Source: Heliocidaris erythrogramma
Taxonomy: Eukaryota > Echinodermata > Echinoidea > Camarodonta > Echinometridae
Reading direction: 5' to 3'
DNA length: 64,000 bases
NCBI GenBank assembly: GCA_025617745.1
Contig: CM046858.1
Location: 36,907,119 to 36,971,118 of the forward strand
The position numbers and the translations under genes were made by a program. The notes beneath the pieces were generated by a model. It was not told where the DNA came from and searched no databases. It saw only the letters and a program-made list of their open reading frames with translations. Of the stretch, positions 1 through 64,000 are shown in pieces; position 1 is the stretch's first letter, and each line of letters begins with the position of its first letter.

Positions 1-1004
1 ATATGGGAAATAGAGAGTGCGATACAAATTTAACCAATGGCGAATATCTTATTATATATAATACACTAAGGATTTCGGGCTCTTTTTTTGGTTCAAATAG
101 GCTCCTCCCCTGGCCCTTTCGGTTCCCGCCTTTTGGTACCCACGGGTGGGGAAGGGTTCTTAGGGTGGTGGGAGGCACTTCTTGAGGGCTGACGTCCCGT
201 CCATATTTCATAAATTCATTTTTAAACATTGAATTTCCGCAGGGAGTAGGCCTAATAATTCCACCAACCCATGAAGCGGGTTTGTAGCTTCAGGCCCAGC
301 CAACCCATATACGTTTCCCTGTGAAGGGGAGCTATGCCAAAGAACAGCATGGCCATATATTCGCATGGCTTCAGTGTACAGTACAGTATTATACACACGT
401 GTTAGATCGTTCGCACGTACGTGTACAGGTCATCATAAAGGTATAGAGTTACATCATTTGAAGCTTCATGGTCACACACACAGTTTAGTGTGTATGTTTC
501 ACGACGTTCGCTACCGGTAATTTGACACTTTATCAGAACATCTGATAAGAAGAAAATTCCTTCGAAAATATTTCCATAATGATTATGAATACGTATAATG
601 ATATTAATCCCTTCTCCCTCGCCCTGGGGGTGATGGGATGACAATGGAATGGGGGGAGCTAGAGGGGGGGGGGGGGGGGGGGGGGGGTAGTAGGGGGAAA
701 GTCAATCCGTCGGTCCTCCCAAGACCCTTATAAGGGGGCCATAATCCCCCTGAAAATAAAATGACAAATTCATTTTTTCTCATTATTGCATCCTTTACAG
801 GGGACGTACCGCTAATTATGGATGTTACTCTGAGTATTAATAAACCACAGAAACATGGCAAGATCAAATCGCTCCCTCTAGGTCTATGCATGGATATTCT
901 ACTCGAACATTATTATATCCATATCATCAATTTTCATCAAGATTAAAAGGAATTTTCTTCAGAACTCATGCAAGCTTTGGATAAATAAGACATATTCACA
1001 TGAT
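1..1004. other. Intergenic stretch, no gene recognised
   Basis: No coding region with a recognisable motif is visible. The stretch holds a long G tract at about 663-687 and otherwise unremarkable AT-rich sequence. The short open frames here are proline- or glycine-rich products of the G tract or have no protein-like composition. Confidence 0.6.
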
Positions 1005-1236
1005 CAGGGGCGGATCCAGAATTTAGTATAAGGCGGGGAAAACAAGTGCAGGTTTGTCAACTTTTGGAAAAGGCAGACCTGGGGGGGGGGGGGGGGGTGC
1101 GAGATTTTTTTTTTCGTCAGAGGGCGGATCGTCTATGGTCAAAATGCATACTTTCCTGCCATTGAACGGGGGGGGGGGGGGGGGGGCTGGGGATGGCACT
1201 GGCCAGAAGCACACCCCCCCCCCCCCCGGGGTCCGC
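1005..1236 (+). repeat. hAT-like dispersed repeat with G tracts (copy 1)
   Basis: The segment begins caggggcggatccag, a terminus typical of non-autonomous hAT elements. Its first ~75 bp recur in inverse orientation at about 54205-54280, including the words gcaggtttgtcaacttt and tataaggcggg/ccccttata. Long G and C runs follow at 1081-1097, 1169-1186 and 1214-1228. The far end is not defined, because no matching ctg-ending terminus is seen. The shared segment is directly visible; the superfamily is inferred from the terminal bases. Confidence 0.5.
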
Positions 1237-2346
1237 CAATGGACATGTTGTAAATACTTCTTTGTAAAAATAACTTTACCCGACTTTTTTATTTATTCAC
1301 TTGATTATTGTAACAAATATACGGTACGGTGATTAATCATAAACACAGCTAGCGCCCGTGGATGTCCACGGGCTGCTTCTGCTAGTAATGAATAATACAC
1401 TATATTTAATTGCATTCCTTCACTAAGGAGGTGAAGTGTCATCAATACCTCACGTTTCTTTGGTTATGCTCAATGAACTTTTCTCACTATTACATCTAAG
1501 AGATATCAGTACCACAAGTCCATGAATCCCATTTCAAAAGTAAAGTTACAGTCTGATTAAAGGCAATAACACATAATTATATTTTTTCAGTTGCAAGATA
1601 TTTTTATATTGACCATAGGTACTTGTGGAAAAAAAAATATCTGCAAAAATCGAAACTTCTTTCATTTCCTGGAGTTAATTATTGATTGAATAAAATTGGC
1701 TGCGTTATTGTTTGTTTTCGAAATTTAAAAATCACGTTTTATTTGTTTTATTTGTTTTTTTAAATTTCAGAAAATGCATAAGCAAAATAAAACGTAACTC
1801 GAATAAGAATGTAATTCTTCATAATCAGTTCTTTTCAACATTAACAATTTGATAAAGCTATCTTTCCCTCATTGGTTTTCCAAATGGTATACAGAATCAC
1901 AATCAGCCGAACTTCAGGATACAGGCAAGAAATTTAATCATAATAATTTCCCCATTAGATTCATAGTACAATAATGTTTAAAACAGATACCGGCCTTAAT
2001 AGTGCCATAATTCCCCCTTCATCTACCCTTGTAAATACTAGGCTCATAATCTGTCAATAGGTAAATGCCCCCCCCCCCCCAAAAAAAAGTATTTTTATAT
2101 AATCAGAAGCAACTCATGAATCAACGAATCTTGTGACAACGTTCATGCAATATTACATAGGATACAAGTGATGAAAATATTTGACATTGCAATAAACATG
2201 TAGCAAGTTTTAGGCGGAGTTCGATGATGCCTCCGTTTTGAAACAGCGAAAACAGTACTGAAACGGAGCCTTCCCGCAATTCGCATTATTCGTGGCTTTC
2301 GTTAAATGTATACTACATCTACAAACGGTTACTTTCTCTCATGTTC
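1237..2346. other. Intergenic; small hairpin and minor duplicated word
   Basis: No gene is seen. A perfect 8-bp-arm hairpin (gcccgtgg / ccacgggc) lies at 1354-1373. The stretch 1436-1500 resembles 3675-3750 (both contain a tcatcaata...tgctca...tctcactat pattern), so the two are a minor dispersed duplication. A C/A tract sits at 2070-2090. Confidence 0.5.
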
Positions 2347-3300
2347 TTATGTATGTCGTCCGCTGATTCTATACACTTCAGGATTTCTGTAAGAAAACAC
2401 GAATGCCATGCTGCTCACACCATGGGCTATGATCCACACTGTCAGTACTGATATGAACCATGTTTCCACAGGAGAAGCATTCATTTCATCCCCTTTCGTG
2501 GATGAATCTGTTATGATAATGTTACTCCGGCGTCCCAAGCGGAGTTGAATTTGTCATTTCTGATTTAGGAGTATTTCCGGTAATATTCACACTGATGGTT
2601 TTACATTACCTCCCATCTGTTGCATTGCCTAATGGACTTCTGTCTGAAACCAATGGGGTATCATAAAAACCTGTCTTGTCTTAAATCCAAACTGAACGTG
2701 CTGTTATGTATAATGCGCCTTGAGCACTCCACAGAGTGGATTAGGCGCTATAAGTTACATTTATTATTATTATTATTATTATTCTTTTCGTGGAATCAAC
2801 GGGTAGAAAACTACCACTGACATTGTTCCACTATGTAAATGAAACATTGAAATATTGCATTATTATTCTCTAAGAATGTGTTGGCTTACTGGTGAAAATT
2901 GTTTGTCGTTTACATATTCTCATTCGAAATAACCGATTTGGGGCGATAGTTCTATAACGAGAAACGTCTCTACATAGGATCAACATATAATTTAATTCGT
3001 TATATATGAGATTGAATTGAACGTGAAAGTTCTAATATTTGTAGCCGTGTGTTCCTAAAGCACGCGATTTCCCGCAGCTCGCTCTCCGTCTATCATTTGC
3101 ACCCATTGAGAAGACATATGTATTTTTTTGTTGCAAATAGTGAAGCAAGTGGGTTCTGTATATTCAACAGTAAACTTCAGTATGAAAATTGTACAGAGGT
3201 GTTGTGCACCGCTATAAATTGCGATGACGTGTTTCCCCGTATCATTACATTCGAAATGAACAAATACGATGTGCAAAATACATCCCTCAAAAACTGCTTT
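2347..3300 (-). pseudogene. Relic of an Ig-like membrane receptor, tail-less type
   Basis: Two pieces on the minus strand match the receptor family of this window. The piece at 3055-3276 contains CNDTGKHV, QHLCTIFILKFTVE and SSQWVQM, the counterparts of NDSGKHVV, QSLCTIVILNLTVE and MSCQWVQ in the intact genes. The piece at 2347-2538 is a membrane helix (WFISVLTVWIIAHGVSSMAF) followed by FSYR and a stop within about 14 residues. The helix and its short end resemble the relics at 10217 and 36963, so this was probably a copy without a signalling tail. About 500 bp between the pieces is unrecognisable and includes a retroposon tail. Signal peptide and start are missing. Confidence 0.65.
2690..2783 (+). 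repeat. 3' end of a non-LTR retroposon/SINE with (ATT)n tail
   Basis: The words gcgccttgagcactccac and ggattaggcgctataa are followed by a (TTA)n run at 2760-2783. This imperfect-palindrome-plus-ATT tail is a common 3' terminus of short retroposons in marine invertebrates. It lies inside the receptor relic and so was inserted after that copy decayed or helped break it. No tRNA head is visible upstream. Confidence 0.5.
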
Positions 3301-3344
3301 TTTTCATGCATATTTCCTTAAATTAGTTTAGTGAGTTTTTACAG

Positions 3345-3656
3345 GTACACCTATTATCTAGTATTCGTCTGTTGGTCATTGGAGACTTTAATATTCATGT
3401 AGATAATGGTGATAATCCTGAATCTAGGTCTTTCAATGATCTTCTTGAGTCACTGTGTTGTGCCCAACATGTTCAATTCTGTACTCACATACATGGTCAT
3501 AAACTGGATTTGATTATTTCCCGTCAATCTGATAATGTTATCATTGGCCAACCATGGCGTACTGATTCATTGATATCTGATCATTTTCCTGTGAATTGTT
3601 TGCTTAATTCAAGCAAACCACCTTTATATGTTTATAAGCAAAGAATATTATGATAC
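3345..3656 (+). mobile_element. LINE endonuclease fragment
   Basis: The frame from 3372 reads VIGDFNIHVDNGD, then FNDLLESL, HGHKLDLIISR and SDHFPVNCLL. This is the C-terminal half of an apurinic-type endonuclease of CR1/L2/Jockey-class LINEs: GDFN is the metal- and phosphate-binding strand, and SDH carries the catalytic Asp-His pair. No reverse transcriptase follows, so it is a short fragment about 310 bp long. Its orientation (plus) is opposite to the receptor genes. Confidence 0.75.
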
Positions 3657-4384
3657 AAAAGCAGCACATTTTATAGTCTCATCAATACTTTCTGTTCCTT
3701 TAGTAATGCTCATTAAACAATTCTTTCTCACTATAACATCTAATAGTCAGGTCTGTATAGCCCATATTTTTTGAGTTCTGGGGACAGAGTTTACAAGGAC
3801 CAAACTTTGCATATCTACTTGGTAGGACAAAAGCTTCACTTTTTTTGCACATTAGACCTATTAAATTAAACCACATCTGGATGCAAAATTAAGCTAATTT
3901 ATGCAAATTAAATCCATTAAATAAATACTACATTGAGAATATAAAAACCAAAGTGCTTGGAAATGTACCAAATTTTCCATAACAAATCTATTATTGTGCC
4001 TATATCTTTATTTTCTTCCACAGGACCCATTGACTAAGCTCACATCTTAATTTTATGCAAATTTATGCAAATTTATGGAATTATTTCCTTATGTACTGGC
4101 AATATATTTCACTATTTCCACAGGACCCAGCAAATTATCTTTATTCCAGTTTATGTCAATTTATGGAAATTTTATGAATATATTAATGGAATTCCATTGA
4201 TGTCATACCTAATAGATGGCAGTAGAGCTTTAAAATGTACTTAACTTTCTCCTAATGTTATAGCTTCATATGCCTCAGCAGTCCACCAACTCATAATACA
4301 TCTACATGTAATGTTATGAAGGATTCTGCGGATTATATGCTTTTATGATTATGATTATCAAGTATCCTTATTTATTTCTGACAT
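3657..4384. other. AT-rich intergenic stretch
   Basis: No gene is seen. There are repeated short words of the type tttatgcaaatttatg at 4050-4180, and a segment at 3675-3750 resembles 1436-1500. Confidence 0.5.
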
Positions 4385-4389
4385 TGTTA

Positions 4390-5048
4390 AGAACGCAGTC
4401 GGGGGCGTTAAAGATTATATTGATAACGCTCTGTCGTCTACCAAATCTCAGGTTTTGGAGTCGGCGAGAGAATCTGCCAAAGCTGCCAGTTCATTCAAAT
4501 TTAAAGGCAATCGCATTCAGTTTGAATTCAACGTTAACATTAAAGAGCAGGTGGAAACTGCTGTGGCCAAAATAGAGAAAGGTGATACCGCTGCCGCTAC
4601 GTCTAGCCTTAAATCGGCATTAGATGACATAAAAACCAGGAATAAACATATAAAACTTGCTGATAAAAACGAGAGTTGGAAAGTGGTAGACGAATATAAA
4701 GCCGAGGAACTGGCTGACAATGCGGAAGATGAAAAGCGGATTAAAGCGGCGGTCAAAGCCGTGGCTTCTAAAAAGCCGAGCAAAGCGTTTAAGAAAGGTC
4801 AATTCAGAAATGCCCCGTACCAAATTCCATCTGGGAGTAGGCGTACAGATGCCTATCCTAACTTGGATTCTAATTTTCGTGGCCATTTTCAACAAAATAG
4901 ATACCAGTTTACTAGCAGCCGTGCAGGTAGTTCCAGAAGACTGCCAAAATCAACCGACATCTGTTTCAGATGCGGGGTCAGGGGACATTGGCAAAACTCA
5001 TGTACAGCCCAGTACAGAAGTTTTCAAGCTGATAAACAAACCCAGTAG
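4390..5048 (+). other. gag-like region of the Ngaro-like element
   Basis: A lysine- and alanine-rich coiled N-terminal part (about residues 1-110) is followed by a serine/arginine-rich stretch. A retroviral-type zinc knuckle, CFRCGVRGHWQNSC (C-x2-C-x4-H-x4-C), lies near the end. Such knuckles bind nucleic acid in the particle-forming protein of retroelements. The 5' boundary of the protein is not visible. Confidence 0.75.
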
Positions 5049-5413
5049 TTCAGCTGAATATGCAGGTAAATATAATTTGCAATTCTGATTATTGTAAGGT
5101 GGCCGTATTGTTGGCAGTAGTGTCAGAATAATACGAGGTAATTAGAATGAACCCGTTCACGCGTGATAAATCGACAGGTTGTTCTTTGACATAACGTTGT
5201 GTTCGAGCAAGATTCGAACACCTGTTGTGTGCAATTTCGCATATCTCCTGTATGTGTATGAATGCAGTGGTCATGACTGAAAGATTATGTTCATTGCGGT
5301 CATCAGACCGGCAACACTGTAAACACGGTTTTTCAAGATGTCAGCCCACATAAGAAAAAGTGTGTGATCAACGATGATCGCAAGTTGTAATTAATGTTAT
5401 ATTTATTTCTGCG

Positions 5414-7527
5414 TTGATTTGTGTAGCTATTAGCAATGGCAGTCTGTCACCAGAGGGCGGTTCGTCTAGCACAATGGGAATTTTTTCAGCCGGATCTGGA
5501 AGAGGCTCGGTCCAGTTTAGAACGGAGAGACAGATGGATATATCTGAATACGGGTACGATTTTGATTTCTATTTGAATAACTATTTTGACTATGAGCAAG
5601 GCAATTCAGAGCCTATTGTGCGGGGGAGGATGAAGGCTAACCTGAATTTTTGGAGAAATATTGGAACCCCGGATGATATACTTAAAGTAATTGAGTTTGG
5701 ATATCCAATTCCATTTTTTTCTACGCCTGAGGCGGCAATTTTTAATAACAATGCGTCGGCACTTGATAACACAGAATTTGTTTCCGAAGCTGTTAAAGAT
5801 TTATTATCCAAGAAATTGATTATGGAATCTTCAGTTCGTCCTGAAATTGTGAATCTGTTAACAGTTTCTGTTCAGAGATCGGGCAAGAAACGGCTTATTT
5901 TGGATCTTCGATACGTAAATCACCACATTTGGAAAACCAAGATACAATTTGAAGACTGGTCAGTTGCGCTTCAGTATTTTCGGAAGGATTTTTACATGTT
6001 TTCATTTGACCTGAAGTCAGGTTATCATCACATTGACATTTTGCCTGACCATTGTAAATATTTAAGTTTTGCATGGGATTTCGGTAGTGGTACTCGTTAT
6101 TTTTCTTTTCAAGTTCTTCCTTTCGGGTTGAGCCCTGCTCCCTTTATTTTCACCAAGTGTTTAAGGCCGTTAGTAAAACACTGGAGGAGCAAAGGTTTCT
6201 TTATTGTTGTGTATTTAGATGACGGATGGGGCATTGCACCATCTTTTTCTGATTGTGATAAGATTTCACAAATTGTGAAAGATGATCTGATAAAGGCTGG
6301 GTTAGTTCCCAATGTTGAGAAATCCGTATGGATCCCGTCGCAAGAAATTGACTGGCTCGGGATATCGTGGAACACGGGGAAAGGAGTAATGAGGTGACTG
6401 ACCGGAGGGTAGGAACTATCCTCGCGTGTATAGATGAACTTAAGGGGAAATTGCCTTATTTGACAGCCCGGCAGTTGGCTGGTTTTGTAGGGAGGATTAT
6501 ATCCCTGATACCTGTTTCTGGTCATATTGCTCAGCTCAGAACAAAATTTTCGTCCATGGCAATTTGTGATCAACACCATTGGGATAAGGTGTTCAGGGTG
6601 CCAGGTGACAGTCATATTATAGAAGAATTGTTCTTTTGGAAAAAGAACTTAAGAGCCATAAATAACAGATATGTATTTGATTATGCTTTACCACAGGTTT
6701 GATTGTATTCTGATGCCAGTCATAGTGGCTGTGGGGCGTGGACTAGAGATATGGATGACAATGTCATTAAGTTCAACCAGAGCTGGACAGAATCTGAGAT
6801 AGATAAGAGTTCCACGTGGAGAGAGCTCCGAGGTGTAGAGCTAGCTTTGAGAGCTTTTGCTCCAAGATTGCAAGGAAAATGTGTAAAAGTTTTCTCTGAC
6901 AATAAAGGTGTTGAGGCGGTGATAAAGAAAGGAAGCATGAAAATGGATTTGCACATTATGAGCATTGACATACCTACGTTTTGTAGAGAAAATAATATAG
7001 AATTGCACGTGCAATGGGTTCCGAGGGACGAGAATGTCCTGGCGGATTCTCTGAGTAGAGAGGTAGACTTTGACGATTGGGGAGTTTCTCAAACCTTTTT
7101 CGATTTCATGGACTCCATGTGGGGTCCACATTCTGTTGATCGGTTTGCGGATGATCGCAATAGGAAGTTAAGTACGTTTAATTCCAAGTATTGGTGCCCT
7201 AGTACCAGCCAGGTAGATGCGTTTGCGGTATCTTGGCAAGGAGAGAACAATTGGTTAGTGCCACCGATATATCTTGTAGGGCAAGCTGTCAAACACGTGA
7301 AAGCCTGCAGAGCTCAAGCCACTCTTGTTATCCCGTATTGGCCTTCAGCTGCCTTCTGGCCAGTTTTATTTTCTAGTGGCAGTATATATACTGATATGAT
7401 AGATAGGGTGATCAGATTCTCTAACCCTTCCTTCATATATGTTAAAGGAAGGAACAAGAACTCTGTTTTTGGTTCGGACAGATTCACCAGTGAAGTACTT
7501 TGTGTACGACTGAATGGTAGACTGTAA
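5414..7527 (+). other. Reverse transcriptase and RNase H region of the Ngaro-like element
   Basis: Motifs appear in the expected order: FGYPIPFF near the start (the DIRS/Ngaro GYxIPF block), LILDLRYVNHHIW, FDLKSGYHHIDI, LPFGLSPAPFIF and the catalytic VVYLDDGWG. An RNase H region follows from about 6700, with SDASHSGCGAW, ELRGVELAL, VFSDNKGVEAV and ENVLADSLSR carrying the acidic active-site residues. The part beyond resembles the DNA-binding extension seen after RNase H in this group. This is a fossil region, with breaks present. Confidence 0.85.
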
Positions 7528-7549
7528 GGTGATTTTGAGGAGCTATTTA

Positions 7550-7790
7550 AAGAAAGAAAATTCTGGAGGCTCACTGGAGCTATGAAGAGATGAACGGGAC
7601 GCACTGGTGTCCTATAATTAGATTAATATTGGCTCACTGGAGCATTTATGAGATGTGACTCACTGGAGTCGATTGGATATGGAGTTGAATATATGTATGA
7701 ATTTAGAGTGGGAGATTGGGAGTCTCTATATAGGCTCGGCAGATTTTGTGACTAGAGGTAGTCAGTTGATAATAAACTCACTGAAGTTTA
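7550..7790 (+). repeat. Short ctcactggag repeats between RNase H and recombinase
   Basis: The decamer ctcactggag or a one-base variant occurs four times at irregular spacing (about 7568, 7632, 7660 and 7778) in the non-coding gap before the recombinase. It may be part of the internal regulatory sequence of the element, or chance local duplication. Confidence 0.4.
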
Positions 7791-7837
7791 ATGAAGTGTA
7801 ATGTTATTTAACCTTCAATTATGTTAATCAATGGAGG

Positions 7838-8830
7838 TTGGATGTGCGTATTATTGTTTGTTTCAGAGAGGAAAAGTTTCAAAAGACTCTGGGAAATGTG
7901 ATGGACGCTTCAAGAGCTGAAAGCACAGTTAAGAAGTATAAGAATGCTGTCGCAAGCTGGGAAGTATGGTGTAGACTGAACAAAGTAAATACTAAGTTAG
8001 CTGATCATGAAGATATTGCAAGGTATTTTGTTTGGATGTTCAATGACAATGCTCCATATAGCAGAATACAAACTGCATTTTTCGCTTTGAAATGGCACTT
8101 TAACTGTTGCCCGAAGACGTGTTTAAGGAATCCATGTGCAACGCGTTTTTTACAACTTTTGTTGGATGGCCTGAAACGGTTGTTATCAAGGCCAGCTGTG
8201 AATAAAAAGGAACCTATCACAGCTGACATTTTAGTTGCTATTGTCAATAGGTTTGACGAAGATAATGTTAAAGATCTTAGACTTTGTTCTATGATGCTCA
8301 TTGCGTATGCGGGGTTTTTGCGATATGATGAGCTTTCTAGTTTGAGGCTTTGTGACCTAGATATGTGTGATTCACATATGAAAATATTCTTGGAAAAGAG
8401 TAAAACAGACCAGTACAGGGAGGGCGCATGGATCATCATTGGAGCAACCGGGAAAAGTACATGCCCTGTTATGATGCTTAAAAGATACATTGATTGTGCT
8501 GCGTTTGAAGACTTGAAATCGTCTCAATATTTGTTTTCATCGATCACCATGCTTAAGTCTCAAAACAAATTTGTTATTCGTCCAAACAAATTAACATATT
8601 CCAGGTGTAGAGAGTTGATCAAAGAAGCTTTGCAAGAGATTGGATTAGACGCAAGTAAATTTGGTGTACATAGCTTGCGTTCAGGAGGCGCCTCAGCAGC
8701 TGCTGCCTTCGGTGTACCTGACAGGTTGTTTAAACGTCATGGACGGTGGAAGTCCGATTCTTCCAAAGACAGATATGTGAAAGAGACTATGCACAATAAA
8801 CTCTTAGTGTCTACGAATTTAGGAATTTAA
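7838..8830 (+). other. Tyrosine recombinase of the Ngaro-like element
   Basis: An N-terminal SAM-like core-binding half (RAESTVKKYKNAVASWEVWC) is followed by a catalytic half with AGFLRYDELSSLRLCDL (first catalytic Arg), VHSLRSGGASAAAAFGV (His-x-x-Arg) and HGRWKSDSSKDRYVKE (terminal His/Trp and the nucleophilic Tyr). This enzyme type integrates a circular DNA intermediate without target duplication. This part reads openly over about 330 residues. Confidence 0.85.
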
Positions 8831-8949
8831 TTTTTCTCAAAATCTAATGGATCAAAGGTACTGAGACATGTAAAAAATTGAATAAAACATGGTTTACACG
8901 TGAAAATTAATGCTCAGAAGTGGCCCGTTCTTTATTGTTGAAAAAAGGG

Positions 8950-9099
8950 GAGCAAACGTTCTGAGTTCATCGTGCAGTCTGGTGCTCCCCTAAAGGTCAG
9001 TGTGTTTTGTTGTGTTTTATTATGTTTGCGCAAAAAAAGCGTTAAGTTAAATAGAAATTAATTTAATTTCGGCTGAGCATGCGCGAAAGAGAAATTAAT
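8950..9099 (+). repeat. B1 copy of split direct repeat
   Basis: It starts gagcaaacgttctgag and ends gagaaattaat. The same 150 bp recur at 9469-9628 as B2, differing mainly in the length of an A run. The A2 segment (9100-9468) lies between them. Confidence 0.85.
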
Positions 9100-9468
9100 G
9101 TCCAATTTCTATTGGTCGAGGCGGATTTGCAATATGCAAATTAAAGCCGGGATATTGTGTGACGTGACGTCACATTAGGTGTGTCGAGGTTTTGGTCATT
9201 GACCATTTGCACGACATAGAACTCACACGTTTTTCTGGATTGCTTGATTTTTAGTAATTGTAAATAATCAGGATGTTGTCGGAGTTTTTGCTTTAGGAAT
9301 GACCGGCGGAACGCTGACTCACGTTGTTGGGAGGTAACTAAAAGATTGAGAGGAAAAATACGCAAATTGGAGATAAGAAGGGTGAAAATTAAGGGGGTAA
9401 GTATTCACGGGGTCCTGTATGTGCTGGAGTTCACCGGAATTGGAAGCACAATACTGCCCTCAACGACT

Positions 9469-9628
9469 GAGCAAACGTTCTGAGTTCATCGTGCAGTCTG
9501 GTGCTCCCCTAAAGGTCAGTGTGTTTTGTTGTGTTTTATTATGTTTGCGCAAAAAAAAAAAAAAAAAGCGTTAAGTTAAATAGAAATTAATTTAATTTCG
9601 GCTGAGCATGCGCGAAAGAGAAATTAAT
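9469..9628 (+). repeat. B2 copy of split direct repeat, 3' end of the element
   Basis: It matches 8950-9099 over its full length. The B1-A2-B2 order is the classic 3' arrangement of Ngaro/PAT elements. The flank beyond is a short (AT)n run. Confidence 0.85.
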
Positions 9629-9889
9629 ATATATATATATAAAATTAAAATTAATTAAAAGAAAAAAGGTTGAAATTCAATGCATTACCAATGTCTTCTC
9701 TGGAATTCATTCATTGTATCTAATATCATATATATCGTACTCACGTACTAGTGAAAAAAAAAAAACAAGCAGAAACTGAAACTTCTTTAGATTTTCTGAA
9801 TGAATCTGTGACTCTTGATTAAAAATCTGCACTGTCGATGTATTCTAAATGTAATCATGTCGTTTTAACTACGTTGAGTTTAAATATGT

Positions 9890-10216
9890 ATTCCAGATCC
9901 TGAAACGTTGGTGCCGTACGTATAATTATGTAATTACACATTATATTTTCATCATTTTAAATCTGATGACAAATGGATTAAAAAAGATAATAGGAATGAT
10001 AATTTTAATCCGTCATAAGAACATTTACGATGGGTAATTTGAGTTCATATTAAACCTGTTCATACGATTCGATCCGTTACAAAATTAGACATTTTACCAA
10101 CAGGACAATGCGCATTACATTATTGAAAGAATGAAATTCAACCCCTCATATGACCTCTTGCTGTCTTTTGAAATTAAATTGTGCAGATTCTAAAAGAGGA
10201 AGAGGATTTAACCGCA
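9890..10216 (-). repeat. 3' flank shared with the relic at 36963
   Basis: This DNA just downstream (minus sense) of the relic at 10217 matches 36610-36962. Shared words include cataagaacatttacgat, gatccgtta and cttgctgtc. The match continues into the membrane-helix coding parts of both relics, so each was copied together with its 3' flank. The rest of 9629-9889 holds nothing recognisable. Confidence 0.7.
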
Positions 10217-11300
10217 TCACATATAGGCATTTTTGTAAGAGTATACGAATGCTAAAATGCTAACAGCATGGGCTAATGTCGAGAGGACTAACACCCATAA
10301 GAGCGAACTACTTAGTATGTATATCAATATATTATCATTAGGGCATTCTGGTGACACAATTCTTGCTAAACAAATTTGAGGAAGTGCATTGTTCGATGTG
10401 GCATTGTTCAAAGAAATTTTAGTGCCTTCTTCATTTGATTTAGCAATCTCCGCTGTATTTTCACAATTTAAAGTAACATCGAATTTGTTTGACCCTTCAA
10501 GTTTTGGTGAAATGGAGATATTGCATACCTGGTCTTCTTGTAATTGTACAAGCATAATGTCACCTACTATCATTTGGAAAAGATCTTTATTCTCCAAACT
10601 AATAAAATAAATATGCTTGATATCCGATAAAGAAATCTCAGCTAAATGATTTAGTGGAAGGAAATAACTACCAGTAGTGTACCAACATGATATGACTTTT
10701 GTCTGTTTTATTTCAGACCATTCGAAAACAGCAGATTGGTTTCGGTTTTTTTCAATAGAACGAGCGTGTATTGTAGGAAAAGCACATGTTTCCTTCTTGA
10801 CCCCCTGTCATTGGAAACAGCACATTCGCTCGGCATGATCTTTTCGTCTAATATGTTTTCAAGATCAACGTACGTATGCACTGAATTTATTCGTTAGACT
10901 ACAATCATCGTTGTAGTTCGTTTCAGGCGTTTCATATTCATACAGCACCTGATTTCCAGCTACAAGTCGCGCATGATCCCCCACGTTCACTTGCACCCAT
11001 TGACAAGACATCTGTAATTTTCCGCTTTCTCTGATGAACATAGAACAAATAGGTCATGTACCTTCAACGGTTAAATTCACGATTACGATTATACAAAGTG
11101 ATTGTGACCCCTGCTGAAGCTTGACGACATGCTGTCCTGAATCGTTTTGTTCAGTGAACGGAATAGACATTTAAAAGTAATTGGTGTTGTTGTTCTGACT
11201 TAGGAAATAACGAGCAGGATTGGGATACGCGTTGGTATTACATTCCAAAGAACGGTTGTTTAGTTTTTTTCACGTACTAACTGTCCTACTAACTGGACAA
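10217..11300 (-). pseudogene. Tail-less Ig-like membrane receptor, decayed copy
   Basis: This is a close relative of the gene at 30610-32514. The minus strand carries counterparts of the YEYET, DRARLVAGNQ, MSCQWVQ, SLCTIVI and NDSGQHVVK segments between 10920 and 11170, then WYTTGSYFLPLNH and LSDIKHIYFIS near 10600-10680. An open stretch continues to a membrane helix (LLWVLVLSTLAHAVSILAFV) and stops after YSYKNAYM. The cytoplasmic part is only about 8 residues, with no tyrosine motifs. The signal peptide and first ~80 residues are missing, and several frame changes lie between 10740 and 11290, so it is a pseudogene. Ectodomain and helix are contiguous, showing that the tail-less form was also intronless. 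Confidence 0.8.
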
Positions 11301-12536
11301 TGGACTGAACACTACTCATAATTCCGCGAAAATGGAGCTGGTCTAATATTTTTTTTCTAGGGCTGTATATTGCTCTCACTAGATCCTGGTCACATATTGA
11401 ACCTGTCTTCGCCTCGGCCAATACAAATCTAGTTCAGGGAATATACATGATGCCGTATCCCTATCAAGGCCAGTCAATATTATATAATACTCATTATGGA
11501 TTCCTTCTATTCCCCACGAGTGGAGCAATATGCTAAAAATCGACCAAAGAAATTTCGTCTGAATGATTGAGTGGAAGGAACAGTAAACTAGTTCTACATG
11601 ACCTTATGTTTTCAGTACTGCACCCTAAAGTACCGCTCTTTTTTTTTTTTTTTTTTTTTTTTTTGGGGGGGGGGGGGCGTCATTTGGGTACGAAAATTCC
11701 CCTTTATTCTTAAACCAGATATTGTGATAAATACCCTGTTAAATATATGTATAATGATGAGACAAAACGTAACAGAGTAGAATAACGAGAGATAAGAAAA
11801 TTCATTCGATTATATTGTAAAGTGAGTAATATTTATTTGACGTGACTTCATAGGAAGCAATGACATGCAAGAAAACGATTAAACGTGGACTAACTGCTTT
11901 AAATTATGTATTCAAGGAATAGGAGGATGAAAGCATCAAACGATTAAACGATGGCGCTTTGACCTTGTTCGAACTCGATTATCCTGCTTCTAAGATAATC
12001 GCCGATATACTGAGCAATGCCGCCCTTTTTTCTACATGACAAATGAAAAGTATCAACGCTTTTCATGAAACCAATAGCTATATTGAATATCAATTTTTAT
12101 TACCGTGTAATCAATCTCTCCTTTGGCATCTTGTTTAGGTTCTTCGCGTACTTTACGAGAAACTCTAAGGAATAATATTATTTTTTTCTTTTGTTGGAAA
12201 TGACTAATTAAGGAAACAAGATCACGAAACCAAGAGTTTCGAAATATTATAAAAATCTTATCCCTGCATGTTTATCCGTTGATCTTTGCACGGACAATTT
12301 TTTCTTTTCTTTATTGATGCCAGTTAGATAGCCGTCTCGAATCGATGCATTTCAACTATATATTTGTTTTTGTTTCTACAATAGGACCTCTGAGGAGTTC
12401 AAAGACTTTATCTGTGAATGATACAGCTGATCAATAAACCCAATAAAACATGCTAATGCATATGAGTAGGAAGCGCTATTATGCTATAATCATGATAAAG
12501 CCATAATAATGAATAATAATTGTAACTGTTATAGTA
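11301..12536. other. Intergenic with a further receptor scrap and a T/G tract
   Basis: At 11520-11600 a short piece (gaaatttcgtctgaatga, tgagtggaaggaa) resembles the receptor segment at 10635-10690, on the minus strand. A pure T run followed by G occurs at 11640-11678. No gene is recognised in the remainder. Confidence 0.45.
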
Positions 12537-13059
12537 CACTCTAAAAAATAAAGTGCTATTATAAGCACCTCAAGTAAAGTACCACTTGTACAAGCGCTAT
12601 AATTCAACACCAGTCCAAGTGCTACTTTAAACACTTTAAGTGTAAGCCTTTTACACTTCTGGTGCTATTAGGCGCATGCAGCTCTCAAAAACAACACTTC
12701 TAGTGCATTAAATAACTCTTTTAGAGCCCCCAAAACGGCACCACTAGTGCTAACAATTTTGCACCCAATATAGTGCTAAAGAACACACACAAACAGTATG
12801 CACAAAATCACACATGTAGTGCTGAAAACTCACTCTTCTATAGTCTGTTAAACAGCCCTACACTAAGGTCTAGATTTTGTTTTTAGATTGATATGAACTG
12901 GTTATGGATGATATCGACTAAAACCATGGCATGTGGATTTAATCATCTGAGAATTACTTTAGACCAAGAAGTGGCAATTTCGGAGGTTTAATTGTTCCAT
13001 TTCGGCAATCCACAATCGTGACGAAAAAAAGCACATACACTGCCTTCCAAACTTGCCAG

Positions 13060-14444
13060 GCCCGGCCCGGCCGCGTCTTTTTTTTTTGTAACCAAGCCTA
13101 GGCAGATTTCGCATTTTTTCATGAATATTCATGACGCAGGGTCGGGAAACGGTTCCGATTGGTCTTCATGAAAGCACGGTCGGTGGGGGAAAAAAACAGT
13201 CCCTGGCCTGCACGTACGTACGCATATTACGTGCAGCGCTATATTTCGATCGTGTGTGTTCAACGTGTATAGGCGCCTAACCTACGTTCATGTATGTATT
13301 GTTTAATTCTCAACATATTCACCCCACCTATGCAATGTGACACGTAAAAAATTGGATTGAGCAGTCAATTTCAAAATCAAGTTTTGCATTAATTTATTGC
13401 ATGTGCGTAGATCTAATTTAGTAATTAGCTCTTTTGAGGACACCCTCCTTTTCCGACCAAAATTGACACTGCCACTGCCACTGGCATTACCGGTACTCTG
13501 AAAATAGGTCTAGGCCTAGGCTATGCGTATATTGACAATTGCCCATCGTAATGTTCTCCACAAATGAACTTTACAATATGCAGAATCAAGACACAGACTC
13601 TAGGCTAGGTCTAACAACGTTAGAGTCTTACTGTTCACGTTAGAAATTAAATTTCCTTGCATGCACACTGTAATTAGCACTTGCACCCTGCTCCTGTAAC
13701 GCATTGCCCTGGGTTAGAAGAACTGCAAGAGTCTCAGGACTGAAAGAAGCAGACTACTACTAACGTTCCAATAGTTAGTATCAAGAAAACAAATTATTTT
13801 GGTGACCTTTTAGCTGATGAAAACAAAGTGCGTAACTAGTTATTGTAGGTAGGCCTAGATCTAAAATCATCTAGATGTAGATCTACCCCCATCATCAATC
13901 ATTTACTAGTACTGATTAGATCTAGGTCTAACTCATCATGCTCATTGACCTTAAAATTACATTCACTTAATCTAAACTTAACTGAAATTGAAAATTGTAA
14001 CAAAATTGGTCTAGGCCTAGGCCTAGTTAGAGTAGGCCTAGATCTAGAGTAGTTAGAGTCTTGGCTAGACATACCTGCAAATTTGATGATATCACACCAT
14101 CACATTCCGATTCTATTTTGGAGTTGGGTCTACCACACGTCTATTATTAGGCCAGCATTTTGAGGGATACGTGGAGGCAATTCTAACTCTTATATTAAGA
14201 TCTAACTTAGATCGATAATAGATTCAGTGCAAAAACGTAGGCTAGGCGCCTACACGTTGAACACATACGATCATAATATGCGTACAGTGTGCGTGCAGGC
14301 CAGGGACTTTTTTCCCCCACCGGCGACCGTGCTTTCATGAAGACCAATCGGAACCGTTTCCCGACCCTGCGTCATGAATATTCATGAAAAAATGCAAAAT
14401 CTGCCTAGGCTTGGTTACAAAAAAAAAAGACGCGGCCCGGCCCG
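13060..14444. mobile_element. Nested foldback element with ~220-bp inverted arms
   Basis: Arm 13060-13288 is the inverse of 14234-14444. Shared words are ggccgcgtcttttt, gtaaccaagcctaggcagat, catgaatattcatgacgcag, gggtcgggaaacggttccga, ccctggcctgcacg and ttcaacgtgta. Identity is high by eye (about 90%). The ~950-bp loop is rich in aggcctag words and has no coding potential that I can see. It sits inside the 12537-15757 element, so it was either inserted later or forms that element's core. Confidence 0.75.
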
Positions 14445-14679
14445 TGCGGTCGATCGCGCCCCATACGTGGCTGATCAACAATTTTCATGTCAACGTCTAC
14501 AACGCGTACCGTAGACGGTTGGCCACACGCTGAAACATGGCATTTCCACTTCATTGCTTTTCATCATGTTTCATATATACCACTATAAAAATTAATAAAA
14601 TTATCATATTATTTGATACCTTTATTCGCATAAAAATTTAATGTCTTAAAGTTTTACTTACCACGTCATGCCTGTGCAC

Positions 14680-14913
14680 ACTATGAACATGACGAACAAT
14701 GAAGCGGACAATTTATGCAGCTCCTCATTGTACCCTTCACAATTGCACTGGTTAACAAAAGAACATCCATTCATTGCTATCCTGTAAAAATATGTAGAAC
14801 AGGTGTCAAATAATAGCAGTGAAGGGATGTCCTTTTGTCTACTAGAGCTATTGTGGAGGGTACAATGAGGAGCTGCATAAATTGTCCGCTCTCTTTGTCT
14901 TCGTGTTCATAGT
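14680..14913. repeat. Inverted repeat with 58-bp arms
   Basis: The arm at 14680-14738 (actatgaacatgac, gcggacaatttatgcagctc) is the inverse of 14856-14913 (gagctgcataaattgtccgc, gttcatagt), with a ~117-bp loop. Transcription would give a long hairpin. Confidence 0.75.
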
Positions 14914-14989
14914 GGCAGCAGATGATGGCTCTTGCACAACAGTTGCGTAATAAGCGATTTCGTAATAGACCTGTTTACTAATAAGTGAT

Positions 14990-15205
14990 TCAAATTTTAT
15001 ACATACTTTTGAAACAAAGGTTGTTCTTGACAACCTGAAAGCTTGCCAGAGGCTTGTCAGACATAGCAACAAGTAATGTATGCAAACTCGATTCCAAGTA
15101 TTGTAGTTCATTCATTAATAACATGTTAATGATACCTCGTTACTAGGTCCCCAGGAAAGAAACATCCATAAATTTGAATCACTGAGTAAACAGGTCTATT
15201 GGCCC
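14990..15205 (+). repeat. Dispersed repeat shared with 47580-47795
   Basis: Shared words include aacaaaggttgttcttgaca, gaagcttgcc and taatgtatgcaaact, with the same order and orientation in both places. The family is unknown. Confidence 0.65.
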
Positions 15206-15932
15206 ATGAGCAACTTTTCCCTTTTTCATTATGATAGGCATCTTTTCAAAGAAAGATAATACGTAAGCTTGCCCGACATAGCAACCTAAAGAATTCAAAC
15301 TCTATGAAAGAAAGACATCGTAGACCAGGTGACTAGAATAGCACGTCAATGAACACTTGGGAAAGCGCATTGTTTGCAAGTTGGCTATCATTGAACACTT
15401 TGTTGCTTTTCAGTGGATTTAATGAAAAATATAATTAAATGAATATAATTATGAATAATCATTACACAGTCGACGCTTATCTCAGTGCATTTTAAACGAA
15501 CATGCCAGTTTATGTCAAATGACCTTTATGTGTTCATGAGCAAATCCTAATAACGAAATTCGTTATTAAATCACGGGACGTTGGTCAGCACTTGAAGTGT
15601 AAACAAGCGTCCTAACACTCAGCACTTACTTTTAGCACTCAATTTTCTGCACCTTATCATCTCCCAGACGCAAATGGCACGTGAGGTGTTAGAAATAGCA
15701 CGTCAAGCCCAAACTTCCAATTAGCACTCGTGTTTCAGCACCTCAGTTTTTACAGTGTATGATACAAATATATGAAATGTGCTAACATGGTTCAGATACC
15801 GATTATACATTAACAGTTCTGTCTGTTTCGTGGATATGTGGACATGGTGGTTAGATATTGTTAAGATATTGCTGTATATTCAAAACGAATAACGGCATAT
15901 GTACAGTTCTTAATCCCAGTTTCAGTTTCCAG

Positions 15933-15938
15933 TTTATT
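15933..15938 (-). promoter_or_regulatory. Candidate polyadenylation signal of receptor 1
   Basis: AATAAA on the minus strand lies about 130 bp past the stop codon at 16070. It is the nearest canonical hexamer downstream of that gene. Cleavage would fall in the 15900s. Confidence 0.4.
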
Positions 15939-16069
15939 GTTTTGCATTTCACATCTACAGTGCTTTTAATATAAGTGGTACAAACAAGATAAACGGTACA
16001 AGCCTAATGTAAAAGCTACGCGACAATAGGAGATTAAAGTCACGACAAGATAAAATAACAACCAGTCAT

Positions 16070-18013
16070 TCAGGAAAAATTATGAGCAGATGTATTAATA
16101 TATAATTCCCCATCATCCTTCAATTCATCAGTAGGATTATCAATCATGTTACCGTAGGAGTCAGCTGCATGGTTCAGGACCAAAGAATCTGAGCCATGCC
16201 TTTGAACGAGAAAGTCCCGACCGGGCTTAGGACCAGTGGCACTTGGGTCGTCATATTCCGACTCGAAAGATATCATTTTGCGGGTCTTTCGTGTCATGTC
16301 CGGTTTGGCGTACAAGGCTTCTACATGTGTCGTTGCTTCCTGGTTATTATTAGAACCGGTGGTCGTGCGGCCACTGGCAACCCTATGATCTTTCATATTA
16401 TAATCGCAATTTCTAGAACTGTGACCAATACGCTTACTCTCAGCATTTCCATCTTGACGCTGCGAATGTAGGCTTTGGGATCCATCTTGACTGGATTGAA
16501 ATCCTTTCCTATTTTGTTTGTTTTGTATTTGTTTCATTTCATGTCCTCCCTGGTCTAATGGACTCTGAAGAGCAATAGCGCCTCGAAGATCAGAATCTCT
16601 ACATGTTTGGAGGGTCTGTAACTGTGAGCTCGCAACGTCTTGAGACTGAGCGTCAGCACCTGCTCTCGTTACAACAGATTCTATTTGGACCCCATCATTT
16701 ATCCCTTTTAAGAGATGATATCGGTATTTTATTAAAACAATGTGGTAACAGTTGGCGGAGCCAGTGGCAAGGCAGAATATTATGGAAAGAAATAATATTA
16801 CCCAAATCCAAGTCGGAACTGCATTTACAATGCTGTAATGTCTTTCTGGAGCCTCTGATGTCTTATACGTTGTCATGGTATCATTCTGAGTGATTTGCAC
16901 GTCTGATTCTTGAGCTTTCTTTGGATACTGTATGGCCTGTTCGATGTTTGTAACAGTTAACAGAATGTTTTCACATCTTGAATGTTCGACTGAATTGTTA
17001 TTTCCTTCAGATGCTGCTGACACAAACACATTGAACAATTGCCCTTCTCTAAGATTAACGATTCCAATGCTACGCAAGAAAACTCTGAGATTTTCCTGCT
17101 GTACACCACAGAAAAAAGAAGTGTGTTCAACAGTTAAAACAGACAAATTAACAGGAAGACTGAGTGGGAGGAGATTGCTAACATTATTGTACCACCATGA
17201 TACAGCATCAGTCTCCTTTGTAGCGCAACATTCAAACATAGAAGGCTGAATCTGAATATTCGTTACTGTCTCAATCTGTAAAGGGAGAAACGCACACGTT
17301 TTGTTATTGTTATTTATTTTGTCATTGGAAATAAGACATATGCTTGGAACAATTCGTTCGTCATGAATGTTGTCAGGAGAAAGGTATACACTAAATTTGT
17401 TGGTTGAATTAAACTCGCCATCGAAATTTATCTCTGGAGTCTCGTATTCATATACCACCTGATTTCCTGCCAGAAGTTGTGCACTATCCCCGACGTTCAC
17501 TTGGACCCACTGACAAGACATCTGTAGTCTTCTACTTTCCTGGTTAAGCAGTGTTGAACAGATCGGTTCTGCAGCTGCAATGGTTATATTGAAAACTACA
17601 ACGGTACAAAGTGATTGTGTCTCCTTATAAATTTTGACGATGTGCTTTCCCGAATCATTCTTATTGGCGAAAGAAATAAACACATTAATAGCATTCTCTT
17701 TGCTCACTCTCGTCAACTTATAACGCCCTTCATCTTGAGATCTATTGCTGAAATATTCTAGGGACTGATTGTCCAGTCGTATTGATTCAGAATCCCCTTT
17801 TGACCACACCAATGATTGGGCGTCTGTCAAAGGACCGTTCAGAAGAAATATCAGAGAAACATTCTGTCCGTTGATTACATTCAATGCTTCCTCTTGCTTG
17901 TCACCACACCAGAATAAATCACCTTCACAAAATACTATTTGGATAACAGTTTGCAAAAGGATCGAAAATAATTGAAAGGTTTTCCATTTCAGCGCAAATG
18001 AATATTGAGTCAT
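16070..18013 (-). CDS. Intronless Ig-like single-pass receptor with tyrosine-motif tail (receptor 1)
   Basis: This is an open frame of 647 residues. Residues 1-30 form a signal peptide ending near CEG. The ectodomain runs to about 400: module 1 has C36, W70, the NDSGKH turn at 119-124 and C136; module 2 has C152, QMSCQW (C167) and C226/C240; module 3 has CC262-263, WW273-274 and C347. The D-S-G turn and Cys/Trp spacing suggest Ig-like folds, but the canonical DxGxYxC is not kept. Many NxS/T sites fit an extracellular location. Residues 401-422 form the membrane helix. The ~225-residue tail holds Y538 (DYNM), Y568 (LYAKPDM), Y587 (EYDDP), Y620 (SYGNM) and Y638 (LYINT). In other proteins YxN favours Grb2-type, YxxP Crk/Nck-type and YxxM PI3-kinase-type SH2 domains. 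The start aligns with those of the sister genes. Function is inferred as surface recognition with signalling; the family is not recognised by name. Confidence 0.8.
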   Translation of the reverse strand: MTQYSFALKWKTFQLFSILLQTVIQIVFCEGDLFWCGDKQEEALNVINGQNVSLIFLLNGPLTDAQSLVWSKGDSESIRLDNQSLEYFSNRSQDEGRYKLTRVSKENAINVFISFANKNDSGKHIVKIYKETQSLCTVVVFNITIAAAEPICSTLLNQESRRLQMSCQWVQVNVGDSAQLLAGNQVVYEYETPEINFDGEFNSTNKFSVYLSPDNIHDERIVPSICLISNDKINNNNKTCAFLPLQIETVTNIQIQPSMFECCATKETDAVSWWYNNVSNLLPLSLPVNLSVLTVEHTSFFCGVQQENLRVFLRSIGIVNLREGQLFNVFVSAASEGNNNSVEHSRCENILLTVTNIEQAIQYPKKAQESDVQITQNDTMTTYKTSEAPERHYSIVNAVPTWIWVILFLSIIFCLATGSANCYHIVLIKYRYHLLKGINDGVQIESVVTRAGADAQSQDVASSQLQTLQTCRDSDLRGAIALQSPLDQGGHEMKQIQNKQNRKGFQSSQDGSQSLHSQRQDGNAESKRIGHSSRNCDYNMKDHRVASGRTTTGSNNNQEATTHVEALYAKPDMTRKTRKMISFESEYDDPSATGPKPGRDFLVQRHGSDSLVLNHAADSYGNMIDNPTDELKDDGELYINTSAHNFS

Positions 18014-18320
18014 GGTGGATGTAGATGATTAGCCTCATAGAAATAAGTTAACTGTAGTACGGAATTTTCGGTACAGTTAAAATGCAGATTGCCTAGGGAA
18101 GCTCATGATATTGCTGTCAATAGTTTTTGAATAGCGTCATCCGAGAGGAGATCATGACTGAACTGGACTGTGGAAATGAATTATACACATTTTATGCTTA
18201 TCTCCAGGAATAGGAATTGAAACTTTCAAACGATCGTATCATCTATCAATGTAATTGATGCCTGACACGTGATAGGAAGGAATAAAGGTTCCAGCATTGA
18301 AGAAAACGCCCTCCCTTACA

Positions 18321-18334
18321 TTGGGAGGAGCCTC
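18321..18334 (-). promoter_or_regulatory. Shared upstream GGGAGGAGCC box, receptor 1
   Basis: ttgggaggagcctc lies about 308 bp upstream of the start codon. Comparable boxes stand at 32804-32825 and 39585-39606 in front of receptors 2 and 3. The box resembles an Sp1/KLF-type GC box. A TATA-like stretch (18345-18360) lies just beyond it. Its regulatory role is inferred from position and recurrence only. Confidence 0.4.
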
Positions 18335-19437
18335 TTAAATCGATAAATGATTTATATATTTATGCACTATGAAACTATGTTATCACACGATTTCATTCGT
18401 TTTAAGAAAAGACGAAGATTGACTTGCAATCCTTCCCATTATTTGAATATATCTTTACAATTAATGAAGACAAATGGAGTTAAACCAGAAATTATTGATC
18501 TATCTTTTGACAAGGATATTAAAAAGCACGCTTACGCGTACTTCTCTTGTGTTCCTGAGAAAAAGCAGTTTCTTTTAGATCCTGTTAGTAATTACATTTC
18601 AATATGTACAAACATTGGCTGTTGGTAGAAATAAGAATCACCAAGTTTTTCCTCATTATTTAAAAGGCCATCATATCTGTCATTCAGTGCTAAGTACGAT
18701 GGGAATAAAAATATCAAATATTACATGGAAACAGCAGATATACATTTACTTCATAATGAGGAATCAATTAGGAAGGGGGCATGGACATTTTCTTTCTTCC
18801 ATACCCCCTTTTCTGTTTTACTTTGAACCAAAAAATGCGCCGCCATCACTTGAGGGCCTTTGGTACACTATAGGTTATAATCAGTGACTGGCAACTTTAA
18901 TACATTTTGATAAATTTCTGGCCAGGCTGACCGATTGAAAAGAACCGGCTGATGTAGAGAATATATGTTTCTTTTATAATGTGATGGATATAATTCTACG
19001 CTGGTCAACATAGTACATTATTTTTATAAATTGCATGCTGCAAATTCTGTTCAAATATCAGCAAAGCAGATTACTGTTTTTAGGTTATCGTCAAATATGA
19101 TGACTGATTATAAAATACAACTTAGTGTTTAATTATTAAATATCACATGTGTCAGGAGTCGCATTACATCTACAACACCATACGCTGTAGATATTGAAGA
19201 CTACGATATTCAACTTCATCAAGACATTGATTATTTACTATCTTCGTTTTCATATTCCTTCCGATGTCATTATCCTGCCCTGTCTTACACCTATTTTGAA
19301 TATGCATTTGTGAAAATAAATGAATTCAATTAGTTGTCACAAAGGAAAAGCATTTAAGAAATGTTCTCATTCAATAAAAGGAGTCAGTAGATGTGTTGAT
19401 ATAGAAATTGTCAGACTCTGTAGATTCATCTACGATG
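18335..19437. other. Intergenic stretch
   Basis: No gene is supported. An open frame at 18347-18628 has no motif that I recognise and no neighbour in a related frame. Confidence 0.45.
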
Positions 19438-20484
19438 TTAGAAGCGAATGCTTACAGGCTGGTTATTTTCTGGATTCCGAGAGTAATCATGACCAATCTC
19501 CAGAGAAGTAACCCTCTCCCGATCAGACTGGCCCTTGCCTGATACAAAAGAATGATTTTGGACGCCGACTAATTTCGTGGTCTTACGGCTTTGGCCTAAC
19601 ACATGAAGAAGATGCTCTCTCGGCTTTAATTCCGTCATCATGTGCAATGTCCTGGTAACCGAATGACTGGAGGGAACATAAGGCGAGCTTCATTGTAGCC
19701 CGTCCGGCTATACAATGGTTTAATTTACAGGGATGTCACTGGCGTCATCAACAGAACAACAGGTGCTATCAAGACACGATGCAACGGCACCTAATGTGTT
19801 TACAATTTTATTTCCTCCGTTGGTTCTGCTTTCTGTTTTATCGATTTGCATGTCCTCAACAACATATTTACATCTTGGTTTTCCAATGCGATCGGTTTTG
19901 CGGATTTTGCTCTTATCCACCATTCCCTGCCGCAATTTAAGGTCTGGTGGACGAACATCTTGTTCGGGACAAGAGACCTCTGGTTTAGTCAGAGGACACG
20001 TCTTTATGACAACCCCGCCGGCCTCGGGATGTCTTCCATTTGCAGGTGTGCGAGGTGACAAGGTCGCAGTATCAACCGACTCTCCATCCGTCATGCTAAT
20101 CTCGTGTGAACACTCTCTTTGGACTCGATATTGAGATGAGTGCACTTGGTACGCACATTAAGCCTTTCATTTGAATTAACAAATTTGTTTGGCGTTCCCT
20201 TTAAAAAATATGTCTTGAATATCCACGTATATAGTGAGTTTATGACTCGAGGTAATGTATAATGAATTTCCAAATCCACCATAGTCGTCTGATGTTCGTA
20301 CAAAGCGTACGGATAATGGCTCTTTAAGATAAAATAGAACTGAAATATTTTGATATTTGACAGCCTCAACAGCCTCCCACTTGTAATCGCACACGCCACG
20401 CCATCTTGTGAAAATCACTGGTTGAAAAGAGCTTGCACATAATGTAGTTGCTTGCAAAAGCAGTTTACTGGGCCTTTGTAACAT
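19438..20484 (-). pseudogene. Receptor relic: N-terminus joined to tail by deletion
   Basis: The minus strand starts with a signal-like segment and then YQNISVLFYLKEPLS, the counterpart of GQNVSLIFLLNGPL in receptor 1. After about 100 residues the sequence jumps to tail-type sequence: DGESVDTATLSPRTP (compare EGAESVDMTVLSTQPPTP in receptor 2) and DSTCCSVDD (compare DSTYCSVDD, with the tyrosine changed to Cys). Near 19440-19510 a piece TSLEIGHDYS recalls TSLESDYDD. Modules 2-3 and the membrane helix are missing, and the parts are in different frames. Similarity by eye places it nearer receptor 2. Confidence 0.65.
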
Positions 20485-21717
20485 TTTGAAGGCTCAATGA
20501 GATGTTATGTGAAAAAAAACCTTTTAAAGAAAAATGACTCATATTCGAGCGAATCCTACAAGACATGCTAGAGTGAATAACTCCTACTGGATGGTTATAG
20601 GTAGGAAATTTGAATACATTCCTAATGGAACTATGCGAAAAACGATTTTCTCAAATATTGCGTGACCGAAAAAAGAAACGCACTTGGTCAGATCGATAGC
20701 TAAACATAATTGATTACGTGCTATTGAAACCACAATCAGCACACGAATCTCTCTCTCTCTCTCTCTTTAAAGAGACTCTCATACTCTCAAAGTCCTCTCT
20801 CTAGAGAGAGCATGAGATTATCGATTGCACTTGTGGCAATACATCATCATTCTAGTGGTAGGACTTGACATGTAGTTTAAATGGTCTGCGATCTTCGAGA
20901 AAGTCGAAGGCCCACTTTACACATCAAGTATTGTGTTCTTCATGTACATTAAGGGAAATCCAAGACATCTTGCCATGAAACCATAGTGTCATGTCTTTTC
21001 AGGATTGATAACGTTGCTACCAAGCAGGATTTTCATTCTATTATGTGTTGTCAAAAAATTAAAGTGGTCAAATAGTTATATCAACATTAAAAAATCAAAA
21101 TTAATTTTCTTCTTTAATTACAGGAAATAACGATGAGCGGTTGTACTTAAATTTGTTGTTCCATAACAGGTTAACAGAGTGATGTAAAATTAATTCACTG
21201 TACATGAGCATTTATTTAGAGCACCTTTTATTCAAAGCTATTTCAAAATGTGGTCGCTGAACAATTCTGTAACATCTATATTAAAATGGAAGAATATCTG
21301 GTCATACCCATACATGTACGTCCCACACAAATATTAATGGTTCGATTCTACCAGTTTCTATTTAAAAAGGGGAGGGAAGGGGAAAAAATGTTTTGGAATA
21401 AAAAATACACCATCTTCATGCAGAATTTTACAGCAAATAACCCCTATAATTATATTATACTCGCTGGTCACAAAGATAAATTAATCCATCATGAGGGATT
21501 AAACTACGGTATGTCATAAAGTTTGGTAAAAGGATGAAGGACCTAACATGTCAGGGCCCTTTTGTCATTTGTTTTTCGGCTATTCCGAGCAGAGATGCTG
21601 TAATAGAGCATTAGTTTACATATTAATTGGCCTGTAATGATTAAGATACTGAAACTTAAGATGGTTTGGTCGAATACATAAACTAATTGAAGTAAAGTAA
21701 GTCTTTATATTTATCAC
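20485..21717. other. Intergenic with a CT/GA microsatellite
   Basis: A (CT)n run occurs at about 20748-20768, followed by degenerate ct/ga self-complementary sequence to 20815. No gene is recognised. Confidence 0.5.
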
Positions 21718-22200
21718 TACTGGCACTCTCTAACAGAATAAAAGTTTCACAAATTTGTTTTAAGTTGAATGGAAGAATATGTAATACTTCCGTTTATTGA
21801 ATCAATCAAATTCTTGATCAACCATCAGTTATATTTTGTATCAATAAAGCAACTACTAATATACATCTCAGCAGAAGTTTATGTTTTGTGTTTGCTTTGT
21901 TTTGTTTTCGTTAATACAGCAGAACAAAATTAATAATACATACAAGGAATAGATAAATCAAGTTCCATTCGGTGGTAGTTTTCAATCTGAAATAAACGGG
22001 CCGAGTGTTCCTCAAAAAATATCTGTCCATAAACCAACTACGGGCTAAACCCATGCCAGCCTCGTAGTCGTCGTGACGTAACCTTGAGCCTTTCACGGCG
22101 CACTTGTCCGCCTTGCGTAGTATGCCCTTGTCCCGTCCTTCAGCTGATGGGCTCAAAACGTCCTGTTTGCCACGCTGGTGCATATGACGTCATTTCCGGT
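21718..22200 (-). repeat. 3' LTR
   Basis: It is a near-identical partner of 28513-28996, from tactggcactctc to gacgtcatttccggt. Like its partner it contains a cgtcacgacgactacgagg segment in the minus sense. The boundaries are the limits of shared sequence. Confidence 0.85.
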
Positions 22201-22732
22201 ACTGGGTCACACCCCAGGATGCGAGTCTCCATCACTTTGTCTAATTATCACTAAGGCTAATTGCCTGTTGGGCTATTCCCTTTTCTTCTACGCACCTACC
22301 ATAACACTATGCGTCATTTTTTTGTCCGTCCCTGTAAGAAAAAAAAAATCAGCTAAATGTAAGTCAATTAGGCCTACCAAAGTTTGAAAAAGTGTTGACA
22401 GCTATCAAAACATATTATGATATGGAAAAGTATATATATATCAAAGATAAATCTTAAAGACGTAAGTTTGAGGAAAATAATGTTTTCATTTCACCAAATG
22501 TTTCTGAGAGTCTACGTTCTCTTTGCGCAAATTCACTGTTTGTCCAGGGCGTCATAATACCTATATATACGCCACTGCCTTAAAAGAAGAAAAAAAGAAG
22601 GCAGTGATCAAGACTAAAAAGCGGCATTTTTGTGGGTAGCAGGAGACACTTTTTGGGTGCTTGAAAAAAAGAGGGGGGGAGGATTGTGCACCCCGCCAAC
22701 GAGCGAGTTAATTTACGTTTTAGATGAACAAA

Positions 22733-22758
22733 TAATAATAATAATGATGACGATAAGG

Positions 22759-22792
<34 letters not shown>

Positions 22793-22816
22793 GAATTATA
22801 ATAATAATAATAATAG
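22733..22816 (+). repeat. (ATA/ATG)n microsatellite
   Basis: This is an impure (aat)n run inside the LTR element's remodelled 3' interior. Just beyond it, at 22900-22935, the word gcgccgcccctga resembles a hAT-type terminus. Confidence 0.7.
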
Positions 22817-23905
22817 TTGCATACTCTTCTTTCTTCTTCTCCTTTTGTCGTTTTCTTCTCTCTCTCTCTCTTTTAGGTCACTTAAAAATCATAGGGGGCA
22901 ACCGCCCCTGCCCCGTCCCCCTGGAGCGCCGCCCCTGAAAATAGCAGTTTGCACAGCTCAAAAGAATCAGAGAAGCTTAATGGGAGAATATTTAGTTCTT
23001 GATATGACAACAGTGTGACACCTTTGAGCAGGAACTTAGCCAGAGCTGGGGACACAGTGCCCAAAAGTTTAATAATATTGCAGCAATTAAGATATCCCGC
23101 CCGAAGCTTGTTCGCACTCCCTTATTGTAACTCATGGCAGTAACATAAAGTCCTATCTATCTCTTTTATTGAGAGATTATACTTGAAATTAAACGCTTTT
23201 GCGGCATCTTCGTGATGAAATCACTATAATGCAAGCATCATGTATGACCTTCAACAAGAACATATTATTTTTGGTCGCTCGCTTGCAAGTTAGGAGTAAG
23301 GCAGAATTGCATATTATGCAAAGATTAGAAAATATATCCTTAACATTAGTAATGCGTGTTAAATACAATGTAGGGGTACAGCAACGTATCAAAACGCCAT
23401 TTTTCCATTCTTGTCTTCACCCTTTTAAGTAAGTTCCCCCTTTTCCAAAAACCGTACCCAGTTCGTTGAAACCCCAAGTGCGTGGGTCGTCTTGCCCCTC
23501 CTATGAAAATACCCTGCCACCGCTCCTAGCTTTTATTGAATACTTGGAACAATTTTGTACATCGGATATCAAATAAGAACCATGAATAACAGATTATCAA
23601 CCCAACAAACATAATTTGAAGTGCAGTAACAAAATCAGGTTCTTCTACTTAAGTCATGAAAGGAAGATAAGACCTATAGGATTTTTTAATTACTAAAAAA
23701 TAATACTAAATAATTGTTTAATAAATTTAAATAATTAATATATAAAATGTAGGGATTGACTTGGTATAAGCAGCAGCAAAGTGAATAACTCTTTTAATGC
23801 ACATTTACGTATAGATGACTTCTTTGAAGTTTCATTTTTTAAAGTTTCATTTCCCTTGCCTTTCTCAACTTGCTACTATAAATGGCCAGAACAATAAATA
23901 GTAAT

Positions 23906-24376
23906 GAGACCAAATGGTCATTAGACTATATGAAAATTAGACCAAATGATAAGTAGCCTAACTGGTTTTTAGACGAATTGGATATTAGACCATATGACAG
24001 TTAGACTAAATGATAAGTAGCCCAACTGGTTATTAGACTAAATGGAATTGGACCAAATGATAGGTAGACCATATGGTATTAGCCAAAGTAGGTGTAGCCC
24101 AAATGGATATGAGACCATGTGGTTTGTAGACAAAATGACTGTTAGACTATTTGGAAATAGACGAAGTGAAAATTAGCCGAAGTGAAAATTAGCCCAAATG
24201 GGTTTTAGACTAAATGGGGTTAGCCAAACTGTGTATTAGACGAATTGGTTATTAGGCCAAATGGAAATTAGACGAAATGGTAAGTAGACAAACTGGTTGT
24301 AGACAAAATGAAGTTAGACCACGTGGAGTTCGACGAACTGATGATTAGACCAAGTGGTGGTAGACCAAGCGATAGT
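23906..24376 (+). repeat. Degenerate 16-18-bp tandem array (ttagaccaaatgg)
   Basis: About 27 units follow one another. Each is built as a tag/tta start, 'gac' or 'gcc', then 'aaatgg', 'aactgg' or 'aagtgg', followed by 2-5 variable bases. The half-units agac(c/t/g)aaatgg keep register while the spacer varies. The array lies next to the reverse-transcriptase fragment, where RNase H would be expected in the LTR element. Confidence 0.75.
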
Positions 24377-24506
24377 GTACCCTGCTAAGCTGGTGTCCTA
24401 TAGAAGTCGACTTTTGCAAAGCCAACAAAGCACTTTTGGGGTTTTGCCTTGAGGTTTGACTCCCTCAATCTTGACATCAGTGTACGCAAAGCTTCCATAG
24501 TTGATC

Positions 24507-25274
24507 CTAGGTTGGTGTGTGCACTAAGATGTCGTCAATGAAATTGTCGACGCATTCAAGACCACGGAGCACTGTTGTCATCAACCGAATGAAGCTAGCC
24601 GGTGCATTGATCAATCCGAATGACATGGTCTTAAATTGATAGAGTCCATCTGGGTTAACCAAGGCAGTCATTTGCTTTGCATGCTCTGTTAGCGGCACCT
24701 GCCAATACCCCTAGCTTGGTGAGGTCGATTTTTGTGAAGAAGTTATCATCTGTGAGTTTAGAAAATATCTCCTCCTGGTCCGGTATGGGCTCTGCATCTG
24801 GAACAGTGACAGAATTGATCTTTCTGAAATCACAGCAAAGCCTATTACTGCCATCTTTTTTACTTATCAAGACAATAGGAGAAGCGTAAGGAGAGCAGGA
24901 CGGTTCAGTTACACCAAGATCCATCATGTCCCTCACCTCATCCTTGACTATTTGCCTCTTAGCATGGGGCAATGGATAGGGACGACTTTCACTGGCAGGT
25001 CAGGGATGAGCTGTATATCATGATATCCTGCCGTAGTAATACCTGGGACATCAGTGAGTACGTCATCGACCTCCTGAAGTAAGGAGGAAACTTGTCTACG
25101 CTGCTCGTCTGATAGCTCCTTGGATACCTGAACGTCGGCACATGTTTGTGTTCTTTGCAAACTCGGTAACTGCAGGAGAGACTCTGAAGACGCTCTGTTC
25201 TCTAAAGTTATCCTTGTCACTGGCGGTATTTCCAACATCGGAGTCATCTTCGTCTTCAATAACTGATGTCGCAA
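24507..25274 (-). other. Reverse transcriptase region of the Gmr1-like element
   Basis: The motifs LSDEQRRQVSSLLQEVDDVL, GVTEPSCSPYASPIVLISKK, LCCDFRKIN, KTMSFGLINAPASF and NFIDDILVHT mark a Ty3-type reverse transcriptase (FIDDI is the catalytic box). It follows the integrase in transcription order. No RNase H is visible downstream. Breaks are present. Confidence 0.8.
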
Positions 25275-26724
25275 CCAAATCCACTACTGCCCCAGTAGTT
25301 GCCTGATTCGGCTCCTCAGTTTCTCGCCGTAAGTACTGCTTTAAGAGATTGGCATGGAAGGTGGTAACTCTCTTACCTAGATCAACTTTGTAATCTAGCG
25401 GTCCTTGTGTCTGCACAATGCGGAATGGGCCCTTCCAGTGCATGAGGAGTTTGTTATGATCGGTCGGAAGAAGAACCAGTACCTCGTCACCAACTTTGAA
25501 TGAGCGCTTCTTTGCCTTCCTGTTGTAGCTTTTCCTGTATTTCTCATGCGAATTGTGAAGTTCCCGTTGTGCTATCTCACATGTCTTTTCCAACTTTTCC
25601 TTCAGGTCCAGAACAAACTGGTACGTAGACTTGGTTTCTGGAAGCTCAATGTTCTTGGTCCATAACTCACGCAGAATCATCAGTGGTCCCCTGACCACCC
25701 GTCCGTACAAGAGCTCAAAAGGAGCAAAGCCGGTGCTATCCCGGGGCGTCTCCCGGTATGCAAACAACAGAGAATCGATGTAGCGATCCCAGTCTTTGGG
25801 GCGCTCTTCCCACATTTTTACTAACATCCTCTTCAAGGTACCATTGAACTTCTCGACAAGTCCGTTACATTGAGGATGGCACGGGGTGGTCATGACATGA
25901 GGTAAAGAAAGAAGTCGGCATACCTCCTTCATAACACCCGAGGTAAACTGTGATCCTCTGTCCGTGAGCATTACTTTCGGAAAGCCAACTCTAGAGTAGA
26001 TGCTTATCAATGCTTCAGCCACTGTGGCAGTATCAATATTTCTAAGGGGCACCGCCTCAGGATAACGCGTAGCGTAGTCAACTAAAGTGAGAATATACCG
26101 ATTTCCCTTTGAAGAAATGGATGTGATAGGACCCACCAGATCCACTGCTACACGGTGAAAGGGCTCGTCGATTACTGGTGTTGACCCGAGGGGCACCTTC
26201 GTCACCTTACCCTTGGGAAAAGAACGCTGGCAGGAATCGCATGACCTGCAGAATAACTTTACGTTGTGATGTAACCCGGGCCAGAAAAACTTTTCCAAAA
26301 TCCTATCAGCTGTCTTACTTGCTCCCAGATGTCCACCAATGACCGACTCATGTGCCAACTTTAGAACCTGATTTATGAGAGGCTGGGGAACTATTAACTG
26401 ACTATTGAGGTCAACACCTGCCCTTGAATCTTGGAATTCGCGGTAGAGAACACCATTCAACTTCTTGAATTGAGACTTATTACCATTACGGCTCACCTTG
26501 ACATCATCACTAGCAGCTCGTTGTCTTATCTTGTCTAAGGTCGGGTCGCTTTCCTGTGCTTGTCGAAAACCATGTGGAGTCACCTCTGTCACTTGTCCAG
26601 GAACCTTCAGACCTTTTTTTCTCCCTGTTCTGTTGTCGAGTCTCCACCGCCAGTGCACATAGTGTGGTCCCTCGCTCTGCTGGTTTCCAATCCCTGTCGG
26701 GATCGCTTGCATTCCTGACTCCAT
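25096..26724 (-). other. Integrase region of the Gmr1-like element
   Basis: An H2C2 zinc finger (HESVIGGHLGASKTAD ... CRSCDSC) is followed by the catalytic core: VDLVGPI (first Asp), LTDRGSQF (second Asp) and HPQCNGLVEKFNGTLKRML (Glu). A GPF/Y-type module (WKGPFRIVQTQGPLDYKVDL) lies near the end. The integrase lies 5' of reverse transcriptase, supporting the Gmr1 group. Confidence 0.85.
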
Positions 26725-26729
26725 CTATG

Positions 26730-28121
26730 TTTCCTAAAATCAAAGGATAGATTAGGTTACTAACACAAAGAACTTCCAATTCCCCTGTAAAGTAAGGCGT
26801 GTCTACATTGATCCGCGCCAGCGGAAATCTCCTAATCGTCATATCTATCAGTAGGCACTGTCGTTGCTCCCCTGTCATCTGTCCGGGTTTTACCAACTCT
26901 TCTTTCACTAGAGCGGCCGTGCATCCACTGTCTCGAAGGACATCTACTGGAACCCATTAACAAGACCTCGGACCACTGGCATTGAACGCACTGACTTAGC
27001 CCCGCACACCGCACTCACCACAGGTAAGACTCGCCCCCGAGTGTCGTCAGTATAGACTGCCCCATCACATGAGAAACATGAATCAATTAATAAACATGCT
27101 GCCTCACCTATATCCTTAATGAAGTCATTCTCCTCTGAGTTATGTCCTGTTAACACTCCCCTCGGCTCCGCCTGCGTCTCCACATCAGAGTCTGTGGTCC
27201 AAGCTCTCTGTGAGGCTGTCCTCATGACCCTACTGGCTCTGTCATTTCAACCATGCCGGCAGCAAGCCTCCCCTGCCTCCTTTCGTTGCAATTCCGAGCG
27301 AAATGTCCTTTATTGCCGCAGATGTAACGCCCATCTTTCCTTGGACGACTGCCTTGATTGTCCTTGGACAATGACTTACTTGCCTCTGGTGCTCCTGCTA
27401 CTCTAGAAGGACGAAAATCAGAACGTGAATTATCCTTCCTATCGATTATTGGAGGTTTATGACTTACAGTTTGCAACTGCCATCCCGACCGAGCCTCTAT
27501 GAAACGATCGGCTACCTCTGATAATTTCTTTAAAGTTCTCTGGTTTATTCTTTCTTATGAACATCGCCATGTCCTTCAAACAGCTAGCATAAAACTGTTC
27601 AGCAAGTATAATCTCAATCAGGTTTTCAAAGGACTGGTCATAACCGGCTAATGTCAACCATTTTCTTAGATAAACTCGCATCCTGTAAATGAATTGTCCC
27701 GCACTCTCCCCGGGGCCAGGCTTTGCTAAACGCAGTTTTTTCCTATATTATTCGCTGGTGATATCATATCGTTTCAATAATGCAGATTTGAGTGTATCAT
27801 AATTTAGAGCTTCAGTATCACTGAGTCTGCTGTAAGTATCTAATGCTAACACCCCTGCGCAGTAGCATAGCGTTCAAACCTACTGAGGTAAGTATCTATG
27901 TTATCCCTAACTTCATCAAATGTCGGCAGCTTCGGCGCGCGTACATGCGATCTGTTTTCGCTTACTGTCTCATCACCTCTCTCTCTTCTAGAACGCTCTA
28001 ACTCCAACCGCAGCTTAACCAACTCTTGTTCTTCTTTGACTCTGTCACGCTCCAGTGCACTCTCTTCCCTTGCTCTCGCCTGCTCACCGTCGACAAACAT
28101 TCGTGACTCACTTCCACTCAA
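26730..28121 (-). other. gag and protease region of the Gmr1-like element
   Basis: The gag start carries a charged coiled segment (EEQELVKLRLELERSRRERG), then KLPTFDEVRDNIDTYLSRFE, typical of animal Ty3-type gag. A zinc knuckle CGNKGHFARNC lies at about 27310-27345. Protease-like sequence is expected between the knuckle and the integrase (26730-27225), but its active-site motif was not confidently seen. Several interruptions are present. Confidence 0.7.
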
Positions 28122-28512
28122 GCCTAGGGATTGCCCAATTTTTCATAAGTTTTTCAATTTCCATTATGATATCAAAACCCAAATTAATATCTCGGCAGGA
28201 AAATCACTTACCACAGCTCTTGCTTATATGCTAAGTTTCAATCAGATCGTATGCCCTGCCCAGCACTTTTACCTCTTCAATCCTTTCTGAAACGACACTC
28301 TGATATCCTAAGCAAAAAATAAACTATCAATAGAAAATCGTGTTATTTCATCATACATACTCCATATTTGCAAGGAAATAATTCACTTAAGTTTAACAGC
28401 TTAATGAATATACGGGAAATGTCCCTGATTGATGTTACAGCAAAGTATCATCACTGCCAGTAGATAACATGAATACAATTTAAAGGTCCCTTCGTGGTCG
28501 CCAAAATGTCAG

Positions 28513-28996
28513 TACTGGCACTCTCTAACAGAATAAAAGTTTCACAAATTTGTTTTAAGTTGAATGGAAGAATATGTAATACTTCCGTTTATTGAATTAA
28601 TCAAATTCTTGATCAACCATCAGTTATATTTTGTATCAATAAAGCAACTACTAATATAAATCTCAGCAGAAGTTTATGTTTTGTGTTTGCTTTGTTTTGT
28701 TTTCGTTAATACAGCAGAACAAAATTAACAATACATACAAGGAATAGATAAATCAAGTTCCATTCGGTGGTATTTTTCAATCTGAAATAAACGGGCCGAG
28801 TGTTCCTCGAAGAATATCTGTCCATAAACCAACTATGGGCTAAACCGATGCCAGCCTCGTAGTCGTCGTGACGTAACCTTGAGCCTTTCACGGCGGACTT
28901 GTCCGCCTTGCGTAGTATGCCCTTGTCCCGTCCTTCAGCTGATGGGCTCAAAACGTCCTGTTTGCCACGCTGGTGCATAATGACGTCATTTCCGGT
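28513..28996 (-). repeat. 5' LTR
   Basis: Partner of 21718-22200. Directly inside it (minus sense) is a primer-site-like sequence beginning ttggcgaccacgaaggga; the matching tRNA cannot be named without a search. Confidence 0.85.
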
Positions 28997-29901
28997 GCAA
29001 TATCAAAAACTTGGCCAGAATCTTGGTAGAAAGGTAGTAGTGCTGGGTGGAGGGCGTAATCTAGTGCCTAAAAGATGTTCAAAAACATGTCCAAAACATA
29101 AACACGAAAAGAAGACTTTCCTGTGTCTATAAAATCCCAAACTTGGTGGCCCATCCACAATTCACACCTCACTTTCACACCCTTCACACTCCAAGTCAAA
29201 ATGTGCACTAACTCTCACTCACTACGTACACGCTATAGCGCGATTGCATGTCCCCGACATAGCATCAATTTTGCGCTCGACTGCGTACGTCGCATTCATT
29301 ACATTCCGCTATCTGATCACGAGTACGATCCGCACTTGACAATATTATAAATAAATTCCCTACATATTAAGATAGAGAATGTTGTTTAGAGACATGAGCA
29401 AACCGAGTCTTTCAGGTATAGATCAACATCATTTTTGATCCAGTAGTAGGATGGGTATTGTAGTTACCTTACAAATTATGATCATCGCGGATTATCTTGA
29501 TAATCATTGTTCAGGACAGATGACTCCAATGGGATGACAAAACATACCATTAAAATATCGGTGATTAACGTTATTTTGTCAAATTAGACCTACATGATTT
29601 AAAAAAAAAATCTAATATACATAATCCTTGATGCACATTTTAATTTGAACTTTATTGTAGAACTAAATGATAAACCAATTCTACGAATTACAAAACAATA
29701 CATATTGCACACGTATATCAAATTATTTGATTTTTTGTTATTTTTTTTTGTTCCGTGCATACTAAGTACCGTGCATACTAAGTACCTTTGATGATTGATG
29801 ATTTGACACATTGAGGAAGGGAATAATAGTCACAAAGACATCGAATCCGTACATATTTGGATACGATAGTTCAGTGACATGTTTGAACCGTGTCATATAT
29901 A
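28997..29901. other. Intergenic; short segment resembling DNA by receptor 2
   Basis: The stretch at 29450-29530 (gggtattgtagttacctta, ttgttcaggacagatga) resembles 30545-30600 (cggtattagttaccgta, tgctcaggacagatga), the 3' end of receptor 2. The two copies bracket the mariner-type element. No gene is recognised elsewhere. Confidence 0.5.
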
Positions 29902-30461
29902 CAGGGTTGGAAAAAAGTTTGGAATATTTTTTTGGCGATGAGTATGTCTGATTTTAAATGCTAGTTTCTACTATATTGTGATGAATAATTCATCCAAATC
30001 GGATTAACTGTGTTGAATGAAGTCTACTGTTCCATCTTGTACCAAAGATTACGTAATATTGTTAAACATGTTACAATGGCTGACCAATGAACCACATGTT
30101 GTCAGATTTGCTCTATTTGTGTTTGAACATCTTGTTATACATTTCTGTACTTCACGTGGAATTTTGAAAAAGCTACGTGCAGTTTGCAGTCATTTTGAGG
30201 ACTTCGGTATAGCAATTAAACTGTATCTGATTATTTAACTTTTTCGTTAGACATTTGCAAAAACAGCAAATATACGCTTCCGAATTCCAAGTGGACATCT
30301 GCACTGTGTGATATGCCTGATTTTTAATGTTGTGCTTTTAAAGTTAAAAAGGGACACATATCTTTTATTTGAACCTCAAAGAAGAACTTAAAATGACGAG
30401 GGATATGTTTAAGACAAGAAATAATTCTTGGAATAAAAATATTCCAAACTTTTTTCCAACC

Positions 30462-30464
<3 letters not shown>
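29902..30464. mobile_element. Short Tc1/mariner-type element with TA duplication
   Basis: The left end cagggttggaaaaaagtttg is the inverse of the right end caaacttttttccaaccctg, and TA stands outside both. A TIR of ~29 bp and a length of 563 bp fit an internally deleted or MITE-type mariner. An open frame at 30017-30238 has no DDE motif that I can see. Confidence 0.75.

Positions 30465-30512
<48 letters not shown>
30465..30512. repeat. (TA)n microsatellite
   Basis: About 23 uninterrupted TA units abut the mariner-type terminus and may have grown from its TA duplication. Confidence 0.9.
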
Positions 30513-30522
<10 letters not shown>

Positions 30523-30609
30523 GGTCACCACCCTATGTGGATCCAGTATTGGAATCGGTATTAGTTACCGTACAAATGATCATTGCTCAGGACAGATGAA
30601 TCTAGGCCT

Positions 30610-32514
30610 TCATTCTGAGCAGGATTTTTTTTTCTTAAAATCCTCCCCAGGAGGCCTTGGGTCATCATAATCCGACTCCAAAGACGTCATTTCCTTAGTC
30701 TTTTGGCTCATGTCGGGTTTAGCGTACAACGAATCTGGATTTGTTGTAGGTTCCGGGTTCCTATTAATCAGTGGAACCTCTGTGTTTGGATCAATTGATA
30801 ACGGAGATGATTCTTTCATGTCAATTGGATCATAATAAAAACCATCATGATCACTGTCTATTGGAAGGGAACGTACGAAAGATTTGGAACGCGAATCTTT
30901 GGTACCATTTGTTGTCGAAGTGCCTTCGACATCATCGACTGAACAATATGTACTATCATGGTTTGATACTGAAGAAACGACTGCTCTCGCATTGTGCCTT
31001 CCGTTGTTTTTCGTACCAAAGACAATATCATTTGTAAGTAGCTTGACAGTGTCTTTATCACTAGAACTGCTATGATAATCTTCAGAATTCTTATCAAACG
31101 CTGCCAAATTACGCCGCGATGGGAGGGTTGGAGGCCCGCCTTTTTGATTCCAAAAGAACGACAACGCGTCTACGTTCCTGTCTGGTTGTCGATGTGCGAT
31201 AGGCTGGGGCAGCTCAGTAGCCCTGTCAGGTGTAGGAGGTTGTGTAGATAAGACCGTCATATCTACAGACTCTGCTCCTTCGTTAACCATTCCTGCAGTA
31301 GTAACCGTGGGGATTCCTTCACCTACCTCATCTTTTAAATGGTGTCGCTCTTTTCTGAGAAAGTTTTGGTAATATTTGGCGAAGCAACCACAGATTCTGA
31401 ACGCTAATGCCAATGCTGATAGAACCACTAGTGGATATAGCAATGTATTATTGTTTGGGCAACCTGATGACACATCTGTTCCTAAACAACATTCAAGAAA
31501 TGAATCGTTCGATATGCCATAGCTTAGAGAAATTCCATTGTCTTCCCCATTTGATTTACGTCTCTCCGTTCTATTTTCACAAGTTAAAGTAACAACGCCC
31601 AATATCGTTTGAAAATTATCTTTTTCCTCCACCGAGATAAAAGCGATATGCTTGATATCCGACAAATTAATTTCATCTGAATGATTAAATTGAAGCAGAT
31701 AACCCCCAGTATTGTACCACCATGACGTTACTACCGACTCTTTGATTGCGCAACATTTGAATGCACCATATTGATTTTGATCTTGTATTGCGGGAAACGT
31801 ACATGCTCCATTAGAGATACCCCTCTCGCTGAAAACGCCACACTCACTAGGCATGATCTTTTCGTCATATATGTTTTTAAGATCAACGAAGGCACTGAAT
31901 TTATTCCTTAAATTTAAATCCCCTTTGTTGAACATCAGAGTTGTTTCATATTCATACAGCACCTGATTTCCTGCTACAAGTCGCGCACGATCCCCTACGT
32001 TCAGTTGCACCCATTGACAAGACATCTGTAATCTTGCACTTTCTTTGATGAACATCGCCGAACAAATAGGTACTCTACCTTCAACGGTTAAATTCAGGAT
32101 AACGATTGTACAAAGTGATTGTGGCCCCTGTTGAATCTTGACGACATGCTGTCCAGAATCGTTTTGTTCAGTGAACGTTATAAACATAACAAAATTGGTT
32201 TCGTTCAACTGTCTTAAATTATAACGACCAGGATTGAGAGATGCATCGATAGCACATTCCAAAGAATGGTTGCTTAGTTTTTCACATACTGACTCTCCTT
32301 TTGTCCACACAAGCGACTGAGTATCAACAATCTCATCTTTCAGGTTAAAGCTAAGCGAAATATTCTGTCCATTCACAGCTTGTATTGAATGTTCCTGCTG
32401 CTGGTTACACCATAAAGTAGTATCATCTTCAGAAATAGTCAGTTGGATCAAACATTGCAGAATAAAAAAGAATAAAAACATTTTCCATTCCACAGTTAAG
32501 CTCCTTTGAGACAT
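30610..32514 (-). CDS. Intronless Ig-like single-pass receptor with tyrosine-motif tail (receptor 2)
   Basis: The frame runs 634 residues from the Met at 32514. An in-frame Met eight codons earlier (32538) exists, but MSQRSLTVEWK aligns with MTQYSFALKWK of receptor 1, so the inner start is preferred. Counting from 32538: signal peptide to about 36; C44, W78, NDSGQHVV (126-133) and C143 in module 1; QMSCQW (C174) in module 2; CC262-263 and WW273-274 in module 3; membrane helix about 366-386. The 250-residue tail holds Y531 (STYCSV, fitting the ITIM form SxYxxV), YY568-569 (FYYDP), Y605 (LYAKPDM) and Y624 (DYDDP). The frame ends FKKKKSCSE at a nine-A run (30627-30635 region). Beyond it, another frame resumes family-like sequence (EGLDSSVLSND, LYGN) and then stops, so relative to receptors 1 and 3 the end is shifted and the LYINT motif is lost. 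It may still be functional. Confidence 0.75.
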   Translation of the reverse strand: MSQRSLTVEWKMFLFFFILQCLIQLTISEDDTTLWCNQQQEHSIQAVNGQNISLSFNLKDEIVDTQSLVWTKGESVCEKLSNHSLECAIDASLNPGRYNLRQLNETNFVMFITFTEQNDSGQHVVKIQQGPQSLCTIVILNLTVEGRVPICSAMFIKESARLQMSCQWVQLNVGDRARLVAGNQVLYEYETTLMFNKGDLNLRNKFSAFVDLKNIYDEKIMPSECGVFSERGISNGACTFPAIQDQNQYGAFKCCAIKESVVTSWWYNTGGYLLQFNHSDEINLSDIKHIAFISVEEKDNFQTILGVVTLTCENRTERRKSNGEDNGISLSYGISNDSFLECCLGTDVSSGCPNNNTLLYPLVVLSALALAFRICGCFAKYYQNFLRKERHHLKDEVGEGIPTVTTAGMVNEGAESVDMTVLSTQPPTPDRATELPQPIAHRQPDRNVDALSFFWNQKGGPPTLPSRRNLAAFDKNSEDYHSSSSDKDTVKLLTNDIVFGTKNNGRHNARAVVSSVSNHDSTYCSVDDVEGTSTTNGTKDSRSKSFVRSLPIDSDHDGFYYDPIDMKESSPLSIDPNTEVPLINRNPEPTTNPDSLYAKPDMSQKTKEMTSLESDYDDPRPPGEDFKKKKSCSE

Positions 32515-32803
32515 ATCGATCCTCTGTAATACTGCCATTTTCCTTTGAGCAAACTTTGTTTTACCAAGAAATCCTAGTTACCTAATGATGAGGCTCTTGT
32601 TATATTATCTCATAAAGAAACTGGATATTGAGTGGCATAGTAGCCTAATAACATTATAGGATAATGAAAGAAGAGACAAAATGCTCGGACTAAAGGGGAT
32701 GGGCTTCGTGAAGTGTTTCTGCACTTTCCCGGATCACCATGATCATGTTGAGAACTTACAAATAGCTATTGACCAAAGCTTTCTGATTAACCACGGAAGC
32801 GAC

Positions 32804-32825
32804 TTTTCAAGGGGAGGAGCCATGG
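32804..32825 (-). promoter_or_regulatory. Shared upstream GGGGAGGAGCC box, receptor 2
   Basis: ttcaaggggaggagccatgg lies about 297 bp upstream of the preferred start. It matches the box of receptor 3 (ttcaaggggcggagcgtgg) at 16 of 19 aligned bases and the shorter box of receptor 1. Role inferred. Confidence 0.45.
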
Positions 32826-34045
32826 CTTAGAAAGCAAAACTAATTTCTTTGTTTGGTTCACTTTCAAAGGGAATGATGATACACGATCATGCATTATGGA
32901 GAATCCGAGAGCTACTTCAGACATTTCAAATTTGTTTTCACAGTCATTATGTTTACTCCCCAGCTTTTTTTTAAACGAGCAATGTATTGATGATTGATGC
33001 ATTCCTCTCTGACAATTACAAGAAAATTTGATTTATTACTTTCTATCCTAAAAGAACCTTATCATTTAAGAGGATGATGTCGATAATCGTTACAATAGGA
33101 ATGTGGTTGACATCGTTCATATCTAATTAAGTACTTTCGGTTTTATACTTTGCATTATTATCCCATCGTCGCCTTTGAATCTAACCCTTTTCAGACAGCG
33201 TGTTATTTCTTTATACGATGTAATTGTAATTTCTAGTGTAATAAAATTCCCTCCTTTAATGATAAAGAATCAGTCCAGCTGTGACAAAACCAGTTTATTA
33301 ACGAATGGAAAAGGTTGTGTTTGGAGGAAAGCAATATGAGTATGATTTGCCTCGAATCCCCTACCTCATGATCTACAGTCCTTTGACTTATCCACTAGGC
33401 CACAACACCTCTACATTATGATATCAATAAACCTTAAATATTTCTTTAGCGATGACGCTTATTATACGGCGAAAAATGAATTTCCTGTAATATGTCTTAT
33501 GTATAAATCTATGGCAAAGTTTTGTGTCTCTTTGTTAATATTATCTTGTGAATATATCTTGTGAAGAAACGCTTGACTGATTTATACTGATGTAAATAAT
33601 AATTCACTCTGCTTTTATTTATTTTTTTTCTTTTCGTTCCATAATAATGTATTTATCCCGTTTTGATATATACACGTATATATAATATACTGAATTCCAC
33701 TCGAAATCTCTTGGATTTCACCAATCTTATTTGTAATGTTAGATCAACTGTATATAATGTACATATGATTTGCTTAGTAGTTTTCTCCCTCTCAAACAAT
33801 TACTTTCATTAAACGAAAATCATTTTTTTAAACATATAATATTGTATCATTATTCGATCAGGGGGCCTACATCACACAAGCTAAGCTTTTTAGTAGATCC
33901 CTCCACATATCCTTTTGTCATCTTTCTATGTCATATCCATGTATTCTCTGTTTTGCAGTGTTTGTAACTTGTACATATTGTTGTAATTTCATTGTAAATG
34001 TGGGATGTGAATAAAATAAAATCAAATTAAAAAATCAAATCTTTC
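32826..34045. other. Intergenic stretch
   Basis: AT-rich, with no gene recognised. It contains a tRNA-like segment listed separately. The stretch 33960-34040 ends in an A-rich aaataaaataaaat run that could be a retroposon tail. Confidence 0.45.
33340..33415 (-). repeat. Degenerate tRNA-like segment (SINE head or tRNA pseudogene)
   Basis: The minus strand shows a box-A-like tggcctagtggataag, then ggactgtagatc, identical to the anticodon arm of animal tRNA-Tyr (GTA), then a box-B-like ggggattcgaggc. Acceptor ends do not pair well, so it is not a working tRNA gene. Confidence 0.5.
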
Positions 34046-34644
34046 AAATCCCTAAACAAAACAAACAGGAGACTTTTGTTTCGATGCGCTTTTCCAAAGT
34101 AAAACGATTGTTGGGGTTTAAATCAAAGCCTGACCAGGTGTATTTATATACAATTCACCACCACTTGCCAATTCATCGGTAGGACGTGGCACACTGTTGC
34201 CATACACATGGTAAACATCATCGCTATTCAGGACAGATGGATGTAGGTCATCCCCCTGAACGAGAATGCTTTGGAAAAACTCATCTCCTGGAGGCCGTGG
34301 GTCATCATAATCCGACTCCACTGATTAAAGACAGGTCTTTGCGACCCGAAATCCCCATCCTGTTGAGGTGTTTGAGCTATTGAGGTCGTCATTGCTAGCT
34401 GCCCTCCATCATGTTCTTCCGTCGCCGTTAAACTTCTCTGAGGATCATGTATCGAATCCCTTCTCACAAGATATTGATGTTTACCAGGGATATTGTAGTA
34501 GCAATTTGTAATGCAAGAACCAATGAAGAAAGCAACCGCTGTAGCTGCTATTGCGGCCACTGATATCACAATACCAAAAAAAAAAAGGGGGGGGGGCATT
34601 AGCCTATCTTCATGTATATATGTGCATTTGAAATCATTTTTCAC
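34046..34644 (-). pseudogene. Receptor 3-like relic: membrane helix joined to tail end
   Basis: The minus strand encodes IVISVAAIAATAVAFFIGSC (helix), YYNIPGKHQYLVRRDSIHD, then GSQRPVFNQ. It then passes in another frame to ESDYDDPRPPGDEFFQS, VYHVYGNSVP and GELYINTPGQALI with a stop at 34118. All segments have near-identical counterparts in 37189-39282. The ectodomain and the tail centre, including LYAKPDM, are missing. The 3' flank (34046-34117) also matches 37125-37188 (atccctaaacaaaacaaac, tttaaatcaaagcctgac), so gene end and flank were duplicated together. Confidence 0.8.
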
Positions 34645-34859
34645 AGACTGTGTGAACTTAGCTTATGTTTCTTCCAAAACCACTAGAAATTAATGATGTG
34701 TTAAGTACATCTGAACGTTGCGAATACATCCACGATAAAAAATTACCACAACAGATAACATCGAGGTTCTTTTCAATAATCAAAATCATTATAGAATAAT
34801 TACAGTAAAATAAAAGGAATATATATAATAAAGAAAGTAAATGTGAGAAAAATTACAAT

Positions 34860-34931
34860 GCCCCGACCGGGATTCGAACCCGGGACCCTGGATTACATTG
34901 ATCAGTGCTCTACCAACTGAGCTATCCGGGC
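34860..34931 (-). repeat. tRNA-like unit 1 (tRNA-Thr-like SINE head)
   Basis: The minus strand reads gcccggatagctcagttggt, agagcactg and a good box B (gggttcgaatcccgg), ending tcggggc. Acceptor ends pair only roughly (GCCCGGA/TCGGGGC). The anticodon arm resembles Thr(TGT) but carries an extra base and lacks the invariant T33. A shared non-tRNA tail (attgtaatttttctcac, then atttactttcttta) follows, so a SINE is likelier than a tRNA gene. Confidence 0.6.
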
Positions 34932-35189
34932 TCCCGTCGAAGCAACGTAACAATCTCACATATAGCCCCCCTCTTTCCATCGAGCGTAGGGGGTACATCC
35001 ATACCAATTCCATGCGTACGCTATATAATGGCCTACCAATGAGACAGGTCTTCCCTCTAAAGTCGGGCAAATCAATGCTAACGAATTTCTATAGAGGACA
35101 ATTTGAATTCGTAATTAAATATCATAATTGATAGGATTGAAGTAAATTGAATATATCATAAAGAAAGTAAATGTGAGAAAAATTACAAT

Positions 35190-35260
35190 GCCCCGACCGG
35201 GATTCGAACCCGGGACCCTGGATTACATGACCAGTGCTCTACCAACTGAGCTATCCGGGC
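35190..35260 (-). repeat. tRNA-like unit 2
   Basis: Same head and tail as unit 1, with anticodon arm actggtcatgtaatccag (Thr TGT-like, with A in place of T33). The tail and the flank beyond it (ataaagaaagtaaatgtg) match unit 1. Confidence 0.6.
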
Positions 35261-35267
35261 TCCCGTC

Positions 35268-35320
35268 GAAGAGCACTGGTCATGTAATCCAGGATCCCGG
35301 GTTCGAATCCCGGTTGGGGC
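35268..35320 (+). repeat. tRNA-like unit 3, inverted and 5'-truncated
   Basis: It starts at gaagagcactggtcatgta and continues through box B into the same tail on the plus strand. Units 2 and 3 are head to head, making an inverted repeat whose arms run to about 35155 and 35395. Confidence 0.65.
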
Positions 35321-35508
35321 ATTGTAATTTTTCTCACATTTACTTTCTTTATGATATATCCAATTTACTTCAATCCTATCAATTATGATATTGAATATAT
35401 ATATATATTCGAAAATTCGAATTTTTTCATCGTATACGGACTTTTCATTCCTATTTTGTCTATAACTTTGCAAGTCCGAAGCAGAACTACATTTATGTAT
35501 ATATATAT

Positions 35509-35517
<9 letters not shown>

Positions 35518-35546
<29 letters not shown>
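35518..35546. repeat. (TA)n microsatellite
   Basis: Pure TA run with further tatata stretches at 35397-35408, 35497-35510 and 35561-35570. Confidence 0.85.
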
Positions 35547-35548
<2 letters not shown>

Positions 35549-35711
35549 TGTATACATGTATATATATATTTTCATGAATGTAAATTGTAATCCATCCCTC
35601 ATTCAATAATTACGTGCTTCCCAAATCAGTATGGAAAAAAAATAAATCTTGCAATAGTCTGGGAATTGTTGCAAATACAAAGTGACAATAATGGCTTTAA
35701 AATATATTAAG

Positions 35712-36574
35712 AAGATGGAGGTGACACAATGAGAAAGAGGAAGTGATGCTTTTTTTATGAATAATCATAAGTTTTCGACAAAGAAAACCCGCAACGTATT
35801 TCATATGTCACATTTCATATATTCTTATATAATTTTTTATCATTTCCAAAATAAAAAAAAATAATAAAATACAACTATCATAATAATGAATACAAATACA
35901 AAATACAATTATCATAACAATAAATACAAAAACAAATAAGGAAGAGGAAGGTTTTCGACAACCGAAACCCCCAACATATTTCACATTTCACAGATGTATT
36001 CATATATCATTTTTTTCCGTTAAAAAAAAAAGAAGAAAATAAATAAAAAAATACAACTATCATAATAATGAATACAAATACAAAATGTATTCAAAATAAT
36101 TACATTTGAAATGAAGATAGATCAACACAAAAATTAATAACTTTGACCAATTGTTGAATACATTTCATGTGCGGCATTATCAAGGATAAAACTTTATAGT
36201 AAATAGTGTAATATTTACGCGCTGTGATTGGTTAGATTCGTATCACGTGAAGTGCAACAATTTTGTTACAGTGCATGATCGTGCACCATAACTTTGATTT
36301 TTGCTCAGGGATTTCCGTGAATCCCGTGAATCTAGGGGTCAATTTACTATAAGAATTAGTGCATGTTCTATATGAACGCCTATATGACTATATGAACGCC
36401 AAATACTAAATTATCCCTCGTGCACGTCTATTTCACCTCGGCCTGCGGCCTCGGTGAAACAAAACTGCACTCTGGATAATTTAATAATAATAATGTTAAT
36501 AATAACGTTAGATTTACCCAGGGTAGCCACTTCAGTTATCGAACTGTTTTTGCAGTGGGCCCTGCATAACATAA
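35712..36574 (+). repeat. ~0.86-kb duplicated block, copy 1
   Basis: It matches 50408-51168 in the same orientation, from agatggaggtgacacaatga through tacaactatcataataatg, gttttcgaca and aactttatagtaaatag to ggccctgcataacataat. The match includes a palindromic cctcggcctgcggcc word near the end. Identity looks near 85-90%. Internally the block is built of two similar halves (each with tttcgaca...gaaacc and caactatcataataatgaat). No coding content. It could be a transposon or a local duplication. Confidence 0.7.
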
Positions 36575-36609
36575 TTTGTAGTGATTTTTTGTATTTGTCA
36601 GTTTTACTT

Positions 36610-36962
36610 CAGATCTCGAAACGTCAGTCCCAGTTTATAGGCCTTTATGTTACGATACATTCCTAATATTATTTACATCGTTTAAAAGCTGACCAATAGA
36701 ATACTATGTAGGAATGATAGTGTTAATTCATAATAAGAACATTTACGATTTGCAATTTGAATCCAATTAAACATATCCATGCAGTTTGATCCGTTAAAAA
36801 GGCATACATTTTACTAACAGGAAAACCACCGATGTTTTCAAAGACATGACTGGAAAGGAATGAAATTCCACCACTCGTATGACTTCTTGCTGTCATTTTA
36901 AATTGATTGTGCATCCTTCAGAAGTCTATGTAACGAAATTGATCTAAGTGGATCACATTTGG
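36610..36962 (-). repeat. 3' flank shared with 9890-10216
   Basis: This is the downstream flank of the tail-less relic at 36963, matching that of the relic at 10217. Confidence 0.65.
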
Positions 36963-37045
36963 GCATATTTGTAAGAGTACGCGAATGCTAGAATGCTAAC
37001 AGCATGGGCTAATGTCGAGAGGGCTAACACCCATAAGAGCAATCC
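36963..37045 (-). pseudogene. Stranded membrane-helix end of a tail-less receptor
   Basis: The minus strand reads LLWVLALSTLAHAVSILAFA, then YSYKYAQM and a stop, almost identical to the end of the relic at 10217. No ectodomain is attached; the DNA upstream is the 3' flank of receptor 3. It is best explained as the leftover 3' end of a neighbour replaced by unequal exchange, or as an unused alternative end. Confidence 0.75.
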
Positions 37046-37188
37046 TTCAATGCTTAATCGTTTTTCTTCGTCGTTTTTATCCGTAGGCACAATAATTCTA
37101 TGCGAAAGTTTGTGTCTTAATGTTATATTTCAAATCCCTAAACAAAACAAACCAGAGACATTTGTCTCGATGATCGTTTCCAAATGGT

Positions 37189-39282
37189 TTAAATCAAAGC
37201 CTGACCAGGTGTATTTATATACACTTCACCGCCACTTGCCAATTCATCGGTAGGAAGTGGTACACTGTTGCCATACACATGGTAAACATCATTGCTATTC
37301 AGCACAGATGGATGTAGGCCATCCCCCTGACCGAGAATGCTTTGGAAGAACTCATTTCCTGGAGGCCTTGGGTCATCATAATCCGACTCCACAGTTACCT
37401 TATTCTTGGTTTTCTGGCTCATGTCAGGTTTAGCGTACAGCACCTCGATGTCTGGAGTTGGTAAGCTGGTGGTCATCAAATCATCTCCATATGCCTTCTG
37501 TTGAAGTGATGAGGGAAATAGTTGATTCATGTTGTACGGTGCATGACTGGCTGCACTCCTTTGGATTCCTTCGACATCATCCATTGAACAATACGTACTA
37601 TACGTACTATCTTGGCATGGTGTGCTAGCACTGGCGAAAGGTGCATTTTGTTGTCCAGTGCTTCTAATGCAGGCCCTGGGGCGGCCTCCAGAGTCGGGTT
37701 TGGCCGAAGGCAGGTTTGGTGGTCCACCTAACAACAGTCCAGAACATGACGCCATATTTTCTTTTTCAAAGCAATGCTCCTCTTCGTCCGATGGCCGCTG
37801 ATTAAAGACAGGCCTTTGTGACCCGGTATCCCCACCTTGTTGAGGTTTTTGAGCTGTGAATGTCGTCATTGCTTGAGGTCCTCCATCACCGTCTTCCGTT
37901 GGCCTACAACTACTCTGATTGTCATGCACCGAATTCCTTCTTACAAGGTATTGTTGTTTACCAGGGATATTGTAGTAGCGCTTTGTAATACAAGAACCAA
38001 TGATGAAAGCAAGTCCCGAAGCTGCTAATACGGCCACTGATATCAGGATGCCTTGGTATTTAAACATAATACCACCCGGTGTAGGCTCTGCTTTCGAAAC
38101 TGTCCGAGTTGCCTGAGTAGAGACACAATTTTTGTGCCTCAGACTTCCTGAAGAAGTTCCATCCAGAATATCTGAAGTCGAATCAAGACTTAAAAAATTT
38201 ATCTTGATGATTTTACATTGTTGGCCTTCTCTTGGATTATCGTTTGAAGGATTTGGGTCTGCAACATCTACCAACAACATTGAGCTTTCGTGTTTGGTAT
38301 ATGTTCTAATATTCAACCTTTCCATATTATGAATAGTTATCGTAGAGTTATCTTCCTTTGCACCGCAGAGGAATAGAAAGGTACAATTCACATCATCTAC
38401 AGTGTAATTTCGTCTAGAAGTGATAGGCAATTCATTGATATCCCCGTCATATAGTAGTGGGATGGGTTCACCTTGGTTGGCGACGCAACAATGAAAGTCA
38501 GTATTCCTATTATGTCCATTTTGCATTAGATGCGGTGTCACCTTGGGGAATTCACACACTTCTCTCAATTTCCCTTTCCTATGGGAAACGATACACTTAT
38601 CAGGTACCGTGATTTAATTTAATAGTTTTTCAAGACCAACAAAAACAGTGAATTGATGGGTTATATCATAGGAAACATTAAAATTCAAATCTTTGATCTG
38701 ATGTTCGTAGAGGACATCATTGTCCACTTCAAAGTGTGCTCGATCCCCTTCATTCATCTGCAGCCATTGACAAGACATTTGTAATTTCCCACCATTCTCG
38801 TGCAGAAGTGTTGAACATATCGGTTCTGGAGTTTCGACTGTTACATTCAATATGAGAGCAGTGCAGAGTAACTGCCTACCTTGGTTAATTGTTACAACAT
38901 GATGTCCTGAATCATTCTTCTCAGGGTGATCAATGAACAGCTCAAATGTGATATTATCACTGCCTTGTACCAGTCTGTAGCGGCTTATTTCATAATCTGC
39001 AAAATCGTTATTTTCTAAAGCTCGATCGTGATTTTTAGTCCACACTGACTCTCCCTTTGTCCACACCAGCGTTTGGCCTTCAAGGAACGGATCTTTCAGT
39101 TGAAATCTCGTGGAAATATTTTGCCCGCTCCAAGCGTCCTTTGCTTCGTTGTACACCTTGCCACACCAAAAAGGCTTATTCTCAGACGATGCACCGTACA
39201 AAATACATTGCAAAATCAATGATACTAAGCAAATTTTCTTTATAATATCAGAAGAATGTTGAGACATGTTGGAAGAGTCCAA
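37189..39282 (-). pseudogene. Receptor 3: full-length gene with one in-frame stop
   Basis: The frame spans 698 codons with a single TAA at 38614-38616 (codon 223), and the same frame stays open on both sides. The preferred start is the Met at 39267 (MSQHSS, aligned with the sister genes). Before the stop: signal peptide, FWC, LVWTKGES, KNDSGHHVV, LLCTALILNVTVE and QMSCQWLQ. After it: ITVPDKC, CC without the WW pair seen in receptors 1 and 2, membrane helix ILISVAVLAASGLAFIIGSC, and the longest tail (about 265 residues) with STYCSM, LYAKPDM, DYDDP, VYHVYGN and VYINT. The stop replaces a residue aligned with Glu of DEK in receptor 2 and could be one GAA-to-TAA change. Alternatives are a soluble 217-residue ectodomain product, an allele-specific null or a sequence error. 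The open downstream frame argues for recent loss. Confidence 0.75.
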
Positions 39283-39584
39283 GGGAAATATTTTTAATAT
39301 TGAATTCGGGTTTTTTATGGTCCAAGCCTAGACTTTGACCACACGAAAGAGGCTCCGAAAACATAAACAGAACCTACTGTAATCTGATGTAGAGAATAAG
39401 GTTCAGCAAAAGCTACGACATTCAGGAATCAAGAATGGCGTACAATTTTAATTCCTGCTCCTCTTGCCCCTGTTGAATTGGAAAGAGACAATGAGCCCGA
39501 AATAGTAAATGATTGATAGAACGATGGTAAATGAGGCGGGAACACAGGCTGGTGAAGGAATATAGCGAATAAAAAAATACTCTG

Positions 39585-39606
39585 TGTTTCAAGGGGCGGA
39601 GCGTGG
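39585..39606 (-). promoter_or_regulatory. Shared upstream GGGGCGGAGC box, receptor 3
   Basis: tttcaaggggcggagcgtgg lies about 324 bp upstream of the preferred start and is the counterpart of the boxes of receptors 1 and 2. GGGGCGG is a perfect Sp1/KLF core here. Confidence 0.45.
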
Positions 39607-40487
39607 CGAATGACAAAAGTGCTTTTGTTCATGCGACCGCCTTATCAACACAACCAAAGTGTATCTCATTGTAGCATCATTGGTTGAATGACATCAAAAC
39701 TATTTTAAAATCCCGCAAATCATATCAGAGGTTGATTGAAGTCTCATGTAAGGAATTAGGGACGGATGTGTTTTCGTAAATGGATATTACTTATAACGAG
39801 GAGTTCGATTTATCATCAAAATTAATAATTATAAACGTCTAATTATGAAACATAAAGTTGCATCGAACTGTCCCCCTTTAAGTGTATGTATATGTCTATG
39901 AATATGGATATGTATGTTTAAAACAATTTATTCATAGCTGAATTTGTTATAATAAATTTCCTTATGAGGCTTGTTTATTTATCATAAATGGTAGGAAGCA
40001 TTGCACGTACGTTCGCGACTCTATGTTCCTGCTGGGAACCATTTTGAATGTTGTTGTTGTTTAATATCATCTGTGTTCAATTTTTGATGTTATGATTACA
40101 CGTTTTCTTTAAAAAATTTTTAATTGACCTGTTGTTTATGCTGTTGTTTAATACATTCTTGATATAAGTATTTTCCCCTCTCTCTTGATTGCTCGTACAT
40201 ATAATCTATTTTGATGACGTCAATCAACCGCTCCAGTGAGTCGTGGCAACACTGACACGAACACCTAACACGGCAATCCTTTATAATTAGCAAAAAACTC
40301 CGTCAAAAAACTTTAATTTCACTTCCGTTTGGAAACGGTTGAACAAATCAAGATGCTTGATAATGAATAAATCAAGCCCTTTATTCAATCCATGTTATAC
40401 CTCATATTACAACTATTACACGGATTATCAAAAATATCAAACGTTAGAATGTGTTGCAAAAATATGAATAATTTATTCATCAATAAT
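39607..40487. other. Intergenic stretch
   Basis: AT-rich, with no gene, RNA or repeat recognised. Confidence 0.5.
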
Positions 40488-40658
40488 ATTAGAGTCTATT
40501 ACATGAATTATTTTCCTCCTATTACTTTTTGAAGTTTAATTAGTATGATATGGATACTGAGATATATGTATTACGCGCTTGTTACAAAGTTGATTTTTAT
40601 TATGCGTACATTTAGACAGAAAAAATTCCATTAAAAGCAGCGTGAATTTCTGATTATA
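40488..40658 (+). repeat. Direct duplication, left copy
   Basis: It matches 47193-47345 (agagtctattacatg, ttttcctcctat, attacgcgcttgttacaaa, ttgatttt) in the same orientation. The two copies bracket the MITE and the LINE of 40.9-46.7 kb. Confidence 0.65.
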
Positions 40659-40869
40659 CATTCTTAGAAATATTGGGCAAAATTTTACCCAAATTTTACC
40701 CAACATGAGGGTCCTTATGAGTCCGACCAACTTTTGGGTAAACTTTACCAATTTCATTCTTATTTTTGACCAATGTTGGGTAAATGCATTTAAAAGTTCA
40801 GCAAGATTTAACCAACCTATGCCCAATCTTCATTTACCCAGTGGCATTTACCCAACATTTCTAAGAGTG
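40659..40869. mobile_element. 211-bp MITE with tgggtaaa repeats
   Basis: Ends cattcttagaaatattgggc and the inverse of ttacccaacatttctaagagtg, with TA outside both. The word ttgggtaaa or its inverse occurs about nine times in 211 bp. The end sequence (CAYTCTTAGAAA) resembles that of the 12537-15757 element (CACTCTAAAAAA). Confidence 0.75.
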
Positions 40870-41404
40870 TACGACCACTATGTTCTTATAGCGATATCTC
40901 CTCATTATTATAATGACCAGAAAGCATGTCTTGTAATTCAATACATATTCAATTCAATTCAATTCAAATCATTTGTATTTCCAACAATAACACTTACAAA
41001 TACAGAACATTCATTATATCAATTACAAAGTACACACAAAAAAATCGTTTAGAATGTTCAAAATACAATAAAAAATAACATATGAAGACAAGCTTGTAGT
41101 TTGTGGGTCACTCAAATAAATAAATATGAAGTGTGACGGACTACGGGAATAAAAAAAAAAGAAAAAAGAAAGAGATAAAAGAATGAGACGCGACACGCAA
41201 AAGTAAAACAAAACACACGAGATGCAGAAGAGAACAAGACAGGCAGCGTCGGAACAGAACAGTAGAGTAGAGTGGGAGAAGAGGAAAGGAGAAGAATAGA
41301 TAGGAAGAGGAGCAGAGGTCTACAGCGCAATCGATGCTTACGGTCAAAGACGTCATTAGCCGGTGGACGATGCTTAAAAGAAAAAAAAAAAGAAATGTAA
41401 AATA

Positions 41405-42040
41405 TCAGTCTCGTGTGAAAAGCATGAAGGGTTGGTGGGAGACATAGTGTTGAATTAAATATTTTTTTAGCTTTGTTTTAAATGTTGAAATACTTGGGGC
41501 ATTTTTAATATCCAGTTGGTTCCAAAACCTTGGGCCAGTATAAACAAAAGTATTTTGAGCTTGTATTATTCGTAATAATGGTAAATGATATTCATTGGAC
41601 CGGCGAGTAGGGTAATTATGGACATGATCATTTCTAAGAAATATATTATTGAATATTTTAGGTAGTTCATTATTCTTAAAATTAAACATTAATTGACCTA
41701 GCTGATGAAGGTATAACTCTTTGACTTTAAGTATAATATTAATGAAAAATAATTCATCAGTATGAGCACGAAATTGTAAATTAAATATTATTCTCAATGA
41801 TTTTTTCTGTAATAATAACAATTTATCAAGCAAATATTGGTGTGTATTTCCCCATATTAGGATACCATAGTTTAAATACGGTAATATCAAACTATGGTAT
41901 AAAGTAAGCAGAGTAGATGGAGGAAAACATAATTTCATCTTATTGATGATGATGCCAATATTACGAGAAATGGTTCGACAACAATTATTAATATGGTATT
42001 TCCTTGACAATTTGTTATCCACATGTACTCCAAGTGACAA
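41405..42040 (-). pseudogene. LINE C-terminal region
   Basis: LGVHVDNKLSRKYHIN, YHSLILPYLNYGILIWGNT, LLLLQKKSLRIIF, YPTRRSNEYHLP and FWNQLDIKNAPSISTFKTKL are the usual post-RT block of CR1/Jockey-type polymerases. It ends at a stop at 41405. Confidence 0.8.
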
Positions 42041-42189
42041 GTGACTTCTTTTAAAGGGGTGTCATCAATTATTACTTTGCCAGGCAAAGTATCTAAGGAG
42101 TTACTAAATAGCATGACATTAGTTTTTTTGCAAATTAATAGATAGTTTGTTTGCTCTTATCCACTGGGTCACACTTTTTAGTTCATCAT

Positions 42190-43187
42190 TCATTGTACGT
42201 AGAAGAATATCGGAATCAGAATGAGAATAAATAAATTTGAATCGTCAGCCAATAATAGGAAAGATAATTTCTCAGAAGATCTATACAAGTCATTAATATA
42301 AATAATAAATAATAGTGGCCCTAGTATACTGCCTTGGGGAACACCACAAGAGATGTCCCGCATAGCGGAAGCATGATTGTTGACAGAGACAAACTGTTGT
42401 CTGTTAGAAAAGTAACACCTGAACCACTCCAAGGCCTTTCCGCGGATACCATAGTGATATAACTTATTAAGTAAAATGTCATGGTTGACTGTATCAAAGG
42501 CCTTGCAGAAGTCCAGGAAGATACTCACTGTATGACAAAAATTGTCCAAAGAGTTTATTACCTTTTCTACAAATGAAAGCAAGGCGCATGTGGTGTTATA
42601 CTTTTACGAAACCCAAACTGAGAGTCAACTATAATATTACAACGTTGCAAAAAATTTATTGTCCGGGAATATATTATTTTTTCGAGTATTATGGAGAAGC
42701 TAGTCAACAATGCAATGGGTCTATAATTAGTTACATCAATTTTGTCTCCTTTTATAAATATTGGGACCATTTTTGAAATTTCCTACTAGATGGCACAATG
42801 CCGGACGATAGTGACATGTTTAATATATAAGTAAAAGGATCCAAAATGCAGTTTACTATCTTTTTTAAAAGGAAATTTCCAATCCCATAAAAACCAGGAC
42901 TCCTATTGTTACTCAGACCTCCAACAATATCTCTTACTTCATCATTATGGACAGGGGTAAAGAATGGAGTGTGGATTGGGCGATCCTAAAAACTCAGTAA
43001 AGTGCTAATCAGAGGGGGGTATTTCCTGGGCAAGATTAGTCCCCAGCGAAGAAAAATAATTATTAAATACTTGAGGTATGTCCAACGGATCCTCATACAA
43101 AAGAGTGTCCAGCTTGATTTTTGAAATTATACATTCTCTTTTTGAGGTATTCAGAGCATTTTTAATTACTTTCCACGTATTTTTCAT
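42190..43187 (-). pseudogene. LINE reverse transcriptase region
   Basis: TWKVIKNALNTSKRE, then VTNYRPIALLTSFSIILEKI, DFCKAFDTVNHDILLNKL, HYGIRGKALEWFRCYFSNRQ, GVPQGSILGPLLFIIYINDL and the catalytic LLADDSNLF. At least two frame changes separate the pieces. Confidence 0.8.
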
Positions 43188-43857
43188 ATCATTTTTAAAA
43201 ATAATTAATTGTTTGGTATAATAGTTTCACTTTTGTATTCGCAAAATTTTTGTAAGAGTATTCTTACAAGCAACATATTTAGTAGGTTTTTTTTTTTGGT
43301 TTTATATTTGAAGAGCTTACATGCAAAAGGCCCTAAATCCAGTTTTTATCATATGGCACTTTTTTATATGCTTTAATAGAGATTCACCATGTGCATCAAA
43401 CTGGCTATATTTCAACTTCTAAAAGTTTCAGGAAGTTTGTTAAAAAATAAGATGAAAATTATGTTTTCTTTCAAAAGGCCCTAAATCCAAAACACTTTTC
43501 TTGCAAAAAGCCCTATATCCATTCATCTATCCTGCATCCTGATTGGCTAAGAGAATAGGTTTTTGGCATGAATGACCAATCACGCGCCTCCACACAACAC
43601 ACAACCATCTATCCAGAGACACTGTGCGAGAATCTTTCCAGCTTTTTGACATTTTTTATGGGAATTAAATACACAAAATTCCTTAGTTTATCAAGATCTT
43701 GAAAATTACTACAACAATGGAGCTTGCAGATATAACCAACAATCCCAGAAAAAAAAAGAAGAAAAATGAAATGAAATGAAATCTTATTGGATGTACATGA
43801 GTAGGTGATATGAGGATGGTGTGAAAAAGTTCAGCAGGTGCTGTTAACTCTAATGAC

Positions 43858-44095
43858 ATGAATAATACAGCCATGACAAAGATGATGGTGATGATTCTAC
43901 TGTTAGTGATGGTGATGTTGATGATGACAGTGATAAATGTGATGATGGTAGAAATGGTGATAGGGATAATGATAATAGTGGTGGCAATGATAATGGCGAT
44001 AAAGTTATTTACGATCTCCATAATGACGATGATGATGGTGATGGTTATGATGGTGATGATAATGGCAATAATGATGATAACAACAATGATGATTA
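43858..44095 (+). repeat. Degenerate (ATG)n / (GAT)n microsatellite
   Basis: Impure atgatggtgatgat sequence, resuming at 44487-44655 after the SINE pieces. The two blocks were probably one array split by insertion. Confidence 0.75.
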
Positions 44096-44225
44096 GTAAA
44101 CGAAGAAGCTTGACTGGGGAGGAATTTTTAATTTGTAAACAAATCTTTCTGCATATTACTCCCAGTGTTAACAAATGTTGTTTACAAATTAAAAATTCCT
44201 CCGCAGTCAAGCTTCTTCGTTTACT
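44095..44225. repeat. Hairpin of two inverted SINE pieces
   Basis: Arm 44095-44141 (agtaaacgaagaagcttgac) is the inverse of 44178-44225 (gtcaagcttcttcgtttact). The ~36-bp loop contains tattactcccagtgttaac, whose inverse recurs at 44445-44463 together with the arm's inner part. Confidence 0.7.
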
Positions 44226-44317
44226 AACCATTGTCTACGGCGGACCGTTTGAATATTAATGAGTCAGAAAGAAGAGGATCTTGGGTATTTGATTCTAGTT
44301 CGTCGTGACTTGGCCGT

Positions 44318-44393
44318 GAACCAGAATAGCCTGGTGGTTATAAAGTCGCTGCCCGGCAAGCAGTAGATGACAGGTTCGAATCCCGCTGGTTCC
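44318..44393 (+). repeat. tRNA-like head of a SINE
   Basis: gaaccag ... ctggttcc can form an acceptor stem. agcctggtggtta is box A-like, and the arm gctgcccggcaagcagt closes a 7-base loop with GGC at the anticodon position. caggttcgaatcc is box B, but the T stem is mispaired. A non-tRNA tail follows, and the whole lies in repeat DNA, so a SINE or pseudogene is likelier than tRNA-Ala. Confidence 0.5.
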
Positions 44394-45408
44394 AATTTTT
44401 TCTGACTTGTGTTTTTCATTACAGATCGAGCATACGATCTTTAACACTGGGAGTAATATGCCGAAAGATTTGTTTACAAATTAAAAACAATGATGATGTT
44501 GATTATGATCATGTTGATGCTGATTCCATTCATGTGTATGATGGTGTGATGCTGAATGTTCTGATGGTGGTAATGGTGTGATGACGATGGCAATTATACG
44601 GGTGATAATGATGGTATTGGTTACGTGATGTGATGTTGATTATGATGATGCATTCTACTCTGGATACAGTAGATATTGTTTTTATTTTGCGCTAATCTAC
44701 TTTATTAAGGGCAGATAATGACTGGCTACGGTCAGTAGACAATACAAATTATCTTTGGAATCGACTTAAAAATGTTGCTATATCAGGCAAGTTTTATCCG
44801 AGCAAAGCAAATATTTTATGCAGTTATCTAGAGCAAGTCTGCTTTATTTTTAAGGTCAGATGATGATTTTCGATAAGTCATCCCAATTATCTTTCGAAGT
44901 TTAAATTTTGATTGATTTTATAATGTTGCTATATCAGGCAAGGTTTATTATAACCCATTATACATAGGCAGGTGGAGCAGCACAAGAGGTTAGGTGAACA
45001 AGGGCGGTGGATTTTTGGTTCATTAGAAAGATTTTTAATCCGTAAATTACTATTATCATTCAAGACTTTTCTTGCAAAAGGCCCTAAATCCCACTTTTCT
45101 TGCAAAAGGCCCTAAATCCAAAAAAATAATAAATATAAAAAATCATATAAAATATTTGACGGCCGCAGGATTTTTAAAATTGTGATTATTGTTACTTGTG
45201 GTGATGTCTCTTAAACATACATGAAGATCTTCTTGAATGAAATCATAGAACTGTGTGAAACAAAAAATCTCAATTTACTAAGAACTAGGTAAAGTGGATT
45301 TAGGGCCTTTTGCAAGAAAACTCTTCATTTATAAAACAAATTATTTTTCCTATTAATTGATCTTAAAATTGACTTTGATATCCAGGGCAATCTTGGTATT
45401 TTTTTAAT

Positions 45409-46427
45409 TTAATTACTTTTTATGTTTCGCATTGAAATGAAAGTGTCTAAGTTTGATTCAATAATGGCAACAAAATTATTGTATGATATATGAACATCCA
45501 AATAATTAAATACTGGGGACCAATCAGCATTATTTAAACCTTCTTGTAGGCGTTCCAAGCTTTCTGGAGTAAAAAAACGTCTCTTGGAAACTTTTTTACC
45601 CACTAGTTTCAGCGACGTGCATACAAACATGGGATAATGATCAGAAATATCAGTGAGTATAACGCCAGATTCAGGGAGGGGAAGAATAGTACAAAATATA
45701 TTGTCAATAAGGGAGGCAGATTGATCAGCAACGCGAGTTTGCTTCGAAATAAGGGTTAAGAAAGAACATGACATGAGAGTTTCAATAAATTCTTGGGCTG
45801 TGTTATCAGAGTTGCACTTCAACAAATCAATGTTAAAATCGCCAGCGAGGAAAGTATTTCTAGTATTAAAGAGAGGGTTACTAGTCAATTCATTAAGATA
45901 AGTTATAAAATCATTTAAACTTGATTTCGGGGGTCTATAAAGGACACCAAACAAGATGTTTTTGTCTTGGGGAATTTTCAATTCAATAAAAATGGTTTCG
46001 GCCGAATCATTCTTGCATCGAAATTGCTCATGAATGATATAAAAATGTTCGTGATATAAACTCCAACGCCACCCCCAATTTTGCCATGCCTATTGTTAAC
46101 AACAAGGTCATAGCCTGGGAGGTTATACAGTTGGGGCCTATCATCAGACAACCACGTTTCCGTAAGCCCAATTACAGGATATTTGTCAAGGGCGTTCTCT
46201 AAAAGAAGTTGCAAATTATCAAAATTTGTATTAATACTTCTAATATTCATGTGAATGAATGAGAAACTATCATTAGTCACTGTGCTAATGTGACGACTAA
46301 ACTGATTAACAGTCACGTAATTACATGACGGGTTTTTGGGCTGGGTCATCAGGGTCAAACTTATAATCATATTCAGTGGCAGATAAATTATATTCAACTG
46401 AAACACTATCCTCATAAGAGTTTCCAT
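45409..46427 (-). pseudogene. LINE endonuclease region
   Basis: FIHMNIRSINTNFD (catalytic Asn), IGLTETWLSD (catalytic Glu) and GGGVGVYI are followed, after a frame change near 46020, by FGVLYRPP, FLAGDFNIDLL, RVADQSASLIDNIF and ISDHYPMF (Asp-His pair). This nicks target DNA in LINE retrotransposition. It ends in the KPWI-type linker (LPWISKSILRSINRKNNLFY) just where the DNA transposon is inserted. Confidence 0.8.
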
Positions 46428-47192
46428 CGCCGTGTGTTTCTGTGGAAGAATGAATATCTATTAATGTGTCAAAAACTTCATCATTACTAATTGTATTAAA
46501 AGGTAAATCAATTAAGTTTGACATTTATAAAATATGCATAAGTGTACTTATGGATTCAATGGCCCTTGGAACGAACATGATCGTGACCGTATCAAAGAGA
46601 GTGCAGACCCTGAGGATAGAAGTGAACGAAGCGATTAGAGCAGAGAGTGGACGATAGCACAGGAGGACGAAGACAAAAAATAGATGATAAACGACATAAA
46701 AAAAGATGATAAACGACATACAGTATATACAATAATGTTAAAAATTTGTTTCATTATGCAAAAAGCAAAATATTACAACATTAAGACGAACAGGCATCCG
46801 CAGCGATGCCCCAAGGATATAAACAAAGAGAAATGGAATGCACCTCCATAATGAAATTAAATTGACAAAAAAGAAAAAAAAAAGGAAAAAAAAAATATAT
46901 AACTTATATTTATACAGTGTATGTGGGTTGAGCCTGATGAGAAGCAACTAATTATTTCGTAACAAGACAGAAGGGTAACAACGTTACATAAGTATAGGTC
47001 TTAAAATAAAAACAAATACCAACAACTACATTGACAGGCATTGAGGCAAGAAATTAAATCAAAGAAGTTTGCAGATGTCTCGACCATAATCCATACCGTA
47101 CTCAATACCGTGAGAAGTATTATGACGCATGTTGACTATGAATCTTGCTCTTTTAGGTATGCTAAGTGATATTACGATAGATCACCTAATAC

Positions 47193-47345
47193 TACTAGAG
47201 TCTATTACATGGATCATTTTCCTCCTATAACTTATTGAAGTTTAATTGCGTTTATTACGCGCTTGTTACAAAATTGATTTTCATTATGCGTGCATTTTGA
47301 CGCAAAAAACAGCCGAAAACATGGTGAATTTCTCATTATGGAGGT
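47193..47345 (+). repeat. Direct duplication, right copy
   Basis: Partner of 40488-40658. Confidence 0.65.
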
Positions 47346-47579
47346 AAGCCTTTACATTGCGGGTAGTAACTCACTGTGGGTGTTTCATCTTCCTTTTCCC
47401 GATCAATATGGACAAATCATTCAAAAAGTGCGGCAAACTATGCAAAATGTCTGCACGCTGGAAATGACCATTAATTGTGTAGTGAGTGACCGTACAACAG
47501 TGAGAAGTGTTATGTTTATATTTTGGAAAAGAGGACCGATTTGGCATGATAGGTATGATAAAATAGACCGCTTCGGTAA

Positions 47580-47795
47580 TGTATGCAAATTTTATGCATA
47601 CCTTTCAAACAAAGGTTGTTCTTGACAACCTGGAAGCTTGCCGGACAAAGCAACAACTAATGTATGCAAACTTTATTCCAAGCATTGAGGCTCATTTGTA
47701 AAAGGCAGGTTCATGGAATAGCTCGTCACTAGGTGCTCAGAGAATATAAGTGCGTAAATTTGTATACATTGCAGAAGCGGTCTATTGGAAAGAAT
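47580..47795 (+). repeat. Dispersed repeat shared with 14990-15205
   Basis: Same order of shared words (aacaaaggttgttcttgaca, aagcttgcc, aatgtatgcaaact, ggtctattgg). Confidence 0.65.
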
Positions 47796-47867
47796 TGTTT
47801 TGAACTGATAATTTATAACAATGATTTGTTCTCCGTTTTGTCTCGCCCACCGGACGTGAAGACGAGA

Positions 47868-48701
47868 CTTATGGGCCAGTCACAAATCAGTTGCGATGCG
47901 TCGGCGATGGGTAAAACCCGGGAAATTTTAACAAAATCTTGAGACAGATCTCACGATTTTGCACCCGTCGGAGGCGCTCTCCGGACGCCTGCGGCTTGTC
48001 GCAGATTTTTTAGGCATCGCCACACCCGTCGCGGTCCCCAACTTTGAACTTAAAATTTTAAGATTGCTCGCAAGATTTTTCACCCATTTTGGGCATCCCA
48101 GACATAATCTCCGATGGCCTACGATGCCCTCCGATTAATCGGAGGATTCCTCCGAATAATCTGAGACTAGTCGCAAGATTCTGTGTGGGATTGGACATTC
48201 AGGTTGAGATTCAATGTCTGCGAGTAGTCTCCGGCGCCCTCCGACTGAATCGGAGGCGCCCTGCGACGATTCGTACGCTTTCTGTGATCGTCTCCGACGA
48301 ATCGTACGGTGGAATCGTAGTAAATCGCCGTGTATATAAGGGCGCCTCCGACCGGAACACGAAAAGTTTGAGACGCTCTTGCTGTAGGAGGCTGTGACAG
48401 AAGATTTTGAAACCCTCCTTTTCCCCCACATATACCCAGGGGAAAAAAAAAAATTAAAAGAAAAGACGCTCGCAGATATCGTCTCCGATCCCCTCCGATG
48501 CAATCGGAGGCGATCGGAGGCTAATCCCACGATTTTTCGACAAAACCGGGTCAAAATCCTTGAAAAAATCTCAGACAATGTGACTGCTCCACTTTTATTA
48601 GGATTATTGCTAGGATTGTTCAAGGATTCTTTATTTTCTACGACGACCCCCGGTCAAAACTAATCCCCGACAGATCGCCGACATTGTGACTGGGCCATAA
48701 G
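47868..48701. mobile_element. 834-bp TIR element filled with cctccgat words
   Basis: Left end cttatgggccagtcacaa matches the inverse of the right end ttgtgactgggccataag. The interior is dominated by tccgat/atcgga, tcgcag and related words in both orientations, e.g. cgatcggaggctaatc, and differs sharply in composition from the AT-rich flanks. It encodes no transposase. No target duplication was recognised. Confidence 0.7.
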
Positions 48702-50407
48702 GGATCCAAAAAGCGTCCGTCACAAATGTTATGACAAATAACTTTGCAACCGTCACTCACTTTTCAACTAATCTTGGGTTGTAGAAACACTTGGGGGACC
48801 TGCATGTTATGCTGCCATCAGAGGTCACATGGTAAGCTCAAAGGTCATTTCAGGTCAAACGTTAAAGTTTACCTGCAAGACTCTCTTATGACAAATAACT
48901 TTGTCGCTATTACTCATATCAAAGGGGGAGCAGTATGTGGAGGAGAAGTAGGAGAAGGGACAAGCATTTCATGAGATAACCCTTCTCAAATTTTATGGGA
49001 TGTTGAATTCTATGGCAGATATTTCACAATGGATACAATTCTGTTGCATGGCAACAGAGATCGCGATATTTTTAGTTATCGCATGTAGGAGAGACACAAT
49101 ACCGCTAATGGCTTGTTTAGATTTAGCAACATACCCTATTCTATTAATGATCGTTTGTTTTACGCTCCTTTCCGCGTTTTATTTTTGCTGTCATTTATTA
49201 TAAAGAATGTGTTGTGATGCCTCATCCTTTGCAGCAATTTTCTTTTGTGATCTGAGCAGTCGATGAACCAGGATTTTGAAATAGGGAGCGCGTCATTGAT
49301 TAATACAGTAATCCGCCCCCGGCCCCGCATCTACCTTAAAGTATATCTTCTTATGTAAATAAGTTCACGTAGTCAGCCTTGAGACATTAACAATAATGTC
49401 TCAATTAGCAATTAATTACATATCAAAGTTGCTGATTTAAAAATACAGATAAATTGAATATGTTGTATTTCAAAATAATAGTAATGAAAAACAAAATACG
49501 CTTAAAAATATGGTTCATGTTTGTAATGTTAGCAATTCTTACTTCCTTTGCTTCCATACGTGCACTCCAAAAATCCATTTCTTACACAACTACTGCTAAT
49601 TTCATATTACAATCACAATCGTTCTATTTTCTGGAAAATCCCTCGTACTTCTGGTATGACCCCAAATGACCCCAAATATCCACAGATATTTTAGACATGG
49701 AGGGTCCCTTTATGTGCACTTCAGAAAAATAACTCTGGGAGTGATAGAGGTGCCTCATGAATAGCTTTTGTTTCCCCCTTTAAAAAGAATACTTCCACCT
49801 GGATATCATGGAATGCACCATTAGTGCATAATTGAATAATGATTACATGACATTCATGAGCACATAATTTTATTATCGAATATTAGTGTCAGTGGGTTTT
49901 AGAATTTGGCACAGATGACCTTTATTTGCTCATGCTCAGATTGCATCTCCGAAGTGGCTTATTACTGGAAACCCAATTCGTTATGCAATTAACAACTATT
50001 ATTTTTTATGTACAGATGTTTGCTGAACAAAACTAATATGGTGTTTACTGTATTCATAAATGCAAACATCGCAGTTTTAGAGAGCTTTTGCGTTTTAGAA
50101 GGCTTTCACTCAAATAGATGTCAAGATATTTATGATTAAAGATAGACATCCCAAACCCGTAACGTGGAATGACTTTCAGGTTTTGGGGACGCGCAGTTAG
50201 GCTATTAGCGTCAACCATTGGTTCAGTTTAAACGGACTCTTTAAACGTCGCTGAACATTGCTGAATGGACACATCGGTGTACTTTTAATTGCACCCGCGT
50301 TTGAAAAGCAAAGGGTCTTTTTTGTCTCTTTTACACATTCAACGTCTATATTTTCTTGAAAACTGCACGTAAATAAAATCTGGTTAGAATGTTTGAAATG
50401 GTTGAAA
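48702..50407. other. Intergenic stretch
   Basis: No gene is supported. An open frame at 49000-49203 is strongly hydrophobic but short and without a neighbour or motif. Confidence 0.45.
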
Positions 50408-51168
50408 AGATGGAGGTGACACAATGAGAAAGAAGAAGTGATGCTTTTTTATGAATAGTCGACAAACAAAACCCGCATTGTATTTCATATTTCATATTTC
50501 ATATATTCATCATTTTTTTTTCCTTTCCGAAATAAAAAAATAATAAAATACAACTATCATAATAATGAATACAAATACAAAATACAATTATCATAACAAT
50601 AAATACAAAAAGAAATAAGGAAGAGAAAGGTTTTCGACAAACGAAACCTGCAACCTATTTCATATTTCACAGATATATGCATATATCATTTTTGTTTTCA
50701 TTAAAAAAAATAAAAAAAATACAACTATCATAATAATGAATACAAATACAAAATGTGTTCAAAATCTTACATTTAAAATAAAGATTGATCAATAAAAAAT
50801 TAATAACTGTTGAATACATTTCATGTGTGGCAATATCAAGGATAAAACTTTATAGTAAATAGTGTATGTTTAAATCGCACTGCATGTGATTGATTAGATT
50901 CGCATCACGTGAAGTGCAACAATTTTGTTATATTTTACTATAAGAATTAGTGCATGTTCTATTTATACACCATTACTGGACTATATGAACTCCAAATACT
51001 AAATTATCCCTCGTGCAGGTCTATTTTTCCTCGGCCTGCGGCCACGGAGAAACAAAATTGCACTCGGAATAATTTAATAATAATAATGATAATAATAACG
51101 TCATATTTACCGAGGGTAGCCACTTCAGATATCAAACTGTTCTTCCAGCGGGCCCTGCATAACATAAT
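50408..51168 (+). repeat. ~0.8-kb duplicated block, copy 2
   Basis: Partner of 35712-36574. It is about 100 bp shorter, chiefly through gaps in the first half and around 50935. Confidence 0.7.
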
Positions 51169-51251
51169 GTTAGTATTTGTCGTGCACATAATCCAGTATA
51201 GTGCATGATAGTCCATGCACTGTTTATATAATAGCAAATGGAGTCTCTTAT

Positions 51252-52021
51252 GCTTAGGTCAGACGGACATGTACGGATGTCTGCGGATGCATCCGTAAAA
51301 AAAAATAATTTCACCCGCAGAAATTGTTGAAAATCTGCGCAAAAAGCCAAAAAACCACGGTAGATACGCATGAGATACGGATGCAATACGCATGAAATAC
51401 GCAAATCCTGCGGATGTTCTGCGGAAGACACCCCTTTGGCGGATGTGCCACGCTAGTGTCACTTAAATTCTGCGCAAGATGCGGACTAGATACGGATGTT
51501 CTGCGGAAGATACGGAAGTCCTGCGCACGATACGCATACGCACACGGATGTCGGCTTTCTCCTCGTCCGCAACATCCGCATATATACCGCGGCTTGTGGA
51601 GCATCACTTCAGTTGCGATTCGATCTTTGGAGAGAACACTACTACTACTACTACTACAGATTTTCAAAATTCACGCTGCGGATCTGCGTATGTCTGCGGA
51701 TCCTGCGGATTAGGTTACGGATGGATACGGACGTTTTACGCAAAAATACGCAAAGATACGGATCAATACGCATGATACGGAACAATACGCAAATTCTACC
51801 TAAATTCTGCGCAAAAGACCTTGCGCGGGAAATTTAAAATAATTTTGAGATTTTCAAAACTTTTTCGCGGAAGACCTCGATTCCTGCGCACTCCCACGGA
51901 TTTTTACGGATGCACTTACGGATGATACGCATGATACGGATTGCTGCGGATTTCTACGGATTTTTACGGATGCACATCCGCAGACATGCGTATCGCGCGT
52001 ATCTGTCCGTCTGACCTAAGC
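51252..52021. mobile_element. 770-bp TIR element filled with tacgga/tgcgga words
   Basis: Left end gcttaggtcagacggaca matches the inverse of the right end tgtccgtctgacctaagc. Nearly the whole length is made of tacgga, tgcgga, tacgca and tgcgca words (e.g. gatacggatgttctgcggaa), with a short ordinary core around 51600-51660 that includes (cta)n. The architecture and the start CTTAxGGxCAG resemble 47868-48701, but the internal words differ. No transposase. Confidence 0.75.
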
Positions 52022-53059
52022 ATTACCGTTCATGATTTTGATAGAGACAACTTGACGCCGTTTAACATACGGTGTAAATACATGGCAGGAGTAATAGAAA
52101 CATTTATATAATGACCAAGAATCCAAATTAATTTCTCCTCTCTCAAATGTTTTTCCCCCGTTTTTTTCTTAAGTAGAGTATTAAAATACACTGAGGATAT
52201 ATCTAGCCTTATAAAAATGAAAGTAACTGCAGGAAAGTAATATTGCTTATCGAAATCATGCATTTGACACTTTTTTATATCTATATTGATAAGCTTTATA
52301 CTAAGTTTCATGAACATTATCAAAAAAGTTTCTCCTGTCGACCTGCCAACAGGAGTGATATTCGATACATATTTGATATTTAATGGATGGAGTTTATAAA
52401 TGAAGATATTATAATTAAGTCCAGTTTGATATGTACTTTTTGTATTATGTATGATTTATATAAGTATAACATAAGTTTAATGGTTAAAGTTTCAATGGAT
52501 ATGTCTTAACTCTGTAAATTGAATAATTTCAGCTATCAAACTGAATGTTCTTTTTTATTGCAATAAACCAATTCAAAATCAGCCTCTTACATTATAGAAG
52601 AGATTTATTTATTTATTTATTTATTTCTGATATTTATACAGGGTGGCTCATATCACCAATTTGGTGGTCTTCCATGAGGCCCTGTTTGGTAACAATAAAA
52701 CAAATAACATCAACAATAATCAATATATAACATCACAGTTAGTGTAACTGAATGAAACACACTTAACACTTAGACTTAGTCTTAACAGTACTAACACTAA
52801 CACTGTATATGATACAGTAATTCAATCAAATTTTGTTTAACTTTAAAGAAAATGTCAATGAAACTCGTCTAGACTCTTGTTCACAAAATAACAATAACAG
52901 TTTAGCCTAGGTGCTCTAGGAGTCCAGGTTCTAGACTAGACTAAACTATAGGCTAGTCTATAGTCTACATGATAGATGTAGACTATACTATAGTCTAGGC
53001 CTACATCTAGGCCTAGTCTATTTTCGAGTAGGCCTAGGCTAGACAGAAATAACCCGTTA
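52022..53059. other. Intergenic; retroposon tail and ctag-rich DNA
   Basis: At 52600-52680 a (ttta)n run is followed by acagggtggctcatatcacc, which looks like the inverse of a retroposon 3' end on the minus strand. From 52900 on, the sequence is rich in ctag and aggcctag words. No gene. Confidence 0.45.
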
Positions 53060-53390
53060 ACCGTCTTTAGTATTTAATACTGACATTTGTCAACCTTCCC
53101 CGTACTGAGACTCCATATACACGGAGGTCAGTGGAGCCAGACTTAGTCTCAGTGGAACAACCGATGATCAGAGAGACTGAAGCTTTGTTCTATATCTGGA
53201 GTAGAGGTGGATTTAGTCTAGATCTAACAGATCTAGAGTAGGCCTAGACCAAAAACTTCACTCTCTCTGTATCGTCAGTTGTTCCACTGAGCCAACGTCT
53301 GGTTCTACTACTATAGTAAACCTCCGTACGTCTATGGGGAAGGTTGACCAATAGCAATGGCACTGTCAGTTTTAAGAAATTATTCCTCGT
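53060..53390. mobile_element. Foldback element with ~95-bp arms
   Basis: Arm 53088-53182 (gtcaaccttcccc, cagtggaacaac, agagagactgaag) is the imperfect inverse of 53257-53350 (cttcactctctct, gttgttccactg, ggggaaggttgac). Weaker pairing extends outward (actgacatttg / aatggcactgtcagt). The loop is about 75 bp. Confidence 0.65.
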
Positions 53391-53924
53391 GACTAGTCTA
53401 GAAAAGCAACACTAACACTACATGTAGTACTACTAGTTAGACGGGATCTACAATGTATTTGTCTTCATCTAACGTAGGAGATTGACTAGACTAACAAAGT
53501 TCTAGAGTGGTCTCTACCTTTCTTTGACTATTAAAATTGTTTTCCCATTTTTTTTTTGACAGTCCGAGATAGTATTCCAACCAATACTCCAACTTCCAAG
53601 GGTTTTCTGTAGCCTATCTTCACCGTGTTGGTTCTCGTTTTACATTTGCCCTTGGCCCTGAGGAATGGGATTGGATCTGCAGAATGTATATTACAGCTAC
53701 TGAGCTGTAGCCTAGACAACTACTACTACTAGTACCATTAAAGCAAGGGTAAGTTTGTTTGGTTTACTAGTAGTAGTACTTCATCGGGATTCCAACTTTG
53801 ATTACGTGGCAAAGAAAATTTGTTAGGGTCTATTATTGGATTCGATTAAAAACTGATAATTCCAGGCTCTTAAACTAAGATAAGGTAAGTTAACTATTAC
53901 CCCAAGTATGTTTCAATTGAAGGT

Positions 53925-54280
53925 ATTGGGGGGGGGGGGGCACGGGCCGGAAGTGTCCCCTTAAATCTGATTAGACTAATCACCATCTTTCTGATCTTTT
54001 GGAAGAAAAATATGCATTGTGCCCCCTTTTAGAACCGAAACTTTTTGTTTCTTTTTTTTTGCTTGTCAGATAATTATGGAGGGAAACTGGACCCCCATAA
54101 CCCCCCACGCCACTGAGTGACTTTTCAAGAGCTAGCAAGCCCCCCCCCCCCCCCGAAAAAAAAAAAATAAAAATAAATAAGAAAAATAAAAAGTACGGGT
54201 CTACCTTTTCTAAAAGTTGACAAACCTGCATTTGTGTGCTCCCCCCCCCCCCCTTATACAAAATTCTGGATCCGCCCCTG
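53925..54280 (-). repeat. hAT-like dispersed repeat with G tracts (copy 2)
   Basis: The minus strand starts caggggcggatccagaattt, then runs through gcaggtttgtcaacttt and matches the first ~75 bp of 1005-1236. C/G runs occur at 54241-54253, 54139-54154 and 53929-53941. Confidence 0.5.
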
Positions 54281-54766
54281 AGTCTAATAGCTGATAAAAG
54301 ATAGAACCGCAATTGAATATCTAAATTTGTGATGGAACAAATTCAAATGGGCATCTGTATGATGTGAAGTAATATCCATTTGTTACACAAATTAAGGCAG
54401 CTCTATCCATTAAGTTCACCAAAGGGGCTTTCTTTGTTAATCTTGTGATCATATTCAAGGGAAAGTTTGAAGCATATCATATGGGATCACAGTCACAGAT
54501 ATTTATTGACTTTGCAAATATTTTAATATTTATTTTTTTGTTACATTTTAAACATCAGTTAACATGATTGATTTTATTATTATGTTTTGTGTCTTTTTTA
54601 TCTTTTTTGCCACACCCTCCAACAATCTGAAATATTAACACAAAATAAAATCAATTGTTATAGTCTTCATAACAAGTGCAATACTCATCTTACCAATTCT
54701 GAAAATTTAAATGAGCAACAAAGATAATGTTATCATTATTTGTTTTATTTTTTCCATTGTTTTTTT

Positions 54767-54797
<31 letters not shown>

Positions 54798-55564
54798 GGG
54801 GAAGATAAATGTTTTAGGACACATGTGTAGACAGGATTTTTCAATATGGGGCGTTTGTGACAGCGCGAAGCGTGCGATTTTAGTGATGAGCAGGGGGGGG
54901 GGGTGAGTGCAGGGAGCGGGAGTTTTCCTCATAGAGTTGTTGCACTGTATGTAACAGGGGTGGGTGCATGGAGGGGGGGGGGGGGGGGGGGAGGGGGTCC
55001 CCTTCCCGTGCAAAGCTCTGACGTTTTGTAGCTAATTTGAGAGAAAGATCAAGAAAGATAAAGGCTGGTAACAAACAATTCTTTTTAGGCGGAAAGTTAT
55101 AGGCATGGTTCGACGCCCAGACTGCTTTACAATTTGTCCCCTTCCCACGCAAAACGCGAAACCTGTGACATTTTATAGCAAATTTAAGAATAAGATAGCA
55201 CCTTCTTTTAGGCGGAAAGTTAGTTCGACAGCCGGACTGCTTTCAATTATTGGACGCAATGCTGCACTGTATGTATCAGGGGTGGATGCATGGGTGGGGA
55301 GTTACTTCCCCCTTCCCGCGGAAGCTGTGACGTTTTAGCAAATTTCTCTTCCTCCGCTTCCTCCGCTTTTTCGCTCTCGCCCTTTTTAAGGGGCTGAATA
55401 GGGGGAGGGGGGGGGGGGGGGGCATGCCCCCCTTGCCCGCCTGGCTAGGCCAGGGTGTATTTGTTTCATCGCCCCTCCCCGTTTGCTAAATTAATTCTTT
55501 CATATCTGAGTGTTCATTGAACAAATAAAATCATATTACAATAATTTACAAATAATCCTAACCC
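54281..55564. other. Gene-poor, homopolymer-rich stretch
   Basis: T18/G22 tracts at about 54759-54801 and G tracts at 54892-54903, 54975-54993 and 55407-55422. The segments around 55000-55100 and 55110-55215 resemble each other (ggcggaaagtta, acgttttagca/acattttatagca), as does 55220-55340. This makes a degenerate internal triplication of about 110-130 bp. No gene. Confidence 0.5.
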
Positions 55565-57235
55565 TAACCTCTTCTTTGATTATGAATAGCGACCCTTTTG
55601 TTCTATTATGAATAGCGAACCTTTTCTTCGATTATGAAAAGCGACCCTCTTGTTTGAGCCCTTTGACACTCACTTCGTTAGTGCGCTGAACGGTTCTTCT
55701 GGAGCGGTTCCCAGCTGAGTGTGAATGCTCAAGTGGTCCAGGAAGCGTTCTCCTGGAGCGCTCCAGAAGACCACCTCGCGAGGTGGTCTTGAGGTACGGT
55801 TCTTAGTTAGACCGCTCCAACGGGGCAGTGTGAAAGCAAAGGGATCCTAAAACGTACTTCAATCGGAAGTTAGTGTGTGTGTTGCGCGGGAAATCTCGTG
55901 TGAATTTCCTTGATTTAAAGTGCAGGCCATCGATAGAAAGAAAACACAAGGAAAGATGGAAGAGGAAATGATAGAAGATAGAAAGGGAAAATGATAGAAT
56001 GAATAAAAACAAAGAAAAAACATAAGAAATTTGAAGAAAGAGAAGACGATAGAAAGAAAACATAAGGAACGATAGAAAGAGGAAATGATATAATGATGAA
56101 AATAAAGAACAGATAGAAAGGGAAAATGATAGAATGACTAAAAATAAAGAAAGACAAAAGAAAACAAAGAAACATAGAATGAGAAAAACGAAAGAATGAT
56201 GAAAACAAGGAAAGATATAAAGATAAATGATCAAATAATAAAAACAAATAACACAAAAGAAAACAAGGACAGATAGAAAGATAGAATGATAAAAACGAAG
56301 AAAAACATAATAAATCTAATGAAAGAAAAGACGATAGGATGATGAAAACAAAGAAAAAAAGGAAGCCTTGGAAAGCTATAGAAATAAATGCATCAGGCAG
56401 GCAACAAGACCACAAGTGAAAGGCCTCTTTGATTAAGAATAGCGACCTTCTTCTCCGATTATGAATAACGACCCTCTTCTTTGATTGTGAATAGCGATCC
56501 TCTTCTTCGATTATGAATAGCGACCCTCTACTCCGATTATGAATAGCGACCATGTTCTTTGATTATGAATAGCGACCCTCTTCTCCGATTACGAATAGCG
56601 ACCCTCTTCTGTGATTATGAATAGCGACCCTTTTCTCCGATTATGAATAGCGACCCTCTTCTTTGATTATGAATAGCAACCCTCTTCTCCAATTATGAAT
56701 AGCGACCCTCTTCTTTGATTACGAATAGCGACCCTCTTCTCCGATTATGAATAGCGACCCGCTTCTTTGATTATGAATAGCAACCCTCTTCTTTGATTAT
56801 GAATAGCAACCCTCTTCTCCGATTATGAATAGCATCCCTCATGAAAATTGACCTTTATGAATAACGGCCCTCTTCTCCTATTATGAATAGCGACCCTCTT
56901 CTTCGATTATGAGTAGCGACCCTTATGATTAACGACCCCGATTTGGTATAATGAATAGCGACCCTGTATCTGTATTATGTATAGCGACCCTTATGACTTA
57001 TTATGAATAACGGCCCTTATGAGTAATGACCCTTTTCTTCGATTATGAATAGCAACCCTCTTCTCCTATTATGAATAGCAATCCTTATGAATAATGCTCC
57101 TTATGAGTTTATGAATAGTGACCCCCTTTTTTCTTTATGAATAGCGACCCTACAGTTATAGGAAATTACACGTTATGATTAGCGGTCCTTATGAGCCACT
57201 GGCCCTTATGACTAGCGGTCCTTATGACAAGCGAG
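55565..57235 (+). repeat. 25-bp minisatellite (gattatgaatagcgaccctc...)
   Basis: The unit gattatgaatagcgaccctc plus ttctc/ttctt is repeated about 20 times in good register at 56425-56835, becomes ragged to 57235, and appears three times at 55575-55655. A purine-rich insert (55660-56424) separates the parts. Confidence 0.85.
55915..56380 (+). repeat. Purine-rich low-complexity block
   Basis: Degenerate repeats of gatagaaagaaaacataagg, almost free of C and T. It lies inside the interrupted minisatellite. Confidence 0.75.
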
Positions 57236-57966
57236 GTTATCCCAGTTCACCACCCTGACTCTGTTTGGACAGGTAAAAGTGGGATAATTTATATTTTTGG
57301 CGAAACAGTAACAGAAAAAGGGTAAATTTGCCATCAAAATTGACTATTGTCCTATGAATTTAAAATGAAATAGCTAAGTGATTGTCCTAAAATTGGTATT
57401 TTGAATTAAAATACAAGAAAAATATATAGGCTAAGGCCTACATTAAGTGTCAACCCCCTTACCTTCATGCATGTTTATCACCATTTTATCATACTTTCTC
57501 TTCATCCTACACAATTAATTTCTGCACAAAATATATTCTCTAATAATTATATCCTTTCAATGGAAACATTAAAAGTAATTCATTTTTCCACCCCTAAATT
57601 CACAAACTAAATGATTTAATAATCTTACTTTTTGGGGGTCAAAACTCTCATTTCCTTCTCTGTTCATACATGTAAACCCTATTGACCCATTTCAGAGCAC
57701 GAATGTTCCATTCAGGAAAAATAGGGGGTGTTGCATTAGCAAGTTCATTGGACCAATCCAAGTGAAAAATAGGGGTTCTGTCAGAAATGTACGGAGGGGC
57801 TAGCATTACAAAATATAAGAAGAATAAATAATTAGGCCTAGGACAATATCATGTATCCCTACAAAATATACCTATTGTACAGTTTTACAGTCCATTTTGA
57901 AAATGCATTCAAATTGATAACCATTCAGGGAGGTATTACAGGGAGATAATCTCAGCCGAGAGCTTT
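57236..57966. other. Intergenic stretch
   Basis: No gene or repeat recognised. Confidence 0.4.
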
Positions 57967-58568
57967 CTATTCATACCGTCTGAACTTGTCTTTCCTTTGA
58001 CAGAAAGTCTTTGCAGAGCCCTGCCTCTTTGTCCTATTACATAACGCTCCTTTGTTCCATTTCCTGTCGTAGAAATGCCTGTAGGATGGAGTTTTTGTAT
58101 TATAAGCCCAGGATACTTTCTTGTATGTATTTTTTACTACATTGTGATCATCATAGCTTGTATAGTAGGAGAGTGGGATTATAATGTACATTCCAAGTTA
58201 TAAATATTTTGGGAGATTAGAAATAAAATATTGTATGTATGTATATATTTCACTTATTACACAGGGTTTTTCCCCCTTTCATTCTAATATCAGTTTAGAA
58301 GATATAAAAAGTTTCTTCTTCTTTTTTTAGGGGGGGGGGGGGGGGGGTGGATATAAGATATGAGATCATCGCTTGCAAGAGGGGCAGGTACTCGGGCTGG
58401 AGCAGGCTGAGCCTGAGGGATGTCACTCTCTTCCCAATCACCGTCGTCTGATTCGGTCTCCGACTCGGAACTTATGTCCATGGGTTTCCCGTCAAAGTCT
58501 CCCTTTTCGCTGACATTGTCGGCAAAAATAGAGATCATGGTATAGTTGTCGTGCTTCATCTCCGTCAT
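57967..58568 (-). pseudogene. Possible decayed transposase remnant (unrecognised)
   Basis: Two minus frames lie close together. The first (58568-58290) begins MTEMKHDNYTMISIFAD and runs into an acidic stretch (SSESETESDDGDWEESD) and then a proline run caused by a G tract. The second (58191-57967) reads SYDDHNVVKNTYKKVSWAY and ends rich in Arg/Lys. An acidic N-terminus with a TTAA-flanked terminus upstream (59101) would fit a piggyBac-type transposase remnant, but no catalytic Asp motif is visible. A first exon of an unknown host gene is the alternative. Confidence 0.3.
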
Positions 58569-58784
58569 ATACCTTTCGCGGTTGTTTTCTGGTCATGGTT
58601 GAAGCATTCGAACTCGATATCAATTAGCGCAAAGTAGAAAGCTGGCTGTATAATCTGACGTCTGCTTGATTTAGCGTTTCGGTTTTTGCTTGTGCATGAA
58701 GCATCGTTCGATAGCGCTATCGAATGGAAGCGGTAAATATACAGCGCACGTAAAGGACCTTTGCTGGGCCCAGCGAACTGTAAT

Positions 58785-58800
58785 GCATTCTGGGATATGT
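58785..58800 (-). promoter_or_regulatory. ZNF143/Staf-like promoter motif
   Basis: gcattctgggatatgt resembles the known gcattctgggaattgt site. It lies about 220 bp upstream of the minus frame at 58568, in a locally CG-richer stretch (58680-58820). Confidence 0.25.
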
Positions 58801-59024
58801 TTTCCGCGCGCGCGAGCTCAAGAAAGTTATCCTAGTATATTATGCCTCCGTGATTTGACTTTCTACCAAGAAATCATGTTTTCGCACAAAATTTGAAAGT
58901 AACCCTATATAAAAGTGACTCGGAATCGTAAGTTTATAAAACAATGAAGCTTTTCATGTATTTAGAAAACTACAATATTTTGGCAATAATTTGTCATTTG
59001 ATGTTAAATGTGATGATACTTGGC

Positions 59025-59104
59025 GGGCGGCAGATGCCGCCCACGGCCAGCTGTAAGGATAACTCCCGGGCGGATATAACCGCCCACGGCCCGCTAGGGG
59101 TTAA
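59025..59104 (-). mobile_element. Possible piggyBac-type terminus with twin hairpins
   Basis: Two similar palindromes, gggcggcagatgccgccc (59025-59042) and gggcggatataaccgccc (59068-59085), each followed by acggcc, precede ctaggggttaa. Read on the minus strand the end is TTAACCCCTAG, close to piggyBac termini with their TTAA target. The opposite end was not found. Confidence 0.4.
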
Positions 59105-59214
59105 TAGCGGAATCCCTTGCTCAGCTTTTCAAAAGAAGGAGTAGGATTAGCACGGCTTTCCCCAAGTTAAGCCGATAGCGGGAAGTGCGCGCGCTTCGGG
59201 CCACTTGAATAGAT

Positions 59215-60760
59215 CCAAGCTACCTAAATGATAACACTATTTTATGAATCTGAGGATTCATAAAAGTCATTTATGTATATGACCAATAATAAAGGACCAA
59301 GTAGACTTCCCTGTGGAACTCCACAGCTTATGGGCCGTAACGATGACCTATGATTATTTCTACATTGTTTTCTATCAATAAATAATTGCTGAACCATTCC
59401 AAGGCTTTTCCGCGAACACCGTAGTGCGATAACTTATGTAAGAGAATATTATGGTTTATAGTATCGAAAGCCTTGGAAAAGTCCAAAAATATTGCGATGG
59501 TATGCAAGCGCTGATCAATGGCATGGGCTATAGTATCTATGCATGTTAATATTGCGTGTGTTGTATTATGGTTTGCTCGAAAGGCAAACTGCGAATCACA
59601 GACAATGTTATGTTTGTTGAGAAAGGCTGTAACTGTAGTAAAGACGATTCTTTCTAGAACTTTGGAGAGGGATGGTAGTAATGATATTGGTTATTGGTTT
59701 CTAAGGCATCACCTTTCTTGAATATTGGGATGACTTTAGCAATTTTGACGCTATTCGGTACTATACCCGTAGTTAATGATAAGTTAAAAATATGAACCAA
59801 TTAAAGGATTTGCAATCGATAACATAATTGACTTGAGAAGGTAATTATCAATGTCGTCATGCCCTGAACTTTTTCTTCCCTTCCAACTTATTAACGTCCC
59901 AATAATTTCTTCGCGGTTTGTTGGGACAAAAAATAGCGGAGATGGGTGTTGGTTATTTAAAAAGTTGTGGAATTTTCTTTTGGTTGTCGGGATGTTTTCT
60001 GCTAGGTTTTGGCCAATATAAGAGAAGTATGAGTTGGCTCCTGTATTAAGCTTATTGGAGTTAAAGAATTCAGTAGTCAACGGGTTAAGATAGATTTGGT
60101 TACCCATGGACATCTTGGGTTCTTTTTATAGTTATTAACTTGTTTTCTTTGGTATGCAAATATCAAATTGACTATTGACAATGTTTAAAAAGTTATCGTA
60201 GCTTCATTCACATCTTCAGAAATATATATTTGTTGCAACTTGCAAGTCAAGGGTACTTAAATTTTCATTAAAGCGTTCTAAGTTTCTGGCATTTAATCTG
60301 CGAGTTTTAACTATGCGGGTACGTTTTTCAACAGGTGTGTTTGAAAGTTTGACAAAAGGTGAGATAATGGTCAGATATATCCGAAACGATAATCCCTGAT
60401 TCTATGGGTAGTTGCATGTTAGTAAAGATATTATCAATCAAGGTGGCTGATTGTTCTGTAGTTCTAGTTGATTTGGTGATGGTAGGTAAAAATGAAGCAG
60501 AATTAATTCTAGAAAATCATCTGAAAAACCTTGTGCATTGAAATGCAGCAAGTTGATATTGAAGTCACCCATTAAAAAACAGTGTTTATTTCGAATGATT
60601 GGACTTTGGAATATATTTTGGATATCTGTCAGAAAATCGCCTTGCGGAGATTGGGGAGGGCGGTATATGACACCTATTATTACATTTCTACTCTCCTTCA
60701 TTTCTATCTCTATAAAAAGTTATTCAAAAGTATTGGTCACGTGGAGGGGTCTTGTCACAT
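59215..60760 (-). mobile_element. LINE fragment, endonuclease to reverse transcriptase
   Basis: The minus strand has VIIGVIYRPPQSPQGDF and FLMGDFNINLLHFN (endonuclease, 60701-60438), then a linker with FLNNQHPSPLFFVPTNREEI and KSSGHDDIDNYLLKS (60113-59784), then RT pieces to about 59250 that include the counterpart of CGVPQGSLLGPLL. The N-terminal endonuclease, the YADD-box end and the C-terminal block are missing, and frames change several times. It is related to, but not a copy of, the other LINEs here. Confidence 0.75.
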
Positions 60761-60783
60761 GTCACTTAGTGTCACAAGTAAAG

Positions 60784-60794
<11 letters not shown>

Positions 60795-60830
<36 letters not shown>

Positions 60831-60860
60831 CACCCCCCCCCACACACACACATACACGTG
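60795..60860. repeat. (TA)n, C run and (CA)n microsatellites
   Basis: tatata 60798-60825, c-run 60833-60840, then cacaca to 60852. Confidence 0.85.
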
Positions 60861-61007
60861 AGCGCACCCACATTCACATACATGGACTTGTGGGGGAACT
60901 CTATTCATTTCTCCTATTGTGTTTTGTACCCCACAAGCATGACGGAATAAAGGGAATCATTGTGCTCTTTTGTTCTCTGTACCCCCACAAGACTATCTAT
61001 GTAAAAC

Positions 61008-61051
61008 CGCGCGCGCGCGCACACACACAAACACACACATATATATATATT
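61008..61051. repeat. (CG)n-(CA)n-(TA)n compound microsatellite
   Basis: gcgcgcgcgcgcacacacac followed by acacacatatatatat. Alternating purine-pyrimidine throughout, so Z-DNA prone. Confidence 0.85.
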
Positions 61052-61640
61052 GTGTGGTGTGACGGTGTGTAAACATGTACATGGTTTTCCTCTTTACATG
61101 TCCAAGATACAACTTTGCAGCGTTGTAGTATGAATTTAGTATTGAGCGAGCGAGCAAAACATAATTATTCAAAATTTGTGAGGTTGAAATTACATTGTAA
61201 TATAAAAACGGGGAAACACAGTTCTGATGGGTTTTAATTTGCAAATGAACATTTATCTAATAAGCTATACTTTTAATACGACCAAGCGTAGTATTTGGGA
61301 ATGTTGGCTCTAAGTCACTTTGGATTAGAGGCACATGTTATGGAAAAACGTGGTACTTATCATGGGGAAAAAAGGACACTTATTAGAAAACTATATGAAT
61401 GTAGAAAAGGCAGAGGTGGAAAGGGGCACTGATCACAACTTAAAAGGGGGAATTCATAAGAATGGAAAACTGTTCTATAAAGTAGAAAAATTAAATCAGT
61501 GCCTATATATTACAAGAAAGAAAAAAATGACTTGTTACATTAAAAGGGAGAAAAGGGATTAAAAAGGATATGCTCTTGTTGAAATAGGAGCATTTATCAA
61601 AGGTAAGGTGAGGGATGAGGTCTAAGATTAACACTAGGTA
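61052..61640. other. Intergenic stretch
   Basis: A frame at 61335-61562 is lysine-rich with no motif recognised. Nothing else is supported. Confidence 0.4.
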
Positions 61641-61763
61641 TAATGAGTTGTGTAATCAAATAATTTAACAAACATAAGGAATTAAATAGACATATTAGTA
61701 TAACTCAATACAAATATAAACAAAAACTAAAAAAACAAAAAAAAACAAAAAAACAAAAACAAC

Positions 61764-63326
61764 TTATTTATCTTTTAATAAAAAAAGCTTTATAGAATGC
61801 CGAAATCTAGATCGTGTTCTTTCCAATCTGATATCACTAGGTAGTCTATTCCAACAATCGCTACCCACAAAGGACAATGAAAATCTACCCTGAGTCGTTT
61901 TAAAAAGTGGGAGATGCAACTGGCCCCCTTCTCTTTGTCTCGTTGAATAACTATGCTGTATGATTGTACAATAATCTATAAGAGAGTGAGGTAGATTCTT
62001 ATGTACTAAATCAAACATAAAAGTGGCTACAGATATATGATGTACCTCAAAAACATTCAAAATTTCCATAGATTGGAATATTGGCCGTGTGTGAGATCTC
62101 AAACCACTAAAGGTAATAGCTCGCATTGCCATTTTTTGTGTATAAAGTATACTATTGAGGTATGTTTTGTAAGTGCTCCCCCACACCTCAATACCATATG
62201 TGATATGCGGTTGTATAAGAGTTTTATATAACAATATCAGTGTATGTTTTGGTACAAAATGGCGCAGCCTAAACAAAACACCAACCTTTTTTCTTATGCC
62301 TTGATTTACCACTTCAATGTGGGGTCTCCAAGTCAAATGTTTATCAATATGTATACCAACAAAAGTAGCCACATCAACCTCTTTTATTTCTTTCCCAAAT
62401 ATTTCAAATCTTCCTCCTAAAACAGGCTTCATCCTCCGACTGCTTAAAAGTATGAAATTAGTTTTTGTTGAATTAATTGTTAGCCTGTTCGCAAAACACC
62501 ATTCTTGCACCAGTTGCAAATGGGTATTAACCTCGTGTACATCAATAACACATTGGCGAGCTGGAAATGTGTGGAATAAGTTAGAATCGTCTGCAAATAG
62601 TCTAAAGTTAAAAAAGTCAGTGACTAGTGGCAAATCGTTAATGTACATTAAAAATAGAGTTGGGCCTAACACAGAACCCTGTGGGACACCGCATTTGATT
62701 TGCAGCATATCTGATGATGTGTTCCCGTTATTTACAAACTGGAATCTATTGTGAAAATAATTTTGAAACCACTGTAAGGGCAATCCTCGTATACCATAAT
62801 GGGATAGTTTTCGTAACAATATACTATGATCAATAGTATCAAATGCTTTTTGGAAATCAATAAAAATTCCAAGTGTGCATTTCCCTTCATCTATAGATTT
62901 CAATGTTGCATTAATCAAATTAATTATTGACAGCTTAGTACTATATTTTTTTCGAAAACCATACTGATGCTGATATAATATACTATTTGTTTCCAAAAAA
63001 TTAAGCACTCTGACATTAACAATCTTTTCAAATATCTTACATAACACAGGCAAAACTGATATTGGTCTATAATTTCCACAATCAAAATTAGATCCTTTCT
63101 TATATAAAGGGGTAATTTTCGCAATTTTCATTTCATCAGGAAATGTACCAGTTTCCAGTGAAAGATTAAAAACATGCACTAAAATTGCTGAAATATGGTA
63201 TGCACAATCTCTTAATAACCGTGCCGGAATATTATCATGGCCACTCGTTTTCTTTGTGTTTAATGACTGAAGGACGTTTAAGACTTCAGTATACGTAACC
63301 GGTTTCCAAAAAAAAAGATTGCTCAA
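61764..63326 (-). CDS. LINE reverse transcriptase
   Basis: About 520 residues are open. KKTSGHDNIPARLLRD, NYRPISVLPVLCKIFEKIV, FIDFQKAFDTIDHSILLRKL, HYGIRGLPLQWFQNYF, CGVPQGSVLGPTLFLMYIND and the catalytic LFADDSNLF form the RT. TNFILLSSRR, VGIHIDKHLTWRPHI, YKTLIQPHITYGIEVWGSTY, YSTRQREGG and WNRLPSDIRLERTRSRFRHS complete the C-terminal block. It joins the upstream frame (63996-63286) across a nine-A run at 63308-63316, where the two frames overlap by 41 bases. A one-base slip in this run (mutation or sequencing) would explain the split. Confidence 0.85.
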   Translation of the reverse strand: MSNLFFWKPVTYTEVLNVLQSLNTKKTSGHDNIPARLLRDCAYHISAILVHVFNLSLETGTFPDEMKIAKITPLYKKGSNFDCGNYRPISVLPVLCKIFEKIVNVRVLNFLETNSILYQHQYGFRKKYSTKLSIINLINATLKSIDEGKCTLGIFIDFQKAFDTIDHSILLRKLSHYGIRGLPLQWFQNYFHNRFQFVNNGNTSSDMLQIKCGVPQGSVLGPTLFLMYINDLPLVTDFFNFRLFADDSNLFHTFPARQCVIDVHEVNTHLQLVQEWCFANRLTINSTKTNFILLSSRRMKPVLGGRFEIFGKEIKEVDVATFVGIHIDKHLTWRPHIEVVNQGIRKKVGVLFRLRHFVPKHTLILLYKTLIQPHITYGIEVWGSTYKTYLNSILYTQKMAMRAITFSGLRSHTRPIFQSMEILNVFEVHHISVATFMFDLVHKNLPHSLIDYCTIIQHSYSTRQREGGQLHLPLFKTTQGRFSLSFVGSDCWNRLPSDIRLERTRSRFRHSIKLFLLKDK

Positions 63327-63996
63327 CGGGTGTCCCTAGATAATTTACAAATTCATTATCTCTCTTTGGTAGTGCATTAGATAAGCTGGGTCCAATATTA
63401 ACAAAGAAATTATTAAATTCATTTACAATAGAAGATGTACTGGTCATTTCTTCATTCTGTCCATTTGCCTGTGTATTAAGTTTGTTTATTTGTTTTGCTG
63501 AACCACTCTTACTCCCTAGTAATTCATTAATAACTCTCCATGTTTGGCTATTGTTGTTCCTATTTTCATCTAACAAAGTACTATAATAATTCCTTTTAGC
63601 ATTTTTCAAAACAGTAGTTAAAACATTTCTATATCTCTTATACTTTATAAAATTCTCTTCTTTATAATTTGACTTTAGGACTTTTGAATACAATTTATGT
63701 TTCCTACGTATAGACTTCATAATAGCACGAGTGATCCAGGGCCTTTTACACTTCGTAGTATTCTCCGACTTATGCTTTTCTACAAGCGGTGCATGTTTAT
63801 TAAAAACTTCGATAATAGAAGCACAGAATGTAGAGTAGGCCACATTCACATCTTCACAATCATAAATTCTTGAACATTCAAGATTAGCAATATCTTCATT
63901 AAATTTTTCAATGTCATAATTTTTATAACATCTAAACAAAACTTTTTTGTCACGAGTTTGATTTGGTTTGAAATAATTCTGAAAACATATAAACAC
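63286..63996 (-). CDS. LINE linker between endonuclease and RT (partial)
   Basis: CKRPWITRAIMKSIRRKHKL, YKRYRNVLTTVLKNAKRNYY, NSQTWRVINELLGSK and FNNFFVNIGPSLSNALP are the usual linker preceding RT in CR1/Jockey-class LINEs. The frame ends in the overlap with the RT frame. The N-terminal part lies outside the window. Confidence 0.8.
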   Translation of the reverse strand: MFICFQNYFKPNQTRDKKVLFRCYKNYDIEKFNEDIANLECSRIYDCEDVNVAYSTFCASIIEVFNKHAPLVEKHKSENTTKCKRPWITRAIMKSIRRKHKLYSKVLKSNYKEENFIKYKRYRNVLTTVLKNAKRNYYSTLLDENRNNNSQTWRVINELLGSKSGSAKQINKLNTQANGQNEEMTSTSSIVNEFNNFFVNIGPSLSNALPKRDNEFVNYLGTPVEQSFFLETGYVY

Positions 63997-64000
63997 TGGA

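Follow-up and report, generated by a model that had tools for sequence, protein, structure and literature searches.

A one-strand array of apparently intronless receptor genes with a predicted Ig V-type domain in Heliocidaris erythrogramma

Introduction

What kind of receptors are encoded by a cluster of similar genes on one strand of the Heliocidaris erythrogramma genome, and do they constitute a fast-changing recognition system? The question is raised by a window of 64,000 nt (the whole stretch of DNA analyzed here; assembly GCA_025617745.1, CM046858.1, positions 36,907,119-36,971,118, forward strand). Within 37 kb of it, the original prediction, made from the sequence alone, placed eight same-strand loci of intronless Ig-like receptors. 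According to a review section, sea urchins possess huge sets of TLR, NLR, and scavenger receptors (PMC3308324). The same section, citing Hibino 2006 and Rast 2006, describes putative transmembrane receptors, encoded by the sea urchin genome, whose ectodomains are of the IgV-IgC1 type, and states that V-type receptors of sea urchin had escaped general computational searches because of low similarity (PMC3308324).

Results

All eight predicted loci were found in the window, all on the minus strand, and both signatures ascribed to them, NDSG(K/Q/H)H and QMSCQW(V/L)Q, are present. R1 (16070-18013) is a complete single-ORF receptor gene of 647 aa with signal peptide, V-type domain, modules 2 and 3, membrane helix, and tail. 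R2 (30610-32538) is an open single-ORF receptor gene of 642 aa. It comprises a first module (D1; 32074-32430), read as an Ig V-type domain; a second module (D2; 31771-32079) that contains QMSCQWVQ and has conserved Cys at four positions (159, 174, 233, and 246); a membrane helix predicted from hydropathy (31378-31434; residues 369-387); and a tail with an ITIM-like STYCSV motif (30937-30954) and a YDDP (YDxP) motif (30658-30669). R3 (37189-39282) is a near-complete receptor gene; its first ATG lies at 39267, position 39282 being TTG. These three had been described as full length or nearly so and the other five as relics. Every locus stands. R3 carries one in-frame TAA (38614-38616), and the R2 frame ends early, with loss of the terminal YxN segment, because homology to the R3 tail runs past the R2 stop in another frame.

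The relic at 2347-3303 holds a D1/D2 piece (3004-3303) and a membrane-helix-like piece near 2400, spotted by eye in a frame print. An R2-type relic (10205-11287) is interrupted by several stops and changes of frame. On its 3′ side, as far as 9991, it shares sequence with a membrane-helix and 3′ scrap at 36709-37040, which has 75% DNA identity to 9991-10304. Membrane and tail pieces with 82-88% DNA identity to R3 make up an R3-type relic (34039-34662). The weak tail relic at 19374-20493 has one significant fragment only (19723-20157; E 2e-6), and the pieces flanking it were not significant when six-frame fragments were compared with the family profile. By the same comparison, counted relic pieces range from E 8e-30 to 8.6e-5; window fragments with E values of 0.025 or above did not enter the count.

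The eight window loci are part of a single-strand array of about 1 Mb that contains more than 60 related receptor gene copies. Genome profile queries detected at least 64 loci across 0.95 Mb, all on one strand, and the expectation of many clustered copies is thereby borne out genome-wide. The first query gave 60 loci, and rows picked by eye from the second raised this to 64, the rows at 37252813 and 37252834 being one locus. Only 69 of 191 and 68 of 185 candidates were scored, and these counts are therefore minimum figures; the matches do not include several of the window relics. Copies stand head to tail in this one array, with few elsewhere in the genome.

Among 58 locus groups (a coarser grouping with two neighboring pairs joined), 12 have stops and 38 are open without stops over at least 550 aa, by an open-frame measure more generous than the ORF scan. 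The scan, covering only the fetched part of the array, found 32 ORFs of at least 540 codons, some of them 497-586 aa long from the first ATG. This set includes 37064868, which lacks the family start and was kept by hand, as well as 37045000 and 37073401, each touching an edge of the fetched sequence. It omits R3, on account of its stop codon, along with shorter ORFs and the remaining copies that touch such edges; the copy at 37435390 is split over two frames. In fetched copies, a single open frame covers ectodomain, membrane helix, and tail. The receptor genes apparently lack introns, with introns in the 5′ UTR possible, and the sequences of the copies support the proposed clustered type I receptors with a single ORF and a tyrosine-rich tail.

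The original prediction had also guessed at an animal with coelomocytes. This fits, because the genome carries a bindin gene (PF02084, E 2.1e-68 on C18; 0 of 14 control genomes). Bindin reportedly occurs in sea stars too, and the match itself makes an echinoid genome likely, not proven.

Profile comparisons identify D1 as an Ig V-type domain and thus as an IgSF member. The D1 profile matched an Ig domain in PDB at E 1.5e-5, and 56 of the 60 matches listed were IgSF by name; the fold test likewise returned a V-type domain. The match to V-set had an E value of 7.8e-5, yet its 23.3 bits fall below the curated cut-off of 26. In the D1 alignment (A11; 31 rows, 37064868 omitted), 13 members match Ig at E up to 1, one member outside those 13 matches DUF4251 (E 0.0016), and three match Receptor_2B4 (best E 0.02). 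D1 profiles retrieve the V domains of TIM, PD-1, and CD48/2B4, and also DPR, DIP, and ZIG-8. VIA-align rows were mostly antibody Fabs, and the absence of any family there is uninformative. The best single Ig match is myomesin, a muscle protein, and the Ig fold is therefore uninformative on immunity.

The canonical B-F cysteine pair is absent from D1: there is no Cys at column 64, 66, or 133 in 32 of 32 copies, while Cys44 and Cys143 are conserved across the family. Some accepted V domains, e.g., that of CD2, also lack this pair. Its absence therefore bars the word “canonical”, not membership in IgSF.

Cys-rich Ig-like modules had been proposed for these receptors. Profile and structure searches uphold this for D1, but D2 and D3 have no convincing Ig match. 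The D2 profile had no match in PDB up to E 5; among 32 D2 members, one matched Ig-like_KY weakly (E 0.092) and none matched C1-set at E up to 1. One of 30 D3 members matched Ig_3 (E 0.0042) in an alignment (A13) that omits L032 and L047, each nearly identical to a retained copy. The D3 profile listed the Dpr-interacting protein DIP-theta at E 1, amid non-Ig rows. Pfam gave no sushi or C2 match for either module, and a sushi domain was ruled out for D2 by eye from its cysteine spacing. The D1, D2, and D3 profiles showed no mutual homology by hhalign. Five AlphaFold models had pLDDT values of 36.9 to 57.7; an earlier model of the R2 ectodomain had a mean of 33, and the D2 model was below 50. We read D2 and D3 as cysteine-rich modules and assign only the first module to Ig. 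Cys, Trp, and Asp columns are invariant across 32 copies.

The cytoplasmic tails differ between types. R1 carries YAKPDM, YDDP, YGNM, and YINT in its tail and has no ITIM-like site there, whereas R2 carries STYCSV (ITIM-like), YAKPDM, and YDDP. All 24 non-R1 copies that reach the ITIM-like site have the core tyrosine with V/L/M at +3 (M in R3); the strict (S/I/V/L)xYxx(I/V/L) form occurs in only 14 of them (6 R2, 5 B, and 3 A). We read the tail sites as putative SHP, Crk/Nck, and Grb2 motifs.

Birth and death, as anticipated, have left their mark: the family includes relics and duplicates of very recent origin, and its copies show mosaic exchange. Changes in the repertoire, as seen in the sequence, arise by tandem duplication, loss, and exchange of V modules between genes. 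The run test covered 21 pairs, uncorrected, in which two pairs besides R2 were also low (3/2000 and 1/2000). Similarity between upstream flanks is confined to copies of the same type (14 of 32 copies; flanks on both sides were checked for promoter and polyA elements). Neighboring of receptor types was tested on the 50 fetched C6 loci only, and the adjacency of R1 and R2 may be a by-product of segmental duplication.

The old pairs among R1, R2, and R3 (dS ~1.2-1.6) have kept long frames, with dN/dS of 0.43-0.51 overall. Constraint is weak in places: 0.78 for R1-R2 membrane and tail, 0.82 for R1-R3 D3, and up to 1.1 for the signal peptide. Ten recent pairs have a pooled pN/pS of 0.64-0.85, with no significant difference between D3 and D1, D2, or tail (Fisher p 0.22-0.35). 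For the young copies, this demonstrates neither positive selection nor strong constraint. Positive selection in D3, suspected from single pairs, was not upheld in the ten pairs pooled.

Searching 5.8 billion proteins with a single sequence gave no match. Alignment-based searches yielded five relatives, all from ENA contigs, and viral and prokaryote collections yielded none. The literature listings and excerpts contained no description of this receptor family, and nothing under IgTM for sea urchin immunoglobulin.

Discussion

We favor, with moderate confidence, a same-strand echinoderm array of single-ORF type I IgV receptors with paired-type signaling and a repertoire shaped by duplication and exchange. 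The array looks like a fast-changing recognition system, to judge from its sequence. A competing account, possible but rather improbable, is that the family has already been published as the sea urchin IgV-IgC1 transmembrane receptors and is part of a known immune receptor set. Those V-type receptors were missed for low similarity (PMC3308324), and the V-set score of D1 is also below the cut-off. The lack of a C1-set match in D2 and of the canonical cysteines in D1 speaks against this identity, and the review section makes no mention of an intronless array (PMC3308324). That the genes serve non-immune cell recognition, as in cell-type, neural, or developmental adhesion (DPR/DIP, clustered protocadherins, or KirrelL-like fusion), we consider unlikely. 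DPR, DIP, and ZIG-8 are indeed among the D1 matches, and kirrelL is intron-free in those echinoderms that have been examined, but it is treated as one single-exon gene (PMC8903837); variable receptors better account for the number of copies, the relics, the mosaic V domains, and the ITIM-like tails.

We think it quite unlikely that this is an allorecognition or gamete-recognition locus, with receptors directed at the self molecules that other individuals carry. Its architecture is similar to that of Botryllus FcoRs and Hydractinia Alr, both linked to allorecognition (PMC12065747, PMC11067881). Urchins, however, are solitary and have less need to control fusion. Intronless frames, many relics, and the pN/pS of young pairs would also suit a retroposed, mostly dead repeat family, open through youth rather than selection. 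We think this very improbable: R1, R2, and R3 retain long frames at high dS, conserved columns are invariant, and copies lie head to tail with few elsewhere.

Under the favored reading of a variable IgV receptor array, D1 would be held by a conserved disulfide from the A strand to the G strand, predicted to join Cys44 and Cys143 and replacing the B-F disulfide, and would bind a ligand presented by another cell or by a microbe. Receptor clustering may then lead Src-type kinases to phosphorylate the tail, which could recruit SH2 proteins. In types that have the conserved Y-(C/S)-x-(V/L/M)-(D/E)-D site, these would be inhibitory phosphatases; R1, which lacks that site, may act via its YDxP and YxN sites. 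Neighboring R1, R2, and R3 might in this way be partners of non-inhibitory and inhibitory kind, in the manner of paired receptors.

More tentatively, and with considerable doubt on our part, the locus could be an undescribed echinoid complex in which neighboring non-inhibitory R1 and ITIM-like R2 and R3 genes are duplicated as cassettes and swap V domains, a counterpart of vertebrate paired receptors and perhaps a self/non-self locus. If so, this array would have arisen independently of vertebrate paired-receptor complexes. An IgV array with ITIM-like tails would extend the paired-receptor design, whether arisen or kept, to echinoderms; the design would then span echinoderms, tunicates, cnidarians, and vertebrates.

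Comparison with known systems places the array among several receptor families. The IgV domains of TIM, PD-1, and CD48/2B4 have a weak, fold-level similarity to D1; TIM and PD-1 V domains carry the B-F disulfide, whereas D1 does not. The published IgV-IgC1 receptors, compared by description in the review section, are likewise sea urchin transmembrane proteins with V-type Ig, but have a C1-set second domain that was not matched in the array (PMC3308324). Echinoderm KirrelL, also compared by published description, is an intronless Ig-domain membrane protein too, but is treated as a single gene that acts in skeletogenic cell fusion (PMC8903837), while the array has at least 64 loci. Hydractinia Alr genes, compared by description, encode clustered, single-pass IgSF proteins that show little identity to one another, and many of them are probably pseudogenes; they are cnidarian, and Alr1 and Alr2 control allorecognition (PMC11067881). 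The FcoR (fester co-receptors) of the tunicate Botryllus schlosseri, compared by description, are also a large clustered type I family with V-type Ig, and their long tail bears ITIM along with further tyrosine motifs (PMC12065747). Their V domain is accompanied by sushi and two C2 Ig domains, and they have hemITAM and alternative splicing (PMC12065747), whereas the array has a single ORF per copy and no sushi or C2 match by Pfam; a V domain, a membrane helix, and ITIM-like sites are present in the array.

Receptor genes and other elements of the window

The window sequence does contain all eight loci named in the original prediction: three long frames and five relics (broken receptor pieces), each on the minus strand. 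Among these single-ORF receptor genes, all on the minus strand, R1 (16070-18013) is complete, R2 (30610-32538) has an open frame, and R3 (37189-39282) contains a single in-frame TAA. Sequence comparison shows that the DNA past the R2 stop is still homologous to the R3 tail; thus, R2 has lost its last tail segment. The early R2 stop (30610-30660) comes after an A run and might be an artefact of sequencing or assembly.

Repeats accompany the receptors. An LTR element (21714-28996; 488-base ends, 98% identical) separates R1 from R2 and contains an integrase-like ORF (25096-26724, minus strand). Between an R3-type relic and R3 lie two tRNA-like copies (Leu-gag, Thr-tgt) with direct and inverted repeats (34821-35396), probably a tRNA-derived SINE. 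By eye, 4455-8830 (plus strand) holds retroelement-like ORFs (a reverse transcriptase and a tyrosine-recombinase-like ORF), which we take to be DIRS-like, while 61764-63999 and 41405-45981 (minus strand) hold a LINE-like reverse transcriptase and fragments. A 26-base unit is tandemly repeated at 55542-57120 (~25 register copies), and duplicate segments outside the receptor genes, without long ORFs, occur at 35712-36587 and 50407-51178 (84-88% identity).

Genomic distribution of the family

The receptors belong to a large same-strand array. When family members were counted genome-wide, the check proposed originally, 1,064,227,859 bases in 26 contigs yielded at least 99 matches to R2 and at least 82 to R1. 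On contig CM046858.1 (C6; the window is C6:36907119-36971118), the region C6:36519174-37469558 holds at least 60 loci by R2 matches and at least 64 with both queries combined, every one on the minus strand. Under a coarser grouping (58 groups), median spacing is 12.6 kb, and 12 of 58 loci contain stops by the search tool's own count. Further copies occur at C6:38.16 and 38.38 Mb, C9:27.80 Mb, C20:19.24 Mb, and C21:48.85-48.86 Mb. The C21 copy (C21:48857817-48859766) is 93-97% identical to R1 in its three pieces and shows that single copies escape the array. A Pfam match to Bindin, a sperm protein of echinoids, was found on C18 (E 2.1e-68) and in 0/14 control genomes, which marks the genome as that of an echinoderm, in all likelihood a sea urchin.

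We fetched 52 partly overlapping loci (294,035 bases), which contained 32 ORFs that match the family profile and span 540 codons or more. Copies were assigned to types R1, R2, R3, A, B, and E from a tree and BLAST classes.

Array growth and probable module exchange

Across 50 fetched C6 loci with type labels shuffled 5000 times, A adjoined A seven times (1.4 expected; 0/5000 shuffles), R2 followed R1 six times (1.6 expected; 4/5000), and R3 followed R2 five times (2.0 expected; 79/5000). Shuffling R types alone gave 61/5000 for R1-R2 and 264/5000 for R2-R3. Thus, the array probably grew by the copying of blocks. For two relatives found in alignments, P0004 (R1-type ectodomain, 56% to R1) and P0003 (R2-type tail, 43% to R2), the stated source is in each case an ENA contig of 9158 bases. 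Thus, the R1-R2 neighbourhood may be older than the split from that source, if, as we infer from its length, the contig is one and the same.

The youngest duplicate pairs have a dS of 0.013-0.06. Against three paralogues, the first ~540 bases of R2 are 92-98% identical and the remainder 69-89% (run test: 0, 17, and 125 of 2000, one value per paralogue), a pattern that we read as exchange of the Ig V-type first module (D1) between genes. Comparisons among R1, R2, and R3 give an overall dN/dS of 0.43-0.51; the value is 0.19-0.33 for D1 but reaches 0.8 in some comparisons of the third, Cys-rich module (D3) and the tail. The old types are therefore constrained, but unevenly. Ten recent pairs gave pooled pN/pS values of 0.70 for D1, 0.64 for the second module (D2), 0.85 for D3, and 0.81 for membrane and tail; D3 did not differ significantly from the other regions, and we make no claim of positive selection.

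Tail motifs and likely function

Tails differ by type. Each of the 32 ORFs encodes a hydrophobic helix with 86-318 residues after it, and 25/32 have a strong signal-peptide core above the chosen threshold. Tail motifs exceed shuffle means: YDxP in 17/32 tails (mean 1.3), YxN in 24/32 (11.7), and a loosely defined ITIM-like site in 20/32 (10.8). Such motifs presumably bind the SH2 domains of SHP, Crk/Nck, and Grb2. Read on the alignment, a Y-(C/S)-x-(V/L/M)-(D/E)-D site occurs in all 24 non-R1 copies extending that far (R2 7/7, R3 4/4, B 6/6, A 6/6, E 1/1), 14 of them in strict ITIM form; three more copies (one each of R3, B, and A), outside the 24, stop or lose frame ahead of it. Type R1 has the site in 0/4 copies, a fifth being cut short. 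The window R3, outside the 32 ORFs, has STYCSM in its tail.

The likeliest account is that these genes encode recognition receptors at the cell surface, some with inhibitory tails and others with non-inhibitory ones. The sequence itself shows a common architecture, many copies arrayed on one strand, mosaic exchange, enriched tail motifs, and an ITIM-like site that is lost or absent by type. D1 would bind ligand and the tails would signal, with receptor types perhaps used as partners, in what may be immune cells.

Comparison with known systems

In the literature searched, which for the sea urchin IgV-IgC1 receptors comprised a review (PMC3308324) that cites the primary papers (Rast 2006, Hibino 2006), we found no account of an intronless array. 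The closest potential identity is with the IgV-IgC1 receptors noted in that review. Botryllus FcoRs (PMC12065747) and Hydractinia Alr (PMC11067881) are analogues of the array receptors.
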